From assembly GCA_001599355.1 (NCBI GenBank), contig BCGQ01000005.1:376222-440221 (forward strand): 64,000 nucleotides of DNA. Reading direction: 5' to 3'. Below, one piece after another: positions 1 through 64,000 of the stretch. Position numbers and translations under genes: made by a program. The notes under the pieces were generated by a model. It was given only the letters and a program-made list of their open reading frames with translations. It was not told the origin of the DNA and did no database searches. Position 1 is the stretch's first letter; every line of letters starts with the position of its first letter. Origin of the DNA: Nakazawaea peltata. Lineage: Eukaryota; Ascomycota; Pichiomycetes; Alaninales; Pachysolenaceae.

Positions 1-1
1 G

Positions 2-508
2 AATGAGGAAAGGTTGAAATCATTGAAATTGGAGGTGGAAAGTATGAGATCTACTATGGTTTCAACTTTGGATTCACAGAAGTCGGCTGTTTTACAAGAG
101 TTGACCTCATTAGAGCAAGAATTATATGACTTGAAGAAGATTTTGATTCAGTCTGATATAAAATTCCCTGAGAAGGAGAGTGTAAATGGACTGAGTATTC
201 AATTGAAACCTGAAGAGAAGTTGAAGAAGTTGAATATTCCACTTGCAAGTTCGGTACCAACGGCAGTTGATGTGTTGGCTAAGGTTTCGAAGGATGATCA
301 GATTCCTGAATGGCAGAGATTTGCAGATGGGGTTAAACTGAGGGAGGAGGCTGAGGCAGATGAAGAGTCACTGACTCAGTCACTGTCAGATGTGTCACTG
401 TCAGATGTGTCACTGTCGCTGACCCAGTCACTGTCAGATCTGTCAATCCCCCTGTGGCAGCTCGCTTCCCCATCAGACTCAATCCCTTCATGGCAATTAC
501 GTTCATAA
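2..508 (+). CDS. C-terminal part of a coiled-coil protein (5' end outside window)
   Basis: The frame is open from the left edge and stops at 506-508, so about 168 residues of a longer protein are seen. The first 45 or so residues form a charged heptad-like coiled coil. A linker follows, and then a tail rich in Ser and in CTG codons (at least nine CTG; Ala if the code call for this genome is right). A short motif I-P-x-W-Q occurs three times: IPEWQ near 301-315, IPxWQ near 445-459 and IPSWQ at the very end. The tail is encoded by imperfect repeats of a TCACTGTCAGATGTG unit at about 378-440. I do not recognise the family. An actin or polarity role would be a guess from the coiled coil alone. 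Confidence 0.75.
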   Translation, partial: NEERLKSLKLEVESMRSTMVSTLDSQKSAVLQELTSLEQELYDLKKILIQSDIKFPEKESVNGLSIQLKPEEKLKKLNIPLASSVPTAVDVLAKVSKDDQIPEWQRFADGVKLREEAEADEESLTQSLSDVSLSDVSLSLTQSLSDLSIPLWQLASPSDSIPSWQLRS

Positions 509-543
509 CTTACTATCATCACATAATTTTATTGCAATAAAAA

Positions 544-2790
544 CTATTCTCTAAACTCTACCAGCTTCTTAGAAAGAAGCTTCTTCTTATTCCTCTTATT
601 AACCGTAGAATCGGCCATGACTCTATCGAATTCACCAGCTTGAGCCATCTCTCTGGCAAAATTATCCTTGTCCTTCACCTTGTAAATTCTAACCATCAAG
701 TTCTCCGAGGTATACAGCTCCTCAATACTGTTGATCTGTATACTCTTCAGATGTTTCAGCGATAATCTTTGTTGTCTGACTCTATCGACGGCTCCTTGAG
801 GTCCAAAGATGTCTCCAAATCTGTAGAAAGACATCTTATACATCAACGAGTTCTTCATCAGAGGAGTCAGCATGTCATCCACTTTGTATTCACCTCTTTC
901 AGTGAAGAAACTACGTTCGTTGATCTCCTCTGGCCAGATTCCTTCGCTGATTCTCACCATCCATAAGAATTTGTTCAAATCGTCACCACTGAACCCGATC
1001 ATACCACCAAAGATGACCAAGACGTAATCAACGTCCAATTGTCTCATGAGGATCTCGGATTTCTCCTCGGAAGTGGCCATAGCACGACCAACCATGGCAA
1101 TATGAGTGTTATTCCAAGTGTTGTTGTCGACTAAAGTGGTTCTGTCGGCCATACCTCCGATTTGGTACCCGTAATCCCACCAAGACATCACCTTCAGGTC
1201 CTCTTTAGTGTTCATACGTAACCAATAATACAGTTCTCTGTAATCGTCGATCAAATATTGAGATCCGTCCGGATTATTGGACAGTAAGACGACCGAAGGT
1301 GACGAGTACAGGTTGGAGGTGACCCAGGTACAATGTTGGACGTAGAAATACAAGTAAAACATAAACGAAGCACTGATACAAAGCTTGGAAAGGAAGTTGA
1401 GAGTCAGGTCTTTCTTTTGTTTAGGATTAATGTCCTTAGTTGATGCTTGAATCAAGTCATGGACGTCGAAATAGAGCTCAAATACCTTACCGACAGTGAT
1501 ACCACCACAGACACAAACGATTGGAGTCAAAGTTAAGATCAATCTGATCATCACACCAGCGAAATAACTTCCCAAAACACTATAAATGATGACAAATACG
1601 CTGGCATTTGACAAATCACAGAAACAAAGCCAAACTCCAACTGGGAACAACCAAATTAAGAAGTTCAAGTCGAAGAAAAACAGTGACCAAGGGGTCGGTT
1701 GATGCTCAGAAACCGAAGAAATGATCGGAATATGGACTTTGGCATAGTTGGTGTCCCATAAAGAGTAGAATCTACCGGTCCATGGAGCAATTAAACCAAA
1801 TTTAGTAGCTAAAATCAACCCAGAAACCCCAAGAACACCAATAACAACGGCAAACAGGGTCAGTAATCTACGGAAATTCTTTGGAGACAAGGTCTCTTTG
1901 AAATAATTGATAAATAAAATCAATTGTAACAACCCAAAGACTCCAAAACTGGCCATATGATCGTTGGATCTGATTGGTAAGAAACCTACGAATGGAATTT
2001 GCATAGATAACAAGGTACCCAAGACGTACCATGAACTATAACTGACGTAGATCTTGTAGTCGAATCTACCCATCAATAACAACACGAAGACGTGCAATGG
2101 GATCAAGTTGGTGATGAAAACGTAACCTCCCCAAGCACTTACCATGTAGAAATAGAAGATGGAGGCCAAACAAGACCAGAAAACCGAGCCCAAATTGATC
2201 AGCCTGACCCAGAAATAGAACGTGGCCATAAGCAACGTGATAGCAATGGCTTCGTTATCGTAAGAACCGGCAACAGAACGTGAAATGTAACCCGGAGTAA
2301 TGGCCATGAAGGCAGCACTTAATAAAGAGGCCGTCATGTTATGGTTGGTGATTTCTTTGGTCAAGAAGAAGGTGAAGAGCGATGTAAGTGACGAGAACAG
2401 TGGCAGTAATAACACACAGATGTTTCTGATATCAATTGGTAACCCAATCAATGAAAACACATAGTGAATAAAGCCTGATGTCACCATCAATCCCGGGTAT
2501 AAAGTACCACCGGTGACTCTGCCCAATGGGTACCAAGTTTTGTCATCGAACCAATTGAGGAATTTGTTGAATCCTTTCTCCACCAAGTACCTGGTGGCAC
2601 GGTAATTGAACCATGGATCGAACTCGTGAATGATACTTTCGAATCTGATGACACTGAACAATCTTGAGGAGACTGACGCGAAGGACATGCAGATGAAAAT
2701 GACTAAAATTAATACGGTTTTGATCAATTTCAAAGCCTGAGTAGGCACCACAATGGCGCCAGAGGTGGAATCCACTTGAATTGTCACCAT
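544..2790 (-). CDS. STT3: STT3, catalytic subunit of oligosaccharyltransferase
   Basis: 748 residues, close to the 718 of baker's yeast Stt3. The protein transfers the dolichol-linked glycan to Asn-X-Ser/Thr sites in the ER lumen. There is a first membrane segment at about residues 24-45, followed by the EFDPWFNYR acidic motif at 56-64, many further hydrophobic segments, the SVSEHQPT loop, and the soluble catalytic region with WWDYG at 537-541 and the DNNTWNNTH element after it. Three CTG codons (residues 520, 532 and 692) fall where the family has Ala (REAYYWLR, EDAKVMSWW, EEAYT), which is key evidence for the genetic code here. The start is an ATG at 2788-2790. The gene lies in tandem with MNS1, which trims the glycan that STT3 attaches. 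Confidence 0.97.
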   Translation of the reverse strand: MVTIQVDSTSGAIVVPTQALKLIKTVLILVIFICMSFASVSSRLFSVIRFESIIHEFDPWFNYRATRYLVEKGFNKFLNWFDDKTWYPLGRVTGGTLYPGLMVTSGFIHYVFSLIGLPIDIRNICVLLLPLFSSLTSLFTFFLTKEITNHNMTASLLSAAFMAITPGYISRSVAGSYDNEAIAITLLMATFYFWVRLINLGSVFWSCLASIFYFYMVSAWGGYVFITNLIPLHVFVLLLMGRFDYKIYVSYSSWYVLGTLLSMQIPFVGFLPIRSNDHMASFGVFGLLQLILFINYFKETLSPKNFRRLLTLFAVVIGVLGVSGLILATKFGLIAPWTGRFYSLWDTNYAKVHIPIISSVSEHQPTPWSLFFFDLNFLIWLFPVGVWLCFCDLSNASVFVIIYSVLGSYFAGVMIRLILTLTPIVCVCGGITVGKVFELYFDVHDLIQASTKDINPKQKKDLTLNFLSKLCISASFMFYLYFYVQHCTWVTSNLYSSPSVVLLSNNPDGSQYLIDDYRELYYWLRMNTKEDLKVMSWWDYGYQIGGMADRTTLVDNNTWNNTHIAMVGRAMATSEEKSEILMRQLDVDYVLVIFGGMIGFSGDDLNKFLWMVRISEGIWPEEINERSFFTERGEYKVDDMLTPLMKNSLMYKMSFYRFGDIFGPQGAVDRVRQQRLSLKHLKSIQINSIEELYTSENLMVRIYKVKDKDNFAREMAQAGEFDRVMADSTVNKRNKKKLLSKKLVEFRE

Positions 2791-3271
2791 CTTGTTGATC
2801 AGGTCGGCTTATGGTGGGTAGTGCTAGGATGGGTTTGGAGATTTTTCAGTAGGGAAACGTGTTTTTTTTGGTGGGCTTAGGTGCACTACTTTTGGGAAAA
2901 GGCAGTGGGGAGTGTGCGTTAGTGACTGGGGAGTGACTGGGAGTGACTGGGTGGTGACACAGCGAACTGTCGCTGGACAGAGCTATACGGGCGGCATACC
3001 CTACCATGCATGTGCCTCTATTACCGCATCTACTTACTTCTTCTACTGATCTGCTCTGACCCTACATCTTGATCTGTACATACCCTGTGGTTGTCCCTGT
3101 CGTGGCTCTACTTACGTCTATCTCTACCTACTTCTATCTCTACTTGTGTCTCTACGTTTATCTCTACCTACGTATATCTCTACTTGGATCTCTACTTGTA
3201 TCTCTACTTGTATCTCTACTTGTATCTCTACACCTATTTCTACACCTATCTCTACACCTATCTCTATCCAT
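2791..3271. repeat. STT3 upstream gap with two short-repeat tracts
   Basis: This 481-base gap separates the STT3 start from the MNS1 stop. It holds three close copies of GTGACTGGG at about 2921-2950, and a pyrimidine-rich array of TCTACNTNTATC-like units at about 3108-3273 that runs up to the MNS1 stop codon. The array gives long low-complexity Leu/Tyr/Thr/Ser open frames on the plus strand, which I regard as by-products of the repeat. No gene is seen. Confidence 0.8.
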
Positions 3272-5557
3272 TTATTCATTGATCAACTCCTCAAGCTTCA
3301 GATTGATCTCATCCTTATCTTTAAATACCTTCTGACCTTCTTCACCCCCCTTAATCAGTGCCTCAACCTTCAATTCCAGCACCTCCTGATCAATTGGTTT
3401 ACTTGGTTTCTGACCTTGGATCTTTTTAGCATCCATCTCTTTCTGGGCTTGCTGCTCAACACGGGCTCCCGCCAGCTCTCTCATCAGTTCATGATCCAGT
3501 TTCATTTTCAGTTTTTGTTCTTGTTGCTGCAGTTCATGCAGTTTCTTTTGATCATTGTCATTGAAAGAGATCTCCAGTTTAATTTTAGGTTTTTCTGGTG
3601 TCAGTGCGCCGAATTGAGCGACAGCTGCACCTGCAGTGTCAGCCCCGGATCCTGCCCCGGATCCTGCACCCCTCATGTCACTATCACCCTCCTTATGAAC
3701 ATGTCTATCGTCACGATGTCCAGCTAACCCCTCATCTTTAATAGCAACATTGTTCTGATTGACGAGAACCTTCTTCTTTTTATAACTCTCCTCCTCTTGC
3801 TTGGTCTCCTCCACCAAATCAACCTCCAGATCATCATCCCCCATATTAACTGATCTACTCCATCCCGTCTTGAACAATGGTTCCATCTCAAAGTCTGGAA
3901 GGATATGAGCCTCTGTGTTGAACACAATCTTGGACAAATCAAACTTATCCTCATCATCGAATAACAAATAAAGATACTTCAAGGTTTCCAGTAACCAGAA
4001 ACTCTCCATATTATCCAGCTGTGTACCCTTTGTCACATCATGTAAAGTCGTATAACGGACTCCCTTACCGTCGTCCACCTTGGTGTACTTGACGAAATTC
4101 TGGAAGATCTCATATCCCCACTTTCTATACATTGGATCCTTGGTGATCTTGTACAAATAGTACAAACTTTCCACCGTTTCGGGTCTCTGTAAGTTATGTC
4201 TATCCAGAGGTTTGATATGGAAGTCATGGATCGACTTTGGATCCTGATTGAATACTACGATTTCTGGCGATAACCCGGTAATCTCCACATCATGGTACAT
4301 TTTATAACAAGTATGAGTGATTTCTTTACCGAGCATGAAATTGGCTTCATTGGAAGTACTCCAAGATGGAGATCTTCTAGCCTCATGAATAGGAAGTCCC
4401 TCAGTAGCTCCAAGCAGGAATAATCCTCCGATGAAACATACTAAATGATCCATTTTAGGGTCTAATCCCCCTCCAATTCCCTTTGGTAACTCGCCAATAT
4501 ATGTGTATCCGTTTGGTTTGGATCTTCCCACCATGTGTTTCTTCATTCCCAACACCAGTTCCTCGTACATAGCCTTATAAATTGGTTCCTTGGTCTGCAA
4601 GTATTGCTTTAACAAATATTCATAGTAAGAATCACCTCTTGAACCCAATCTGATTAACTTTCCTTGGTATCTTCCGGTGTCTGGATGAACAAAAATCGGC
4701 AGTAACCCATCCTTTGGATGATTAGCATCTAATGCTTCCATCACCTTCTCTGCTTTCTCCCAATATAAGGCCTCTCCAGTGAGCTTAGACAAATATTTGA
4801 ACTCCAATTGTAAAGTAGCCACCTCGGCAGTCGACGAGGCCCCATTGTCAGCATGACTCTTCACAGCTTTACCTGTCTTCAAGTTAACAGAGGCCATTGG
4901 GATACCAGTCTTGGATTCGAATCCTTTCAATAATCTATTTCCCAAATCTACAGCCTTGTCTAAGTATAAATCATCTTCCGAGAGGTAGAAAGCACTTAAA
5001 AATCCACCCAACATTCTAATAGTAGTCTCAAATACATTCACCTCATAGTTGAAATCATAAGTCAAGGTATCTTTGACCCAACTTCTAGCCCTTGCAAGCT
5101 CTTCTTTACAATCCATAATGACCAACGTATCCAATGAATCAACAATCATCCATCCAAGAGGACGAGGTCCCATATTCTCACCTTTCTGACTCACAGGATG
5201 ATACACATCGTACCCCCATCCATGCAGTTCATAATCATGCCAACTCTGAAGGAAAACTTCTTTAACTTCATCCCTCCTACTTTGCCAGGTATCGGCGTTG
5301 TCCAGAGACTCGTCCTTCTTCAAACTCTGTCCAAATTGGTACACCATATACACCAAGGCAAATCCGATCGACGCCTTGAACAACATCTTGGTGATCCCCC
5401 TTAAATTCCTTCTATTCCCAATAGATACCACGTACTTAGGACCCTCTTTGATTGGCTTGTCCTTATATAATGGTAATGCAGCCGATGACGCCTTTGCTTT
5501 CCAGATGTTCGAGTTGCTCTTGCCAAAAGTTGGCTTGTTGTCGAATTGATAGCTCAT
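3272..5557 (-). CDS. MNS1: MNS1-type ER alpha-1,2-mannosidase (GH47) with a long C-terminal coiled-coil extension
   Basis: 761 residues from the ATG at 5555-5557; an open GTG-started lead of 20 codons upstream is ignored. It is a type II membrane protein with a membrane anchor at about residues 57-76. The catalytic GH47 domain spans roughly 100-555 and shows GPRPLGW, DSLDTL, GASSTAE, GSRGDSYYEY, RPETVESLYYLY and the calcium-site Thr in NTEAH (from residue 547). It removes one mannose from the ER glycan, just downstream of the STT3 reaction. The oddity is the tail. Family members usually end soon after NTEAH, but here about 200 more residues follow: an acidic stretch, a Lys run, a GAGSGAGSGAD-type linker and a highly charged Gln/Lys/Glu coiled coil. 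The catalytic call is secure; the role of the tail is unknown. Confidence 0.93.
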   Translation of the reverse strand: MSYQFDNKPTFGKSNSNIWKAKASSAALPLYKDKPIKEGPKYVVSIGNRRNLRGITKMLFKASIGFALVYMVYQFGQSLKKDESLDNADTWQSRRDEVKEVFLQSWHDYELHGWGYDVYHPVSQKGENMGPRPLGWMIVDSLDTLVIMDCKEELARARSWVKDTLTYDFNYEVNVFETTIRMLGGFLSAFYLSEDDLYLDKAVDLGNRLLKGFESKTGIPMASVNLKTGKAVKSHADNGASSTAEVATLQLEFKYLSKLTGEALYWEKAEKVMEALDANHPKDGLLPIFVHPDTGRYQGKLIRLGSRGDSYYEYLLKQYLQTKEPIYKAMYEELVLGMKKHMVGRSKPNGYTYIGELPKGIGGGLDPKMDHLVCFIGGLFLLGATEGLPIHEARRSPSWSTSNEANFMLGKEITHTCYKMYHDVEITGLSPEIVVFNQDPKSIHDFHIKPLDRHNLQRPETVESLYYLYKITKDPMYRKWGYEIFQNFVKYTKVDDGKGVRYTTLHDVTKGTQLDNMESFWLLETLKYLYLLFDDEDKFDLSKIVFNTEAHILPDFEMEPLFKTGWSRSVNMGDDDLEVDLVEETKQEEESYKKKKVLVNQNNVAIKDEGLAGHRDDRHVHKEGDSDMRGAGSGAGSGADTAGAAVAQFGALTPEKPKIKLEISFNDNDQKKLHELQQQEQKLKMKLDHELMRELAGARVEQQAQKEMDAKKIQGQKPSKPIDQEVLELKVEALIKGGEEGQKVFKDKDEINLKLEELINE

Positions 5558-6056
5558 AAAAAGACAATTGATATAATTCAGACCGTTCGTCCAGTTTTTT
5601 CCAGCTTCCTTGGTCACCTAATATTGTTACTAAAGAGCTGATGTTGTCCCAGTCGGAGTTTATCTCATTGATATCGCGTGCTTCTTTGCGAGTCTAGACC
5701 GTGACACTGTGACAGTGTCAAATTTTTTGTGATTCTTTTGCTGGATTTTTTCTTTTTGGAAATCTGAGACTTTCGCGTTGGGGCTGAGACAGAACGGGAA
5801 GAGGGGTATTACATAGTTAAGCGGATGTAGTGGATCGATGTAGTCGATGAATCTGGGAAGTCCAGGGGACAGAGGAATAATATTCGTGCATAGTGAAGTC
5901 ACTGAATAGGTGGGGAACCTTCCAACACACTTCAAGCGCGCCGTGTCGGCACACATTCAACTGCACACACTCAAGTTCACACATATGCACTGTCACGACA
6001 TCCAAACCTTATTTACGGCAAATCTACAATCATTTAATCGACAATAGTTTATTCTA
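5558..6056. other. Intergenic region, MNS1 promoter and STR2 3' flank
   Basis: 499 bases between two minus-strand genes. Only short open frames without family features are present. I see no RNA gene or repeat of note. The part next to 5558 presumably carries the MNS1 promoter. Confidence 0.6.
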
Positions 6057-7820
6057 CTAATTGTTATGAATAGCATTATGTTGGTCTTGAGCAACTTGTA
6101 ATCCATGTTGGATAATCAGAAGCAACTCATCAATGTCCTCCAACCCAATACTCAATCTGATCAAATTTCTATCGACCCCCCATTTCTCAACCTCATCCAA
6201 TTCGGCAAAATGAGCCAAGATCAGATAAGGGCAAATCAAGGTGAAATTTGTGCCCAAAGATGGACCTTTGGACAAATTGACCTCATTGAAGAAACACCGG
6301 GCATCCACCTCGTCTTTGAAAGTGACTGAAAACAATCCTCCGTAGCCTCCCTTCTCCGTCTTGATGGCATCATAATAACATTTAGATGCAGATAATGTAG
6401 GATAATAAAGATCTTGTACCAAATCGCTCTTCTGGAACAACTCAATAACCTTCAAAGTGTTGCTATTGACCTTTTGTGATCTCTGGACAAAGTCTCTGGA
6501 GTTTCTTTCAAGGTAAATCAGGTCCTCTTCCCAGTATACTTCAGGTTCATATGCATCATCCAACAGTTTCTTCAATATTTCATAACGAGGACTCTTGGAA
6601 TTCAATACCAATGAACCTCCCATGACATTAGAATCTCCACTGAATACTTTAGTCAAGGATGTGGTGACGATATCACAGTATGGCATCGAATTGATGTTGG
6701 AAAAGTTACCTACAGTGTCGTCAACAACGATGACAAACCCGAATTCGAGACTCAATTTCTGTAATCTTGCCAAATTTGGAGTCTTCAACAATGGATTCGA
6801 AGGACACTCGCAAAACAAAGCTACAAATCTCGAACCACTCTTCAATTTGGCCTCCAACTCGTCAATGCTATCGTCATCACCAAACCCGTAGAATTGGACA
6901 CCAGTTCCCCACTTCTTCAAGATATTCAAGGTGTCGACATATGGGAATCCAAAACAAATAGACTCCTCTTGTTCCCCACGCTCAGGATACAGTGCCAAAA
7001 CCAGCTGATGAGCACTGAAAATAGACGTCATACCAGTAGGATAAAGGTACACATCCTCGTCTCTCACCTCATTAGACCCATTCTCATTAATCGTTTTAGA
7101 AATTCTTCTCTTTAGTATACTCTTCAGCTCTTGAGCAAATCTAATATCTAAGTTTCTACCGAATCTTTCCTCAATAAATGTCGAATATTCTTTCTCCAAC
7201 TGCTGAGAGGAGGTGGATGATGATCTGTTCATGGATACAGAGGATCTCTTTGGGTTTCTGACCTTGGCCTTCAATCTCTCTTGAAGTTCCTTGGCCTTCA
7301 GCTCCGAGTCCTTCAACAATTTGTCCTTCAATTCAGACAAAATATAGTCGGCTTTTCTAGAAGAGATTCCCTCTCCAGTATGTTGCCAGTAATTCTTCAG
7401 TAAAGGCCATTCGGATCCCGGGAAAAACACGACACTGAAATCAGTAGCGATTCTCATAGCCAGTTCTTCCTCGTTCTTAGGAGAAGGTGTGGACAATTGT
7501 AAAATTCTGATGTTACATCTCTCCAAACTGGTCTTGGACTTGATGAAAGTACGGCACCTTTTGGCTATGTTGTAAGTGGGGAAACACATCAGTTTCTCGT
7601 GCTCTTTTCCGTAGCTCAACTCCAACAACTCACATAGGTATTGAATGGACTTGTGAATGAAGAATCTTGGGTACCCGGAAGTCATCTTATTGACCACCCA
7701 ATCTTGCCCCTCTTCATAACCAACGTTGGCTTCCCAAGTCGGCAAGGAAACAGATACGGCATGGGGGGTGTTATTGGGGATGGTGGCACCGATTTCTTGG
7801 GAAATCGGAGTAGAAGGCAT
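6057..7820 (-). CDS. STR2: STR2, cystathionine gamma-synthase (PLP enzyme)
   Basis: 587 residues; baker's yeast Str2 has 639. It joins cysteine to an activated homoserine to give cystathionine in transsulfuration. The N-terminal half carries the fungal Str2-type extension (PTWEANVGYEEGQDW, then SGYPRFF). The C-terminal half is the Cys/Met-metabolism PLP fold, with the Schiff-base lysine in TTSLTKVFSGDSN at residue 391, and a preceding VVDDTVGNF element that supplies the cofactor-binding Asp. The ATG at 7818-7820 directly precedes the conserved N-terminus. Fungal paralogues of the YML082W type share this layout, so the assignment within the family is likely but not certain. Confidence 0.88.
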   Translation of the reverse strand: MPSTPISQEIGATIPNNTPHAVSVSLPTWEANVGYEEGQDWVVNKMTSGYPRFFIHKSIQYLCELLELSYGKEHEKLMCFPTYNIAKRCRTFIKSKTSLERCNIRILQLSTPSPKNEEELAMRIATDFSVVFFPGSEWPLLKNYWQHTGEGISSRKADYILSELKDKLLKDSELKAKELQERLKAKVRNPKRSSVSMNRSSSTSSQQLEKEYSTFIEERFGRNLDIRFAQELKSILKRRISKTINENGSNEVRDEDVYLYPTGMTSIFSAHQLVLALYPERGEQEESICFGFPYVDTLNILKKWGTGVQFYGFGDDDSIDELEAKLKSGSRFVALFCECPSNPLLKTPNLARLQKLSLEFGFVIVVDDTVGNFSNINSMPYCDIVTTSLTKVFSGDSNVMGGSLVLNSKSPRYEILKKLLDDAYEPEVYWEEDLIYLERNSRDFVQRSQKVNSNTLKVIELFQKSDLVQDLYYPTLSASKCYYDAIKTEKGGYGGLFSVTFKDEVDARCFFNEVNLSKGPSLGTNFTLICPYLILAHFAELDEVEKWGVDRNLIRLSIGLEDIDELLLIIQHGLQVAQDQHNAIHNN

Positions 7821-8468
7821 GATGACGGTAGTTTGGCTTCAATATCTCGTGTTTTCACTGCTCCGCCCTTTAAATATTCGATATGACTATTTCAAAACCC
7901 CTTCTTTAAAGTATGAATCATAGTTTTTTTTCAGCGGTTTGCGCTAAAAATTTTCCGATAGGGGTGAGGAGGGCAGAGGGCAGATAGGGCAGGTAGTGAC
8001 TGGGAGTGTAGTGACTGGGGGTGTAGTGACTGGGACTGACTCGCACTGACTCGCATTGAAATACTAAAAACTTACCATACACTACGGAACTACTGAGAAC
8101 ATTCAACCGAACCACACGTCCCAACTACACACCAGCAAACTACACTCCACTAAACTTCACACTCCACAAATCTACACTCTCACAGATCCTCGATCCATCT
8201 TCCTACAATTCTCATCAAAATTCATTCTATTCTTATATATCCCTCAGCTCAGAGTATCATATATGAGTTTCTTTTTTTCAAGACACTCTCCAAGATCCAC
8301 TTGACTCAAAACTCCAAACCTCAGAACCATCAAATAATAACAAATTTCGTCCATTAGCTACCGCTAATTCTAATATTATAGTTGTAATATTGCTTTTGGA
8401 AATTCAATCGTAACAGTGTTAAAGTAATATAATGATCATGCGGGTGAATTGATCAAAAGTCCTGGCCT
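7821..8468. repeat. STR2 upstream gap with GTGACTGGG repeats
   Basis: 648 bases lie between the STR2 start and the ATP18 stop. At 7993-8058 there are three copies of GTAGTGACTGGG followed by copies of CACTGACTCGC. The same GTGACTGGG core is repeated upstream of STT3. TGACTC half-sites resemble the core of a Gcn4 site, but no exact TGACTCA is present here. No gene is seen. Confidence 0.65.
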
Positions 8469-8654
8469 TTATTTGTTCAATTCAACAACCTTCTCACCTC
8501 TGGCAAATCTTGGGTGTCTTGGGTCGTTGATGAACTCAGCAGAGTTCAGAGAAGCATTGGCTCCAACAGCAACCAAGTAGTAAGTGATACCACCACCAAT
8601 GAAAAAGTGGTAGTAGTTCTTGAAAAGAGAGGATGGGAATCTTTGTAAAGCCAT
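8469..8654 (-). CDS. ATP18: ATP18, F1Fo ATP synthase subunit i/j
   Basis: 61 residues from the ATG at 8652-8654; a TTG three codons upstream is not used. It is a small inner-membrane subunit of the mitochondrial ATP synthase Fo sector. The N-terminus reads MALQRFPSSLFKNYYHFF, followed by one hydrophobic segment (about residues 15-33). The C-terminus has the family signature EFINDPRHPRFARGEKVVEL, very close to the EFINDPRNPRFAKG of baker's yeast Atp18. Length matches the family (59 residues). Confidence 0.93.
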   Translation of the reverse strand: MALQRFPSSLFKNYYHFFIGGGITYYLVAVGANASLNSAEFINDPRHPRFARGEKVVELNK

Positions 8655-8820
8655 TTTATCCAATTGATTGATTGATTACAAAACTGTCTACTAGTGGTCT
8701 CGATATAATTTCAATTTTTTTTAAAAAACGCCCTTTGTTGTTCCCATTTTTTCCAAGGAAGAGGAGGAAAAATTTGCAGTGATTTCATTGGGGGAGAGTT
8801 TGGGGTATTGTGCACGACTT

Positions 8821-9744
8821 TTAGTTAGTTGGTGAGCATTTTACGATTTCAATCACCCGGAAGTCGGACGTGGTTGGGTTGATGAACATTGACGGCACTA
8901 GAATGACCGGTAAGAGATGGAATTGCATATCTGAAGATTCAGAGATCATCTTGAGGAATGCCTCAATCGTGGAAAGTTTCCGTACAGTACATGCTATTAT
9001 CAGTTTCTCAAGTCCACTATATAAAAATAGGTCGTGTATCAGACGCAAAAGTGATTCCAAGATGGAGGTATCATAAGTGACATCGGCTCCTACACAGAGG
9101 TCGATCTTCTGGTTAGTGAATGGAAACTCTTCTTGACCCCATATGTACTGCATGCAATGACCGGCAGCACTTAATCCATTCAATTCGAAATTTTTACCCA
9201 ATTTCTCAATCAACAGAGAATCCCCATCTGTCAAAATAGTCTTTATTTGGGGGAATTTCTTGATTAATGAGAGTCCTATGAGACCGGTTCCTGTCCCTAA
9301 TTCTACTATCGTGTCGATTTTGGACTCAGACTCTGGAATATGCTTGTTTAAAAGATAATATGAAAGGTAAATCGACAGCTCCCAAGTACGTAATCCTGTA
9401 GTATTTAACCCACTTATCAATCTTGGAGCCTCGGAGATGAGTATTTCGCAATCTGGAGACACCGCATAACTGAGAATATCTTCATCAAATGGCAAGAGTT
9501 CCGAGCTGGAAATCAACTTTTCAATATAAATAACATAGAAATCATCCAAAAAATCAAACTCCAGCTCTTGTTGCCAATCTAAAATTCGTTTGAAAATAGG
9601 CTTGAAATAAAAGGGATTCTTCTCGAGGTCCCTTTCAATAGCCTCGAGAAATTTCGTCTGATTTTCCTCTAATCCCAAATCTTTTGGAAGTTCAATAAAC
9701 TTCGCCGGTACTCGTTGTTTCAAATCTCTTATAAACCTCTCCAT
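8821..9744 (-). CDS. EFM3: EFM3-like protein-lysine N-methyltransferase (FAM86/EEF2KMT family)
   Basis: 307 residues from the ATG at 9742-9744. The N-terminal helical region precedes a class I SAM-dependent methyltransferase fold, with motif I VELGTGTGLIGLSL and the acidic TDGD after it. A GLRTWELSIYLSYYLL element just upstream is typical of the Efm3/FAM86 group, which methylates elongation factor 2 on lysine. Length and layout fit baker's yeast YJR129C. A related family (EFM2) is the main alternative. Confidence 0.75.
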   Translation of the reverse strand: MERFIRDLKQRVPAKFIELPKDLGLEENQTKFLEAIERDLEKNPFYFKPIFKRILDWQQELEFDFLDDFYVIYIEKLISSSELLPFDEDILSYAVSPDCEILISEAPRLISGLNTTGLRTWELSIYLSYYLLNKHIPESESKIDTIVELGTGTGLIGLSLIKKFPQIKTILTDGDSLLIEKLGKNFELNGLSAAGHCMQYIWGQEEFPFTNQKIDLCVGADVTYDTSILESLLRLIHDLFLYSGLEKLIIACTVRKLSTIEAFLKMISESSDMQFHLLPVILVPSMFINPTTSDFRVIEIVKCSPTN

Positions 9745-9878
9745 CACTCTCAATAAACCACACTAAATCTTCCTCCAAATACCCCAAATCTCCCCTAAAG
9801 AAACCTACAGAGATGAGCTTCTAAAAATTTGCATTTTCGTATTCTTTACACGACTTTTTGATCTTATATAGGTGAAAT

Positions 9879-10874
9879 TTAAATAGCGATGGAACCGATG
9901 ACCTTGACTCTCTTGACACCTCCATCTGGAATAATGGTCAACTTGATATGAGAGACCTTTGGCAAAGCTTGCTCAGCAATTTCGTATTCATGTTCTTTAT
10001 CTGGACCAGTCTTACTCTTATCAACTAACGAAACCCAAGTAGCATCTGTTGGGACTTGTTCAGCAGAGTAACATCCCTCAACTTGGATATATTGAGGGAA
10101 GTTACCACGGAAATGAGCAGTATCAATGACAATCTTGGAAATTTTAGACAGAGGAGCTCCTAACTTGATAATAACCCAATCGACATGACCAGGAGTTCTG
10201 GATCTCAGAGTTTCCCATCCATCACTCATATCGAAACCACGACCTGGCAAGACTAAATTGTCAGCACTACCGAAATGTTGGTCACTTACCAGAACAGCAA
10301 CACCACCGTTCAACACACTGGCCAAATCCAACTCGGTGTTAACATCTTGAGGCAAAATTGGAATGACTTCACCGTAACATCTGAATCTCAGAATACCTCC
10401 ATCTGGGTACATCTTTAACTTAACATATTGGTAGTTAGAGGAAGTAATCTCCAGTCTGGTGAAGAAATGTCTTTGAGAAGGACCACATTCGGTGTATGGA
10501 ATGACCTCATCCCATTTCTCCAAATCGTTACTCAGTTCTACACTGATCAGAGGAGCATGGTTACCGTTGAAAAACAGAGTATCAACTTCGACAGCCTTGA
10601 TCTTAGCAGAAGAAACACCCATCTTGATGATCACCCAGTCGAATGGCTCGGTGTTATGTCTTCTAGTTTCCCATCCGTCATACCAAGCACCGGAATAGAC
10701 AAACTTAGTCAGGTCACGGATCGGCAGCTTTGGCTTGATCAAATTCTCCAGATCCAGGAACCATTGGTCAGAGAAAGAGTGGATGCTACCGCCCAATTTT
10801 TCACCAATGACATCGGTATAGTTTAAAACAATTTGTTTGTGGAATTCTTCTTCAGAGATCTTTGTAACTGACAT
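9879..10874 (-). CDS. DAL2: DAL2, allantoicase
   Basis: 331 residues from the ATG at 10872-10874. It hydrolyses allantoate to ureidoglycolate and urea in purine-derived nitrogen use. The protein is the expected tandem of two allantoicase repeats. Repeat one has GAWYDGWETRRHN and DWVIIKMG; repeat two has SDGWET-x-RSRTPGHVDW and VIIKLG. The x in repeat two is a CTG codon at 10206-10208 (residue 223), where the family has Ala (WETAR). GATA core sites occur upstream (for example GATAA at 10941-10945), in keeping with nitrogen control, though I do not see a dense cluster. Confidence 0.95.
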   Translation of the reverse strand: MSVTKISEEEFHKQIVLNYTDVIGEKLGGSIHSFSDQWFLDLENLIKPKLPIRDLTKFVYSGAWYDGWETRRHNTEPFDWVIIKMGVSSAKIKAVEVDTLFFNGNHAPLISVELSNDLEKWDEVIPYTECGPSQRHFFTRLEITSSNYQYVKLKMYPDGGILRFRCYGEVIPILPQDVNTELDLASVLNGGVAVLVSDQHFGSADNLVLPGRGFDMSDGWETLRSRTPGHVDWVIIKLGAPLSKISKIVIDTAHFRGNFPQYIQVEGCYSAEQVPTDATWVSLVDKSKTGPDKEHEYEIAEQALPKVSHIKLTIIPDGGVKRVKVIGSIAI

Positions 10875-12301
10875 TTTTAGGTGATTGGTCTTCAAAGATG
10901 TCGAAATGTGCAATCTTTGCTCTTTTTATTTCCACGATTAGATAACGAACATGAAAAGTGTGGATCGGTATCGCGATCTTCGGGTTTGTCCGAGATTGAT
11001 TATGTAAGCATTACTCAAAAGGGATTTTGGTTTGCACGACCTCTCCTAATCTGGGTGCAAATATAATTCTAAAAAAGGAATATTTGATTTTTAGGCACGA
11101 CTATAGTGATGATTGTTATTGTTTGCTTTTGGCCGGATTAATTATACTCGGAATGAGATAGAAAGAGATGAGGCAGAATAGTAATTACAGTACCTCTTTA
11201 GCCAAGTGAGGCTTGCTGCTGCAGTTGTAAGTCTAAGAATTTGCGGATGCATTTAAGAACCCACAAAGGGGCATATCTAGATTGTTCTTTATGGTTTAAG
11301 CAATAGGATTAAAGTTGCTGTTATGCGCCAGAATCAGTATGATTTCTGGTTCGGTTTGTCGGTTTGTTTGTTTGCTTGATAATAAGGTCCAATTAGTGGA
11401 ACATGGGCAAATCAACAAAGGATGGAAAATTAAAGTTTGGAATCCATAAGGGTCAGAAGTAAAGACAACAAAATACATATACATTGTAGTGTGATGTAAT
11501 CTAGGTTAGTAGTGCTAGTGCTAGTCTCTAGTGCTGGGCTGGTCTGGGCTGATACACCAATGCATTTCTAGCCAAGACGGAAGCACGGCAGAACGAACGG
11601 AAGCACAGCAATTATCCTCCAACAAACACCGCATAAAAAATCTCCCCATATATTACCGAGACACCTTATAGCAAATACAAACTTGCCCCTTGTTCTCCCG
11701 GCCCCCTTAAAACATCACTCTCCGGAATTTTGTGTGCTGTTATGTATGAGTGCATAAGCAGGAATTTTAGGTGAACAGAAAACGTATGACGTCATAAAGG
11801 TCAAAAAGGTAACACACATTTTAGGAGTTTTTCCTGTCGTGAAATTAAGGTGGAAATTTTCCTAAAGGGCACGGGATGAGCTGAGCCCGGCGTAAATAAA
11901 GACTAAAGAGGATTGGAATAAGAGGGAAAGTATGACCAGAGATCTGATCTCATCATAACCTTTGGAATGCCCCTTCTCACTACCCTTGTCCTCTACTTCT
12001 CCCCCCTCTTCTTCCTCTCGCCGCCCACTACATCCCCTCTACTGCCTCCCTCCATCCCCTGCCCTTGGAATACAAAAGAAATTTCCTTAAGCAAAAATAT
12101 TAATTGACAACCAAATACATCATACTTGCGTCCCAATATTTGCCTTTTTTCCTCATGCTGTGCCCCTATTTTATACTTTCAATTGAACCTTTCCCATATT
12201 AAATTCCGGTATATATATGATCTAAATCTCCCACTTTGCAACAAAGTTTAAAATTCTAATTATCAAGTTATTTGAACATATTTATAGATACATTACCAAA
12301 C
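10875..12301. other. 1.4-kb divergent intergenic region between DAL2 and a HAD-family gene
   Basis: It serves as the promoter region for both flanking genes. Scattered GATAA cores (10941, 11379) sit on the DAL2 side. A pyrimidine-rich CT tract at about 11965-12065 and a TATATATA element near 12210-12217 sit on the side of the HAD gene. I looked for tRNA B boxes and box C/D signatures: a GTGATGA occurs near 11106, but no matching CTGA box follows. No gene is seen. Confidence 0.6.
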
Positions 12302-13999
12302 ATGTCAGCCGGATTTACCAGTGAAGTTAATACAAATAATCCTGTCAACCCGGATTCCAAAGAATTGAAGATTACCCACTCGACTAGTGGCGCTAAGAAC
12401 TTGGCTCAACAAGCCGCCGATGCTGCTTCGGAGGTGAGTTCCGCCGCTGTGTCGCTGAAATCAACTCCGCCTGCCAATGCTGTGAATCTGCCCGGTTATT
12501 CTTACTTGAATAACGATGGTATCGATGAATTGCAACCGACTAGAAGAAAGCGTGTTTCATCGTTGTCGTTGTCGGATCAATGGAATTCCAATTTGCAATT
12601 GACTGGATTGAATTCGAACAGATCTTCTTCCACCAATTTGAGAAAATCCAACTCGAGATTGTCGATGGGCGGTTCTGCCAGATCTTCCAGAAGACCTTCT
12701 TTGACTATGCGTTACAAGAAGAACATTATTGACCATGAAAGAGTTGCATCTTATGCCTTTGCTTTTGATATCGATGGTGTCATTGTCAAGGGTCCTGATA
12801 CCATTCCAGCCCTGAGAGAACTGATGAAGTTATTGGAAGGTGAGAACAAGTACAACATCAAGATTCCATACATCTTTGTCACCAATGGTGGTGGTAGACC
12901 AGAGGCTAAGAGAGCCATTGATTTGTCTAACAGATTGAATGTCCACGTGGATAAAGAACAAGTTATTCAAGGTCATACCCCAATGAGAGATTTGGTGGAT
13001 GTTCATGACAATGTCTTGGTTGTCGGTGGTGTCGGTGATACCTGTAGAAAAGTTGCTGAAGAATACGGTTTCAAGAATGTCTATATTCCATTGGATATCA
13101 TGAAATGGAACCCAAGTGTTTCTCCATATCATGATTTGACTGAGGAAGAGAAACTGGTTCTGAAGGATGTGGATTTCAGCAAGACTGATATCGATGCCAT
13201 CTTGGTATTTGCAGACTCGAGAAATTGGGCTCTGGATCAACAAATCATTTTGGAGTTGTTATTAAGTAAGAAGGGAAGAATGGGTACTATCTCTGAGACT
13301 TTTGATGAAGGTCCAGGTATTTATTTCGCCCACTCTGATTTCGTATGGGCTACCAACTATAAATTATCCCGTTATGGTATGGGTGCTTTGCAAGTATCTA
13401 TTGCTGCATTATATAGAGAGCACACCGGTAAGGAATTAGTCGTCACCAGATTCGGAAAGCCTCAAAGAGGTACCTTCAGATTTGCTACAAAGCTTTTGAC
13501 AAGTTGGAGAAAGGCTTTATTGGACAAACATATCAAAAAACAAGATGAGCAAGACGATGCTCTTGAAAAGAAGAGACAAGCTTTGTTCGCTTCTGATAGT
13601 GAATCTGAAGAAGATTCTGAAGATGACGATGAAGGTTTGAACTTCCAAAAGATCTCGGAAGTGAAATTGGACTTGCCTCCTCCTTCTACTGTCTACTTTG
13701 TTGGTGATACCCCAGAATCTGATATCAGATTTGCTAATTCGCATGACGAGTCATGGCATTCCATCTTGGTTAAGACTGGTGTCTACCAAGAGGGTACTAC
13801 ACCAAAGTACCATCCTAAACTGATTGTTGATAATGTTTTGGATGCTGTTAAGTATGCCATTGAAAGAGAACATCAATTGGAGTTGGAGGAATGGAACAAT
13901 GGTCTGCTTGATTTGACCGATGTCGATCTGCAACAGTCTCGCCCATTGGAGACAATTGCAGGTACTCCGGCCGTTGAGAAGCCACAATTTATTTTATAA
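12302..13999 (+). CDS. HAD-superfamily class IIA hydrolase (CECR5/YKR070W type) with a Ser-rich N-terminal extension
   Basis: 565 residues from the ATG at 12302. The catalytic part (about residue 150 on) has HAD motif I FAFDIDGVIVKG, motif II FVTNGGG, a middle class IIA cap region, and the C-terminal motif VYFVGDTPESDIRFAN with its acidic residues. An acidic insert (SDSESEEDSEDDDE) lies before that last motif. The first 140 or so residues are low-complexity, Ser/Asn/Arg-rich and look like a phosphorylatable regulatory extension; simple YKR070W-type proteins are about 350 residues long. Codon use is strongly biased (TTG, AGA, GGT), suggesting good expression. The substrate is unknown; a phosphatase or lipid-related role is only an inference from the family. 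Confidence 0.8.
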   Translation: MSAGFTSEVNTNNPVNPDSKELKITHSTSGAKNLAQQAADAASEVSSAAVSLKSTPPANAVNLPGYSYLNNDGIDELQPTRRKRVSSLSLSDQWNSNLQLTGLNSNRSSSTNLRKSNSRLSMGGSARSSRRPSLTMRYKKNIIDHERVASYAFAFDIDGVIVKGPDTIPALRELMKLLEGENKYNIKIPYIFVTNGGGRPEAKRAIDLSNRLNVHVDKEQVIQGHTPMRDLVDVHDNVLVVGGVGDTCRKVAEEYGFKNVYIPLDIMKWNPSVSPYHDLTEEEKLVLKDVDFSKTDIDAILVFADSRNWALDQQIILELLLSKKGRMGTISETFDEGPGIYFAHSDFVWATNYKLSRYGMGALQVSIAALYREHTGKELVVTRFGKPQRGTFRFATKLLTSWRKALLDKHIKKQDEQDDALEKKRQALFASDSESEEDSEDDDEGLNFQKISEVKLDLPPPSTVYFVGDTPESDIRFANSHDESWHSILVKTGVYQEGTTPKYHPKLIVDNVLDAVKYAIEREHQLELEEWNNGLLDLTDVDLQQSRPLETIAGTPAVEKPQFIL

Positions 14000-15937
<1,938 letters not shown>

Positions 15938-17560
15938 TCTCTTCCCCATAATATTTATCATCTATATATAAATCAGTTGCACTAGGCAACATGTATAAAA
16001 TAGCCTAATAAAAAAGGTATCACGATATCTCTTATCTTTTTTCAAAGCCTTGGGGCAGATTTGTTTTTGCTTTATGCAGGAAGCATAGCCCATTTTTCTC
16101 CATTTTGGAGAAGTTTTTTTATTTGTAGCCGAGGGCTGAGAAGGGCTGAGAAGAGCACTCTACGCCATAGAATAAAGGACAAGAGCGAGAAATGCGAAAG
16201 TGAATGAAGAGGAAAAAGAGGGCGGAGAGCATCAAGGGGAGAGAGCATTTGAGGTTTGAGCAGATACGCGGGATCATGGGGGGAGTGTGTCAGATGGCAA
16301 CAGTCGTACTATTTGATATGCCAGGTTGGGTCACGGCACTCGTACTGCGCTTAAATTTTTTTTAGTACTTGGTATCTTGAGTATCTTGAGGCTTGGAAAA
16401 TGGGGGAAGGACAGGATCGGGGAAGTCTTTCGGTTGGTCACGGCCAATACAGGAAACATTAAGCATTGCTCCGATCAGACGTTCAAGTGTTGATGACTGT
16501 AAGATGGAGTATCTGGAATACATATCTGGAGTGTAGAGAGCAATGCACAGAATATTAAGGCAATGCTCAATAGTAAAAGCAAAATAAAGATTATTTCTCT
16601 ATGTAGATTTGCCTCGGAAACGGGAACGGATTTTAAGGGTAACCAGTATGACAAGTTATCCGAAGTTACAACTTCTCGGTGTTTCAACGGCATTCAATCA
16701 AGGCGAAGTAAGCTCTATCCGAAAAATCCTAATGTTGATCCCACCTGTTCCTGAATCAAGTTCGGATTCCCCCCACCTACACAATAGATACGAAAAAAAG
16801 ATTAGCTAAAAAAGCAATTTTTTCTCCTAAAAAGTAGCATATTTTCGCTTGCTTAAGCTTGGTTAGGAGGTTTTTTCTCCAACTGAGATGCAGATAGTCT
16901 ACTGCCGTGTTGCGAGATGTGAATGGATTTTAGGCTTGTGCTGTGGATGGAAATATAAATATATGACTGATTGCAATTGAAAACAGTCTAAGGAATAGAG
17001 AGCAAGTAATATTGAGATCTAAAGATTTTAGTGAATCTTTTGAGAATTTTATACTTTTTTTTCAGTCAGACGAGTCTTATTTGATATAGGACCATATTAA
17101 AGTTTGTACATTACAATTTGTACATTGGCCGGACATAAATCTAAAGGTATATCTTTAGAAAAGTGATAAAGGTGACGCCAACGTTGTTATCGGATATCAC
17201 TCAACACTATTCACACTCACACTGTCATTACCCCCATTCTCACCTCCAGAAACTCACCCCCTAACCTCACCCCAATATCCACTCCATAATCTCACCACAT
17301 CTAATCCTTATCAACCACTCCACATTTGAATTTGCTACTATTTTTCTGCCCCACAAAAAGGCAAATTCCACAAATTTGCCCTTCCCAACGCAGCCAAACA
17401 TCGCAAGAGCACTGCTGCTGTCACACGAAATAAACAAAAAAAAAGAAAAGAGGGCACCAAGGGGAAAATTTTTTTGAGCCCCGATTTGACTCGATTTTAC
17501 ATATAAAGAGCTTGAAGGGACCTAAAAATTGACGCCTAATTTTATCAAGGTTAAACAAAG
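15938..17560. other. 1.6-kb intergenic region upstream of the LicD-family gene
   Basis: It contains the ERG11 3' flank and a long promoter region for the next plus-strand gene. Only short open frames are seen. A duplicated GTATCTTGA is present near 16370-16390, and CT/AC-rich stretches occur from 17200 to 17400. No RNA gene or mobile element was recognised. Confidence 0.55.
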
Positions 17561-19423
17561 ATGATGATGGCGTTACCGAAATTATACAACAAGACGTTGA
17601 AAAATGCGTTGATCATGGTGATAGCCCTTCTATGCTTAGCCTACTCGACTTTCCGCTATATTCATGTCGACGTAGAGCAGCCCGCCTTAGTATATGAGGG
17701 ATTCAGAGTGCACCGCGCCAGCTCGTTCAATCCGAGAGATGCCACTTTACAACTTTACAAGCATATTAACAACAAGGAATCTTCATTATATCAGAACTCG
17801 AGTATTGAGGGGATCCAGTTCCACTGGGATGACTGGATGGATCTTTCCCTGGCCGACAAAGTATTGGGCAAATATCGTCGTAAAAATCCAAACGGTGAAT
17901 GTTCGAATACTTTGAAGAACTTTGCCGATGTAAATCCATATTTCATCGAAACTTATAACCAGAAGGTATTACGTGGTCTGGTAGATTTATACTGTTCTCA
18001 TCAAATCCCAGAAAGAATTATCGCTCCAACCAAAGATGGTTATGTTACCGTACCTGTTGGTGAAAGAAAGCGTGTTGGATTCCTTGAGCAGAATTTGAAT
18101 AGTTCTAGAGAGGAAGTCGTAAAGGAATTTGCTCAAGTTCACACCTCGAACCTCGAACAACAAAATCTGAAATTACTTTCCACTTACAAACCATTCGGCA
18201 AAGAAATCGATTTGGAAATTGAAGATTTCATCTTCGATCCAGAATTGGAGATCATGAAATTGTATAATCAGGAGGAGCCGTTGACCGATCTGGACAAGAA
18301 CTACTTGTCTGTTTTGGAGTATGGAAACCTGATTGTCGATACTCTGGATCAATACCTTAAATACCCTTGGATTATTGATGATATTGTTGCTGGTCACTCC
18401 CATCATTTCCTGTACCCATTTTTCAAAAGATACACTTCTGACAGAGAAAGACAAAGTGTCATTCAACATTTGATCCGTGCTTGGTTCAATTTCCTGCAAC
18501 TGAATGGTATCCCTTCCTTCATTAACTACGGTTCTTTATTAGGTTGGGCTTATAACGGAGTCACCATGCCATGGGACACCGATATTGATATCCAAATTCC
18601 AATCAGATATTTCGATCGTATGCTGCGTGACTTCAATGGTTCTTTAGTCTTGGAAGACCCAAAAATTGGAAATGGTAAATACTACTTCATCATTTCCCCA
18701 ACTTATGTCAGACAAGGTAACGGTAAGAACTTTATCGATGGTAGATTTATCGATATTGACTCTCTGTTGTACATTGATTTGACTCTGTTATCTCATTCCC
18801 AAGGTTACACTCCTTCCGATTCCTTCTTGAAGGATTATAGTACCCCATTAGAACGTATCAAGCTGGTTCCCGTCAACTGTAAACATTTCAACTGGCATTC
18901 TTTGGAGGAATTATTACCTTTAAGACACACATATTTCGAAGGTTCTTCGGTCTATATTCCTCATAACGTATCGAGAATCTTGACCAGAAAATACGGTAAA
19001 CTGTCATACACCACAAAACTCAACTTCTTAGAGCATAACTACCAAACCGATATCCAAATGTGGGTCCCTGACAAGATCTGTCCTCATCTGCCTAACTTAG
19101 ACAGTTCGAGATTCTCCGATGACTTGACCAAATCCGAGTTGACTTTCGAAGGTCTGTGTGAGAATCACGAATTACAAGACGAGTACAGAATATTGCATGG
19201 ATACACCCAACGTCATCAAATGTTGAATATCGACGTAGATACCCTGAAGGATTATAACATTCAAGAATTGGGTGAGATGCCACTCTTAAGAAAAGACCTG
19301 TGGGATTATCACCACGATATCATATCGGGAAAAGTTCAAAATTTCGATTGGTATCACCTTGTTGATGAGGAACTGGATAATATCATTATTAATGAGGCCT
19401 CAAATTGGGGATCATGGAATTAG
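17561..19423 (+). CDS. LicD/fukutin-family glycan phosphotransferase, MNN4-like
   Basis: 620 residues with a single N-terminal membrane anchor at about residues 14-33, giving a type II Golgi-type topology. The central LicD-type domain shows INYGSLLGWAYNG followed by the acid-rich MPWDTDIDIQIP signature, a nucleotide/metal site of this family. In yeasts such proteins (Mnn4, YJR061W) support mannosylphosphate addition to N- and O-glycans. It lacks the long Lys/Glu repeat tail known from baker's yeast Mnn4. The family call is secure; the exact paralogue is uncertain, so no symbol is given. Confidence 0.82.
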   Translation: MMMALPKLYNKTLKNALIMVIALLCLAYSTFRYIHVDVEQPALVYEGFRVHRASSFNPRDATLQLYKHINNKESSLYQNSSIEGIQFHWDDWMDLSLADKVLGKYRRKNPNGECSNTLKNFADVNPYFIETYNQKVLRGLVDLYCSHQIPERIIAPTKDGYVTVPVGERKRVGFLEQNLNSSREEVVKEFAQVHTSNLEQQNLKLLSTYKPFGKEIDLEIEDFIFDPELEIMKLYNQEEPLTDLDKNYLSVLEYGNLIVDTLDQYLKYPWIIDDIVAGHSHHFLYPFFKRYTSDRERQSVIQHLIRAWFNFLQLNGIPSFINYGSLLGWAYNGVTMPWDTDIDIQIPIRYFDRMLRDFNGSLVLEDPKIGNGKYYFIISPTYVRQGNGKNFIDGRFIDIDSLLYIDLTLLSHSQGYTPSDSFLKDYSTPLERIKLVPVNCKHFNWHSLEELLPLRHTYFEGSSVYIPHNVSRILTRKYGKLSYTTKLNFLEHNYQTDIQMWVPDKICPHLPNLDSSRFSDDLTKSELTFEGLCENHELQDEYRILHGYTQRHQMLNIDVDTLKDYNIQELGEMPLLRKDLWDYHHDIISGKVQNFDWYHLVDEELDNIIINEASNWGSWN

Positions 19424-19788
19424 TCATTTGTCACATTAACATTCATTGTCATATTTATATAATTTATTAAGCACTGATTGAGCGAATTATGAAATTGTAG
19501 GCGAGTATTAATTGAGCACTTTATGAACTTTTAGAGCTAGCACAGTCGATCAATTTATACAACTTTGCGCACTTAGTTTCCTAATTGGGATATTTGTATT
19601 GCACGACTTAACCCAGCATTTATACCTCATTAGGACATCGTCGCCTTAGACTATCCCTCTCTCTTAATTCAGTCCATCTCTCAGTTCCGTGCATCCCTAC
19701 CTTCCTATTACAACAATTACATAACATAAAAAGCATAGAATAAATATAATAAAATAAATCATAAATCGTAATTATCAAACCTTCAGAA
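19424..19788. other. Convergent 3' flanks
   Basis: 365 AT-rich bases between two converging genes. Nothing beyond likely polyadenylation sequence is seen. Confidence 0.6.
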
Positions 19789-22700
19789 TTAATTGAAATA
19801 ACTCAAAAGATCTTGCTTAAAATCATTAGGTTCCATACTACCTGATCCCGCTCTATCGGTCACAGTTGAACTACCAACAAATTCCTCATTGAATATATAA
19901 AAATTCAACTTGATCAAAGCACAATTCAAATTCTTGAAACATCCAAATTTGAATTTCAACTTCTCCAATAAAACCACATCAAATACAAAATCTACAACTC
20001 TGAAGATATTGTTCAAAATCTCCTCACGAGGTAGATTTTGGAATAAACTCTTTTCTTTACTTCTTTTTGAGTATGAGTCTACTAACCCTGTGAAGACTTC
20101 TTCGTCTTCATCTTGTCCCGGTTTATGATCCAAATCTGTCGATAACAACAAGAAGAGGTTATTAAGGCTCTTTCTCTCGTTATCTTCAGCATTTGTAGAA
20201 TCTTGATACTGGAAGTTATTCTGTAAAGTCTGTTGTAAATTCAAGAATATCTTCACAATATTGATATAGGTACCTAAACTGTATCCCCTTTCAGTATGGT
20301 TAGAAGTTGACTTCCGGTCATCCACATCCATCATGTCTACATTTATAGGAGAATTATGGAAGGAGAAAGTGGAATGAAGATCGGTATCGCCATTATCCTT
20401 CTTCAAATGCTCGAAATTCATCACAAACTTGATCATTATCACGAAAGCATCAAATAACACTTGGAGTTGTAATGAACACATTTTATTCAAATGTCTTGCA
20501 ATAAACTCATCTCCAGGAGTCATCTGTGAGAACATTTGTTTGACATATTTCGAAAGATAATGCTCATAATTGATATAGAAATCCTGAATGGACCCCAAAT
20601 CACAATCAATACCATCTTCAAAGGCATCAACTTGAGGTAAAAAGAACTCTCTCATTATTAACATACAATATGAAATCATAATGAAAATATCCGTTTCCTC
20701 CACTTTATTGGGGATTCTCTTCGGTCCTCCTTTGAAAATATCACACATCTTGTTATAATCTTTAAGCCAAACTTGTTCTTTCAATTTGTGCAATTTGAAA
20801 TTGAACCCAATTTGAGTCTTAAAAGACATATGTTTCAAAAGAAGGTGATAATTCATTATTTTGGAATCAATGATCAGCTCACTCTCTTTTGAATATAATT
20901 TACACTGTTTGATCATTAAATTCCAAATTTTACAAATGTTCAAATAATTACCATTCATAGGATCATTTGGGGGGTTAGAAGCTGAACTTGGTGTAGCCAT
21001 AGATTGTACACTATTCAGTCTGGTCAAATTCCGACTATTCCCATACAACTTGTTATAATAAAATAACTGGTGAAGACCATTTTGTAAGCAAATTAACCCA
21101 AAATCACTCACATGATGTTTGAAAAAGAACCCACCAGATTGTCCCAATTCTGAGCTATTGGACATCAAATCTAATGAAATCAACTTATTTAAACATCTCT
21201 TGTAATTTTCAGGTCTAATTGCAAACCCATTGTAGAAATTCTTGAACTCTCCAACATTACTACAATTCCAGAACATTGAAGAATTTGGCAAATCTAAATC
21301 CAAATCGTCAATCTTCAATGTGGGCAGAATATTATAAAGAGAAGTCAAAGAGATAACCACGTGGAAAATAATATGGATCGTTCTCACCAGAGATTCATAT
21401 TTGATGAAATCGTAGAAATAATCCTCATCCAAGACTCTTTTACCAGAAGAAATCGATTGATAATCCCATCTAACTTTAGTCATTTCAGAGGACTTGACTA
21501 AAGCAGTTAACAGGTTAACTTGACGAATTACTACATTTATACTAACTTCATTATCGGCAAACAACCCATAAATCACACTCAAGGTTAAAGACTGAATCAA
21601 CCAAAGTGGAGAGGCACTGTTATTGCTTAAACCTGTCGATGTAGATGAGTTCTTCTTCTTTCTAGAGTCCAAGTATACATGAATACACCGTCTAGATACC
21701 TCGTATAAACTATTTGCATCCTGTTTAGCATCATCCAATAAAGCTCCAACAGTTGCAACTAACAAAGGAAGGCAAGACACTGAAGCACGTAAATTATCCA
21801 ATTCCACTTGAGAAGTCAGAGACTCTTTTACATCAGCTAAAGTAGTTTTCATCAAGGAATACTCAGACAACATCGATCTGTGGATAAATGGATAATGAGG
21901 TAAAAATCTCTCGACAAACACCTTGGAATAATGGTTCATTTTCTCATTTGAAGGCAAATTTGGTACCTTTACACCTACAAATGGGTATATATTCAAGGTG
22001 TGGTTGATATGGGACCTCAAAATGGGAGAGAACAACAAAATACGTGAGTAAGTGTCCAAATTCATCATTGCTGTGAAAGTATTCGCAGTTTGAATTAGCA
22101 CACGCTGTGGAGGTGTAGAATTCGTCGACATATTATGGTTATTATCCAATAATGAAGGTGAAATGGTGGCATTTGAAGAGGCTGAATTGCTGTTTGATTG
22201 GCTAGCATCTATATTCCCGTAAAACGAGTATCCAGCTGGTATATTGAACATTTTAGGGACATTTATATCGGTGATTTCTTCCAATTCATCCAAATTTTGG
22301 TCTACGGTGTTCTCGTGAGTTGGAATAGAAGACGCAGTATCTTCTTCAATTGGAGATATGTTACTGTGAGAACGGTGGAACTTGTTGAAAGTGTTGGGGT
22401 TTTTGAAGACATGGTGATTACTGAATAATGACTCGACAACCGGCACTTCGGCATCGATATCATCATTATCATAGAAGGAATAACCTGAAATATTGGGCAA
22501 CTTGGACTTCTTTTTAGAAGTTTGGCCCGTTCCAAGTGGACTCACAGCAGAATCATTTTGCTGCAGGGGGTTTTGCAGACGTTGGTTTTGCAGTCCGCCA
22601 TCCAAATTGAAAAGGGAAAGTTCTGGAATCGAATCCAAATCAAACCCATTCAACCATCCGTTGGCCCCAGAATTCGTAGGCATCAAATTAGGCGTAGCAA

Positions 22701-23436
22701 ATTCGACATTCTCCAGATACGAAGCGTTAGGGATCGGCATACTATAATTTGCGGAACTCAGAGCAGAAAACGAAGCTCTTCTCTTAATAAAATCATGTTC
22801 ATCTCTTGGTTTCCCACCTTGAGGGGGGGTCGTTGGGGTCACTGAAGAATTGGAATGGGTCATAATTTGAGCAGGAATATCAGGATAATTACTAGCCGAG
22901 GAGGTCAAATTGATATAAGGAAATCTTGTGTCAGATTTGACCAAACCGGGTTCATCTCCGTTCATTTCATGATCCATATTCGATTCCGAATCCCCATCCA
23001 TTTTGATCCCCTTAATCGAACTCGATCTGCGCCTAGAAATATTCGACCCCACAGACGATTTGCGCTTAGTACTCTGCTTTCTAATGCGAGTAATAGCATC
23101 AGCACAACCAGCATGGAGCTTCTGAGCATGTCTCAATAACAAATCTCGTCTTGAAAACAGGCGTTCACAAACCCCACAAACAAATGGTTTCTCATGTGTA
23201 TGTGACCGCTCATGTCTACTCAAATGTTCCTGCCTAGCAAAAGCTCTCGTACAAGTGGTGCAGACGTACAACCGAGGCTTGCCCGAAGGAGTAGTGCCAT
23301 TCACAGTCATAACGGGACGCACACTAACCGGCTCGCCATCCTCTCCCGTCACCTCCTTATCTATATCTATATCTTCCTGTTTTGGCCTCATCTGATACTC
23401 AATATTATGATTCGTATACTGTGATAAAAGCATCAT
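19789..23436 (-). CDS. Two-finger C2H2 transcription factor with a fungal-specific regulatory domain (ADR1/RSF2-like)
   Basis: 1215 residues from the ATG at 23434-23436. Two adjacent C2H2 fingers at about residues 57-80 ([19 protein letters not shown]) and 85-108 ([19 protein letters not shown]) match the Adr1-type pair, whose known members bind GG-rich sites. A basic linker with Lys/Arg/Ser clusters follows, then low-complexity Ser/Asn-rich activation-type sequence in which GYSFYxN occurs twice. From about residue 490 comes a large domain like the fungal transcription-factor middle region (an [13 protein letters not shown] stretch). Adr1, Rsf2 and related factors all share this layout; I cannot say which is the true orthologue. 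Roles in carbon or lipid metabolism would be inference. Confidence 0.85.
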
Positions 23437-24246
23437 CTGTATGAAAAAAACGAGCAAAAGGGAAAATGAGGGGGTAAAAAATCACAGAAAACGAGGGAGA
23501 AAAAAAGTGGAACAGATTCCTCGGTGGGTGTGATTTTAGGTGGTGGTGATATTAAGTGGTGATATTAAATGGATGATATTAAGTGGATGAGAAATGGATC
23601 TCAATCGTTTATATTACTCACTTCGTTTATAAATTCATCTAATGGTTACAAAATTACGATAAACAGCGTATAGCCTGTTTATAAAGGCTCCAACAAAAAT
23701 ATTCCAGACGATTGTTGGTCCAAAACTATAAAAAGCTACCTGCAGAATTTAAGGGAAAGGGATCATTAAAGGTACAGCCAAGAGGGCGTTTATGGCTCAA
23801 TACGGTAAAATGACAAAAAGTGCGCCCAAACGGGATTTTTTGGAGTGATGACACACAAGTTGTGAAACGCGTTAAAAATAGAGGTGGTAAATAGTCTTCG
23901 ATTATCCAATCATATTTCTTGTAATCTTATTGTCATTCAGCTTGGTCTCACCTCGTCGGCCTACAAGTCATTTCCCGATCTTGTTCAAACTTCTGTCCGG
24001 TTTAACACCCTGCTTCACCAAGCTTGCTATTTGCTTCTTTTCCTTCTTTTTCCTTCGTCACATTAAAATTGCGGGGTAAAAAAAAAATGACATAAACAAA
24101 CCAAATCACTTTTTCTTTTTGCGCGCCCTAGCAGCCTCCTAATGCCCACTCTCACACACAAACTGCTACACTTGCCGTTATTGTTCTCACTACAAAAGAG
24201 ACTCATAATAAATAATATTTAAAATATGCAAATATATCCGAGGTAT
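23437..24246. other. Upstream region of the C2H2 factor
   Basis: 810 bases between minus-strand genes. Short direct repeats of GTGGTGATATTAA / GTGGATGATATTAA occur at about 23543-23590. A GTGATGA near 23847 lacks a partner CTGA box at snoRNA distance. No gene is seen. Confidence 0.55.
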
Positions 24247-25830
24247 TTACATAGAATTTTCGGATATTCTGATGAGACTAGCCAACTCCCCTTTACCTCC
24301 TCTCACAAAGGGGATACCTCCCACAGATAAATAGGATAATTTTGGAGCCTCTATATTCAGCTCAAGTATATGCAAGATATACTGAATGATAATATCTAAT
24401 TTCTTAGTATCCATTACAATGTTGTAGTCTTTGTTGACCTTATTCAAAATATCCCGCGTGATTTGTCCAACCGGATAGTCGTGCAAATTCATTTCCTGGT
24501 CAAGATATCTGTAGTCATGTTTAGGGGTAATAAGGGGTAACACATCGTTGAAAAATGTGTTTGTATATCTATCTCTTTTCTTTCTATCAGGTTCCAAACA
24601 CTCATAGTTCTCACAAATTACACATCCTTCACACTTATTGTTCTTGATAAGCCATGCCGCATTCATCTCAAAACTAAGAGTAAGATATTTTAAATCTGGT
24701 AATCCTTCAATGATGGACTCCTTTATGTTCTCGTTATTACACCTGTCATTCAAAATAGACAAGTGTGTAAGTTTGGGGAAATTCGTCTTGATAAAACTGT
24801 ATAATTCTTTCCTGTTATTCAATTCGATTGAGAATTTCATTAATGATCCTGAAAACTTGGTTAAAATATTGAATAATTTCTTTGGAATTTCGATTTCCTC
24901 GTCTTCGAATCTCAAACTAAGTTTTTCTAATCCGTTAATGCTATTAAAAAAATCCAATACTTCGTCAGTGATATAATTCAATGTGATAGTCAAGTCTTTC
25001 AATGCTGAAAATCCTCCCTTTGGTGCAGGCCCATGTTGAGATAAAAACTCACATAAAAACTCGAAATTGTTGTTCACAGTGAGTTTTGTCACTTTCTTAT
25101 AAAAATTACCTATATTACTTAATGCACCAGTGTTAAGTGGTTTACGGGTGTTAAGTTCACTAGAATTGATCACGATTTCAAAATTTTCAAAATTGTCGAA
25201 AATCTGTGAATCACGATCAGTCAAGAACCACTTAACAAACTCATTGAAGTTCATACATATATTAGCTATTTTGTTCTTATTAGACTTCTTTTTGCTGTAG
25301 ATTAGCAATTTTTCAAAGAACTCCTGGTAACAAGTGCACTGGTAATAGAACAGATTGGATGTGGTGTGATGACATTTGAAATTCTTGAAGTTGTTCGTGT
25401 TCTCACTGAACAAGATATCTAATATTTGCAAAATGTAAAATCTTAACTCTGTTCTATAACAGTCGAATATTTCAATTTCCTCTATGTGTCTGCAGAGGCT
25501 CTTATTACTAGCCAAAGATTGATATAATTTGACCAAATTACTGATAGGGACTCTGAAATTTAACCAGCTGTCAAAAGTAGAGTCCTTATCGTTGTCATCG
25601 AATTTTAATTTGCTCGAGCGTCTTTGCTGATTGTCATGGATCACTTCACATGAAGGAGATCCATTGATTATTATTCTCTTATATAAAACAGGAGTCACCA
25701 TCTGGCGCCAATATTTGCAAGTTCCGATCATGGCGACAAGATCCCTTTGAGGCAAGGTCTTGGAGCACCATCCTAATATCTCCTCATTGAGATACGTCTC
25801 TGATTGTAAATTATAACTCTGCTTACACAT
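24247..25830 (-). CDS. F-box-like protein with degenerate leucine-rich repeats
   Basis: 527 residues from the ATG at 25828-25830; the open lead upstream starts only with TTG. Residues about 12-50 (EEILGWCSKTLPQRDLVAMIGTCKYW and onward to TPVLYKRI, quoted in part) look like an F-box helix bundle, in which a protein docks to Skp1 of SCF ubiquitin ligases. The rest is weakly repetitive and leucine-rich, as in substrate-binding LRR arms. A compact cysteine cluster, CEGCVICENYEC, lies in the last quarter and could be a small metal site. The substrate is unknown and I recognise no named orthologue. Confidence 0.6.
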   Translation of the reverse strand: MCKQSYNLQSETYLNEEILGWCSKTLPQRDLVAMIGTCKYWRQMVTPVLYKRIIINGSPSCEVIHDNQQRRSSKLKFDDNDKDSTFDSWLNFRVPISNLVKLYQSLASNKSLCRHIEEIEIFDCYRTELRFYILQILDILFSENTNNFKNFKCHHTTSNLFYYQCTCYQEFFEKLLIYSKKKSNKNKIANICMNFNEFVKWFLTDRDSQIFDNFENFEIVINSSELNTRKPLNTGALSNIGNFYKKVTKLTVNNNFEFLCEFLSQHGPAPKGGFSALKDLTITLNYITDEVLDFFNSINGLEKLSLRFEDEEIEIPKKLFNILTKFSGSLMKFSIELNNRKELYSFIKTNFPKLTHLSILNDRCNNENIKESIIEGLPDLKYLTLSFEMNAAWLIKNNKCEGCVICENYECLEPDRKKRDRYTNTFFNDVLPLITPKHDYRYLDQEMNLHDYPVGQITRDILNKVNKDYNIVMDTKKLDIIIQYILHILELNIEAPKLSYLSVGGIPFVRGGKGELASLIRISENSM

Positions 25831-26136
25831 GTGTTGAAAACTTAAGATGAATCTTCGAATTTTCACTCCCCCCAACCTCTTCCCCTTTTTATATCTACTA
25901 AATCTAACACATCCTCGAAGTTTGTAGGCTACCTCGATCTGAGGGGCTATTATTTCCTAAATAGGCATTAGGTGGTATGCATGTAAATGGTCGTGTACAT
26001 TAAACGACATTTCCCAAAAAGGGGGTGGCGATGAGAGAGCGAATAACAGAAAATTTTTCTCAGACTATATAAAGAGCACAAAATCCACTTTTTTTAAACA
26101 AATTTTTAATTACTATTACTAATTAATACCGTAGTG
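25831..26136. other. Divergent promoter region
   Basis: 306 AT-rich bases between divergent genes. A TATATAAAGAG element near 26066 is a likely TATA box for the plus-strand gene. Nothing else is seen. Confidence 0.55.
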
Positions 26137-26838
26137 ATGATGAATAAGGATATCTTAGTTTTAAAACCGTTCTTTACGAAATATGAGAATAGAATAGATT
26201 TACATGTCTTGAGACAAAAGTTAAACCATTTGGTTTCTGATATAAATACTAGCAGATTTGATAATTACCTTGACAAGATTGACTATAAATTCACAAAATC
26301 TGATTTAAAAAGAGCTTGTGATAATTTTGAACTTGTGATTGAATTTTTAATGCTCGATCGGTTTCGTAAGACCAAGTTGATAGAGCTAAGTAAAATATAC
26401 TCAAAGATGGCAACCTGTTCTAGGTTACGTAGTAATAACGGTAGATTAAGCGAAGCCCAAGAATGGGTCATACATAATAACCTTCGGAAACGATATGAAG
26501 AATTATTGACCAAGTCATCCAAATTATACTCGAGTTATCATGATAATCTGAAAGATAGGTTGAGTTTCTTGATATATCTTGACTCGACAGATTTTAAGTT
26601 ATCAGAGAATTACATCACTAAGAACTTCTACTTGAACTCTATTATGAAGAAGAGTGCTTCTGCTGGCCCAGAAACTAAAAAGAGGGTACATTTTAATTTA
26701 TCTTCCGATAAATCTGTACCAAGATCAATTCCTAGACCAAATAGGTCAGGATATATCTCTTCCAGACCTTTTATTAATAGAAAAGAGCTCTCTTCTAATG
26801 CCAATATTACCAGTATAGTAGCTGAGCTCTCTCGATGA
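26137..26838 (+). CDS. Unrecognised 233-residue protein
   Basis: It starts at the first ATG of an ATG-ATG pair (26137); a GTG just before is ignored. It is Lys/Arg/Asn/Ser-rich, mostly helical in appearance, with no membrane segment or signal peptide. The C-terminal 60 residues are basic and Ser/Arg/Pro-rich (KKRVHFNLSS, then PRSIPRPNRSGY), as in an unstructured tail. The gene is AT-rich compared with its neighbours. The TATA-like element and long open frame support a real gene. I recognise no family. Confidence 0.6.
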   Translation: MMNKDILVLKPFFTKYENRIDLHVLRQKLNHLVSDINTSRFDNYLDKIDYKFTKSDLKRACDNFELVIEFLMLDRFRKTKLIELSKIYSKMATCSRLRSNNGRLSEAQEWVIHNNLRKRYEELLTKSSKLYSSYHDNLKDRLSFLIYLDSTDFKLSENYITKNFYLNSIMKKSASAGPETKKRVHFNLSSDKSVPRSIPRPNRSGYISSRPFINRKELSSNANITSIVAELSR

Positions 26839-27227
26839 TTGCATTATGTACAATACAAATTGGATATATTTAATATATTTTAAGGACGATTTCAGTACAT
26901 TGTAGAAATTACTAGTGACACAGCAAAATGCTGATACACTACTGTGCACACTTTAAACTACACACTACTTATTATACACCACATACTGCAACATACGAGA
27001 CAACATACTAGACACTAGACACTAGACACTAGACACTAGACATTAGACACTACGTACTATATACTACATAATTACTATACCTCAATTACTATACACTTTA
27101 CTTACTTTATACTTGCTCTACCCGTAATCGTAATTCTCCTAATTTACACGACCTCTTCTCTATAAGAGAAAACCACTAAAAAGATCCCTTCTAAGAACCC
27201 TTTAGAAGGAGCCATACCGCTACCAAG
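26839..27227. repeat. Intergenic gap with a GACACTA tandem repeat
   Basis: 389 bases. At about 27010-27053 a 7-base unit GACACTA is repeated six times with one variant copy. Flanking sequence is AC/TA-rich. It precedes the CCZ1-like gene. No gene is seen. Confidence 0.7.
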
Positions 27228-29138
27228 ATGAGTAACTCCTGGATAGAATCCTCGGTGCGATCTATTAAAGGTGTCCCTCTGCCCACGGAGGCGGTGTCAT
27301 CCATGATCGATTTCTTATCGTCCACTATTCCTTCACTTCCCGCCGTGCCCAGCTCCTCATCGATGACATCAAAAGCGGCGCTTAAGATGGCCCCGCGCCA
27401 GGGAGACCAAGACTCGCTTGCACAACCTCGTTTATCTTTCACTTCTGTATATACAACCGACGAGATTCTCTGCTTTGTCAGTTACGATTCGGCCGTGCCC
27501 CTTTCTGATGATGAAAAGCTTTCGAAAATAGGGCTCATCAAGGGAGTGGCCGAGTTTGGTTGTAAATTCGATGACTCCGAATCAATTGTCAAGATCAATA
27601 CTGAGAAGCAGCTATACATCATTTGGACAGCAGAAGACAGTGATTTGACCCTGGTATTATGCATCAATTTGCCTGTAGTAGTTGATGGTTCCATACTGAG
27701 ATATGTTAGATTAGATACAAATACAGAGTACCTCTCTCATTTGCTTGAACGTGGATTACAAAATTTCGAGCTTAACCATGGTCCATTGGTGGATCTTGAT
27801 GCTGAAAAAGTCATATTCAAAGATTGGTGGGATCATTATATCCATTTCGTTTATCTGGTGGCTCCCTACGGTCCATTCACACATCTCCCCGATGGAATTC
27901 ATTCGTTCCTTTGCGGCTCAATAAAGAAGTCGGCAATGATAACACCAATGGGATTTCAAGAGAATCTTGAATTGAAGGTCTCCGAATACTTGAAAGCCGA
28001 GTTGAATCTCCTCCATATGTCTGTTTTGAACATTGATAGAGATAATAACACAGATGAGTATGGAGTTATCTACAGTTCAACTTCCGATTACAACCTGTTA
28101 ACTCATTATTTACAGTTTCTCGATATGAATAATAACTTGACAACAGAACTGATCATGTCAGGCAATATTAAGCAGATCGAGTCCCTGCTACCTGCGGCCA
28201 AGTCTACGGTTGTGGATCCAGAGACTGGGATTATGGATACAATAATTTATGAACCGATTAATGCCACTTTAGGTGCTGTCAATAACATCAGTTCATACTT
28301 GAATTTTTGGGGTCCACTGCTGCAAACAGATTTCGAACAATCTCATGAATATACTCTGAGAGATCCGGACCATGAGGATACAAATGAACCTGAACTGTCT
28401 TTGGTTCCCAATCAAGTGAAATTCATCACACTGCAGGACAATTCTGAATATTCGAAGTTGATGTACTTGAACGGTGAATGGCGCAAAGTGGTCGTCTATA
28501 AATCTTCCTCTGGTTTGTTAATCAGTCTAGTTTTCAAGAAAGACCAAGAATTGAATTATGATGAGTTGCTGGATCATCTCGATTATCAGATTAATGATAT
28601 TTATTTGAAAGATTTAAAACCATCCAAAGAAGAACAAACCTTCCACTATTTGCTTCTAAACAAGGACAATTATTACACTACTTTAGCTCCCATTGATCCA
28701 GAACACTCTACAGCATCACAGCGTTTAAGTGATTTTACCATGCATTTTTTAAAACATACCGACAACTTAATCACAGAGAACATGATGAAGACTACGTTCA
28801 GAAACTACTGGATTTTCTATTATCATGATTTTGAAGCTGAGCGGAAGTTAGTCATCTTAAAGAAGTTATCGCATTCTTCCCACTCTGGTAGTGATGGAGA
28901 CGAAGAAATTAAGTCCCACATAAACAGTGAATTGCGCAATTTGTTTATCACAAAGAAGAGATCTTCTACAAGTCGGATTTCGTCTCCTAAATTAACGGGC
29001 CAGGCAGATGTAATTGACCAAGTTACAAGAAAATTTGGCGACAATACAGAAGACGCTGAAGAAGATGAGTTTATAGGTGCTATGGGCTATGACGTGACTC
29101 ACTTCTGGCGTGCTTTCAAAAGCCACAGATTGACTTGA
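27228..29138 (+). CDS. CCZ1: CCZ1-like subunit of the Mon1-Ccz1 Rab7/Ypt7 exchange factor
   Basis: 636 residues; baker's yeast Ccz1 has 704. Mon1-Ccz1 activates the vacuolar Rab Ypt7 at late endosomes and autophagosomes. After a Ser-rich N-terminal leader, a longin-like domain starts at about residue 68 (RLSFTSVYTTDE). It carries the family pattern of a charged loop, SKIGLIKGVAEF, and a hydrophobic core strand (LTLVLCINLPV). Middle and C-terminal longin-like regions follow. A similar LSFT-type start and an IGL helix are seen in CCZ1 from other eukaryotes. Conservation of this family is low, so the call rests on layout and length. Confidence 0.65.
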   Translation: MSNSWIESSVRSIKGVPLPTEAVSSMIDFLSSTIPSLPAVPSSSSMTSKAALKMAPRQGDQDSLAQPRLSFTSVYTTDEILCFVSYDSAVPLSDDEKLSKIGLIKGVAEFGCKFDDSESIVKINTEKQLYIIWTAEDSDLTLVLCINLPVVVDGSILRYVRLDTNTEYLSHLLERGLQNFELNHGPLVDLDAEKVIFKDWWDHYIHFVYLVAPYGPFTHLPDGIHSFLCGSIKKSAMITPMGFQENLELKVSEYLKAELNLLHMSVLNIDRDNNTDEYGVIYSSTSDYNLLTHYLQFLDMNNNLTTELIMSGNIKQIESLLPAAKSTVVDPETGIMDTIIYEPINATLGAVNNISSYLNFWGPLLQTDFEQSHEYTLRDPDHEDTNEPELSLVPNQVKFITLQDNSEYSKLMYLNGEWRKVVVYKSSSGLLISLVFKKDQELNYDELLDHLDYQINDIYLKDLKPSKEEQTFHYLLLNKDNYYTTLAPIDPEHSTASQRLSDFTMHFLKHTDNLITENMMKTTFRNYWIFYYHDFEAERKLVILKKLSHSSHSGSDGDEEIKSHINSELRNLFITKKRSSTSRISSPKLTGQADVIDQVTRKFGDNTEDAEEDEFIGAMGYDVTHFWRAFKSHRLT

Positions 29139-31233
29139 TAACTGTATAAACAATAGAAAAAGAAATTTTAACCTACCTTCCATCTCTTTGGCATATGAAA
29201 TTGTACCGGTACAAATTGCCGTCGCAAAAATGAGAGTAGCAAACTATGAATTTAACCACCAAAGTCAAGCATCAAATATCGGGAAGGTTAAGCGCATTAG
29301 TCGTATAGATTAAGCAAAAAATGCACGTCCTCTTGAAAGCTTTTCTCTTATCTTTGGAAATTTTTTTTAGCCGTTAGCGGATTGCGCCAAAGATGGCTCG
29401 AGGCCCCTGTGCGCTTAAAAGAGCGATAAATAAGGTAGCCACGAGTCAAAGAAGAGACGATCCGAAAGCGAAAGAGAAGTTGAGTTAGCCACGGGTTTGA
29501 TGGGGAAGATAAGGGTTTTTCTTAACAAAGTAATAAGGGGCGATAGAATGTGCTAGAAGTTTTGAAGTTTTGACCCGATAAGTATCGCAGGTATCGGTGT
29601 ACACTACATAGCATGTATATGCGATTGGAGAACCTGCCCCGAGCTCGACCTGATAACGATTGTAGATAACGTTCAACACAATAGATACTACTCGACTCGG
29701 AAACTGCGGTTATGCGATCTCTGTGCGGTGGTGGATGAGGCAAAAAAATCTCAGTATGTATGGCATGGGATAAGGTAGCCCTGCTTTCCGACGGCTGTTG
29801 AAATTTTTTTTCTCGATTCTATGCGTACATTATCTTACAGATCCAATTTTTATTCCTAATTGAACAAGAATTGCCGTCAATGTCTTATCTCGGATAGTTG
29901 AAGCATTCACGGATAACCTAAATTGGATACATAGACGATGGCCTTGTAGAGAATTGGGTTATTAGTACTAAACGTATGATGAAAGAAAATATCATCTGAG
30001 GGGGGTAGGGTATGTCATCGCTCCCCACTGTTCTTAGCTTATCTAATGCCTCCCGCTTTTTGGGAGCCGTTCTGGAAATTCCGAACAATTTTTTCGTAGA
30101 AACGTTGCCGTTTGTATGCGCTCGATTAGAGCTGCGCCTATGATGGAAAGATCCTTAAGGAATGCATAGGGCATAGAACCGCGCAGTGGAACGGTAAAAA
30201 AACCCAAATCAGCTAAAAAAAGTTCCTCGGGTGACATGAACTGATAAATCGCGCCAAATTTGGACAGATATCCCCTCAAACATGGCCCTAGCTTTATCTT
30301 TTCCGAACATTTTTAACTCGGAACGTGTCCGCGTTACAAGGAATCGGCTACCTGCCTCATTACAGATCTAAATATACACGTTCACTTTATATCTGTCTTG
30401 CATGTAGATAAAGTATTTAAAAAGGGGCATTTTCTTGTATTCAGTTTTACCAAGGTTACGGGACCAAAGCGTTATCGTGAATAGAAGATAGGAAAACCTT
30501 TCCCAGGTTGTTGAATATACGGCTAACTTGTAACCAAGTGAAGCAAGACATAAATTTTATTCAGGAGCTAGGACAAAATTATAGTTCCAGATTCGGCCAA
30601 TCTCTATCAAAGTTTGGTCATTCCCCAAAATCATCATCACTTTTTCTCTTTTGGTAGAGATAATCAGCGAAAAAAGAAAAGACAAACAGAGAGAGTCTTA
30701 CAAATTAGGATAATACCCCCTCCTTTTTGCCTCCTCAAGTCAACAAAATCTCCACCTGACCTTGTATTATCAGCAAACAAGAGCCATACAAGTGATCATT
30801 GCAGACTTTAATTCCGGCGGAACTTCGAACACAATAGATATATTTAACCCAGTTTGCAGTTTCCCTGTTTTTTTTATCGATCTATCTCTTGAGGAAAGTG
30901 TCAAAATCAAGGAAAAATCACTAGGAGATTTTCTCTTACACGCAGCAAACATAAAATAAACATACACACAAGCGAGTCAGGCTAAGGCATCTGAGTTTCT
31001 GTTTTTGTTTATTTTAAAGTTTATTATTAATTTGACGTATCTTTACAAAGAGGTTATAAATAACTGTTGTTACCCCATTTTTTTGCATTAGTTATCGGAA
31101 ACTTCCTTCATCAAGGTGAAGTGATCGATATCTACACATATTTTTCTTCACATTTTTGATCAGGGGATTACCGCGGTCCATCTCCGTTAAGAAATTTTAA
31201 CCCCCCTTTTTTTCATCACGCATTTTTTTTATC
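29139..31233. other. 2.1-kb non-coding stretch
   Basis: The largest gap in the window. Only short open frames occur, without family features. The left third holds a cluster of GATAAG sites (separate entry). Two stress-element-like AGGGG stretches occur (about 29999-30010 and 30422-30426). A TCGTATA at 29301-29307 matches the sterol element by sequence but has no ERG gene next to it. A GTGATGA with a CTGA about 80 bases on (minus strand, 30563-30642) lacks a closing stem. I see no tRNA, snRNA or rRNA. Confidence 0.6.
29347..30043. promoter_or_regulatory. Cluster of six GATAAG sites (GATA-factor type)
   Basis: Exact GATAAG or its complement CTTATC lies at 29347-29352, 29508-29513, 29577-29582, 29769-29774, 29884-29889 and 30038-30043. 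By a rough base-composition estimate fewer than one is expected in 700 bases on both strands. GATA zinc-finger factors for nitrogen or iron control (Gln3/Gat1, Sfu1 types) bind such sites. The cluster lies 1.2-1.9 kb upstream of the next plus-strand gene at 31234, so a distal control region is inferred, not shown. Confidence 0.45.
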
Positions 31234-31776
31234 ATGATGAGCATGAAATCACATACAGTGGAGCCAGTACGACCACAAAGATCACAGACACTCTCTGAGA
31301 GAGTACAACATGAGATTTTTGATAAATCGATCGAAGATATCGAGAGAATTTTTAATTTCAAGATTGGCTCGGAAAATGATAATGAAGTAACTCTTGCATC
31401 CTCAAGCACATCGAGCTTATCTTTGCATAATAATAAAAAGAGAAAGTTAGAACAATTAAGCGGGTCAGTTGCTACATCAACTACCACAGTTACCACAACA
31501 AATATGCATCAACAGAAACAACCGAGAGTTGGAGGGAATTCTAAAAGGTGCTCTATTTCTAGCAAGACTACAGGAGTGTCTTTCCAACTTCCCTCACAGA
31601 AGCATATGAAATTATCTCTGCCTTGTCATGAGTTACGTAGATCGTTACCAGATAAATTGCAGACCAACAGAAGCTTGTTAAGTTCTATTTATCTCCAAGA
31701 CTTTAGCTTGCTTAGAGATGATTTACTTGATGAATTATATGACTTGAACGAGAGCTTGAAATCACTTTCTCGCTAA
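31234..31776 (+). CDS. Unrecognised 180-residue Ser/Thr-rich protein
   Basis: It starts ATG-ATG-AGC-ATG at 31234. There is no membrane segment. It contains a basic nuclear-localisation-like NNKKRKLEQL near residue 67, a Thr-rich stretch and a phosphorylation-like KRCSISSKTTG. The better ordered C-terminus is leucine-rich, helical and acidic (SLLSSIYLQDFSLLRDDLLDEL and on, quoted in part only). The small size, basic motif, acidic tail and very long upstream region would suit a regulatory nuclear protein, but that is inference. I know no orthologue. Confidence 0.6.
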   Translation: MMSMKSHTVEPVRPQRSQTLSERVQHEIFDKSIEDIERIFNFKIGSENDNEVTLASSSTSSLSLHNNKKRKLEQLSGSVATSTTTVTTTNMHQQKQPRVGGNSKRCSISSKTTGVSFQLPSQKHMKLSLPCHELRRSLPDKLQTNRSLLSSIYLQDFSLLRDDLLDELYDLNESLKSLSR

Positions 31777-32258
31777 ACAAACATCCCCGAGAACTTAGAT
31801 TTTTGTTTTTACCCTACACTTTGAAACGACTCGCACTCCGTGCTTATCATGAAGAGTTGAATGATATGTATTTTACATGACGAATGAATAAACCTTATTA
31901 TCTTTATGATATCTACTATATACAACCGCTAAAAGATAATGCTTCTCTATCTAAAAATGCCGTCACCCCTTGCCCAATTTCATCTGCCTCCTTCCGCTAT
32001 GATCATTTTTTCCCTCAAAGATAAGATAAGACAAGCGAGAAAATTTTTTTCCTTCTCTTTGTATGGCGAAAATGGGCATTTCTGCTACCATATTTGATAG
32101 CGATAACAAAGCCGCGCGAAGGAGTGTCGAAGGAGTAGATTATTTTTTGACAGTAAGGTAAACAAGGCACGGATACTTCCGCGCGTACACAATACGTCAT
32201 TTTGTAAAAATTCTCCGCTCCTTGTTGTGGATATCTTTTTTTTGACAGCACAATGTGC
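31777..32258. other. Convergent 3' flanks
   Basis: 482 bases between converging genes. AT-rich, with a T-rich run near 32040. A short minus-strand frame here has no family feature and is not called. Confidence 0.55.
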
Positions 32259-34016
32259 TTAGTGAGCCATCAAGATAGCGATCATTGTGTTCCAAGAATC
32301 GTTTTCAAGTAATTTGTAGAGTTGTGGCTCAGATTGAGATTCTTCAGTTTGAGCCAACTGTAAAATGCAATTTTTCAGATCATCATTCAAAAGGTCCAAG
32401 TTAAATAACAAATAATAGAGCAAATGGAAATTGCTTATCAAATTACTGCGTAATTTGGTCAAATCAAATTCTCCTGTTCTTGTGTTTATCTCCAACAGAG
32501 ATGCACAACTTTGAATCGATTGGATCTCTTGGATATAATTTCTGTTTTCCACAACGAAATTTGTTAATTTTGGGAATTTCAATGACTCCTCTTGCAGCAG
32601 CAGAGGAAAACCGTGAGTTAAACTCACAATAAGGTATTCTACCGGGAACCATGGCTTAGCATTCACCTTGACTTGTCTTCCATATTCATTAATTTTGTTG
32701 TAGAAAATCTCAGGAACATATTTCTCACCGTCCTCTTTAATGAAGACACAACTTGGATGTGTTGATCCTGTTATCAAATCCAGCTCCACCAATTTTTCAC
32801 AACTATTACTTACCTGATACAGTGAAATATCGATCTCACCTTTATCGTTACCAGTGATGCAACAAGTGACAAATTTGGAGGAGAATTTCCCGGAAGCAGA
32901 CCATTTAGAGTAATTTGGATTTTTCATCTGAAGTCTAGCCAGGAATAATACTTCCAAAGATGACAAAAAGAAAGAATCCTTATGTCTTTTACATAAAACT
33001 GTTTGATTACCAAGACCTGAATCGGTTAAATCTGTGAAAATGATTCCAACTGGTTGCAAACCAAACACAGAGCTCAATTTAGAAACATTATTCCACTCTT
33101 GTTCATAAATGTCCTGATCCAATACAAGACCATCAATGTCATCTAATTGAGGTAACTCATAAATCAGTTCAACACGCAGTTTAATGCCCAAGGGTACCTT
33201 ATCATATTTCTCATATTTTCCAATTAATAATCCCAACCTTTGCATTCCTGATTTTCTCCAAGTATTGATGAACTCATTGATAATTTCTGGATTGCTGAAC
33301 TCAACGTGGTCAACCATACGGAATTTCTGTTGCAGTAATGTGATCAGCGAAGGTTGACACTTAGAACAGATCTGCAGAGGTGGATGATTCGGACAGTTAC
33401 TTGTCTTAACATAACTTGGCTCTTCCAATGGAGGTATAAAAGAAGTAGCCGAATCTTTACGATTGGTCAGATCGTTCATAGACTTCACATAAGCGTGGTA
33501 TGAAATGTGTTTAATATTATTTTCCTCGTGATATTTCTCATCATATGGTGGTAAAGGTGAACAATATTCACACATACCTTTCTCCGTATGACTACATAAA
33601 GCAGATCTCTTACGTGCTATCAACCCCTCCTCTTTATCTAACTCATCATCTACCGGTAATTGTTTGATTTTCTTCTCAGTAATGATTGCCGTTGTAGGCA
33701 TTGAAGCGCCAGCTGACTTCTCCTCGACTATCCCACTGGAGACAGAGGCTGCCAGCTCATCCACATCATATTTCAAGTAAAACATCTCACCATTTCTAAA
33801 TCCCATCGATGACAAAGGTCTACCCTTCAATTCAGAGATCGGGACTCCTTCACCTTGTCCATTGGCATTCTGATAAACAATCAAACTCAGAGGAACAAGA
33901 CCCGCTGGCAACTTATTGAGTAATTGGGACTCGATCAAGCCTGGCATATCCAATTGATCCAGGTCGAAATCCTCCGTTCTGTATCTACCATCTTTGGAAT
34001 TGAATCTGAAGATCAT
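32259..34016 (-). CDS. NPL4: NPL4, ubiquitin-binding cofactor of Cdc48
   Basis: 585 residues, matching baker's yeast Npl4 (580). With Ufd1 it loads ubiquitylated substrates on Cdc48 in ER-associated degradation. There is an N-terminal ubiquitin-like domain (about residues 1-80), a zinc-binding region with CEYCSPLPPYDEKYHEE and CPNHPPLQICSKCQPS, then the MPN-like domain starting with FRMVDHVEFSNPEIINEFI and containing the GMQRLGLLIGKY segment. Three CTG codons (residues 280, 284 and 359) sit where other Npl4 proteins have Ala (GIKAVVEAIYE, AARLQ), supporting CTG as Ala. The ATG at 34014-34016 starts directly in the UBX-like fold. Confidence 0.96.
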   Translation of the reverse strand: MIFRFNSKDGRYRTEDFDLDQLDMPGLIESQLLNKLPAGLVPLSLIVYQNANGQGEGVPISELKGRPLSSMGFRNGEMFYLKYDVDELAASVSSGIVEEKSAGASMPTTAIITEKKIKQLPVDDELDKEEGLIARKRSALCSHTEKGMCEYCSPLPPYDEKYHEENNIKHISYHAYVKSMNDLTNRKDSATSFIPPLEEPSYVKTSNCPNHPPLQICSKCQPSLITLLQQKFRMVDHVEFSNPEIINEFINTWRKSGMQRLGLLIGKYEKYDKVPLGIKLRVELIYELPQLDDIDGLVLDQDIYEQEWNNVSKLSSVFGLQPVGIIFTDLTDSGLGNQTVLCKRHKDSFFLSSLEVLFLARLQMKNPNYSKWSASGKFSSKFVTCCITGNDKGEIDISLYQVSNSCEKLVELDLITGSTHPSCVFIKEDGEKYVPEIFYNKINEYGRQVKVNAKPWFPVEYLIVSLTHGFPLLLQEESLKFPKLTNFVVENRNYIQEIQSIQSCASLLEINTRTGEFDLTKLRSNLISNFHLLYYLLFNLDLLNDDLKNCILQLAQTEESQSEPQLYKLLENDSWNTMIAILMAH

Positions 34017-34282
34017 GTTTGTACTGTTTAATCCACTTGCTAGATCCTCACAACTTTAGCGCCCACTTCTTTCTCGTTTCAACCCCCCTTCATCTGCCTT
34101 CTGCTGGCCCTCGCCACTCTCGACTTTGCGCCGATTGTCACGAGCAAAATATGAAAACAAGAATTACCGTAAATGGAAGTCAAAAGATGGATAGAAATTG
34201 ACTAACATTTTTGGTGAGGATTTGGTGGGCGCTAAAGAAGAGAGTTAAAGGGGGAGTTGAAAGGTAACCGGCGATAGAAATA

Positions 34283-34936
34283 ATGTATAGATTCAGGTTG
34301 CCAGTGGCTAGGCAGTTGATGAGGCTGTTCTCACTGAGATCGATAATACTAAAACCGCTGCCTGAGTCGAAGAAATACGAGTTCTATGAGAAGGAACTCG
34401 AATCCGAGCAGCCTCCGATGCCGGAGGACCTGAAAGTGGTGGAATCTTCGATTGTTTTTGATACCCAGTCTCTGTCCGAAGAGGGTAAAATGAAGTTAGA
34501 GGATATATTTGGAGCTGGAGGTAAGAAACAGACCATCTCTTCACGTATGGATTTGTCATATAGAGCCCAGAACAAAATGATAGCAGGAGTCGAAGTTCCA
34601 AAGAGACCTATTGAGCCTACAAACTGTTGTGGAAGTGGATGTGTTAACTGTGTGTGGGTGATCTTTGATGATGATATGGAAGAGTGGAAGGAGCTCACCC
34701 AAGAACTGATAGAACTGTTACAAGAGCAAGATACTTCCTCGGGTCAATATGAGAAATGGCCTTTGAATTTTGATCCTCCTCCAAAGGGTTTAGATTCAAA
34801 ATTTATTCCAGATGAGTTGAAAGAACTGCCCCTGGCAGAAGTCGAGAACAACATGCCTATACAATTCTCTGTGTTCACCAACTTTGAAAGGAATAAGAAA
34901 AAGCAACATGGTTTAGATACAAAAACTACTGCATAG
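34283..34936 (+). CDS. OXLD1-like mitochondrial protein (oxidoreductase-like domain)
   Basis: 217 residues. The N-terminus is rich in Arg and hydrophobic residues (MYRFRLPVARQLMRLFSLR), a typical mitochondrial presequence. The middle holds the signature of the oxidoreductase-like domain, PIEPTNCCGSGCVNCVW, with four Cys in the CCxxxCxxC pattern. The C-terminal third is acidic and Pro-rich. Biochemical activity of this family is not established to my knowledge. It is divergent from NPL4 with 266 bases between the starts. Confidence 0.8.
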   Translation: MYRFRLPVARQLMRLFSLRSIILKPLPESKKYEFYEKELESEQPPMPEDLKVVESSIVFDTQSLSEEGKMKLEDIFGAGGKKQTISSRMDLSYRAQNKMIAGVEVPKRPIEPTNCCGSGCVNCVWVIFDDDMEEWKELTQELIELLQEQDTSSGQYEKWPLNFDPPPKGLDSKFIPDELKELPLAEVENNMPIQFSVFTNFERNKKKQHGLDTKTTA

Positions 34937-35009
34937 ACCCAAACTAGTCATCATTATTTATAAATATTCAACCGTCTATTAAGACTTTAATTTATTATAC
35001 ACATATTAT

Positions 35010-35271
35010 TTAAAATTTCTTTACTTTGACCGTAGGGGGTTTGGCTTTGACACCATAAACACATATCCACAATACAAGTCCGGCAATGGAAGCTAATCCA
35101 ATCTAAGTCAACTTGTTAGATCACATACTAAACGATTCTAAATCTCTTCATACTTACTCTAGGCAATAAATAGTCGTGGAAATAAGGACCAATGCTTATC
35201 ACTTCCACGTGGAAAAAAGCATATAATGTTCCTATGACCCAAATTGATAATACGATCTCAGTTGGAGTCAT
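35010..35271 (-). CDS. Spliced 68-residue protein with two membrane segments
   Basis: Exon 1 is 35158-35271 (ATG at 35269-35271, 38 codons). The intron is 35103-35157 (55 bases, donor GTAAGTAT, acceptor GACTTAG, a CTAAC-containing branch-like element in between). Exon 2 is 35010-35102 with TAA at the end. The product starts MTPTEIVLSIWVIGTLYAFF, giving one hydrophobic segment at about residues 6-28, then HDYLLPR at the splice junction, a second segment (about 39-55, IGLASIAGLVLWICVYG) and a basic tail ending VKVKKF. Perfect frame across a consensus intron supports a real gene. A small ER or mitochondrial membrane subunit is likely, but I do not recognise it. Confidence 0.75.
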
Positions 35272-35615
35272 CTCTGGGGTACTTGGGTACTTGTGAATCC
35301 ACTGCAGCTGTTATGAATCAGTTGATTTCTTCAAAAATCATTCCCCTCAAGATCTTCAGAGGTGAAAACGTAGCAAATAATGAAATTTTCTCTTCAATGA
35401 CTCCCTTCGATTATTAGGCGCTAGAGAATGTGCTTGAGAATTTGCGTAGCAAAAAATACAAAAAAATTCTCTTTGGTGGGGGTCGAACCTCATCTACTAA
35501 ATGAAGAGGATAAACCAATGAATGGCAATATCTTTGGCAATATGATCCGTATGACTCTCATTCCAATTCCATCACACATCCACTTGCATTCCGAACTCAA
35601 ATCCTCCATTTTGCA
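35272..35615. other. Gap between the small membrane-protein gene and U6
   Basis: 344 bases containing the U6 downstream B block and a T7 run on the minus strand just beyond it (35467-35461). A 71-codon plus-strand open frame here overlaps the U6 gene antisense and is rejected. Confidence 0.65.
35479..35489 (-). promoter_or_regulatory. Extragenic B block downstream of U6
   Basis: On the minus strand the sequence is GGTTCGACCCC, a match to the Pol III B-block consensus GGTTCGANNCC. It lies about 126 bases beyond the U6 terminator, in the same orientation. In baker's yeast SNR6 the TFIIIC B block is placed about 120 bases downstream of the gene, so position and sequence agree. No tRNA cloverleaf can be folded around it. 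Confidence 0.8.
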
Positions 35616-35720
35616 AAAAAAATTGGTTAATCTCTTTGTATAGCGTGTCATCCTTATGCAGGGGCCATGCTAATCTTCTCTGTATTGTTTCAAATTGACT
35701 AAATGTCCCGAAGGACAAAC
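35616..35720 (-). ncRNA. SNR6: U6 spliceosomal snRNA
   Basis: On the minus strand it starts near GTTTGTCCTTCGGGACATT (5' stem-loop), then TAGTCAATTTGAAACAATACAGAGA. It thus includes the invariant ACAGAGA box that pairs with 5' splice sites. AGATTAGCATGGCCCC, the TGCATAAGGATGACACGC region and TACAAAGAGATT then lead into a run of eight T (35622-35615), a Pol III terminator. The AGC-containing segment resembles the catalytic-triad region of other U6 RNAs. Length of about 105 bases fits. A TATA element upstream and a B block downstream complete the Pol III arrangement. The exact 5' base is estimated. Confidence 0.95.
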
Positions 35721-35740
35721 AGCTTTACGAAATTTATGGA

Positions 35741-35746
35741 ATATAT
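35741..35746 (-). promoter_or_regulatory. TATA box of U6
   Basis: TATAT on the minus strand (within ATGATATATTCC) lies about 21-27 bases upstream of the estimated U6 5' end, the spacing used by Pol III TATA-dependent snRNA genes. Confidence 0.6.
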
Positions 35747-35896
35747 CATGAGTGTGAGTAAACATCCTAATTTGGAATTCCAGGGGCTGTGTCAAACCAA
35801 AATTTCTAGCTTTTTCTGCTACAAACGCACATTTTTATTTAATTAATTAATTCACCTCTCATCACTAAATATTAATCTCATCTGATTGCATTTAAA

Positions 35897-36703
35897 ATGT
35901 CTACTAAAGCCGATCAAGCTAACGCCAATCAACTGCAATACACCCCATTACTGGAGCCTCCATTATACAGCCCTGATGGGTCGAGTTCACAACCTGTAAG
36001 AGACTTCAATGACAACTTGCCACCTGACTTCAAATACTCCACAAGTGTTGCTTCATGTGACATCGAGATTAGACAGATCTTCATTAGAAAAGTCTATTCG
36101 TTATTGTCGATGCAATTATTCATCACCTTCTTGACAGGCTTGGTCATCTTCTATAATGAACCATTGAAACTCTGGTGTTTGAATAACACTTGGTTGCTCT
36201 TTGTCGCCATGTTTGGCGCTATTGGATTTATGATTGCCGCCTTCTTCAAATCCAGGTCTTATCCTCATAATTTGTTATTGTTGACTGGATTTACTGTTTG
36301 CGAGAGTTATTGTGTCGCTTTGGCAACTTCTTTATATGATACCAACATTGTTTTACAACTGATATTAATCACTGTCATTGTATTTGTCGCATTGACAGTC
36401 TATTCTTTACAAACCAAATATGATTTCACTGCTTGGCAAACTTACATGTCGGCCACATTTTTCATTTTCTTCTCTGTTGGATTGGTTTACATGTTATTAC
36501 CACACAATTCGACTTCTGAGATTGTTTATTCTTCAGTTGGAGCTCTCGTATTTGGAGCCTTCATTTTGATCGATACCCAACAAATCATGAAACATTATCA
36601 CCCAGAAGAAGAAATCGCAGCTACTATCACTTTATATTTGGACATTATTAACTTGTTCTTGTATGTGTTGAGGATCTTAGCCGCTACACAAGAGCGTGAT
36701 TAG
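35897..36703 (+). CDS. BXI1: BXI1, Bax-inhibitor-1/TMBIM-family membrane protein
   Basis: 268 residues; baker's yeast Ybh3/Bxi1 has 297. A soluble Pro-rich N-terminus of about 55 residues is followed by EIRQIFIRKVYSLLSMQL, the family entry motif, and seven hydrophobic segments. The C-terminal signature IDTQQIMKHYHPEEEIAATI is followed by a last segment with LYLDIINLFLYVLRIL. The family acts in ER/vacuole calcium and stress responses. It is divergent from U6, with about 176 bases between their starts. Confidence 0.95.
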   Translation: MSTKADQANANQLQYTPLLEPPLYSPDGSSSQPVRDFNDNLPPDFKYSTSVASCDIEIRQIFIRKVYSLLSMQLFITFLTGLVIFYNEPLKLWCLNNTWLLFVAMFGAIGFMIAAFFKSRSYPHNLLLLTGFTVCESYCVALATSLYDTNIVLQLILITVIVFVALTVYSLQTKYDFTAWQTYMSATFFIFFSVGLVYMLLPHNSTSEIVYSSVGALVFGAFILIDTQQIMKHYHPEEEIAATITLYLDIINLFLYVLRILAATQERD

Positions 36704-36764
36704 ATTGACTATATATATTATTAATTTTATTGATGACCATATGAATGATTAACACCAATTATGA

Positions 36765-37976
36765 TTAGTTAGTTTTCTTTGTTTCTTCTTCCTCGGACTC
36801 GTCATCACTTCTTTCATCCTTGACGATATCTAAGAAGACAAATCTATAGGCGATTCTGAAGATCAATGCTAACCAATACAGGTTAACTAATTGTAAGGCG
36901 AAAAGTAAGACGAATACGATTGGTTGGGCGATCCAACATTTATATTGTTGTTCTTCCCAATTCAAATCGAATCTACCAACGGTTCTAAACTCGGTCAAAA
37001 CAGACCATAAAATCTTCAAGTTCAAGTAGTGTCTCAAGTAGACCCAAATAACAATGAAGAGAGCAAAGAAAGGACCGATGAGAATGGAGTCCAAATAGTT
37101 CAACGTCTTGGACAACAGCAAGAAGAAGTCACTGATATCCATAGTGATATAGACGGCAATACCCATCCAGGTGAAATGGAATCTATAACTACAGAAAATC
37201 AACAGGATAGTCACGATATGATGGAAAACCAACTCTTTGAAATCCTTTCTTGGAGCTTCAACTTGTAACAGTAAAAGTACCGACTGTTGAGCCCAGAACA
37301 GCAGTTGACCCAAATAATATACCTTGAATAAAAACTCATGAGATTTATGAGGATACTCGGTGTAGAATTCGGTAGTATTGAAGTACCACAATGGCATCGT
37401 ACTCATAATGTATAAACCGAGAGGACCACTGATTCCATAGTAACACATACTGAAAGTCTGTTCCATGAATCTCTTTATCTTTCCCTCTTTAACAATACCG
37501 AATTTGATAGCCATTGGACGCAAGAAGAATTGCATCAAGAATTCTCTATAGAAAGTGAAGAAGATCATATAGAAACCAACAAAAAGGAAATCCTTAGGAC
37601 CTTTACCATACATTCTTGGCTCGGTATCAGGAATCTCGTAAGAAACAGTGACAAAGGCATGTAACACATTGGATTCAGTATAATTTCCCGACAAAAAGTA
37701 GGCCAGGTACACAACCACCATAATGATCAGAGGAGTCAACCAAGTGAATCTGGAATTCAATTCGACAAAAGAGAGCCAAAACTTCTTGACAACAGAAGAG
37801 TTACTTCCGATGCTTTCCTCCAATTTCTCCAGACGAGCTCTTTTCAATTGCTCGACTCTATCACTGGAGGCCATTGTTTGTAACGAAGGAGCTGTAGTGT
37901 CACCAAGTGTGACGGTACCTAAAGATGAGTTGCGACGGCGTCTAGTGTTACGCGCCGATGAAGATGAGTGGGACAT
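36765..37976 (-). CDS. LAG1: Ceramide synthase subunit, LAG1/LAC1 family
   Basis: 403 residues from the ATG at 37974-37976. It joins a very-long-chain fatty acyl-CoA to a sphingoid base in the ER. After an Arg/Ser-rich cytosolic N-terminus there are about seven membrane segments forming a TLC domain. The Lag1 motif with FHHIVTILLIFCSY and ITMDISDFFLLLSKTLNYL includes the catalytic His-His and two conserved Asp. The acidic Ser-containing tail (DERSDDESEEEETKKTN) resembles the CK2-regulated tail of Lag1/Lac1. Whether it is the LAG1 or LAC1 orthologue cannot be settled here. Its product feeds the AUR1 reaction; AUR1 lies 18 kb away. Confidence 0.9.
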   Translation of the reverse strand: MSHSSSSARNTRRRRNSSLGTVTLGDTTAPSLQTMASSDRVEQLKRARLEKLEESIGSNSSVVKKFWLSFVELNSRFTWLTPLIIMVVVYLAYFLSGNYTESNVLHAFVTVSYEIPDTEPRMYGKGPKDFLFVGFYMIFFTFYREFLMQFFLRPMAIKFGIVKEGKIKRFMEQTFSMCYYGISGPLGLYIMSTMPLWYFNTTEFYTEYPHKSHEFLFKVYYLGQLLFWAQQSVLLLLQVEAPRKDFKELVFHHIVTILLIFCSYRFHFTWMGIAVYITMDISDFFLLLSKTLNYLDSILIGPFFALFIVIWVYLRHYLNLKILWSVLTEFRTVGRFDLNWEEQQYKCWIAQPIVFVLLFALQLVNLYWLALIFRIAYRFVFLDIVKDERSDDESEEEETKKTN

Positions 37977-38579
37977 ATTATGGAAATTTGAAGAGACTGG
38001 AAATTTAGGAAATTGAAATAGCCAGTATTTGAATCTTGTGCGATGATAACGCTGCTCAATCCAACAGTTCAGATCAATCAAACTTCTGTCTAATACAGCC
38101 AATCGATCGAAATATAAACAAGCTCGAAAATTTTGTTGTTGGGATAGGGAAGTTGTAATTTGCTCAGAAGATGAGGGGCTAAGGGGCTGAGCTAAGGAGA
38201 TAAAGGGCAGAAAATGAGGGAAGAAAAGGGATAAAGGGCAGAATACGAAGCTAAAGAGCGTTAAAGGAGGTAAGGGAGATAATGACAGGGGGGAGGAGTT
38301 GTATTGAGGGGAGAGATTGCATAGGAGGGGGGTGAATGCGAAGGAGGAAGTACGGGGAAGTACGGGAACGTAGTAGTGAACACCCGGAGATACACAACAA
38401 GCGAAGGGATGACTATTGATAAGGTCAAATGACTAAGAAGGGGGTAAAAGAGAAAGGGCCAGGAGAAAGGGGGTAAGGGCAAATACGAAGAACCAAACAC
38501 CAAATTCCAAAGGGGTAACTGGCCACCCAATCTAATTATCTACTACCTACATTCTCTCAATAAACACAATCTATAAATA
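37977..38579. other. Purine-rich intergenic region upstream of the ceramide synthase gene
   Basis: 603 bases between minus-strand genes. The plus strand at about 38165-38520 is unusually rich in G and A (units like AAAGGGCAGAA, GGGGCTGAG and GGAGGTAAGGGAGATA). No gene is seen. Confidence 0.6.
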
Positions 38580-39910
38580 CTAATTCTTCTTGCCCTTCTT
38601 CTTCTTCTTCTTCTTTGAATTTTTACCTCCCCCATTAGTAGTAGGGGCAGCATTGGAAGTAGAAGGAGAAAGCCAGGACGAGTCGTGCGCACCATTTACC
38701 GGATCTGTGGATTGTGGGGGTTCGGAAGCTTCCGAGGTATTAAGAGGATCCACTTTAATATCCAGCTGTGGTTCTTCTATGGAGGTGTCCAGTTGATCAT
38801 CCAGTTGTATTGATGGAGACAGCTGTGATGGAGGCAGCTGTTTCTTAGAAGCCTTTCGGCTTTCTCCATTACTGGACCCCTTTCTTTGATTATTTGAACT
38901 TGATTTCTAGAGCTTGGATGACGTTGTAAATCTCCATTCTTTGCACGACCAATTGGTGAAGGGGTATCTCTAGTTTTCTTTACATTAAGTTGCAGATCCA
39001 ATTGATGAGTCAAACTTGCAGGTAATGTTAATGAAACTGGAGCAGGCAGTTCCAATTCGGTATCTTCTTGGGTATTCTCTTCCTGAATTTCTTGTGGCTC
39101 TTCATTTTCACTATTAGATCTGATCTCATCACCATTAACTACAGGTAATTCTCTATTAGTATCCTTCAATATCTGCTCACACTCACTTAAAACAGCCTTT
39201 GTCTTCTCACCATGATCTTTAGCCGCAAGTGCCAACATCTCTAACACCTTGGTAATCGCATTATTCTTCTTCATATACAGAGTTTCTAACTTTTTGGATT
39301 TGGTGTTGAGTTTATCAAATAACATATGGAACTCATCATTAGTACTCTCCACAGTCTCAAGACTCTTCTTAAGTGAAGCTTCACGTCTTTGTAGCTGTTG
39401 TTCGAATCCTTCTTTCACCATTTGAATCTCATTCTCAAAATGACTCTTATAATGTTTTTGCAGATTCACCAAGGCATCGTATTGAGCCTTCAAAACCTCA
39501 TACTCTCCCATAATACGAGTCTCATTTTCCTGCAATTTCTTCACCTTAGATTCAGCAGCTTTATTCTTGAGCTCCAAATCATCGACATTCGACACCAAAT
39601 CTGTCCATTGCTGCTCCAAATCTTTGATCCTTCTATTCTTACTCAGTAACATGGAGTTCATCACATCATTCTCATGCTTGATATTGGCCAAAGTCTCCAC
39701 CATTTGTTGAGATCTTTGGCTGAGCACATCATGTTTCCTTCTATATTCACGTACATTGATCTCAGACTTCTCCAATGACACTTTCAATTCATCTATTTCC
39801 GAATGAAGTCCGTCGATGACCCTCGTTGTTTTAGATTTGGCCGCGGATGACATTTTATTGGGTGTCAGAGGTTCCAAAACCGCAAAATTCTCCTTATCAA
39901 GGCCACTCAT
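38580..39910 (-). CDS. SHE3: SHE3, adaptor of mRNA transport, with an apparent -1 frame break near the C-terminus
   Basis: From the ATG at 39908-39910 the first frame gives 377 residues to a stop at 38777. The protein links the type V myosin Myo4 to She2-mRNA particles. About 190 residues of coiled coil (from TRVIDGLHSEIDELKVSLEK) match She3, and a Pro/Ser-rich RNA-binding-type tail follows. The last 25 or so residues of this frame (rich in Cys, His and Trp) look out of place. The -1 frame, open from 38906 to a TAG at 38580-38582, instead encodes 108 residues with RKGSSNGESRKASKK and a final KKKKKKKGKKN, which fit the tail far better. So either one base is missing in this assembly near 38902-38908 (GAAATC run), or the allele or mechanism truly shifts. 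No classic slippery heptamer is seen. Confidence 0.8.
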
Positions 39911-40307
39911 ATACTGGGGATGTCGTGATATGTTGGTGACTTTCTGCTTACTGGACCTTCACTACCGACCTTTGTTCTCAGTTAACTCACAAGAGCTGGA
40001 CGCTGATTGAATTTTTGTTAGCGCCTTGACCTTTTTTTTTCTCAGTAAATTTGTGCCCTTGTTTATTTATGTTTTACTGGATTTGTGGGGCATATTGGGG
40101 AGGGCAAATGGATCTGCCCTAAATCAACACAAAAACAGGGGCGGTTCGAAAACAGGGGCTGTCCAGTATCAGGAACCTCGAGGATCAACAGCAGCCCACC
40201 AGCAACAACCTTGAATATAAAGACTCAGATACTTACCATTCACTACTACCACTACCATCTCCTACAATTACACATCTACTCCACTATTCAAATCTCTCAA
40301 TTACTTT
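39911..40307. other. Upstream region of SHE3
   Basis: 397 bases. An ATG|GTAAGTATC on the minus strand at 40237-40239 resembles a start codon followed by a splice donor, but no convincing acceptor joins it to SHE3. Nothing else is seen. Confidence 0.5.
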
Positions 40308-41927
40308 TTACATACCAAATTGTTTCATCATATTCTGCATCATACCAGGATTTTGCATCATTTGTTGAACTTGAGGACTATTCATCATTTGTTGCATAGC
40401 TTGAGGATTCTGCATCATATTCTTCAATTGCTCTTCACCAGCTGCTCCTCCCATCATATTTCTCAACATTGGATTGTTTTTAATATTGGCCATTGCTCTT
40501 TGCATGTTGGCAGGGTTCATCATACTAGCCATTCTACTTGGGTTCATGCCTCCAGGAGCAGCTCCTCCTGGCATTCCTGGCATACCTCCAGCTCCTGCAA
40601 CGTTAGAAACCATACCTTCCATAGCACGTTGTTGCATAAGTACCATTTCTACTTCACCTACAGAGGTACCAGATCCTCTAGCAACTCTTACAATTCTCTC
40701 TGGATTCTCAATAAAGATTCTACCATCACTTTGTAACTCCTCTTTGGTCATCGAGTCCATAATGTAGATCATTCTCTTCATCATTAATGCAGTATCTTCC
40801 TCTCCCAGCTTATCCAACAGCCCCATTCCTCCAGGTAACATCCTGGCAATCTTTGACAATGGTCCCATCTTCATCATATTGTTTATTTGATTCTGGAAGT
40901 CTTGTAAGGTGAATTTACCTTCACTAATATTCTTCATCGTATCTTTCTGATCCAAATTTAATGACTGAACATGCTCGATCAACCCTTGAATATCTCCAAT
41001 TCCCAATAATTTGGAAATGAAATTTCTTGGACTGAATGTCTCCAAATCTGTTACATGTTCACCAGTACCAATAAATATGATAGGAGTCTTGGTAGCGGCA
41101 ACAGAAGAGATGGCACCACCACCTTTAGCATGACCATCCATTTTAGTGATGATGATAGCACCGAAATTAGAAGCATCTTTGAAAGCCTTAGCTTGACTCT
41201 CGGCCAGTTGTCCAATAGAAGCATCTAAAACCATAATAGTTTGTTGTGGATTAACAGCTTCACCAATTTGTACCATTTCTTCAAAAAGCAGATCCTCTTG
41301 TCTATGTCTACCGGAGGTATCAACGATGATCACTTCGAATTTCTCTTTCTTGAACTTCTCAACACCATCACGACTCACTTTAACAGGATCTGTCTCGGTA
41401 TAAGAACCATAGTATGGAATCTTAGCCTTAGTAGCGTTTTGCTTCAATTGGTCAAAAGCACCAGCTCTGAAAGTATCAGCACATACTAACCCAACTTTGA
41501 ATCCTCTTCTTTGATAATATACAGCCAACTTGGTACATGTAGTAGTCTTACCGGAACCTTGTAAACCAACAAACATAATAACATTGGACTGCTTCTTCTT
41601 TGGCTTGAACCCAACTTCCTTCTTACCTTTATCATCGTCATAAGTCAGGAAATCAACCAAATTACATAACTCATCGAAGACAACCTTCTTCACCAACTTC
41701 TTCTTATCCAGGGATTTGTTACTTTCGGTTTCTAATTGAATATTCTTCTTGATCTTTTCTCTCAATTTCATCACCAACTTCACGTTGACATCACTCTCTA
41801 ATAAAGCGTTACAAATCTCCTTTAACATGGAGTTGATAGCCTCTTGATCGACCGATGAGCCGGTCGACTTGCCGAGGTTATCATTGAGCGCAGAGTTGAT
41901 ACGCCTACTTAAATCACCTAACACCAT
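40308..41927 (-). CDS. SRP54: SRP54, GTPase subunit of the signal recognition particle
   Basis: 539 residues from the ATG at 41925-41927; baker's yeast Srp54 has 541. It binds signal sequences as they leave the ribosome and docks at the SRP receptor. The N domain is at about residues 1-90. The G domain holds GLQGSGKTT (G1), [18 protein letters not shown] (G3), [11 protein letters not shown] (G4) and IFIGTGEH. The Met-rich M domain binds SRP RNA and signal peptides and ends with repeated Met/Gln/Asn runs. A CTG codon at residue 241 falls on the Ala of SIGQAxE, a nearly invariant position, supporting CTG as Ala. Confidence 0.97.
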
Positions 41928-42234
41928 TACTGATTGAACTAACCTTAAGATTAACCGCTGAAGGATCACTATCAAAATTTTTTATCGTCGAATGGAAGAT
42001 TCAAATGGGAGCCCTTGTATTTCCTGATGAGGATAAAATGGAAGGAATATAAACAGCCCTTAAACTGCTTATTACGGAAACAGCAGAAGGTGGCAACTAA
42101 CAGCCCCAATATCACCTATTTAAGATATTATTTTTCACAGCCCCAATTCCCAAAGGCACTGCCCAATTTAAGCGGTCTCGCCTATTCGAAAGACCAATCA
42201 ATATCACAGCTCTCCAACCTACAACTTAAACATC
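41928..42234. other. Divergent promoter between SRP54 and HSE1
   Basis: 307 bases separate the two start codons. Nothing distinctive beyond AT-rich promoter sequence is seen. Confidence 0.55.
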
Positions 42235-44117
42235 ATGTTCCGTTCATCTTCAGAGTTACCTAATCCATTGATACCGGCTATTAGTAAGTAACAGTCGGAT
42301 CCCGGCTCGATTGTGCCGGATCCCGCCCCCTCGTGCCCCCCTACTCTCCTCCCATACTAACCGCCCATACAGATAAGGCCACTAGTGAGACATTGACCCA
42401 AGATAATTGGGAATATATCTTAGATGCGTGTGATCAAGTCTCATCGGATCCGGAAAATGGAGCTCATAACGCCATCCTCGCCATCGAGAAACGATTGAAA
42501 CTCAAAGATGGTAACGTTTTATTAAGAACGCTCTCATTAATCACGGCGTTAGCCGAGAACTGTGGATCAAAGATGAAGCAAGAGATCGCCACTACTAAAT
42601 TTTGTACGATTTTGAAGGATTTGATCAAGGATAAGTCGACTTATCTTCCTATAAAGCATGAGATCATCGAAATGTTGGGTCAATTGACCAGATCATTTGC
42701 TAATGATCCAAGTTTACGTATTGTATCCGATACTTATAAAGATTTGAAGTTGAGTTATCCGGGATTATTTTCCGGTGCTACTCCACAGAAGCCTCAGAAA
42801 CATGATTTGACTCTGGAAGATAGACTGAGAGAGCAAGAAGAGTTGGATTTAGCTTTAAAATTGTCATTGCAAGAGTATGAAACTAAGCAAGGACCATCTT
42901 CTAGAGCACCTTCTCAGCTGCTGCAAGGACAAACTGCTCCCCTGACAGCACTGACAACATCATCTCAGCTGAATACCACCCTGAATGTCCCTGTAAGTGA
43001 GAACAGTGATTCCAATATCGCTACTGTTTCTCGTGTTAAAGCATTGTACGATTTAACTTCTTATGAAGCCGATGAATTATCTTTCAAGAAAGGTGATATC
43101 ATTACTGTAATTGAAAGTGTATATAGAGATTGGTGGCGTGGTTCATTGAATGGGAAGATCGGAATATTCCCATTGAATTATGTCACCCCATTGAAGGAGC
43201 CAACTACTGAAGAGTTAATGGAAGAATTGAAACTGGAACATCAGCTTTTAACTAAGAGCACCGAAGTTGAGAAATTGTTATCACTCTTGTCTAGTTTCTC
43301 TACTAGATTGGTCAATGGCAAGGTTAGTAATGAGGAGTTATCCTCTATGGTCCAAGATGATCAGTTATCTAGTTTCTACAAAGATGTTGTTAGTTTGAGA
43401 CCACAATTGGCTAAATTGATTGAGAAATATTCGGTAAAGAGAGACGAAATGATCTCTTTGAATCGTAAATTGGTTGATAGTGAACGTTTATACAATGAAT
43501 TGATGGAAAGTAGTTTTAATAGATTCACTACTTCAGTTCCTCAACAGCAATATCAGTATCCTCCAAGTGGATATCCTCAGACACAGGGGAGGGTATATAG
43601 TCAACAACATCCTCAACAGTACCCACAACAACATCCTCAACAGCGCCCTCAACAAGTTGCGCCTCAACAAGTTGCGCCTCAACAAGTTGCACCTCAGCAG
43701 GTTGCTCCACAGCAACCACACCCTCAACAATCTGCTCCACAACAAGTCACACCACAACAAGCTCCACCACAACAATTCTCTCAACCTCAAACATCAACTT
43801 ACCCCCCTCGTGCTTCAATTGGTAGCCAATATGCCGTATCTCCAATGACTAAACCTTCCATTCCTCAAACTCCTTCATCTGAACCACCAGCAACTACCTT
43901 CCCTCAACAACGCTCCACTCAAACTTACTACAATGCCTACCCTCAACCTCATTCTGTCTCTAATTCAGCAGCAAATTCTCCTATGCCTCAAAACAGTTAC
44001 CCAAATTTCCAGGCCTCTACAGCCTCCACGCCAACAACCAGCCTGCCTCTGCATCAGACTCTGTATCAGACTCCTACCCAACAACTGCTGCCTCCATATC
44101 CAAACTACGGCATCTAA
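42235..44117 (+). CDS. HSE1: HSE1, ESCRT-0 subunit (VHS-UIM-SH3), spliced
   Basis: Exon 1 is 42235-42283. The intron is 42284-42372 (89 bases, donor GTAAGT, TACTAAC branch at 42355-42361, acceptor ACAG). Exon 2 is 42373-44117. The product has 597 residues. With Vps27 it sorts ubiquitylated cargo at endosomes. A VHS domain (about 17-150) begins with AINKATSETLTQDNWEYI across the splice junction. A UIM (EEQEELDLALKLSLQEYE in essence, about 165-185), an SH3 domain (about 226-285, ALYDLTSYEADELSF and DWWRGSLNGKIGIFP) and a helical GAT-like part (about 290-400) follow. The Gln/Pro-rich tail includes four or five tandem PQQVA units encoded at about 43648-43712. Without the intron the first 40 bases of exon 2 would be preceded by unrelated in-frame sequence. 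Confidence 0.95.
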
Positions 44118-44304
44118 TAATTAATGAATGCACTTTATATGATATATCTTGTAGTAGGTCTTAAAAGTAATTTTCCCGGCCCAAATTAGGCGGAGAGACT
44201 CCAATGCTTTGCGCGGGAGACCCCAAGGGATTTCTTGCCTACGAAAATGAGCTGAATTATCCAGCGATTCAGCTTAGGTTCAGTTAAGAACATAGTGGCG
44301 GATC

Positions 44305-44973
44305 ATGATAGAGGTATCTACACGACGAGAAACTACACCAATCTACGTGGCTTCACTCCAGCAGCTAATTGATACCATAATATCAAGTAATTTAGTACCA
44401 ATTGGGAGGAAACGGGTTCTTCTAGTATTATTCCATACTCCAGAGGACAAAGTCCAGCTAGTATTTAAGACAGTGGGCCAAATAGCAAGGATACAGAATA
44501 TTATAGTGCACCAAGTTGATCAGAATGAAGATCTAGAACGTCTAGTACCGCTCATTATGTACTGGAGACTTACCAAGCCCGATCTCGAGAAGATCATTTT
44601 ATTCGATTTCCTCTCTTTCTATACAAAGAAAGAGTCTGGAGAGAGTGACCGATCAGATACGATCAGTCACCGAGTTTTCAACCAAAAATATCTTGTAACT
44701 TTACTATCAGAAGTATCCCGTAAAGATGGAATTGTACATATGGTGGAATCGAACACTTTAGAGTCTGCTACTGATCGAGTTATTAGCCTTCCAAGAAATG
44801 GGCATTTGATAGGGGAGTCTACTGGGAATAGAGTGATGTATGTGGAAATTAGTGTATTGCTACGGGAATTAGGATTCAGGTTCTGTTCTCTTGAAGGTGA
44901 GATTTCAGATCTGCTTGAGTACAGAACTCCACCTCTTTTTGCTATATCGCCTATTTACCCTGAGTCTATCTGA
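44305..44973 (+). CDS. Unrecognised 222-residue protein, possibly a RecA/Rad51-paralogue-like fold
   Basis: It starts at the ATG at 44305. No signal peptide or membrane segment. It alternates hydrophobic strands and helices: RVLLVLFHTPED, then NIIVHQVDQ, IILFDFLSFYTK, KDGIVHMVESN and RVMYVEISVLL. This pattern resembles the core of RecA/Rad51-like ATPase folds, but there is no Walker A motif. ATP-site-free Rad51 paralogues such as the Shu-complex subunits Psy3 and Csm2 have this look. That is only a fold-level impression, and another alpha/beta protein is as likely. Confidence 0.55.
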   Translation: MIEVSTRRETTPIYVASLQQLIDTIISSNLVPIGRKRVLLVLFHTPEDKVQLVFKTVGQIARIQNIIVHQVDQNEDLERLVPLIMYWRLTKPDLEKIILFDFLSFYTKKESGESDRSDTISHRVFNQKYLVTLLSEVSRKDGIVHMVESNTLESATDRVISLPRNGHLIGESTGNRVMYVEISVLLRELGFRFCSLEGEISDLLEYRTPPLFAISPIYPESI

Positions 44974-45414
44974 GTCTATCTGAATTTATCTGAACCCCCA
45001 TCTGAACCCCCATTTGAGCCCTATTTTGCCCTATTTTGCCCAACTTGGCCTTGTCAGCCCCTATTTATTAATGAGAATATGACCTAATTATTAAGCTGTA
45101 GAAATTTGTACAATAGAATAGTTGCACTATATCAATTAACCCTACTCTCACCTCATTCTCCTCTCCCTATCCCACCCAGACCCCCTTCCACCCCTCCATC
45201 ACCCCCAATTGATACCCTCAGCGTTATCTGCCCTCCCACCTACCGTACCGATCTGCCCCCATCTGCCCCCTTCCCCAAAGTCGTGCAAACTCCCCCAATC
45301 ACTAACAAAAAAATTTTTATTTTCCCTTGGAAAAATCAACGAAATCTCCCTTCAAAAGGAGCCTTCAGCGGTTAGTCGTCCAAATAAACCCCATCATATA
45401 CGCGAATAATCATC
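44974..45414. repeat. Gap with TCTATCTGA repeats, upstream of MRP4
   Basis: 441 bases. The stop of the preceding gene lies inside a short array (about 44960-45042) of TCTATCTGAG, ATCTGAACCCCC and CTATTTTGCC units. A CT/CCC-rich stretch follows at about 45140-45300. No gene is seen. Confidence 0.65.
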
Positions 45415-46668
45415 ATGTTCTACAGATCTTCGCTGGTCAGAGGGCTGGTACGTCAATCTTTGATGGCCAGACGTAATTTCATAAGGCCCTCCTTAGTAAG
45501 ATTCAACCTGGAGCCAACCATCACCGAACAAGCGCCGGTCGAATTAGCCGCCGACCAAGTGCTGAGTCTGGTTGAACCTGAAACCATCACAGAGGAATCT
45601 GTCACCACCATGGAAACCGACCCATTATACGACATTTCATTAGAAGAAGCCATCAAGACCATTCAACAGTCCAATATTGAGTCCAATCCTAAAGTACAAC
45701 AAGTTGAAAGCTTGTTGAATGAGATTGTCTTCCGTGATTACAAGTCCTCAGTCTCCGAGGACGATGTTTCTGGTACATCCACCAGCAACCTCAATGCTAA
45801 GCAAAAGAATTTCCCGTTTTTGGAAAGAACTCCTTTGAACGCCCCATACTCAGAACAAGAAATCTATTTACGTGAATTGTATCACAAGAGAACTAGTGGG
45901 AAATTGGGATCGATGATCACCGATGTTTACTATCCAGAACAAGATGTTAAGTCTCCTGATTCCATTTCCAAGGTCACTATCAACACTTTGATGGCCGCCG
46001 GATGTCATATGGGTCATTCCACCTCTTTGTGGAGACCTTCTACTCAACCTTTCATCCAAGGTGAATATAAAGGTATTCATATCATCGACTTAGACCAAAC
46101 ATTGACTTATTTGAAGAAACTGGCTAAAGTGGTAGAAGGTGTAGTTGAAAGAAACGGTATTGTTGTGTTTGTAGGTACCAGAAAGGGCCAAAGAGATTCT
46201 TTAATACAAGCTGCTAAGAGAACTGGAGGTTATTATGTGCTGACAAAATGGATCCAAGGTAATATCACCAATGCAGTCAAGACCTCAGAGTCTTGGGGAA
46301 GAAAAGAAGTAGACATGGAAGACAAGAACACCAATAGAGAATTGGATCTGAATGAGTTGAGTGCATTAGTTAAGCCAGATTTGATTGTCATCTTGAACCC
46401 AACCGAGAACAGAAGATGTATTAAAGAGGCTATCTTGACTAGAATTCCAACTATTGGTTTAGTTGATACCGATTCCGAGCCAAGTTTGTTGACTTATCCT
46501 ATCCCATGTAACGATGATAGTTTGAGAGCCACCAATTTGATCACCGGTGTATTAAGTAAAGCAGGAGAGGCCGGTAGAGAGAAGAGATTGGACAAAATTA
46601 GACAATATAAGAAAGATTTAGGTTTGGGAGAAATCAGTGAAGGAGTCACCATGACTTCAAGAAGATAA
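45415..46668 (+). CDS. MRP4: MRP4, mitochondrial small-subunit ribosomal protein uS2m
   Basis: 417 residues; baker's yeast Mrp4 has 394. The N-terminus (MFYRSSLVRGLVRQSLMARRNF) is a basic, hydroxylated presequence for mitochondrial import. A fungal-specific linker follows. The bacterial S2-like core starts at about residue 190 with LMAAGCHMGHSTSLWRP and continues with IHIIDLDQTLTYL, VVFVGTRKGQRD, KWIQGNITN and IPTIGLVDTDSEP, all standard S2 signatures. Confidence 0.96.
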   Translation: MFYRSSLVRGLVRQSLMARRNFIRPSLVRFNLEPTITEQAPVELAADQVLSLVEPETITEESVTTMETDPLYDISLEEAIKTIQQSNIESNPKVQQVESLLNEIVFRDYKSSVSEDDVSGTSTSNLNAKQKNFPFLERTPLNAPYSEQEIYLRELYHKRTSGKLGSMITDVYYPEQDVKSPDSISKVTINTLMAAGCHMGHSTSLWRPSTQPFIQGEYKGIHIIDLDQTLTYLKKLAKVVEGVVERNGIVVFVGTRKGQRDSLIQAAKRTGGYYVLTKWIQGNITNAVKTSESWGRKEVDMEDKNTNRELDLNELSALVKPDLIVILNPTENRRCIKEAILTRIPTIGLVDTDSEPSLLTYPIPCNDDSLRATNLITGVLSKAGEAGREKRLDKIRQYKKDLGLGEISEGVTMTSRR

Positions 46669-46737
46669 TCCACTACTTCCATCCAGATAATACATAGCTT
46701 GTAAATATTAAAAATCATTTATTTCAGAATCGTTTAT

Positions 46738-47023
46738 CTAAGCAACAACACTACCTCCGTTAACCTTCTTACCGGTCTTGGAAATAGTAGCCAAGACATC
46801 ATCATAACTCAATGAAGATTCAGTGACAACATCGACACTTTGCTTCTCTAAGGAAATATCGATATTCTTGACTCCCGACAACTTGGTCAAGACTCTGTTA
46901 ACAGCATTTGAACATCCTGATGGAGTTAGTATATGGAATCAATTTGAGTTCATCTGCTTTGTCTTGCTGTTACTTACCTGAACAGGACATAACAACATCA
47001 TAATGGTACTTGTGGTCAGACAT
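46738..47023 (-). CDS. ATX1: ATX1, cytosolic copper chaperone, spliced
   Basis: Exon 1 is 46978-47023 (ATG at 47021-47023). The intron is 46917-46977 (61 bases, donor GTAAGT, TACTAAC branch, acceptor CATCAG). Exon 2 is 46738-46916, ending in TAG. The product has 74 residues; baker's yeast Atx1 has 73. It carries copper(I) to the Golgi pump Ccc2. The heavy-metal domain has the metal loop MSCSGC with Cys14 and Cys17, and the splice junction falls inside the Gly codon between the two Cys. The Lys-rich KTGKKV near the end matches the basic docking surface of Atx1. Confidence 0.95.
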
Positions 47024-47372
47024 AATGGGAACTTGTAATGGTCTCAGTAATCAAATCCATCTCCGAAAATGTCTCTTTAAATAGGAATTTTTTCCCGTAA
47101 AAGTGCGGCTTTTCTGCCGTTTGGTCGTGTACGTTCAAAGGGAGGGATCGGAGCGCCCCCCAAAGAGGAAGGGGGTTATTTGGGGGTGAGTGCGCGGTGG
47201 GAAAGGGAAGTGGGAAAGGGAAGTGGGAAAGGGAAGTGGGAAAGGGAAGTGGAAGAGGGGCGCGAGCAGAGGGACACGGAGAGGGACACGGAGAGGGACA
47301 CGGAGAGGGACATGGGGAGGGAGAACTACCACAAGAACTACCCAGAACTGAAAATTATATTAAATTATATAG
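47024..47372. repeat. Two purine-rich tandem arrays upstream of ATX1
   Basis: At about 47197-47255 the unit GGGAAAGGGAAGT repeats four times or more. At about 47268-47320 the unit GAGAGGGACACG repeats about four times. Both arrays have nearly all purines on the plus strand and are unrelated to each other. They lie between the ATX1 start and the stop of the LRR gene. No gene is seen. Confidence 0.8.
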
Positions 47373-48821
47373 CTAACGTGAATGTATAATACTATCAAGT
47401 GAATTCCAAATCAGAATCTTATCAGTTATTGGTAAAGATTTAAAGTTTTTACGTGTAAAAACTTCTCTTGTCTTGCCATCAACGTACTCTCTGATCATTA
47501 AATTATTGAGCAGATTATCCCTGATAAGATATTTGAATGAATTGTCTATACTAGACAACCGACCAGTACAAAGAAATAAGTTTTGGAGATTCGACAACTG
47601 TGATAAGTTTTCGATACGAGATACTGATTTCATATCGAGTGAGAGTGATTGTAAATTAGGTAGGTGTTCGAGGTTCTCTATTTTGACACCTGAATTTGAC
47701 TCAGAAGTTGGTATAATTGATAGGGCAAGATGGAGTAATTGAGGTGATTGGTTAAGATTATTGATCTTTTCAATTGGGTTTCCGGTCAAATCTAAGGAAA
47801 CAAGTGATCTTAACCCAGATAAGTTATCAATGTTGCGGATCTGATTATTTCTTAATGAGATAGACTGTAAATTGGAATGAAATGTGAGATGTGGGATATC
47901 GCTCAAATCACAATCATTCAGTCTAAATGTTTGGAGAGATGAAGGGATGCCGGTTAGGATGGTAAGTGGAAATTTAGAACCGGTGATATCAAGGAATTTT
48001 AATTGACTTAGACCCCCCAATGGATTCAGTATGTTTGTTTGTATATTACAGCGAATTAATTCGAGTTTTTGTAAGTCTGTTGTAACTTTCCCACCAAAAT
48101 GGACCTCCTGATCAACCATTCTGAGCTCTTTCAAATTTGGTAAGTTCATTAAAATTTCGTCTACTGATATGCCATGGGGAAATAATGACTTGTAAGACGA
48201 CAAACTTGTTAATGTGGTGGGCAATGAAATTGCATGGCAGGCATATATGGTCAAATCTGAACAAATGGTCAAACACAGTAAAGAAATACTCGAATCTTTC
48301 TCTGGATTACAAATTATTTCCAAGCTTATATGTCTGGTTTTGTTCACTACCTCGTTGAAAAGCCGTGTGAGAACATGAGGATCTGAAATGGAATCCAGTA
48401 CAATCGAAAGAGATTCTAATGCGGGAAGTGAATCCAATGAGTATTCCAATTTCTCCTTTGATTGGGTCAAATCACCTGCTGTGATCACAAGAGCTTTAAT
48501 ATTGTCTTTAGGAATTGCATCAAATTGCTCCCAAGTCATAAACCAAGCTCTTATACCTTTAAGATGCGTACTCGAAGTTTGTGGATCCAAAGACACACAA
48601 ACCAACTCAGAATCGCTATCAGAGCTCAATTCAGTCCCTTGATCACCCCAAAACATATTAGACTCCTCTTCTTGATCGTGATCCACAATACACCTCAAAA
48701 CACTTGCGCTTGCCATTCTTGAACGTGGCTGTGAGGTCTGATACGAACCAAGTCCAAGACTCCTCCCCAAAGAAGAGCTTTCGACAGAAGTGGTGTATCC
48801 GATACTTGAACCTATCATCAT
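47373..48821 (-). CDS. Leucine-rich-repeat protein of unknown function
   Basis: 482 residues from an ATG-ATG pair at 48816-48821. A Ser-rich N-terminal 70 residues with an acidic patch (SSDSDSE) precedes a domain with about ten leucine-rich repeats. The best preserved are NLQSISLRNNQIRNIDNL and LVSLDLTGNPIEKINNL, of the SDS22-like spacing. There is no membrane segment. A TATAAAAGG box lies at 48868-48876, about 50 bases upstream. SDS22-like repeats often scaffold protein phosphatase 1, but this is not SDS22 itself by length or conservation. No orthologue recognised. Confidence 0.7.
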   Translation of the reverse strand: MMIGSSIGYTTSVESSSLGRSLGLGSYQTSQPRSRMASASVLRCIVDHDQEEESNMFWGDQGTELSSDSDSELVCVSLDPQTSSTHLKGIRAWFMTWEQFDAIPKDNIKALVITAGDLTQSKEKLEYSLDSLPALESLSIVLDSISDPHVLTRLFNEVVNKTRHISLEIICNPEKDSSISLLCLTICSDLTIYACHAISLPTTLTSLSSYKSLFPHGISVDEILMNLPNLKELRMVDQEVHFGGKVTTDLQKLELIRCNIQTNILNPLGGLSQLKFLDITGSKFPLTILTGIPSSLQTFRLNDCDLSDIPHLTFHSNLQSISLRNNQIRNIDNLSGLRSLVSLDLTGNPIEKINNLNQSPQLLHLALSIIPTSESNSGVKIENLEHLPNLQSLSLDMKSVSRIENLSQLSNLQNLFLCTGRLSSIDNSFKYLIRDNLLNNLMIREYVDGKTREVFTRKNFKSLPITDKILIWNSLDSIIHSR

Positions 48822-49450
48822 CGGATCTCCCTTCTCTATTGATGTCTCTCTATATATTACCCAAACACCTTTTATAGAATATCAACAACAACAAAATCTC
48901 TAAAAATAGCCCCCCTGGCCACTAGCAAAAAATCCAAAGATCTAGGGGCTGAAGTGTAAAATTTTTTCTGTCCTGCAGCGATGCCCGCATAAATTTGTAT
49001 GGAAGATTTGACGCAGAGGGAAAAATAGTGTCAGATGACGTAATCAACACGAAGAAGAATAGCTGAGGGGTTAAGAGGCGGATGGAAGACCCAGTTGGAA
49101 AGTGTCAACCAAATCTTAACTGTTTATGAGATGAGGTGGATTTCGTAGCGGTCCAAGGAATAAGGTCTTGAAACCGCAACTTCCCCCATCCTCGGAAACC
49201 CATCCCCTTTCTCCTCGTGGCGCATCATGCAGGAGGAAAGCTTATTTGGTTTAGTTGGGCAAAAGGTTCAGAGGCAAAGCCTCATTTGAAATGGCCGAAT
49301 AGTTAGAGAAAAGCAGGAGGAGAAATAGGCAGGAAAAAGAGAACAAGCGTGCAAACATAGCAGAAATCTACAGAACTGCAGAACTACAGGACTACAGAAT
49401 TACAGGAATACTTACCATTCTAACAATATGACCATTCCTTCTTCACTATA
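48822..49450. other. Upstream region of the LRR gene and 3' flank of DSL1
   Basis: 629 bases. A TGACGTAA near 49036 resembles a bZIP (CRE/ATF) site. Imperfect ACTACAGAA/ACTACAGGA units repeat at about 49369-49410. No gene is seen. Confidence 0.5.
48868..48876 (-). promoter_or_regulatory. TATA box of the LRR gene
   Basis: TATAAAAGG on the minus strand about 50 bases before the ATG. It argues that transcription starts close to the gene and against a far-upstream first exon. Confidence 0.5.
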
Positions 49451-51553
49451 TCAAGCCTCAGATCTCACCTCTCTTATATACTCGATCAAATTACTCCTAA
49501 CCCCACTATCCACAAACAAAACCTTGATAAAATTGATCAATTCCTCAGTTTCGAAATCGAAATATTCACCATCAGTGAATCCCAGCTCAATTTGACTCAA
49601 GTTGTATACTAAAATCTCGGAAATCTTTTCAAATTTACCAAAATTCTTAACATTAGTGATCTGAATCCTATTCGTCTTCAACAAAATCTTAATAAGCAGC
49701 CTTTGGAACTGCGCAATTTTGGTAGAGGCAACCTCTGATATGACAGGCATTTCCAAGATTTTCTTGATCAAAAAGTCTAAAATAAACGAATGGTTCGAGA
49801 CGATGAAAAGATTCATGATCTTTGTATTAACATCGTAATTGGCTTCGATAACTTTATTCAAACTGGAAACATACTCGTTGAACTCCACCAAGAACATCTC
49901 ATCTTCGACATCCTCACTCAATTCGTCATTGAAATCGGAAAAATCAGAGATCGTTTCGGTCCAAATTTTGCAAAATTTAAATTTAAATTCGTTCATCACC
50001 AACTCCAAAAAATTATTCAATTGAACCTGTAAACTACCAGAGATCTCGGGGTTCTTGATTTTTTGGAGAATCTCAGAGAAATCATTGTAGAAGAGACAGG
50101 ACAATGTCTTTGATTGGTAAACTTCTTGGAATACAATAAATAACGATATTAATAAATCCTTCAATCTCAACATGAGCAATCCCTCAATATTGAATTCCTT
50201 GATTTGTTTCGACAAACTGAGGAATGGAGCGATAATCTCATCATAACACATTTGAGGAATTTCGGAGATTTTTAACGACTCTTTTTCATTTTCAGGGTCT
50301 TTTAATTCTCCATTTTCATCGAATAGATCTTCATCATCGTCTCCCCAAGCATCGTCCCAACCGTCTGATTCTGATTCTGGTTGTTTGGATTTCGGTTTAG
50401 TTTCCTCTTCTTCATCATCCCCCCAATCATCCCATGAATCTTCTTTAGGTGGGTCTACAGAGATGAGCCTTGTAAATATTTCGTGATCTTCCACGACCTT
50501 CTTCTTGAATTCTCCAATACTTAACAAAGAATCTTTGAATTTTTTATCTATCCAATAAGTAATGGAATCATTGACCCAACTTTCCAATACGTTTTCGTTG
50601 GTGAACCAACTAGAGAGTAACAGAGATAATTGGAGAGCTTCAGATTTGAGTTCAGTGCCTTTAATCAAAAGCTCAATGTTATCTTCCAATAGCACTTTCT
50701 CCAAAGAGCTTAATATTGGTTTCAATGCGTACTGTTGTAAACCCTTGTTGTTTGGAATTTGGTCAACAAATTGAACAAACAGACTTAAACTATGTAAATA
50801 ATCGAATATGGAGTAATTCGGTGATGCTAAGTCTTTTCTTAAGGTCGCAGTCGAGTCTGTTTTCTCAAATTGTAATGAAATTGTACGGGACACCAAAGGT
50901 TGGATTAAGATCTCGTCCAATTGAGAGTTCATATTTAACAGATTCGTCAATGCTCGGTGATTCATGGTCTTCTTCGAATTGTAATTCGATACTAATAACT
51001 CAGTCAATTCTTCGTACGTTAATTCTGTATATTCATTAATTTCTACAGTATGAGTGAACAGAACTGAAGAATCGTCGATCTTCCAAAATTGAGTATGGAT
51101 CAACAGATCAATTTTCTCCACTAAGTTCTTCTCATAATTCACTAATTCCAAGCTTATAGCATCTACTATGATACTGTTCTGTGATGTCAGCCCAAATTCA
51201 TTCAATTTCTGTTCTAATTTGGTGATATTGTAAAAGATAGACTCGAACTCATTCATGGACAAGTCAGCATTAATTTGGTCGATGAACCCTTTCAATACCC
51301 ATAATTGATTGCAAATTTCGATATTCTTAGCAAGTTGAGTATCCTTCTGATGCAATTTATTCAAATCCCAGTTACGAAGATGTTGTGATTTCAGGTCCTG
51401 ACCAGTTGAATCGACCTTCAAATTGGAGTCTTGCTCGATGGAAAGTAAGATCTCATCTTCATTGATCAATGAGTTGAGTTTATCGAATGATATCAGTAGT
51501 TGTGAATCGATATTCTTAGCTAAGTGGACGGGAGAAACCAATTGAGAACTCAT
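49451..51553 (-). CDS. DSL1: DSL1-like subunit of the ER Dsl1 tethering complex
   Basis: 700 residues from the ATG at 51551-51553; baker's yeast Dsl1 has 754. The complex captures COPI vesicles returning to the ER. Helical tether-type sequence at the N- and C-termini flanks a disordered acidic middle part with Trp-containing motifs (DSWDDWGDDEEEE and DGWDDAWGDDDED). This matches the Dsl1 lasso, whose Trp motifs bind COPI coat subunits. Overall sequence conservation in this family is weak, so the call rests on this layout and length. Confidence 0.8.
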   Translation of the reverse strand: MSSQLVSPVHLAKNIDSQLLISFDKLNSLINEDEILLSIEQDSNLKVDSTGQDLKSQHLRNWDLNKLHQKDTQLAKNIEICNQLWVLKGFIDQINADLSMNEFESIFYNITKLEQKLNEFGLTSQNSIIVDAISLELVNYEKNLVEKIDLLIHTQFWKIDDSSVLFTHTVEINEYTELTYEELTELLVSNYNSKKTMNHRALTNLLNMNSQLDEILIQPLVSRTISLQFEKTDSTATLRKDLASPNYSIFDYLHSLSLFVQFVDQIPNNKGLQQYALKPILSSLEKVLLEDNIELLIKGTELKSEALQLSLLLSSWFTNENVLESWVNDSITYWIDKKFKDSLLSIGEFKKKVVEDHEIFTRLISVDPPKEDSWDDWGDDEEEETKPKSKQPESESDGWDDAWGDDDEDLFDENGELKDPENEKESLKISEIPQMCYDEIIAPFLSLSKQIKEFNIEGLLMLRLKDLLISLFIVFQEVYQSKTLSCLFYNDFSEILQKIKNPEISGSLQVQLNNFLELVMNEFKFKFCKIWTETISDFSDFNDELSEDVEDEMFLVEFNEYVSSLNKVIEANYDVNTKIMNLFIVSNHSFILDFLIKKILEMPVISEVASTKIAQFQRLLIKILLKTNRIQITNVKNFGKFEKISEILVYNLSQIELGFTDGEYFDFETEELINFIKVLFVDSGVRSNLIEYIREVRSEA

Positions 51554-52684
51554 CTTAACAGGCGGCACCTATCCTTGTCGATATGTCAGCTCCTCAATAC
51601 TCAACTTCTAGATCATCCAGAGAGTATGGAAAAACTGTCGTGTCTTTTTGGCTCATCTTAAGCAAGGGCAGAAAACACAGAGAAAGGGCATTTTCTTTAT
51701 AGAAGTTAGGGCAATTTTTAGAGATTTAAGGGCACAATTAGGGCAGATTTAGAATAAACTACAGTATTCAACTAGACAAATCAACTAAATTCTCACACTA
51801 TATAAATTCATGAATAACCTAAACATTGTTAGTACTTGATTTCTGAAACCATATGTAATCAGGATATCCCATGTTCATTCTAAATATCAGATAAATTGAT
51901 GAATGTTGGATAGGAAATGTTATCAGCATTAAAGATTCTGAGTGAGCTGAGAAAAGTTATCATCATAACAAGAATGAGAATGGGAGGATCCGGACTGTAC
52001 TGGACTCAAAACATACCTTATTCGAAGTGAATATATATAAACGTAATTAGAAACATCAGTCATGAACTCATGACAAATGCAACTGAATTGTAGTTGTCTT
52101 GTATTCTTTGAAAGTATGTTATATAAAAGAAAATTTTTCTATGAAAATTTTCCATACAAATTTGTGAAGCATTCACACACAAATTCACACACAAATTCAC
52201 ACACAAAATTCACAGACTCCATACAAATTTACTCTCGAAGCTTCACTTTTCGTGCGCGCGCAGCTCTAATTAAAATTCATTTAGTTACCCTGATCTAAGT
52301 AAAATATCATTTTGGCAGTAAAGGGATAAGACGTAAGGCTGGTAGGGTAGCGTTTGTCATGCCATCAATTGTGAAAACACTGCTAACATCAACTAAACTA
52401 CAACATCCCAAATATTTCCATTCTATTCTTCTCATTCCCCATCCTGTAACTCTAGACTATCGCTGTAACCACCTGCTCAAGTTATCTGCCCCTAGTCAAT
52501 ATCCCCCTCCCCCACTAGTTAGTCTCCCCCATTTAATACCCGTCTACGGCTTTTGTGTTTCCCCGGATTCAATTCTACCCCACAAATTCTAAAAAAAGAA
52601 GCACCACCTTTGATAGATTTAATTTTTTGTGTGCATAACTCAATCCTCAACACAAAAATCCTGTACTTAAAAGGAACGAACACA
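51554..52684. repeat. 1.1-kb divergent region with ACACAAATTC repeats
   Basis: Shared upstream region of DSL1 and the beta-mannosidase gene. An ACACAAATTCAC unit repeats three to four times at about 52171-52213. A purine/pyrimidine skewed stretch GGGCAnnnTTTAGG recurs at 51660-51750 (units like AGGGCA). No RNA gene or further coding exon is seen. Confidence 0.6.
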
Positions 52685-55231
52685 ATGACAGTATTAAAAA
52701 CATTAGCCAATTGGCATTTCAAAAAACACTCCAGTACCAAGTGGACTCCTGCACTGGATCCACTTAAAACAACGACCGAGATTCATGTAGATTTGCAAGA
52801 ACATGGTATTATTCCAGATCCATTTATTGATCAGAATGAGAAGGTAGTTCAATGGGTCGGAGAAGAAGCTTGGGATTATAAATCTGAATTCGAGTTGACA
52901 GAGACTGAGCTGCAGCAATTGAGGTACATCAAGTTCAATGGCTTGGATACTTTTGCAAGCGTATATCTCAATGACGAGTTAATCTGGGAATCAGATAATA
53001 TGTTTGAGATTAATCAAGTTGATCTCAAACAAGGTTTGGTTTCGACAGGCTCTAATCAATTGGTGATTCAATTTAGAAGCGCCTTGCTTGAAGCACGTAA
53101 ATTGTCTGATGAGAAATATGATGGTTATGTTCCCAAGGGATTCAACGGTGAAGGGAACAGAAACTATATTAGAAAGGCTCAGTATCATTATGGATGGGAT
53201 TGGGGTCCAATCTTGATGACGTGTGGTCCATATCGACCTATTGAGTTGATTTCTGTATCCCCAATTCACATTAATGAGTTCCATATTTACCCAGTATTCC
53301 CAAATTCTTCCGATTTAACAGAGGTAGAATTGAATGTCGAGCTAGAGTCGGTATGTGATGGGTTAATTGAATCTGAAATCCAGATTTTTGAATTGGGATC
53401 TCATAAAGAGGTTGTGTCTTCGAAAATCGAAATCAATCAAGGGGTATCTCATTTCAAATTCCAGCTCAAGGATGCCAAATTGTGGTTCCCCAAAAATTAT
53501 GGTGATCAACCCATGTATAAATTACAGGTTGGGGATGATATTCTCACCCATACTTTTGGTATTAGAAAGGTAGAAGTAATTCAAGATCTGTTGGAACCAA
53601 AAGGTTCTGGATCTCTGTTCCAATTTGAGGTAAATAACATTCCTATATATTGTTCTGGAGTCAATTGGATTCCTGCTCATTCCTTCCAGACCAAATTGAC
53701 CGCCAATGACTACAAAGACTGGATGAAGTACATTGTTGATGCCAATTTCAATATGGTAAGAATTTGGGGAGGTGGATATTACGAACAAGACATCTTTTAC
53801 GAAGAATGTGATCGCTTAGGGTTGTTAGTTTGGCATGATTTCATGTTTCTGTGTGGACAATATCCTGGAGATGATAAATTTGTATCTGTAGTGAAGAAAG
53901 AAGCAGTTTCACAATTGAAAAGGTTGAGAAACTACTGTTCTATCGCATTATGGTGCGGCAATAATGAAGACTATCAGGTACTGGAGCAGGCAGGTTTAGA
54001 TTGGACCGTAAATACCACAGAAATGAATAGTCATACCTTCCCTGCAAAACGAATATATGAAGAGTTATTACCTAAATGGGTCTCCGAAGTATATGGAGAA
54101 AACCATATTACTTACCATCGTGGATCACCTTATGGAGGAGAAGAAACGACCGATCCTACAATTGGAGATCTTCATCAATGGAATGTTTGGCATGGGAGTC
54201 AAGAAAAGTACCAGGATTGGGATCGTTTGGAAGGTCGTTTTGTCAGCGAATTCGGTATGCTCCTGTTCCTGAGCTATGAACATACTTTATCTAAATGTAT
54301 AACTTCCGATAGTGAATTGTATCCCCAAAGTGAAACGGTTTGTTTCCATAATAAAGCTGAAGGGGCAGAAACGAGATTGGCCAAGTACATCTTCGAGAAT
54401 TTCAAGATCAGTGATATGTCTTTACCTTCATGGTGTCATCTCACTCAGCTCATGCAAGCAGACTGTCTTACCTCTCTGGTAAGACTCTGGAAACGTCATT
54501 GGAAAGGGGGCGATTTGAGATTACAAAGTGGTTATATAGTTTGGCAGATCAATGACTGTTGGCCAGTAAATTCCTGGGGTATAATGGACTTCAACAAAGT
54601 CCCTAAACTGCTGTACTACTCTCTAAGAAGAGAGAATGCAGCCATCACCGTAGGTTCTAAAAGAGTAAAATACACAGTCTCTGGTACTGAACCTTTAAAA
54701 AAGAATAAAAACGATAATGAGCATCAATATGATGATTTCATTTATAAATTGGAATTATGGGTGTCTTCGTTCCTCTTAAAGGCCCAATCGACCTATGTCT
54801 TGAAAGTTCAAATAATCGAAGTCGAAGACGGTTCTTTTGTCGAGACTTTGGAGCTTCCATTACCTGAGATCGCCCCCAATCAGTCGTTTGAATTGGATCA
54901 GAAAATCACTATAAAATCGAAAACTGCTCTCGCGCACATCCGTTTGTATGATCCTGAAGGCCATTTAGTATACAGATTTGTGGATTGGCCTGATCCTGTC
55001 AAATTCTTAAAATTCAATAAGAAACCACAAGTCAAATTGGAGGTCACGGGACAAAATTCTGTGGTGTTGATCTCGTCTTATCCTGTGAAAGGTGTTGAGA
55101 TTTACTCTACTTCTGAAATTTTGAGATTATCTGACAACTTTATCGATTTGATTCCGGGTGAACCAGTGACCATCTCTGTTGAGAACCAGCCAATCCCGGC
55201 CGATTTACAAATCAGATACTACGATATGTGA
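52685..55231 (+). CDS. GH2 beta-mannosidase
   Basis: 848 residues from the ATG at 52685; open lead codons upstream are not counted. The fold order is the GH2 one: jelly-roll sugar-binding domain, immunoglobulin-like domain, then a TIM barrel. The acid/base Glu428 lies in LWCGNNEDY and the nucleophile Glu522 in VSEFGM; DWGPILMTCGPYRPIELIS and RIWGGGYYEQDIFYEECD are typical of beta-mannosidase. There is no signal peptide, so it should be intracellular and act on short beta-mannosides taken up or released from N-glycan cores. Beta-mannosidases are patchy among yeasts and absent from baker's yeast. Nothing in base or codon use stands out as foreign. Confidence 0.93.
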   Translation: MTVLKTLANWHFKKHSSTKWTPALDPLKTTTEIHVDLQEHGIIPDPFIDQNEKVVQWVGEEAWDYKSEFELTETELQQLRYIKFNGLDTFASVYLNDELIWESDNMFEINQVDLKQGLVSTGSNQLVIQFRSALLEARKLSDEKYDGYVPKGFNGEGNRNYIRKAQYHYGWDWGPILMTCGPYRPIELISVSPIHINEFHIYPVFPNSSDLTEVELNVELESVCDGLIESEIQIFELGSHKEVVSSKIEINQGVSHFKFQLKDAKLWFPKNYGDQPMYKLQVGDDILTHTFGIRKVEVIQDLLEPKGSGSLFQFEVNNIPIYCSGVNWIPAHSFQTKLTANDYKDWMKYIVDANFNMVRIWGGGYYEQDIFYEECDRLGLLVWHDFMFLCGQYPGDDKFVSVVKKEAVSQLKRLRNYCSIALWCGNNEDYQVLEQAGLDWTVNTTEMNSHTFPAKRIYEELLPKWVSEVYGENHITYHRGSPYGGEETTDPTIGDLHQWNVWHGSQEKYQDWDRLEGRFVSEFGMLLFLSYEHTLSKCITSDSELYPQSETVCFHNKAEGAETRLAKYIFENFKISDMSLPSWCHLTQLMQADCLTSLVRLWKRHWKGGDLRLQSGYIVWQINDCWPVNSWGIMDFNKVPKLLYYSLRRENAAITVGSKRVKYTVSGTEPLKKNKNDNEHQYDDFIYKLELWVSSFLLKAQSTYVLKVQIIEVEDGSFVETLELPLPEIAPNQSFELDQKITIKSKTALAHIRLYDPEGHLVYRFVDWPDPVKFLKFNKKPQVKLEVTGQNSVVLISSYPVKGVEIYSTSEILRLSDNFIDLIPGEPVTISVENQPIPADLQIRYYDM

Positions 55232-55376
55232 ATTAATATAAATTAAACTATTAACCTAAAAATATAAACTAAACTATTAAGATATTAAATTATGCTGTAA
55301 TCTAACGTTGTAAAAACTTATAAGATAATGAATGAATAAATGATATGGACATGATAAAGATTCGTGAGAAGCGAGA

Positions 55377-56756
55377 CTAGTGTTTGGCAGGATTTCCGAC
55401 AGAAGGACCTCCAACACTGCTCAATGATGTAGTTGATGAGTTCATATTGATGTCCAGCTCAAATAAAGAAGAGTTTGAAGAGCGAGTCTCCTCTTCAATA
55501 GCAGTTGGAATTTGATTGTTATTAGCGGAAGAAGTTGTTCCCGAAACTGCGGCAACGTCTCCAACTGGTGTTGGATATGAAAAACCTCTGGAACGGATAG
55601 CACCTTCCAATTTCAGTTGTGGCTGCGACAAGTCCATTTGAGATCCATTGTTATGGAATGTGGACATTTCATAGTCATCACCGGCAACGTAACGATAGGA
55701 ATAATTCTCGACATCAGCAAAGGTCAAGAAATCAATCTTAGAGTAGCTGAAACGACACCATTTACTAAGGTCCATAACTGGTAAAATTGTATATCTCACC
55801 ATGGTAAAGACAACGACAGACAAACAAGAGCCTGCAATCAAGTCTATGAAATAATGATGAGTCAAGTACATGGTACACCACCATAACCAAGCCACGTAAC
55901 CCCACAGGAATAAAGTGGCTTTAGGGAATAACCAGGACAAGAACAATGCCTCCATAGTAGCTGAACCACTGTGCAACGACGGGAAAGCACCAAAGACTAA
56001 AGGAGAATTCTCGAAGGTGGTGGTATACATATCGAAACCGAATAAAACATCGATTCTTCCTAATCCACCAGGCGATCCCTTCATCGAATAATCAGCAGGG
56101 TTTAAACCGTGGATCAATTTATACCAAGGTGGAGCACTTGGGAACAAATTCTGTACAATAACACCGATCAAATTCATATAACCAAACAGCATTGAATAAG
56201 ATCTCAAAGCTGTTGGAGGACCAAACACCCAAATCATGGCGGCAAGAACAAATGGGAAACTAAAATGGATGATTCCATATGGTAACCAAGCAAGTAAATC
56301 TAATAAAGAGTTAGGAGAGGCAGCCAAGATATTACTGATATTATCTCCATAGAAAATAGTCTCTGTAGCAGGTAATACTTGAACACTGATTGGTGGTTTC
56401 CATGATGATGGGATCTTGGAACTGGAAAAGAACAAGAAAACCCAAGTCAAAATTGGCAAAGCATGCAAAAAGAATTGAGAAGTTAATGGTACTGCAATAA
56501 GGGTGAAGTAGGTGAGCAGAATCAACATCTTCAACAAGAAATGGATCGGTATCACGACGAAAACGAAGCAGTTGACGAGCGCGAGGAATGAATAATGCAC
56601 AATCTCAAAAGTGGTGAACTTATGTTTGGACAATTTCTCGTAAGAGTGGACTGGATTCAAGTTCCAGTCCAAATCAAACTCGTTAGTCCGTTTTTCGGAG
56701 AGAAAATGTTTCTTGTATAATCCCCAAGGGACATCCAATACTTTCGGAAGAGCCAT
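55377..56756 (-). CDS. AUR1: AUR1, inositol phosphorylceramide synthase
   Basis: 459 residues; the yeast family is 400-480. It transfers phosphoinositol to ceramide in the Golgi, after the ceramide synthase step. Six or more membrane segments are visible. The catalytic PAP2-like motifs are FGAFPSLHSGSATMEALF, with the first His, and LTHHYFIDLIAG, with the second His and the Asp. The C-terminal cytosolic tail is Ser/Thr/Asn-rich. The ATG at 56754-56756 fits the conserved N-terminus. Aureobasidin A resistance positions are not assessed here because they need an alignment. Confidence 0.96.
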   Translation of the reverse strand: MALPKVLDVPWGLYKKHFLSEKRTNEFDLDWNLNPVHSYEKLSKHKFTTFEIVHYSFLALVNCFVFVVIPIHFLLKMLILLTYFTLIAVPLTSQFFLHALPILTWVFLFFSSSKIPSSWKPPISVQVLPATETIFYGDNISNILAASPNSLLDLLAWLPYGIIHFSFPFVLAAMIWVFGPPTALRSYSMLFGYMNLIGVIVQNLFPSAPPWYKLIHGLNPADYSMKGSPGGLGRIDVLFGFDMYTTTFENSPLVFGAFPSLHSGSATMEALFLSWLFPKATLFLWGYVAWLWWCTMYLTHHYFIDLIAGSCLSVVVFTMVRYTILPVMDLSKWCRFSYSKIDFLTFADVENYSYRYVAGDDYEMSTFHNNGSQMDLSQPQLKLEGAIRSRGFSYPTPVGDVAAVSGTTSSANNNQIPTAIEEETRSSNSSLFELDINMNSSTTSLSSVGGPSVGNPAKH

Positions 56757-57415
56757 TCTATCAGATGTATTAGTTATTAAATCAGCGCTATCACGATCTT
56801 CAATCCACTAACCTCTTTATAAGTGGTTTATTTTTCTCCTTTTCCTTTTTCCCTCTATTTATTTTGGTTCTATTTTGGCTATGAGAAAAAAGAAACGAAA
56901 AAGTTTATAGAGCGGAAGGGAGCAGAGCAAAAAAGGGGGCAGGACGGAGGGGGAAGGACACAGAAGAGACCCTGAAGGACACTGAAGGGACACTGACTAC
57001 AGAGGATATGAAGTTGGGAAGGTAGAACTGAACTTCAGATATCAAAAGATTCAGCCTGGGTATCCCTTCAAAAACGTCCCAGCCTTTACTACGGTGAAAA
57101 ATCTCCCATCTCTCGATCCCAATGTTCCACTCCGTCATATGTCATAGCTACTATTGGTAATGAAAAAAGAAATTTTCACTGCTAATTTAATCTTTTGCTA
57201 ACGTTTCTTTTTGATTCCGGGAGGCAAGTGCCGTTATGTACCGGATTACTGCCAATTGAAAATGGATATTTTTACGTGTCAATAAAGGAACTTTTGAATG
57301 CTTATTTAGGCAATTTTATCACCTTCTTAATTAGGCGTTTTATACTCTGCTATTTATCTAGAAAACTCATCTTTGCAAAATACTCCATCCCAAAGATCAT
57401 CACCTCGTCAAAGCA
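56757..57415. other. Divergent promoter region, AUR1 and BYE1
   Basis: 659 bases. A purine-rich stretch with GAAGGGACACTGA units occurs at about 56960-56998. Nothing else is seen. Confidence 0.55.
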
Positions 57416-59395
57416 ATGTCTGATACAGAGATTCGACGCTCTAGTAGATCCACTAAGGGCAAGCATTCGAGATTGGAGTATGAACACGAACTCGAAGTTG
57501 AATTGCTGGCCCAAAAAAGAGCCCTCTCTCCTTCTCCTAACGACACCCTGAAAAAGCCCAAGCTTGACGATGATAATAATACTGTACCTGAAGATTCTGA
57601 CGAAGAATTCATCGATCCAGAGGATGGATCTGTAAATTGTCTTGTGTGTGGAGCTAATGATTCCAATTTCGACGAGGCTACTGACACCTTAGGAATGATG
57701 GTGGAATGTGGGAAGTGTAAAACTTGGCAACATTCCAAGTGTCTTTTAGGTCATACCGATGAGCTGAAAGTGCCCGAAGATTATCTTTGTAATGTCTGTG
57801 CTCCAGAGAGATATCCTAATTTGACAATAGCGCCAGCTCTGAAAACGTCTAAGAGAGCTTCATCTACTAAGAAACTGAAGACTAACGTCCCAGTGCCTAC
57901 AGCTAATACCAAGATCAGAAACTCGGTCAAAGATACCTTTTACAAATTATTTACACAGTTATTACCAAAACTTGACGTTGACAAATCTCGTCTCGAAGAA
58001 ATTGCTCGCAAACATTCTGAAGAATTAGAAGATCGAGTCTATGAACATTATGCTATAAAGAAAGCCCCTTCTCCAGGTCAAAAATACTCTGAAAAATCCA
58101 GACAGTTGTATTCCAATTTGAAGGACTCCAAGAATATCTTGTATAAACAAGTATGTGAAGGGAGTCTCAGTATGGATCAATTGAGTTTGATGTCACCACA
58201 AGAGTTATTGAATCCCGATTTACAAAAGTTTTCCAAGCAAGTCATGCAGCAACTGATCCATGATTCGGTGTTGAAACCGATCTCGAAGCCTACATTCAAG
58301 AAGACTCATAAGGGTGATGAATTAGTTGAGGATGACAATGTGAACGATGTGGAAGTGGCCAGTACTGGGTTATTGTTTTCGAAAGTTGGTAAAAATAAAG
58401 AGAATGACCCTAACACTGAATCCAATGCTGAACCAGCTAACATCGAATCCACTCAACCTACAGACATAGAAGTATCAGATGAAGATATTGATCAAAGAAC
58501 AGATTTTGACAATGGTCATTTGGATAACCTGACAGAAGGTGATGAAAACCTGTATAATTACGAAGATGTAGGTCTAGACAAAGATTTAGATAACATTCTC
58601 AATGATGAATCTGAGCCAAAACCGGATGAAAACTCCGAAAAAGCTATCGAAGAATCAGAGTCAGATTACGAACCTGAATATGAGCCAGATCCAGAAATCT
58701 GGACTGGTGAATTAACCTTTCCAGGTATATGTAACTTTGAAAGTAAATTGGAATTCTTAGCCACTACAAGTTCAAAAGATTTCAATGATGAGATGGATTT
58801 CAATAAGAAACTGTTAGAAAAATTCACTATCAAAAATTACTTAGAGGTGGAGGGGAGATTAGACTACAGAAAGCTGCTTGACTATTTGACCAAAATCGTC
58901 AAGACCAGGTATTTAGATATTTGTAAAGTGTCTTATACCACAGACGAATCTAATTTCCAGAGATTATTCCAATATTTCCAGCAACGTGATAAAATCGGTG
59001 TCATTGGTAACCGGCCAGCTTTTGTTAAAGATTGTTATCTTTTCACATTTAGCGCAGAGTTCATTCTGCAAGCGAAAAATCTGGAGCTTGAAGACGGTAA
59101 ATTTGGCGCCTTGGTTAACTCACTTAAACAGGATATTTTCGCCAAATTGAATATCGAGGATACGATCTTGTTGATATTTGTGTTGAAACATGACTTGGTC
59201 CAAGATCTGAACACCGTACCTGCTCTGAAATCTCTTCCTAAATACTTATTGAATTTACCCCCAGACTTCTATAAATTGAACCAGAATAACCAGAGAAAAT
59301 TTGTCGAAGTTGCGCAGCTTAGTGAATCAAAGGGGAGACCGTTGACGCAGTATGAAATTAATAGTTTGATCAAGAATTTACTTCTTGGGAATTGA
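57416..59395 (+). CDS. BYE1: BYE1-like transcription regulator (PHD, TFIIS-like, SPOC)
   Basis: 659 residues; baker's yeast Bye1 has 594. It binds RNA polymerase II through its TFIIS-like domain and methylated H3K4 through its PHD finger. A basic N-terminus precedes the PHD finger at about residues 75-130 (CLVCG, then MVECGKCKTWQHSKCLLGH and YLCNVC). A TFIIS central-type domain at about 165-300 has RNSVKDTFYKLF and NILYKQVCEGSL. An acidic low-complexity middle precedes a SPOC-type domain at about 430-600 (IWTGELTFPGI). This three-domain order is specific to Bye1. Confidence 0.93.
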   Translation: MSDTEIRRSSRSTKGKHSRLEYEHELEVELLAQKRALSPSPNDTLKKPKLDDDNNTVPEDSDEEFIDPEDGSVNCLVCGANDSNFDEATDTLGMMVECGKCKTWQHSKCLLGHTDELKVPEDYLCNVCAPERYPNLTIAPALKTSKRASSTKKLKTNVPVPTANTKIRNSVKDTFYKLFTQLLPKLDVDKSRLEEIARKHSEELEDRVYEHYAIKKAPSPGQKYSEKSRQLYSNLKDSKNILYKQVCEGSLSMDQLSLMSPQELLNPDLQKFSKQVMQQLIHDSVLKPISKPTFKKTHKGDELVEDDNVNDVEVASTGLLFSKVGKNKENDPNTESNAEPANIESTQPTDIEVSDEDIDQRTDFDNGHLDNLTEGDENLYNYEDVGLDKDLDNILNDESEPKPDENSEKAIEESESDYEPEYEPDPEIWTGELTFPGICNFESKLEFLATTSSKDFNDEMDFNKKLLEKFTIKNYLEVEGRLDYRKLLDYLTKIVKTRYLDICKVSYTTDESNFQRLFQYFQQRDKIGVIGNRPAFVKDCYLFTFSAEFILQAKNLELEDGKFGALVNSLKQDIFAKLNIEDTILLIFVLKHDLVQDLNTVPALKSLPKYLLNLPPDFYKLNQNNQRKFVEVAQLSESKGRPLTQYEINSLIKNLLLGN

Positions 59396-59957
59396 TGTAT
59401 GATAAGCATGAGATATAGGAAGTGTAGGCGGTAGATGTAGAATGGTCTTTTTTGGCTGTACTCCTAAAGTGCTTCTCACTACTGGCTTCTCACTACTGGC
59501 TACTCAGTACTGGCTACGCACTACTCACTACGCACTACTCACTACGCACTACTCACTACGCACTACTCATTATTTTCTTCTATCTTTCTTCATTCCCTCT
59601 CTTCTTTTTCTTCTCTTCCTATCTCTTCTTCTGTTCTCTTCGCTATCTCATACACTCTTTACTCTACTCTTCTATGCTCTATCCTCTATTCCTACACTCA
59701 TTCAAACATGAAAACAGAATAATTATATTAACTAATATAACCATCAATTATATAATGAGATGAAAACAATATTATTGTTTCCAGTTTTTTTATATATATT
59801 TTGTTCAAACTATCTCAGATTCTTCGATAGTATGAGGTTTTGTCCATATATTAATATGAACTATTGTTGTTTGTTGTTCACCCATCATTATTAAAACAAA
59901 AGAAAACTAAAAGATAAAAAAGGAAGTGCTAAAAATAAAACTTAAACATTAAACTGT
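59396..59957. repeat. Convergent gap with an ACTCACTACGCACT repeat
   Basis: 562 bases. At about 59468-59572 there is an array of GGCTTCTCACTACT-like units passing into CACTACTCACTACG units (four or five copies). A CTT-rich tract follows at about 59575-59640. This lies between the BYE1 stop and the RPL14 stop. No gene is seen. Confidence 0.75.
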
Positions 59958-60675
59958 TTAAGCCTTAGCAGCAGCCTTCTTGACAGCGTAGTTTCTTTGC
60001 TTCTTCAAGACAACGACTTGGAATCTCTCGAAGTCGGTCAAGGCAGCTCTTCTCTCCTTTTGAGCCAACTTCTTAGCCCAAGAAGAAGCCTCCCACTTAG
60101 CTTGAACACCGGAAGCGGCGAACTTCTTAGCAACAGTGGCGGTTCTGGAACCTCTTGGCAACTTCTCAACGGTGAATGGGGTCAAGACAATTCTGCCCAA
60201 AGCGGCAACTTGTCTGGCAACACCGGTGGATGGACCATCGATCAAAACCTAAAAAAAACTTGTTAGTATAATGGTTCAAAAGTCTGTAATGAGAATATTG
60301 GGTTAGGAATGATTTGGGCTTTATATCATAGTATGGTCCCTGTTGAATATATTAATATGATCACTACCTTCCTTGTATTATTGTTCATTATCTTTAAACG
60401 CCCATGGAATAAATAGTCATTTCAATATCCAAATATGGTCTAAATCATTCATCTTGTTTGATTAACACTTTATAGTATTCTCCCATCTTTCGTTATCAAT
60501 CTGATACATTTCAAAGTCCCTCTTCATCCATTTCTCAATATTCATATCTTGATCATGTTTTACATACTCTCTTTTGGTCGAGGATCTCAACAATAACGGC
60601 TAATTGCTTGTTGTTGACTAAGACAACACGGCCGACTTCGACAAATCTCCAGTTGGCAGCTTTAACAGACGACAT
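59958..60675 (-). CDS. RPL14: RPL14, large-subunit ribosomal protein eL14, spliced
   Basis: Exon 1 is 60568-60675 (ATG at 60673-60675, 36 codons). The intron is 60249-60567 (319 bases, donor GTATGT, TACTAAC branch, T-rich acceptor TTTTTTTTAG). Exon 2 is 59958-60248. The product has 132 residues; baker's yeast Rpl14 has 138. It reads [20 protein letters not shown], then [17 protein letters not shown] across the junction and [38 protein letters not shown] in essence, all eL14 hallmarks. CTG was not noticed in this highly expressed gene. A possible intronic snoRNA was looked for and not found. Confidence 0.97.
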
Positions 60676-61574
60676 TTCTATTGTATCTATGTATTAGTTG
60701 GTGATAAAAACTATACCTTGAACAACAAGTATATTTGAAGAAGTTTTTTTTTCTATAATTTTTTTCTTTGCAGTATTGAAGTTGAAAATTTTTTTCTTGC
60801 CTTAAAGATTTTCTTCGGTAGGGTAGAGTGGTGTAATGATGTGTTTTTGGCTCGGAAAATGAAGAGCAGAAAAAGGTAATTGTGCGCAGAAATATTATAT
60901 GTGACTTTGTTTTCGTGAAAAAGTGTTTAGTGAGTCACGTGAGTAAATCTAGGGCAAATATGTATCTCGAATATTTGTGTTTGGGCGGACGACTATCTTG
61001 GGATGAAAAATCAGGATTTATAGCTGGAGATTTATAGATAGAGTTGTAGAAGCAGATATTATAGAACGAGTATTCAGTGGAATTTACTGGGATGTTTATT
61101 GAGATCCATTTTTAAAAGTAAGTAACGGCCCATTTTCTTGAAGAATATATTATGATGAATATAATTTGCGGTTGAGAGTGAATTGTGGGTGACACGCCTA
61201 GTTGCCATACCAAACACGATTACACAGCATGCGAAAGACTATTTTTACGACTGAAAATTATACTTCAAGATCCAATTCGATTGAAGAAAAGTTACTAACG
61301 TGATATGATTATAGTGTTAACTCAATAATTAAACTCAATAAACCATATTGATATACTGAATTGTAGTCTACATCTCCCACTTGAATGCCCTACCTCAACT
61401 ATGCTGAGCATAGAGTTGTATGTAGTCCTTCATTAATTTCCTATTTAGTTAACTTCCTATAAAGGAATTCATCCCGCCTCCTCAGAAATATTTGTAAATT
61501 CGAAGCAATCAATAACAACACCTAATTAGATTGTTAGATAGACGTGAACAGTAGTAGATAGAGCTACAATCGAT
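60676..61574. other. Divergent promoter region, RPL14 and SFT1
   Basis: 899 bases. TGAGTCACGTG at 60931-60941 joins a Gcn4-type TGAGTCA with a Cbf1-type CACGTG core, 256 bases before the RPL14 ATG. I see no RNA gene. Confidence 0.55.
60931..60941 (+). promoter_or_regulatory. Overlapping TGAGTCA and CACGTG motifs
   Basis: An exact TGAGTCA (bZIP, Gcn4 type) shares two bases with an exact CACGTG (bHLH, Cbf1 type). Either could act on RPL14; both functions are inferred. Confidence 0.4.
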
Positions 61575-61930
61575 ATGTCGAGTCACACTTATTCACAGAG
61601 AGAATCAGAGGTAAGTATACTCAGAACGTAAATACCGAAAGATACTGGAAACTAACATTATTTACCCACCAGAACAATGAGAGGTTTGACCTGCTAGCTT
61701 CCAAGTTGAATACCTTCAAAAACATCACTCAGGATATCCAAGAACAGTCCATTCAGGACACTTTCAACATTGAGAACATGAATGAGACCATATCTAATCT
61801 TTTCAGTGGGATTAAGAACACTTCTTCTCGTTTGACTAGGGTCATGAACCAAAGCAGCAATATGACCAAGATGATTGTAACTGGATTGGTGATCTTCTTC
61901 GTCATATGGACGCTCTTTAAGTTCTGGTAA
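61575..61930 (+). CDS. SFT1: SFT1-like Golgi SNARE, spliced
   Basis: Exon 1 is 61575-61610 (12 codons). The intron is 61611-61672 (62 bases, donor GTAAGT, ACTAAC branch, acceptor CCAG). Exon 2 is 61673-61930. The product has 97 residues, the same length as baker's yeast Sft1, a Qc-SNARE of intra-Golgi retrograde traffic. It starts MSSHTYSQRESENNERFD. A heptad SNARE helix follows with the central polar Gln layer likely in the QEQSIQDT to NLFSGI part, and then a C-terminal anchor (IVTGLVIFFVIWTLFKFW). BET1 is the main alternative, but it has a longer N-terminus. Confidence 0.85.
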
Positions 61931-61986
61931 GAAAGAGTTGTTTTCATCAATAAATTGCATATATTTCTATACAGTTAGCTGTAGAT

Positions 61987-62772
61987 CTAATGTTTCCCTC
62001 CGGCAACATCCTGTCCCAATTTATAGTTACCGATGGCTTTACCCCATTGAACCTTTGATCTATTGATAGGCAATTGTCTTCTCAAGGTTTTGAAGTATTC
62101 CTCGTTCAATTTAGAAACGTCTACTAACAACTTCTTTTCAAACTCATCCTCGAATTGGCTGATCTCGTTGACAAGCTTTGTAATAGTAACAGATGACTTT
62201 TCTTGAGAGTGAGAAGTTGCCAATCTTACGTTTCCTTCCTCATAGTAGTGAACCTGCACCTTAACAGTACCCTCTAGCGTTTGAGAGCTCTTGTTGTAAA
62301 TATATGTGGAAATCCACTTACCGTTATAGTAGTTCTTTGGGTTCAATTTCTCTCCAATGATTATAATGGCCAATTCTTCGTCAGATTTTGGGATTATTGT
62401 GTAGTGATAGCTCGAAGGGAAGTGATCCTCAGCGTAGGCGGCAAGACTATCATTGATTTTATCGAACTCATTGTCGAGATCTTCATCGAAATCTTCGATA
62501 TCGATGGCAATTGACTTCTCCAAATCAACATTGAACTTCTTTTTCAGCACATAATCCAGATACTTGGCACCTGATTTGTTATAAGCAGATGCAATAGTAT
62601 ATGATGATCCCAACTTCAATAATTGGGGAGTCTCAGTAATCAATTCATCGTAAGCAGAGGACAAGTTCTTGGACAGATCATTGAGAATGGATTTGATATT
62701 AGCTGATACTTGAGCCAATTCACCTGCTGGTGTGTCTTTGACGAATTCAGTGACGATGGAATCCAGAGACAT
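61987..62772 (-). CDS. CAP1: CAP1, F-actin capping protein alpha subunit
   Basis: 261 residues; baker's yeast Cap1 has 268. With Cap2 it caps barbed ends of actin filaments at cortical patches. Features are an N-terminal helical part, the central strand region with KWISTYIYN, and the C-terminal signature LRRQLPINRSKVQWGKAIGN, which leads to the actin-binding tentacle. It converges on SFT1 with only 56 bases between the stops. Confidence 0.95.
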   Translation of the reverse strand: MSLDSIVTEFVKDTPAGELAQVSANIKSILNDLSKNLSSAYDELITETPQLLKLGSSYTIASAYNKSGAKYLDYVLKKKFNVDLEKSIAIDIEDFDEDLDNEFDKINDSLAAYAEDHFPSSYHYTIIPKSDEELAIIIIGEKLNPKNYYNGKWISTYIYNKSSQTLEGTVKVQVHYYEEGNVRLATSHSQEKSSVTITKLVNEISQFEDEFEKKLLVDVSKLNEEYFKTLRRQLPINRSKVQWGKAIGNYKLGQDVAGGKH

Positions 62773-63514
62773 TATTTAATTGATTGATAAGATGGTGGAT
62801 GTCAATCGATTTATATTTACGTTGCTTTAATAAAAGGAGGATTTGAGTGTGTGATTATGATTTCTATTAAGGGAATATTGATAATTTCCTGATGAGGAAA
62901 TATGAGATTGGTTAAGGGGCACAGGGAGGAAAAGGAAAAGGAAAATGAGAAAGGGAAGGAGGAGAAAAGGGAGATGGGGGAGCAGACAGTAGGGAGCAGA
63001 CAGCAGCAAGTAGACAGGAGCAAACAAGCTAAACTCTATCATTAAAACAACCTGTGAACTATAAATACCTCAACTTCGTATTGTCTTGGGGCTCAATATA
63101 ACCTTCACAAACACTTCCAACATCTAAAGTTTAATTAACTGCATCTCTTATATAATATATATTACATTATTGATTTGCAATGACAAGAAGGTCCAAAAAA
63201 TGACTCAATAAGGAAATAGATACAACACAACACAATAAAAGACTAAACTTTTGATGACCACTGCTCTCTTTATTGCTCCCTGAAGATCTCTCATCTCGTA
63301 AATGAATTATCTAACCATAACCTCGATCGGCTCCGTTGCACCCCCTGACGTAACCCCTCACCCTCCTGATCTTCCCCAGCACCAGATGCGCAACACTATT
63401 TTTATATAAGAAAAATAGCTTGGGAAAACCAGGCAACCAAGAGACTTGATCTGAATCCCATAGTTAAGCGCCAAGAGTATCGGGTACCGATTCTGTGCAT
63501 TGGAGTACTGCAAA
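62773..63514. repeat. Divergent region with a purine-rich tract
   Basis: 742 bases between the CAP1 and methyltransferase starts. At about 62918-63025 the plus strand is purine-rich (GGAAAAGGAAAAGGAAAATGAG), with GGAGCAGACAG units repeated two to three times. No gene is seen. Confidence 0.6.
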
Positions 63515-64000
63515 ATGTTGAGATTGCTGTCCAGAAACATTGATAGACGCATTGGGTCCTCAGTAGTGAGATTGATGTCTTCCGAGGCATCACGCCCGGA
63601 AGTTCATTCCACCTCTTTGAACGCCTTTAACGCTAACCATGCCTTATACGATAAGGTTAGACCTTCGTATGACCCGCGGTTTGCAAATCATTTCTTTAAA
63701 GATTTGGGATTGCTCAATGAGAATTTCGAGTATGGTGGCGATAAGAAAGTATTAGAAATGGCTGCTGGAACGGGATTGTTCACAGAACAAATAGTGAGGG
63801 CGGGGATGGCCGATGATTTGACAATTGTTGAGCCTTCTTCGGGAATGCTTGAGTCACTTACTACTAAATTACCTCAATTGAAAGATGTGAGAGAGGGGAG
63901 CTCGTACGCTATACCAAAAGAGGACAATTCATTTGATGCTGTTATTGTGGCTCAAGGGTTCCATTGGTTTGCCGATAAAGAAAGTTTACAAGAAATCGCA
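63515..64000 (+). CDS. SAM-dependent methyltransferase, CRG1/TMT1-like (3' end outside window)
   Basis: The frame is open from the ATG at 63515 to the right edge (162 codons). The N-terminus MLRLLSRNIDRRIGSSVVRL is basic and could target mitochondria; a second ATG at residue 21 would remove it. FNANHALYDKVRPSYDPRF leads to class I motif I (VLEMAAGTGLF), an acidic IVEPS, and the VIVAQGFHWF element. The HWF motif is seen in yeast Crg1 and Tmt1 and related small-acid methyltransferases. The substrate is not known. Confidence 0.75.
   Translation, partial: MLRLLSRNIDRRIGSSVVRLMSSEASRPEVHSTSLNAFNANHALYDKVRPSYDPRFANHFFKDLGLLNENFEYGGDKKVLEMAAGTGLFTEQIVRAGMADDLTIVEPSSGMLESLTTKLPQLKDVREGSSYAIPKEDNSFDAVIVAQGFHWFADKESLQEIA

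Follow-up and report, generated by a model that had tools for sequence, protein, structure and literature searches.

The genes in this window (the whole 64,000-nt stretch of DNA that was analysed) raise the question of which amino acid is specified by CTG. A sequence-only reading had named eleven CTG codons and, from family knowledge, assigned each to a conserved Ala column. The frame and coordinates of all eleven were correct (Table 1), and comparison with solved structures (one to three homologues per site, and a single one each for ERG11 and SRP54) bore out most of the columns: eight of the eleven are Ala in every aligned homologue and two are Ala in two of three. The exception was residue 223 of DAL2 (10206-10208), for which a WETAR motif had been expected; the solved allantoicase has WETKR, with Lys opposite the CTG codon.

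Table 1. Cited CTG codons and genes carrying the aligned CTG sites.
Feature	Position	Strand	Detail
CTG codon, STT3 residue 520	1231..1233	-	column Ala, Ala, Ala (3 solved homologues)
CTG codon, STT3 residue 532	1195..1197	-	column Ala, Ser, Ala
CTG codon, STT3 residue 692	715..717	-	column Ala, Val, Ala
CTG codons, NPL4 residues 280 / 284 / 359	33177-33179 / 33165-33167 / 32940-32942	-	Ala, Ala each (2 homologues)
CTG codons, ERG11 residues 126 / 204 / 448	14756-14758 / 14990-14992 / 15722-15724	+	Ala (1 homologue)
CTG codon, SRP54 residue 241	41205-41207	-	Ala (1 homologue)
STT3, oligosaccharyltransferase catalytic subunit	544..2790	-	17 CTG codons
GH47 alpha-1,2-mannosidase (MNS1-like)	3272..5557	-	20 CTG codons
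Cys/Met metabolism PLP enzyme (STR2-like)	6057..7820	-	11 CTG codons
Allantoicase (DAL2)	9879..10874	-	12 CTG codons, half of them (6) facing Ala in solved allantoicase
ERG11/CYP51	14381..15937	+	8 CTG codons
NPL4	32259..34016	-	17 CTG codons
Ceramide synthase (LAG1/LAC1)	36765..37976	-	9 CTG codons; Ala opposite 2, Leu opposite 3
SRP54	40308..41927	-	6 CTG codons
Mitochondrial ribosomal protein uS2m (MRP4)	45415..46668	+	8 CTG codons; 3 aligned: Ala, Ser, Pro
Beta-mannosidase-like GH2 protein	52685..55231	+	11 CTG codons

Several columns in these genes are invariant among the aligned homologues. CTG codons at STT3 residues 129 (2404-2406), 494 (1309-1311) and 520 lie opposite Ala in three of three homologues, and those at NPL4 residues 224, 280, 284, 359 and 412, as well as residue 381 of the GH47 mannosidase (4415-4417), lie opposite Ala in two of two. 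When prokaryote genomes were scanned with DAL2, the 15 matching stretches reduced to two distant loci, which were not used.

The eleven cited sites had been selected by a reader; an unselected test covered every alignable CTG site. The 92 alignable CTG sites came from the 119 CTG codons of the ten proteins (the 29 ORFs contain 255), with one homologue per site. The query proteins were translated with Leu at CTG, which biases the alignments against Ala. When the residues opposite CTG were scored, a check proposed in the sequence-only reading, Ala was the best of the 20 residues, followed by Ser (32.8 nats worse), Cys (59.5), Thr (78.5) and, much further down, Leu (106.4). The residues themselves were Ala at 34 sites, Ser at 11, Leu at 9, Pro at 6, Val and Lys at 5 each, and others at 22. 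By comparison, 168 sites of the ordinary Ala codons (GCN) faced Ala 86 times, Ser 11 times and Leu 5 times, and the 423 sites of the five other Leu codons faced Leu 255 times and Ala only 11 times. Were CTG a Leu codon, chance would fall far short of explaining so much Ala. Columns with at least two homologues gave the same picture: 9 of the 33 CTG columns were all-Ala, compared with 18 of 53 for GCN. CTG is found in alanine columns only somewhat less often than ordinary Ala codons are, although Ala was less frequent at CTG than at GCN (34/92 vs 86/168; Fisher p 0.037) and Leu more frequent (9/92 vs 5/168; Fisher p 0.040). When only homologues with at least 57% identity were used, Leu was found at 8 of 57 CTG sites and 4 of 110 GCN sites.

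Twenty proteins of the window were also translated under NCBI tables 1, 26 and 12, and 32 non-overlapping Pfam families in them were scored. The totals were 4205.3 bits with CTG as Leu, 4324.6 as Ala and 4279.1 as Ser. Reading CTG as Ala instead of Leu gained 119.3 bits, with 27 families better, 2 tied and 3 worse; Leu gave the best score in 2 families. Some CTG sites do face Leu, the standard meaning, but they are few, as the sequence-only reading had also noted, and none of the 33 multi-homologue CTG columns is all-Leu, in contrast to 57 of 145 columns for the other five Leu codons. The standard code is refuted by the alignment and Pfam data, and we regard the chance that CUG means leucine here as negligible. 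It follows from the advantage of Ala over Leu in both analyses that translating this window by the standard code gives proteins with errors at CTG, as had been claimed. The CUG-Ser code of the Ser1 clade (table 12) comes closer, since Ser ranks second of the 20 residues and gives the best Pfam score in 9 of the 32 families. Its second place probably arises because Ser and Ala exchange often. Ser explains fewer CTG sites than Ala, as was also claimed, and against Ser the Ala translation gained 45.5 bits (20 families better, 3 tied, 9 worse), while none of the 33 multi-homologue CTG columns is all-Ser. On the same two data sets the serine code is rejected, and a serine meaning is very improbable.

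A subtler alternative is that CUG is ambiguous, being read mostly as Ala but in a minority of cases as Leu or Ser through competing or misacylated tRNAs, as has been reported for Ser2 and Ser1 yeasts. The CTG sites were fitted 11.9 nats better by a mixture (Ala 0.66, Ser 0.21, Leu 0.13) than by pure Ala; the bootstrap 95% ranges were 0.05-0.24 for Leu and 0.05-0.39 for Ser, and both reached 0 when a background class was added. However, ordinary Ala codons that were left out and treated in the same manner gave Ala/Ser/Leu mixtures of 0.73/0.18/0.09 for GCC and 0.77/0.23/0 for GCA, with GCT purer at 0.96/0.04/0. Since GCC and GCA yield similar mixtures, that of CTG needs no second meaning. The code table in any case leads one to expect Leu, Val, Met and Pro to be over-represented at CTG sites, because single changes in codons for these residues create new CTG codons and single changes in GCN never do. 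The absence of all-Leu columns among the 33 multi-homologue CTG columns likewise speaks against ambiguity. A minor second meaning beside Ala is not needed, and we consider it unlikely. The best explanation, in which we have very high confidence, is that the window belongs to the nuclear genome of a budding yeast in which CUG is read as alanine while the rest of the code, so far as it was tested, is standard.

The same scan tested 54 codons, CTG included, and returned the standard residue for 48 of them; besides CTG there are 60 sense codons in all. Of the remaining twelve, seven (CCC, CGA, CGC, CGG, CTA, GCG and TGC) had fewer than 8 sites, and ATG, TGG and TGT are beyond the judgement of a leave-one-out profile. 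AGC scored as Ala over Ser by 2.7 nats and AGG as Lys over Arg by 0.9 nats, small margins from few sites (16 and 11, respectively). Within the CTN box, CTT and CTC scored as Leu, and CTA has three sites only. Ala was found opposite AGY serine codons at 20 of 100 sites and opposite TCN at 26 of 242 (Fisher p 0.035), a difference that we do not claim because many comparisons were made.

CUG would be decoded by a tRNA-Ala whose anticodon has changed to CAG, and the ancestral tRNA-Leu(CAG) would have been lost. This proposal derives from the literature: the accessible portion of Krassowski et al. (PMC5951914) describes, for the clade of Nakazawaea, Peterozyma and Pachysolen that reads CUG as Ala, a tRNA derived from tRNA-Ala but bearing a CAG anticodon, together with the disappearance of tRNA-Leu(CAG). 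This is the lineage to which the sequence-only reading had attributed a CUG-Ala code. Krassowski et al. also state that AlaRS requires no particular anticodon bases, so a tRNA-Ala(CAG) would still be charged with alanine. No tRNA was detected in the 64,000-nt window by ARAGORN, also with introns allowed, or by Rfam. Most likely the organism belongs to the order Alaninales, in which NCBI taxonomy places the three genera; the available part of PMC12322030 counts 17 sequenced members. There is a slim chance that the same code arose in a lineage outside this order. Ascoidea rubescens is listed as CUG-Ala in the available part of one review (PMC5499181); Krassowski et al. found Ser at its CUG codons by mass spectrometry, according to the accessible text (PMC5951914).

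CTG is heavily used, accounting for 255 of 14,369 codons in the 29 ORFs (17.7 per 1000). When CTG and GCN are counted together as Ala codons, its share is 31%, and at 45% it is the commonest codon of the CTN box in a window of 39.2% GC; the G-ending share is 6-9% in GCN, CCN and ACN, 14% in GGN, 16% in TCN and 22% in GTN. For the clade, the one GC content found is the 42.3% given for N. ambrosiae in the accessible part of PMC10106607. Raw abundance alone is no proof of meaning, since CTG occurs 255 times in frame and 305 and 68 times in the other two frames. CTG is not pushed out of conserved regions but sits at invariant alanines, encoding 9 of the 27 all-Ala columns (33%) specified by CTG or GCN. 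We lean slightly towards the view that CUG is here a fully settled, high-use alanine codon and not a rare remnant. If so, alanine, like serine, would have two codon groups that no single base change can join, and a CTG at an ancient alanine would have been reached by way of a different residue or by changing two bases at once. That path would be directly testable in the Nakazawaea peltata genome.

The CUG-Ala code, a rare code change, is already known in a small budding-yeast order and listed as NCBI translation table 26, a nuclear code named for Pachysolen. The window matches table 26 and Alaninales in its Ala columns at CUG and in the 48 other codons that are standard, and no tested feature contradicts membership. 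Under table 1 or 12, about 1.8% of the residues annotated on the contig would be wrong (255 of 14,369 codons). The CUG-Ser1 (table 12) and CUG-Ser2 budding yeasts have reassigned the same codon, but Ser is a clearly worse fit here than Ala. In Ashbya mitochondria, CUU and CUA are reportedly read as Ala, judging from the title of a published study; both cases turn CUN codons into Ala, but that change is mitochondrial and affects other codons, whereas CTT and CTC score as Leu in the window. According to the accessible text of Krassowski et al., CUG was the only codon reassigned in any of the species, and the code-changed clades, taken together, have relatively few CUG codons, most of them where the alignment is poor (PMC5951914). 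The window fits poorly with this generalisation of a rare, displaced codon, as its CTG codons are common and stand at conserved alanines; such heavy use in a member of the CUG-Ala clade should be useful for studying how a codon spreads after reassignment.

The DNA is eukaryotic and gene-dense (39.2% GC), with 31 open frames of at least 150 amino acids. Of these, 29 were analyzed, leaving out a pair that overlap each other at the left edge (2-508 and 44-508). Pfam matches were obtained for STT3, a GH47 mannosidase, a Cys/Met PLP enzyme, allantoicase, a HAD hydrolase, a P450, a LicD protein, a beta-mannosidase, NPL4, SRP54, Bax1-I, a TLC-domain protein, uS2, Dsl1, PAP2, a TFIIS_M/SPOC protein, SHE3, and capping protein alpha, among others, and were absent for four of the 29 frames. 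This gene content is ordinary for a yeast. The longer left-edge frame had no match in a Pfam search at E 0.01 and probably represents the 3' part of a truncated gene. Several CTG codons of the oxidoreductase-like protein lie in its N-terminal part, which by eye resembles a mitochondrial targeting sequence.

Features located in the window
Feature	Position	Strand	Details
Left-edge open frame	2-508	+	168 aa, 10 CTG codons
Oxidoreductase-like protein	34283-34936	+	highest CTG density among the 29 frames (9/218 codons, 41 per 1000)
U6 spliceosomal RNA gene	35617-35716	-	101.6 bits; in the gap separating two protein genes
C/D box snoRNA snR71	51880-51972	-	87.1 bits

The sequence-only reading had placed CTG at conserved Ala positions in STT3, NPL4, ERG11, SRP54, and DAL2. 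All 11 codons cited are CTG, in frame and correctly located. With one to three solved homologues per site, Ala was present throughout at eight of the 11 and in two of three homologues at STT3 residues 532 and 692. The motif given with Ala for DAL2 residue 223 failed, as the solved homologue has Lys at this position. Despite this failure, the Ala pattern at the cited codons is real.

For unselected codons, 10 window proteins were aligned with solved homologues in 15 pairwise blocks (6,950 cells) that include 92 of the 119 CTG codons of these proteins; the 29 frames contain 255 in total. The queries carried Leu at CTG positions, and hence any alignment bias counts against Ala. When each site was counted with a single homologue, Ala stood opposite CTG at 34 sites, Ser at 11, Leu at nine, Pro at six, Val and Lys at five each, and other residues at 22. 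When the sites were scored with an empirical profile for each of the 20 residues, Ala ranked at the top, ahead of Ser by 32.8 nats, Cys by 59.5, Thr by 78.5, and Leu by 106.4. For a rough yardstick, the Codetta authors give about 8-34 aligned Pfam consensus columns for >95% power with their own method (PMC8629427). Among the 33 CTG columns with at least two homologues, nine were all-Ala, one each was all-Thr, all-Gln, all-Lys, and all-Val, and none was all-Leu or all-Ser. In comparable columns, the ordinary Ala codons (GCN) were all-Ala in 18 of 53 and the other five Leu codons all-Leu in 57 of 145.

In a per-codon control scan, 48 of the 54 codons with at least eight sites (seven others were skipped) received their standard residue. 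The remaining six were CTG, ATG, TGG, TGT, AGC, and AGG, of which ATG, TGG, and TGT are beyond judgement by a leave-one-codon-out profile. Ala led Ser by 2.7 nats at AGC (16 sites) and Lys led Arg by 0.9 nats at AGG (11 sites), in both cases with too few sites to mean much. In the 10 aligned proteins Ala was opposite AGY at 20 of 100 sites versus 26 of 242 for TCN (p = 0.035); this lean of AGC/AGY towards Ala is probably an effect of small numbers.

An independent test used Pfam scores. For 20 of the 29 proteins, scans were run under NCBI tables 1 (Leu), 26 (Ala), and 12 (Ser); for the remaining nine, only table 26 was used. Total scores for the 32 non-overlapping families listed with each of the three codes, including a few that fell short of their curated cut-off, were 4205.3 bits with Leu, 4324.6 with Ala, and 4279.1 with Ser. 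Ala was better than Leu for 27 families, tied for two, and worse for three; against Ser these counts were 20, three, and nine.

Several features of the alignments count against reading CTG as purely Ala. Compared with GCN, Ala was rarer at CTG (34/92 vs 86/168, p = 0.037) and Leu commoner (9/92 vs 5/168, p = 0.040), and modeling CTG as a mixture (0.66 Ala, 0.21 Ser, 0.13 Leu) improved the fit over pure Ala by 11.9 nats. Homologues of at least 57% identity gave 22 Ala, eight Leu, and seven Ser at CTG (n = 57) and 64 Ala, six Ser, and four Leu at GCN (n = 110); where at least three of four flanking residues were identical, the proportion of cells with Ala was 36/66 at CTG and 65/93 at GCN. However, the same Ala/Ser/Leu mixture for ordinary Ala codons gave 0.73/0.18/0.09 for GCC, 0.77/0.23/0 for GCA, and 0.96/0.04/0 for GCT. 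Moreover, a single change yields a new CTG only when it starts from a Leu, Val, Met, Pro, Gln, or Arg codon, and a certain surplus of these residues would therefore be expected. A minor second meaning beside Ala is not needed, though it may exist with low probability.

CTG occurs at 17.7 per 1000 codons in the 29 frames versus 11.3 per 1000 triplets outside them. It is the most used CTN codon (45%), although the GCN, CCN, and ACN boxes are poor in G-ending codons, and makes up 31% of Ala codons. Since CTG is also present in the two alternative frames of these genes (305 and 68 occurrences), abundance alone proves nothing. The CTG share of Ala codons was 0.35 in aligned regions and 0.28 outside (92:168 vs 27:68, p = 0.25), and, among the 27 all-Ala columns with either CTG or GCN as the codon, nine had CTG. 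From its abundance and its use in aligned, all-Ala columns, CUG seems to have been fully adopted as an Ala codon in this genome, as judged from 29 genes in one window. Such full uptake is mildly notable and may already be known to specialists. Krassowski et al. describe code-changed clades with relatively rare CUG that tends to occupy orphan genes or regions that align poorly (PMC5951914). A passage of an earlier study reports no Pachysolen CUG at Leu or Ser positions at least 90% conserved, and its discussion nevertheless mentions conserved serine positions (PMC4986446). Very few of the CTN codons are CTA (34 of 567); CUA underuse is described for CUG-Ser clades and also some standard-code Dipodascaceae/Trichomonascaceae (PMC6701816).

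CUG would be read by a tRNA-Ala whose anticodon had turned into CAG. The G3:U70 pair is a feature of tRNA-Ala. A search for tRNA genes within the 64 kb found none.

The alignment scan and the Pfam scores agree that CUG was correctly read as Ala from the sequence, and this reading of the window is sound and well supported. Elsewhere, Ala is also assigned to Ascoidea rubescens in a passage of a 2017 review (PMC5499181); a passage of Krassowski et al. gives Ser for this species by mass spectrometry (PMC5951914). The code of the window is NCBI table 26, an already known, named variant, and by its code alone the organism most likely belongs to the order Alaninales, which in the NCBI taxonomy includes Pachysolen, Nakazawaea, and Peterozyma.
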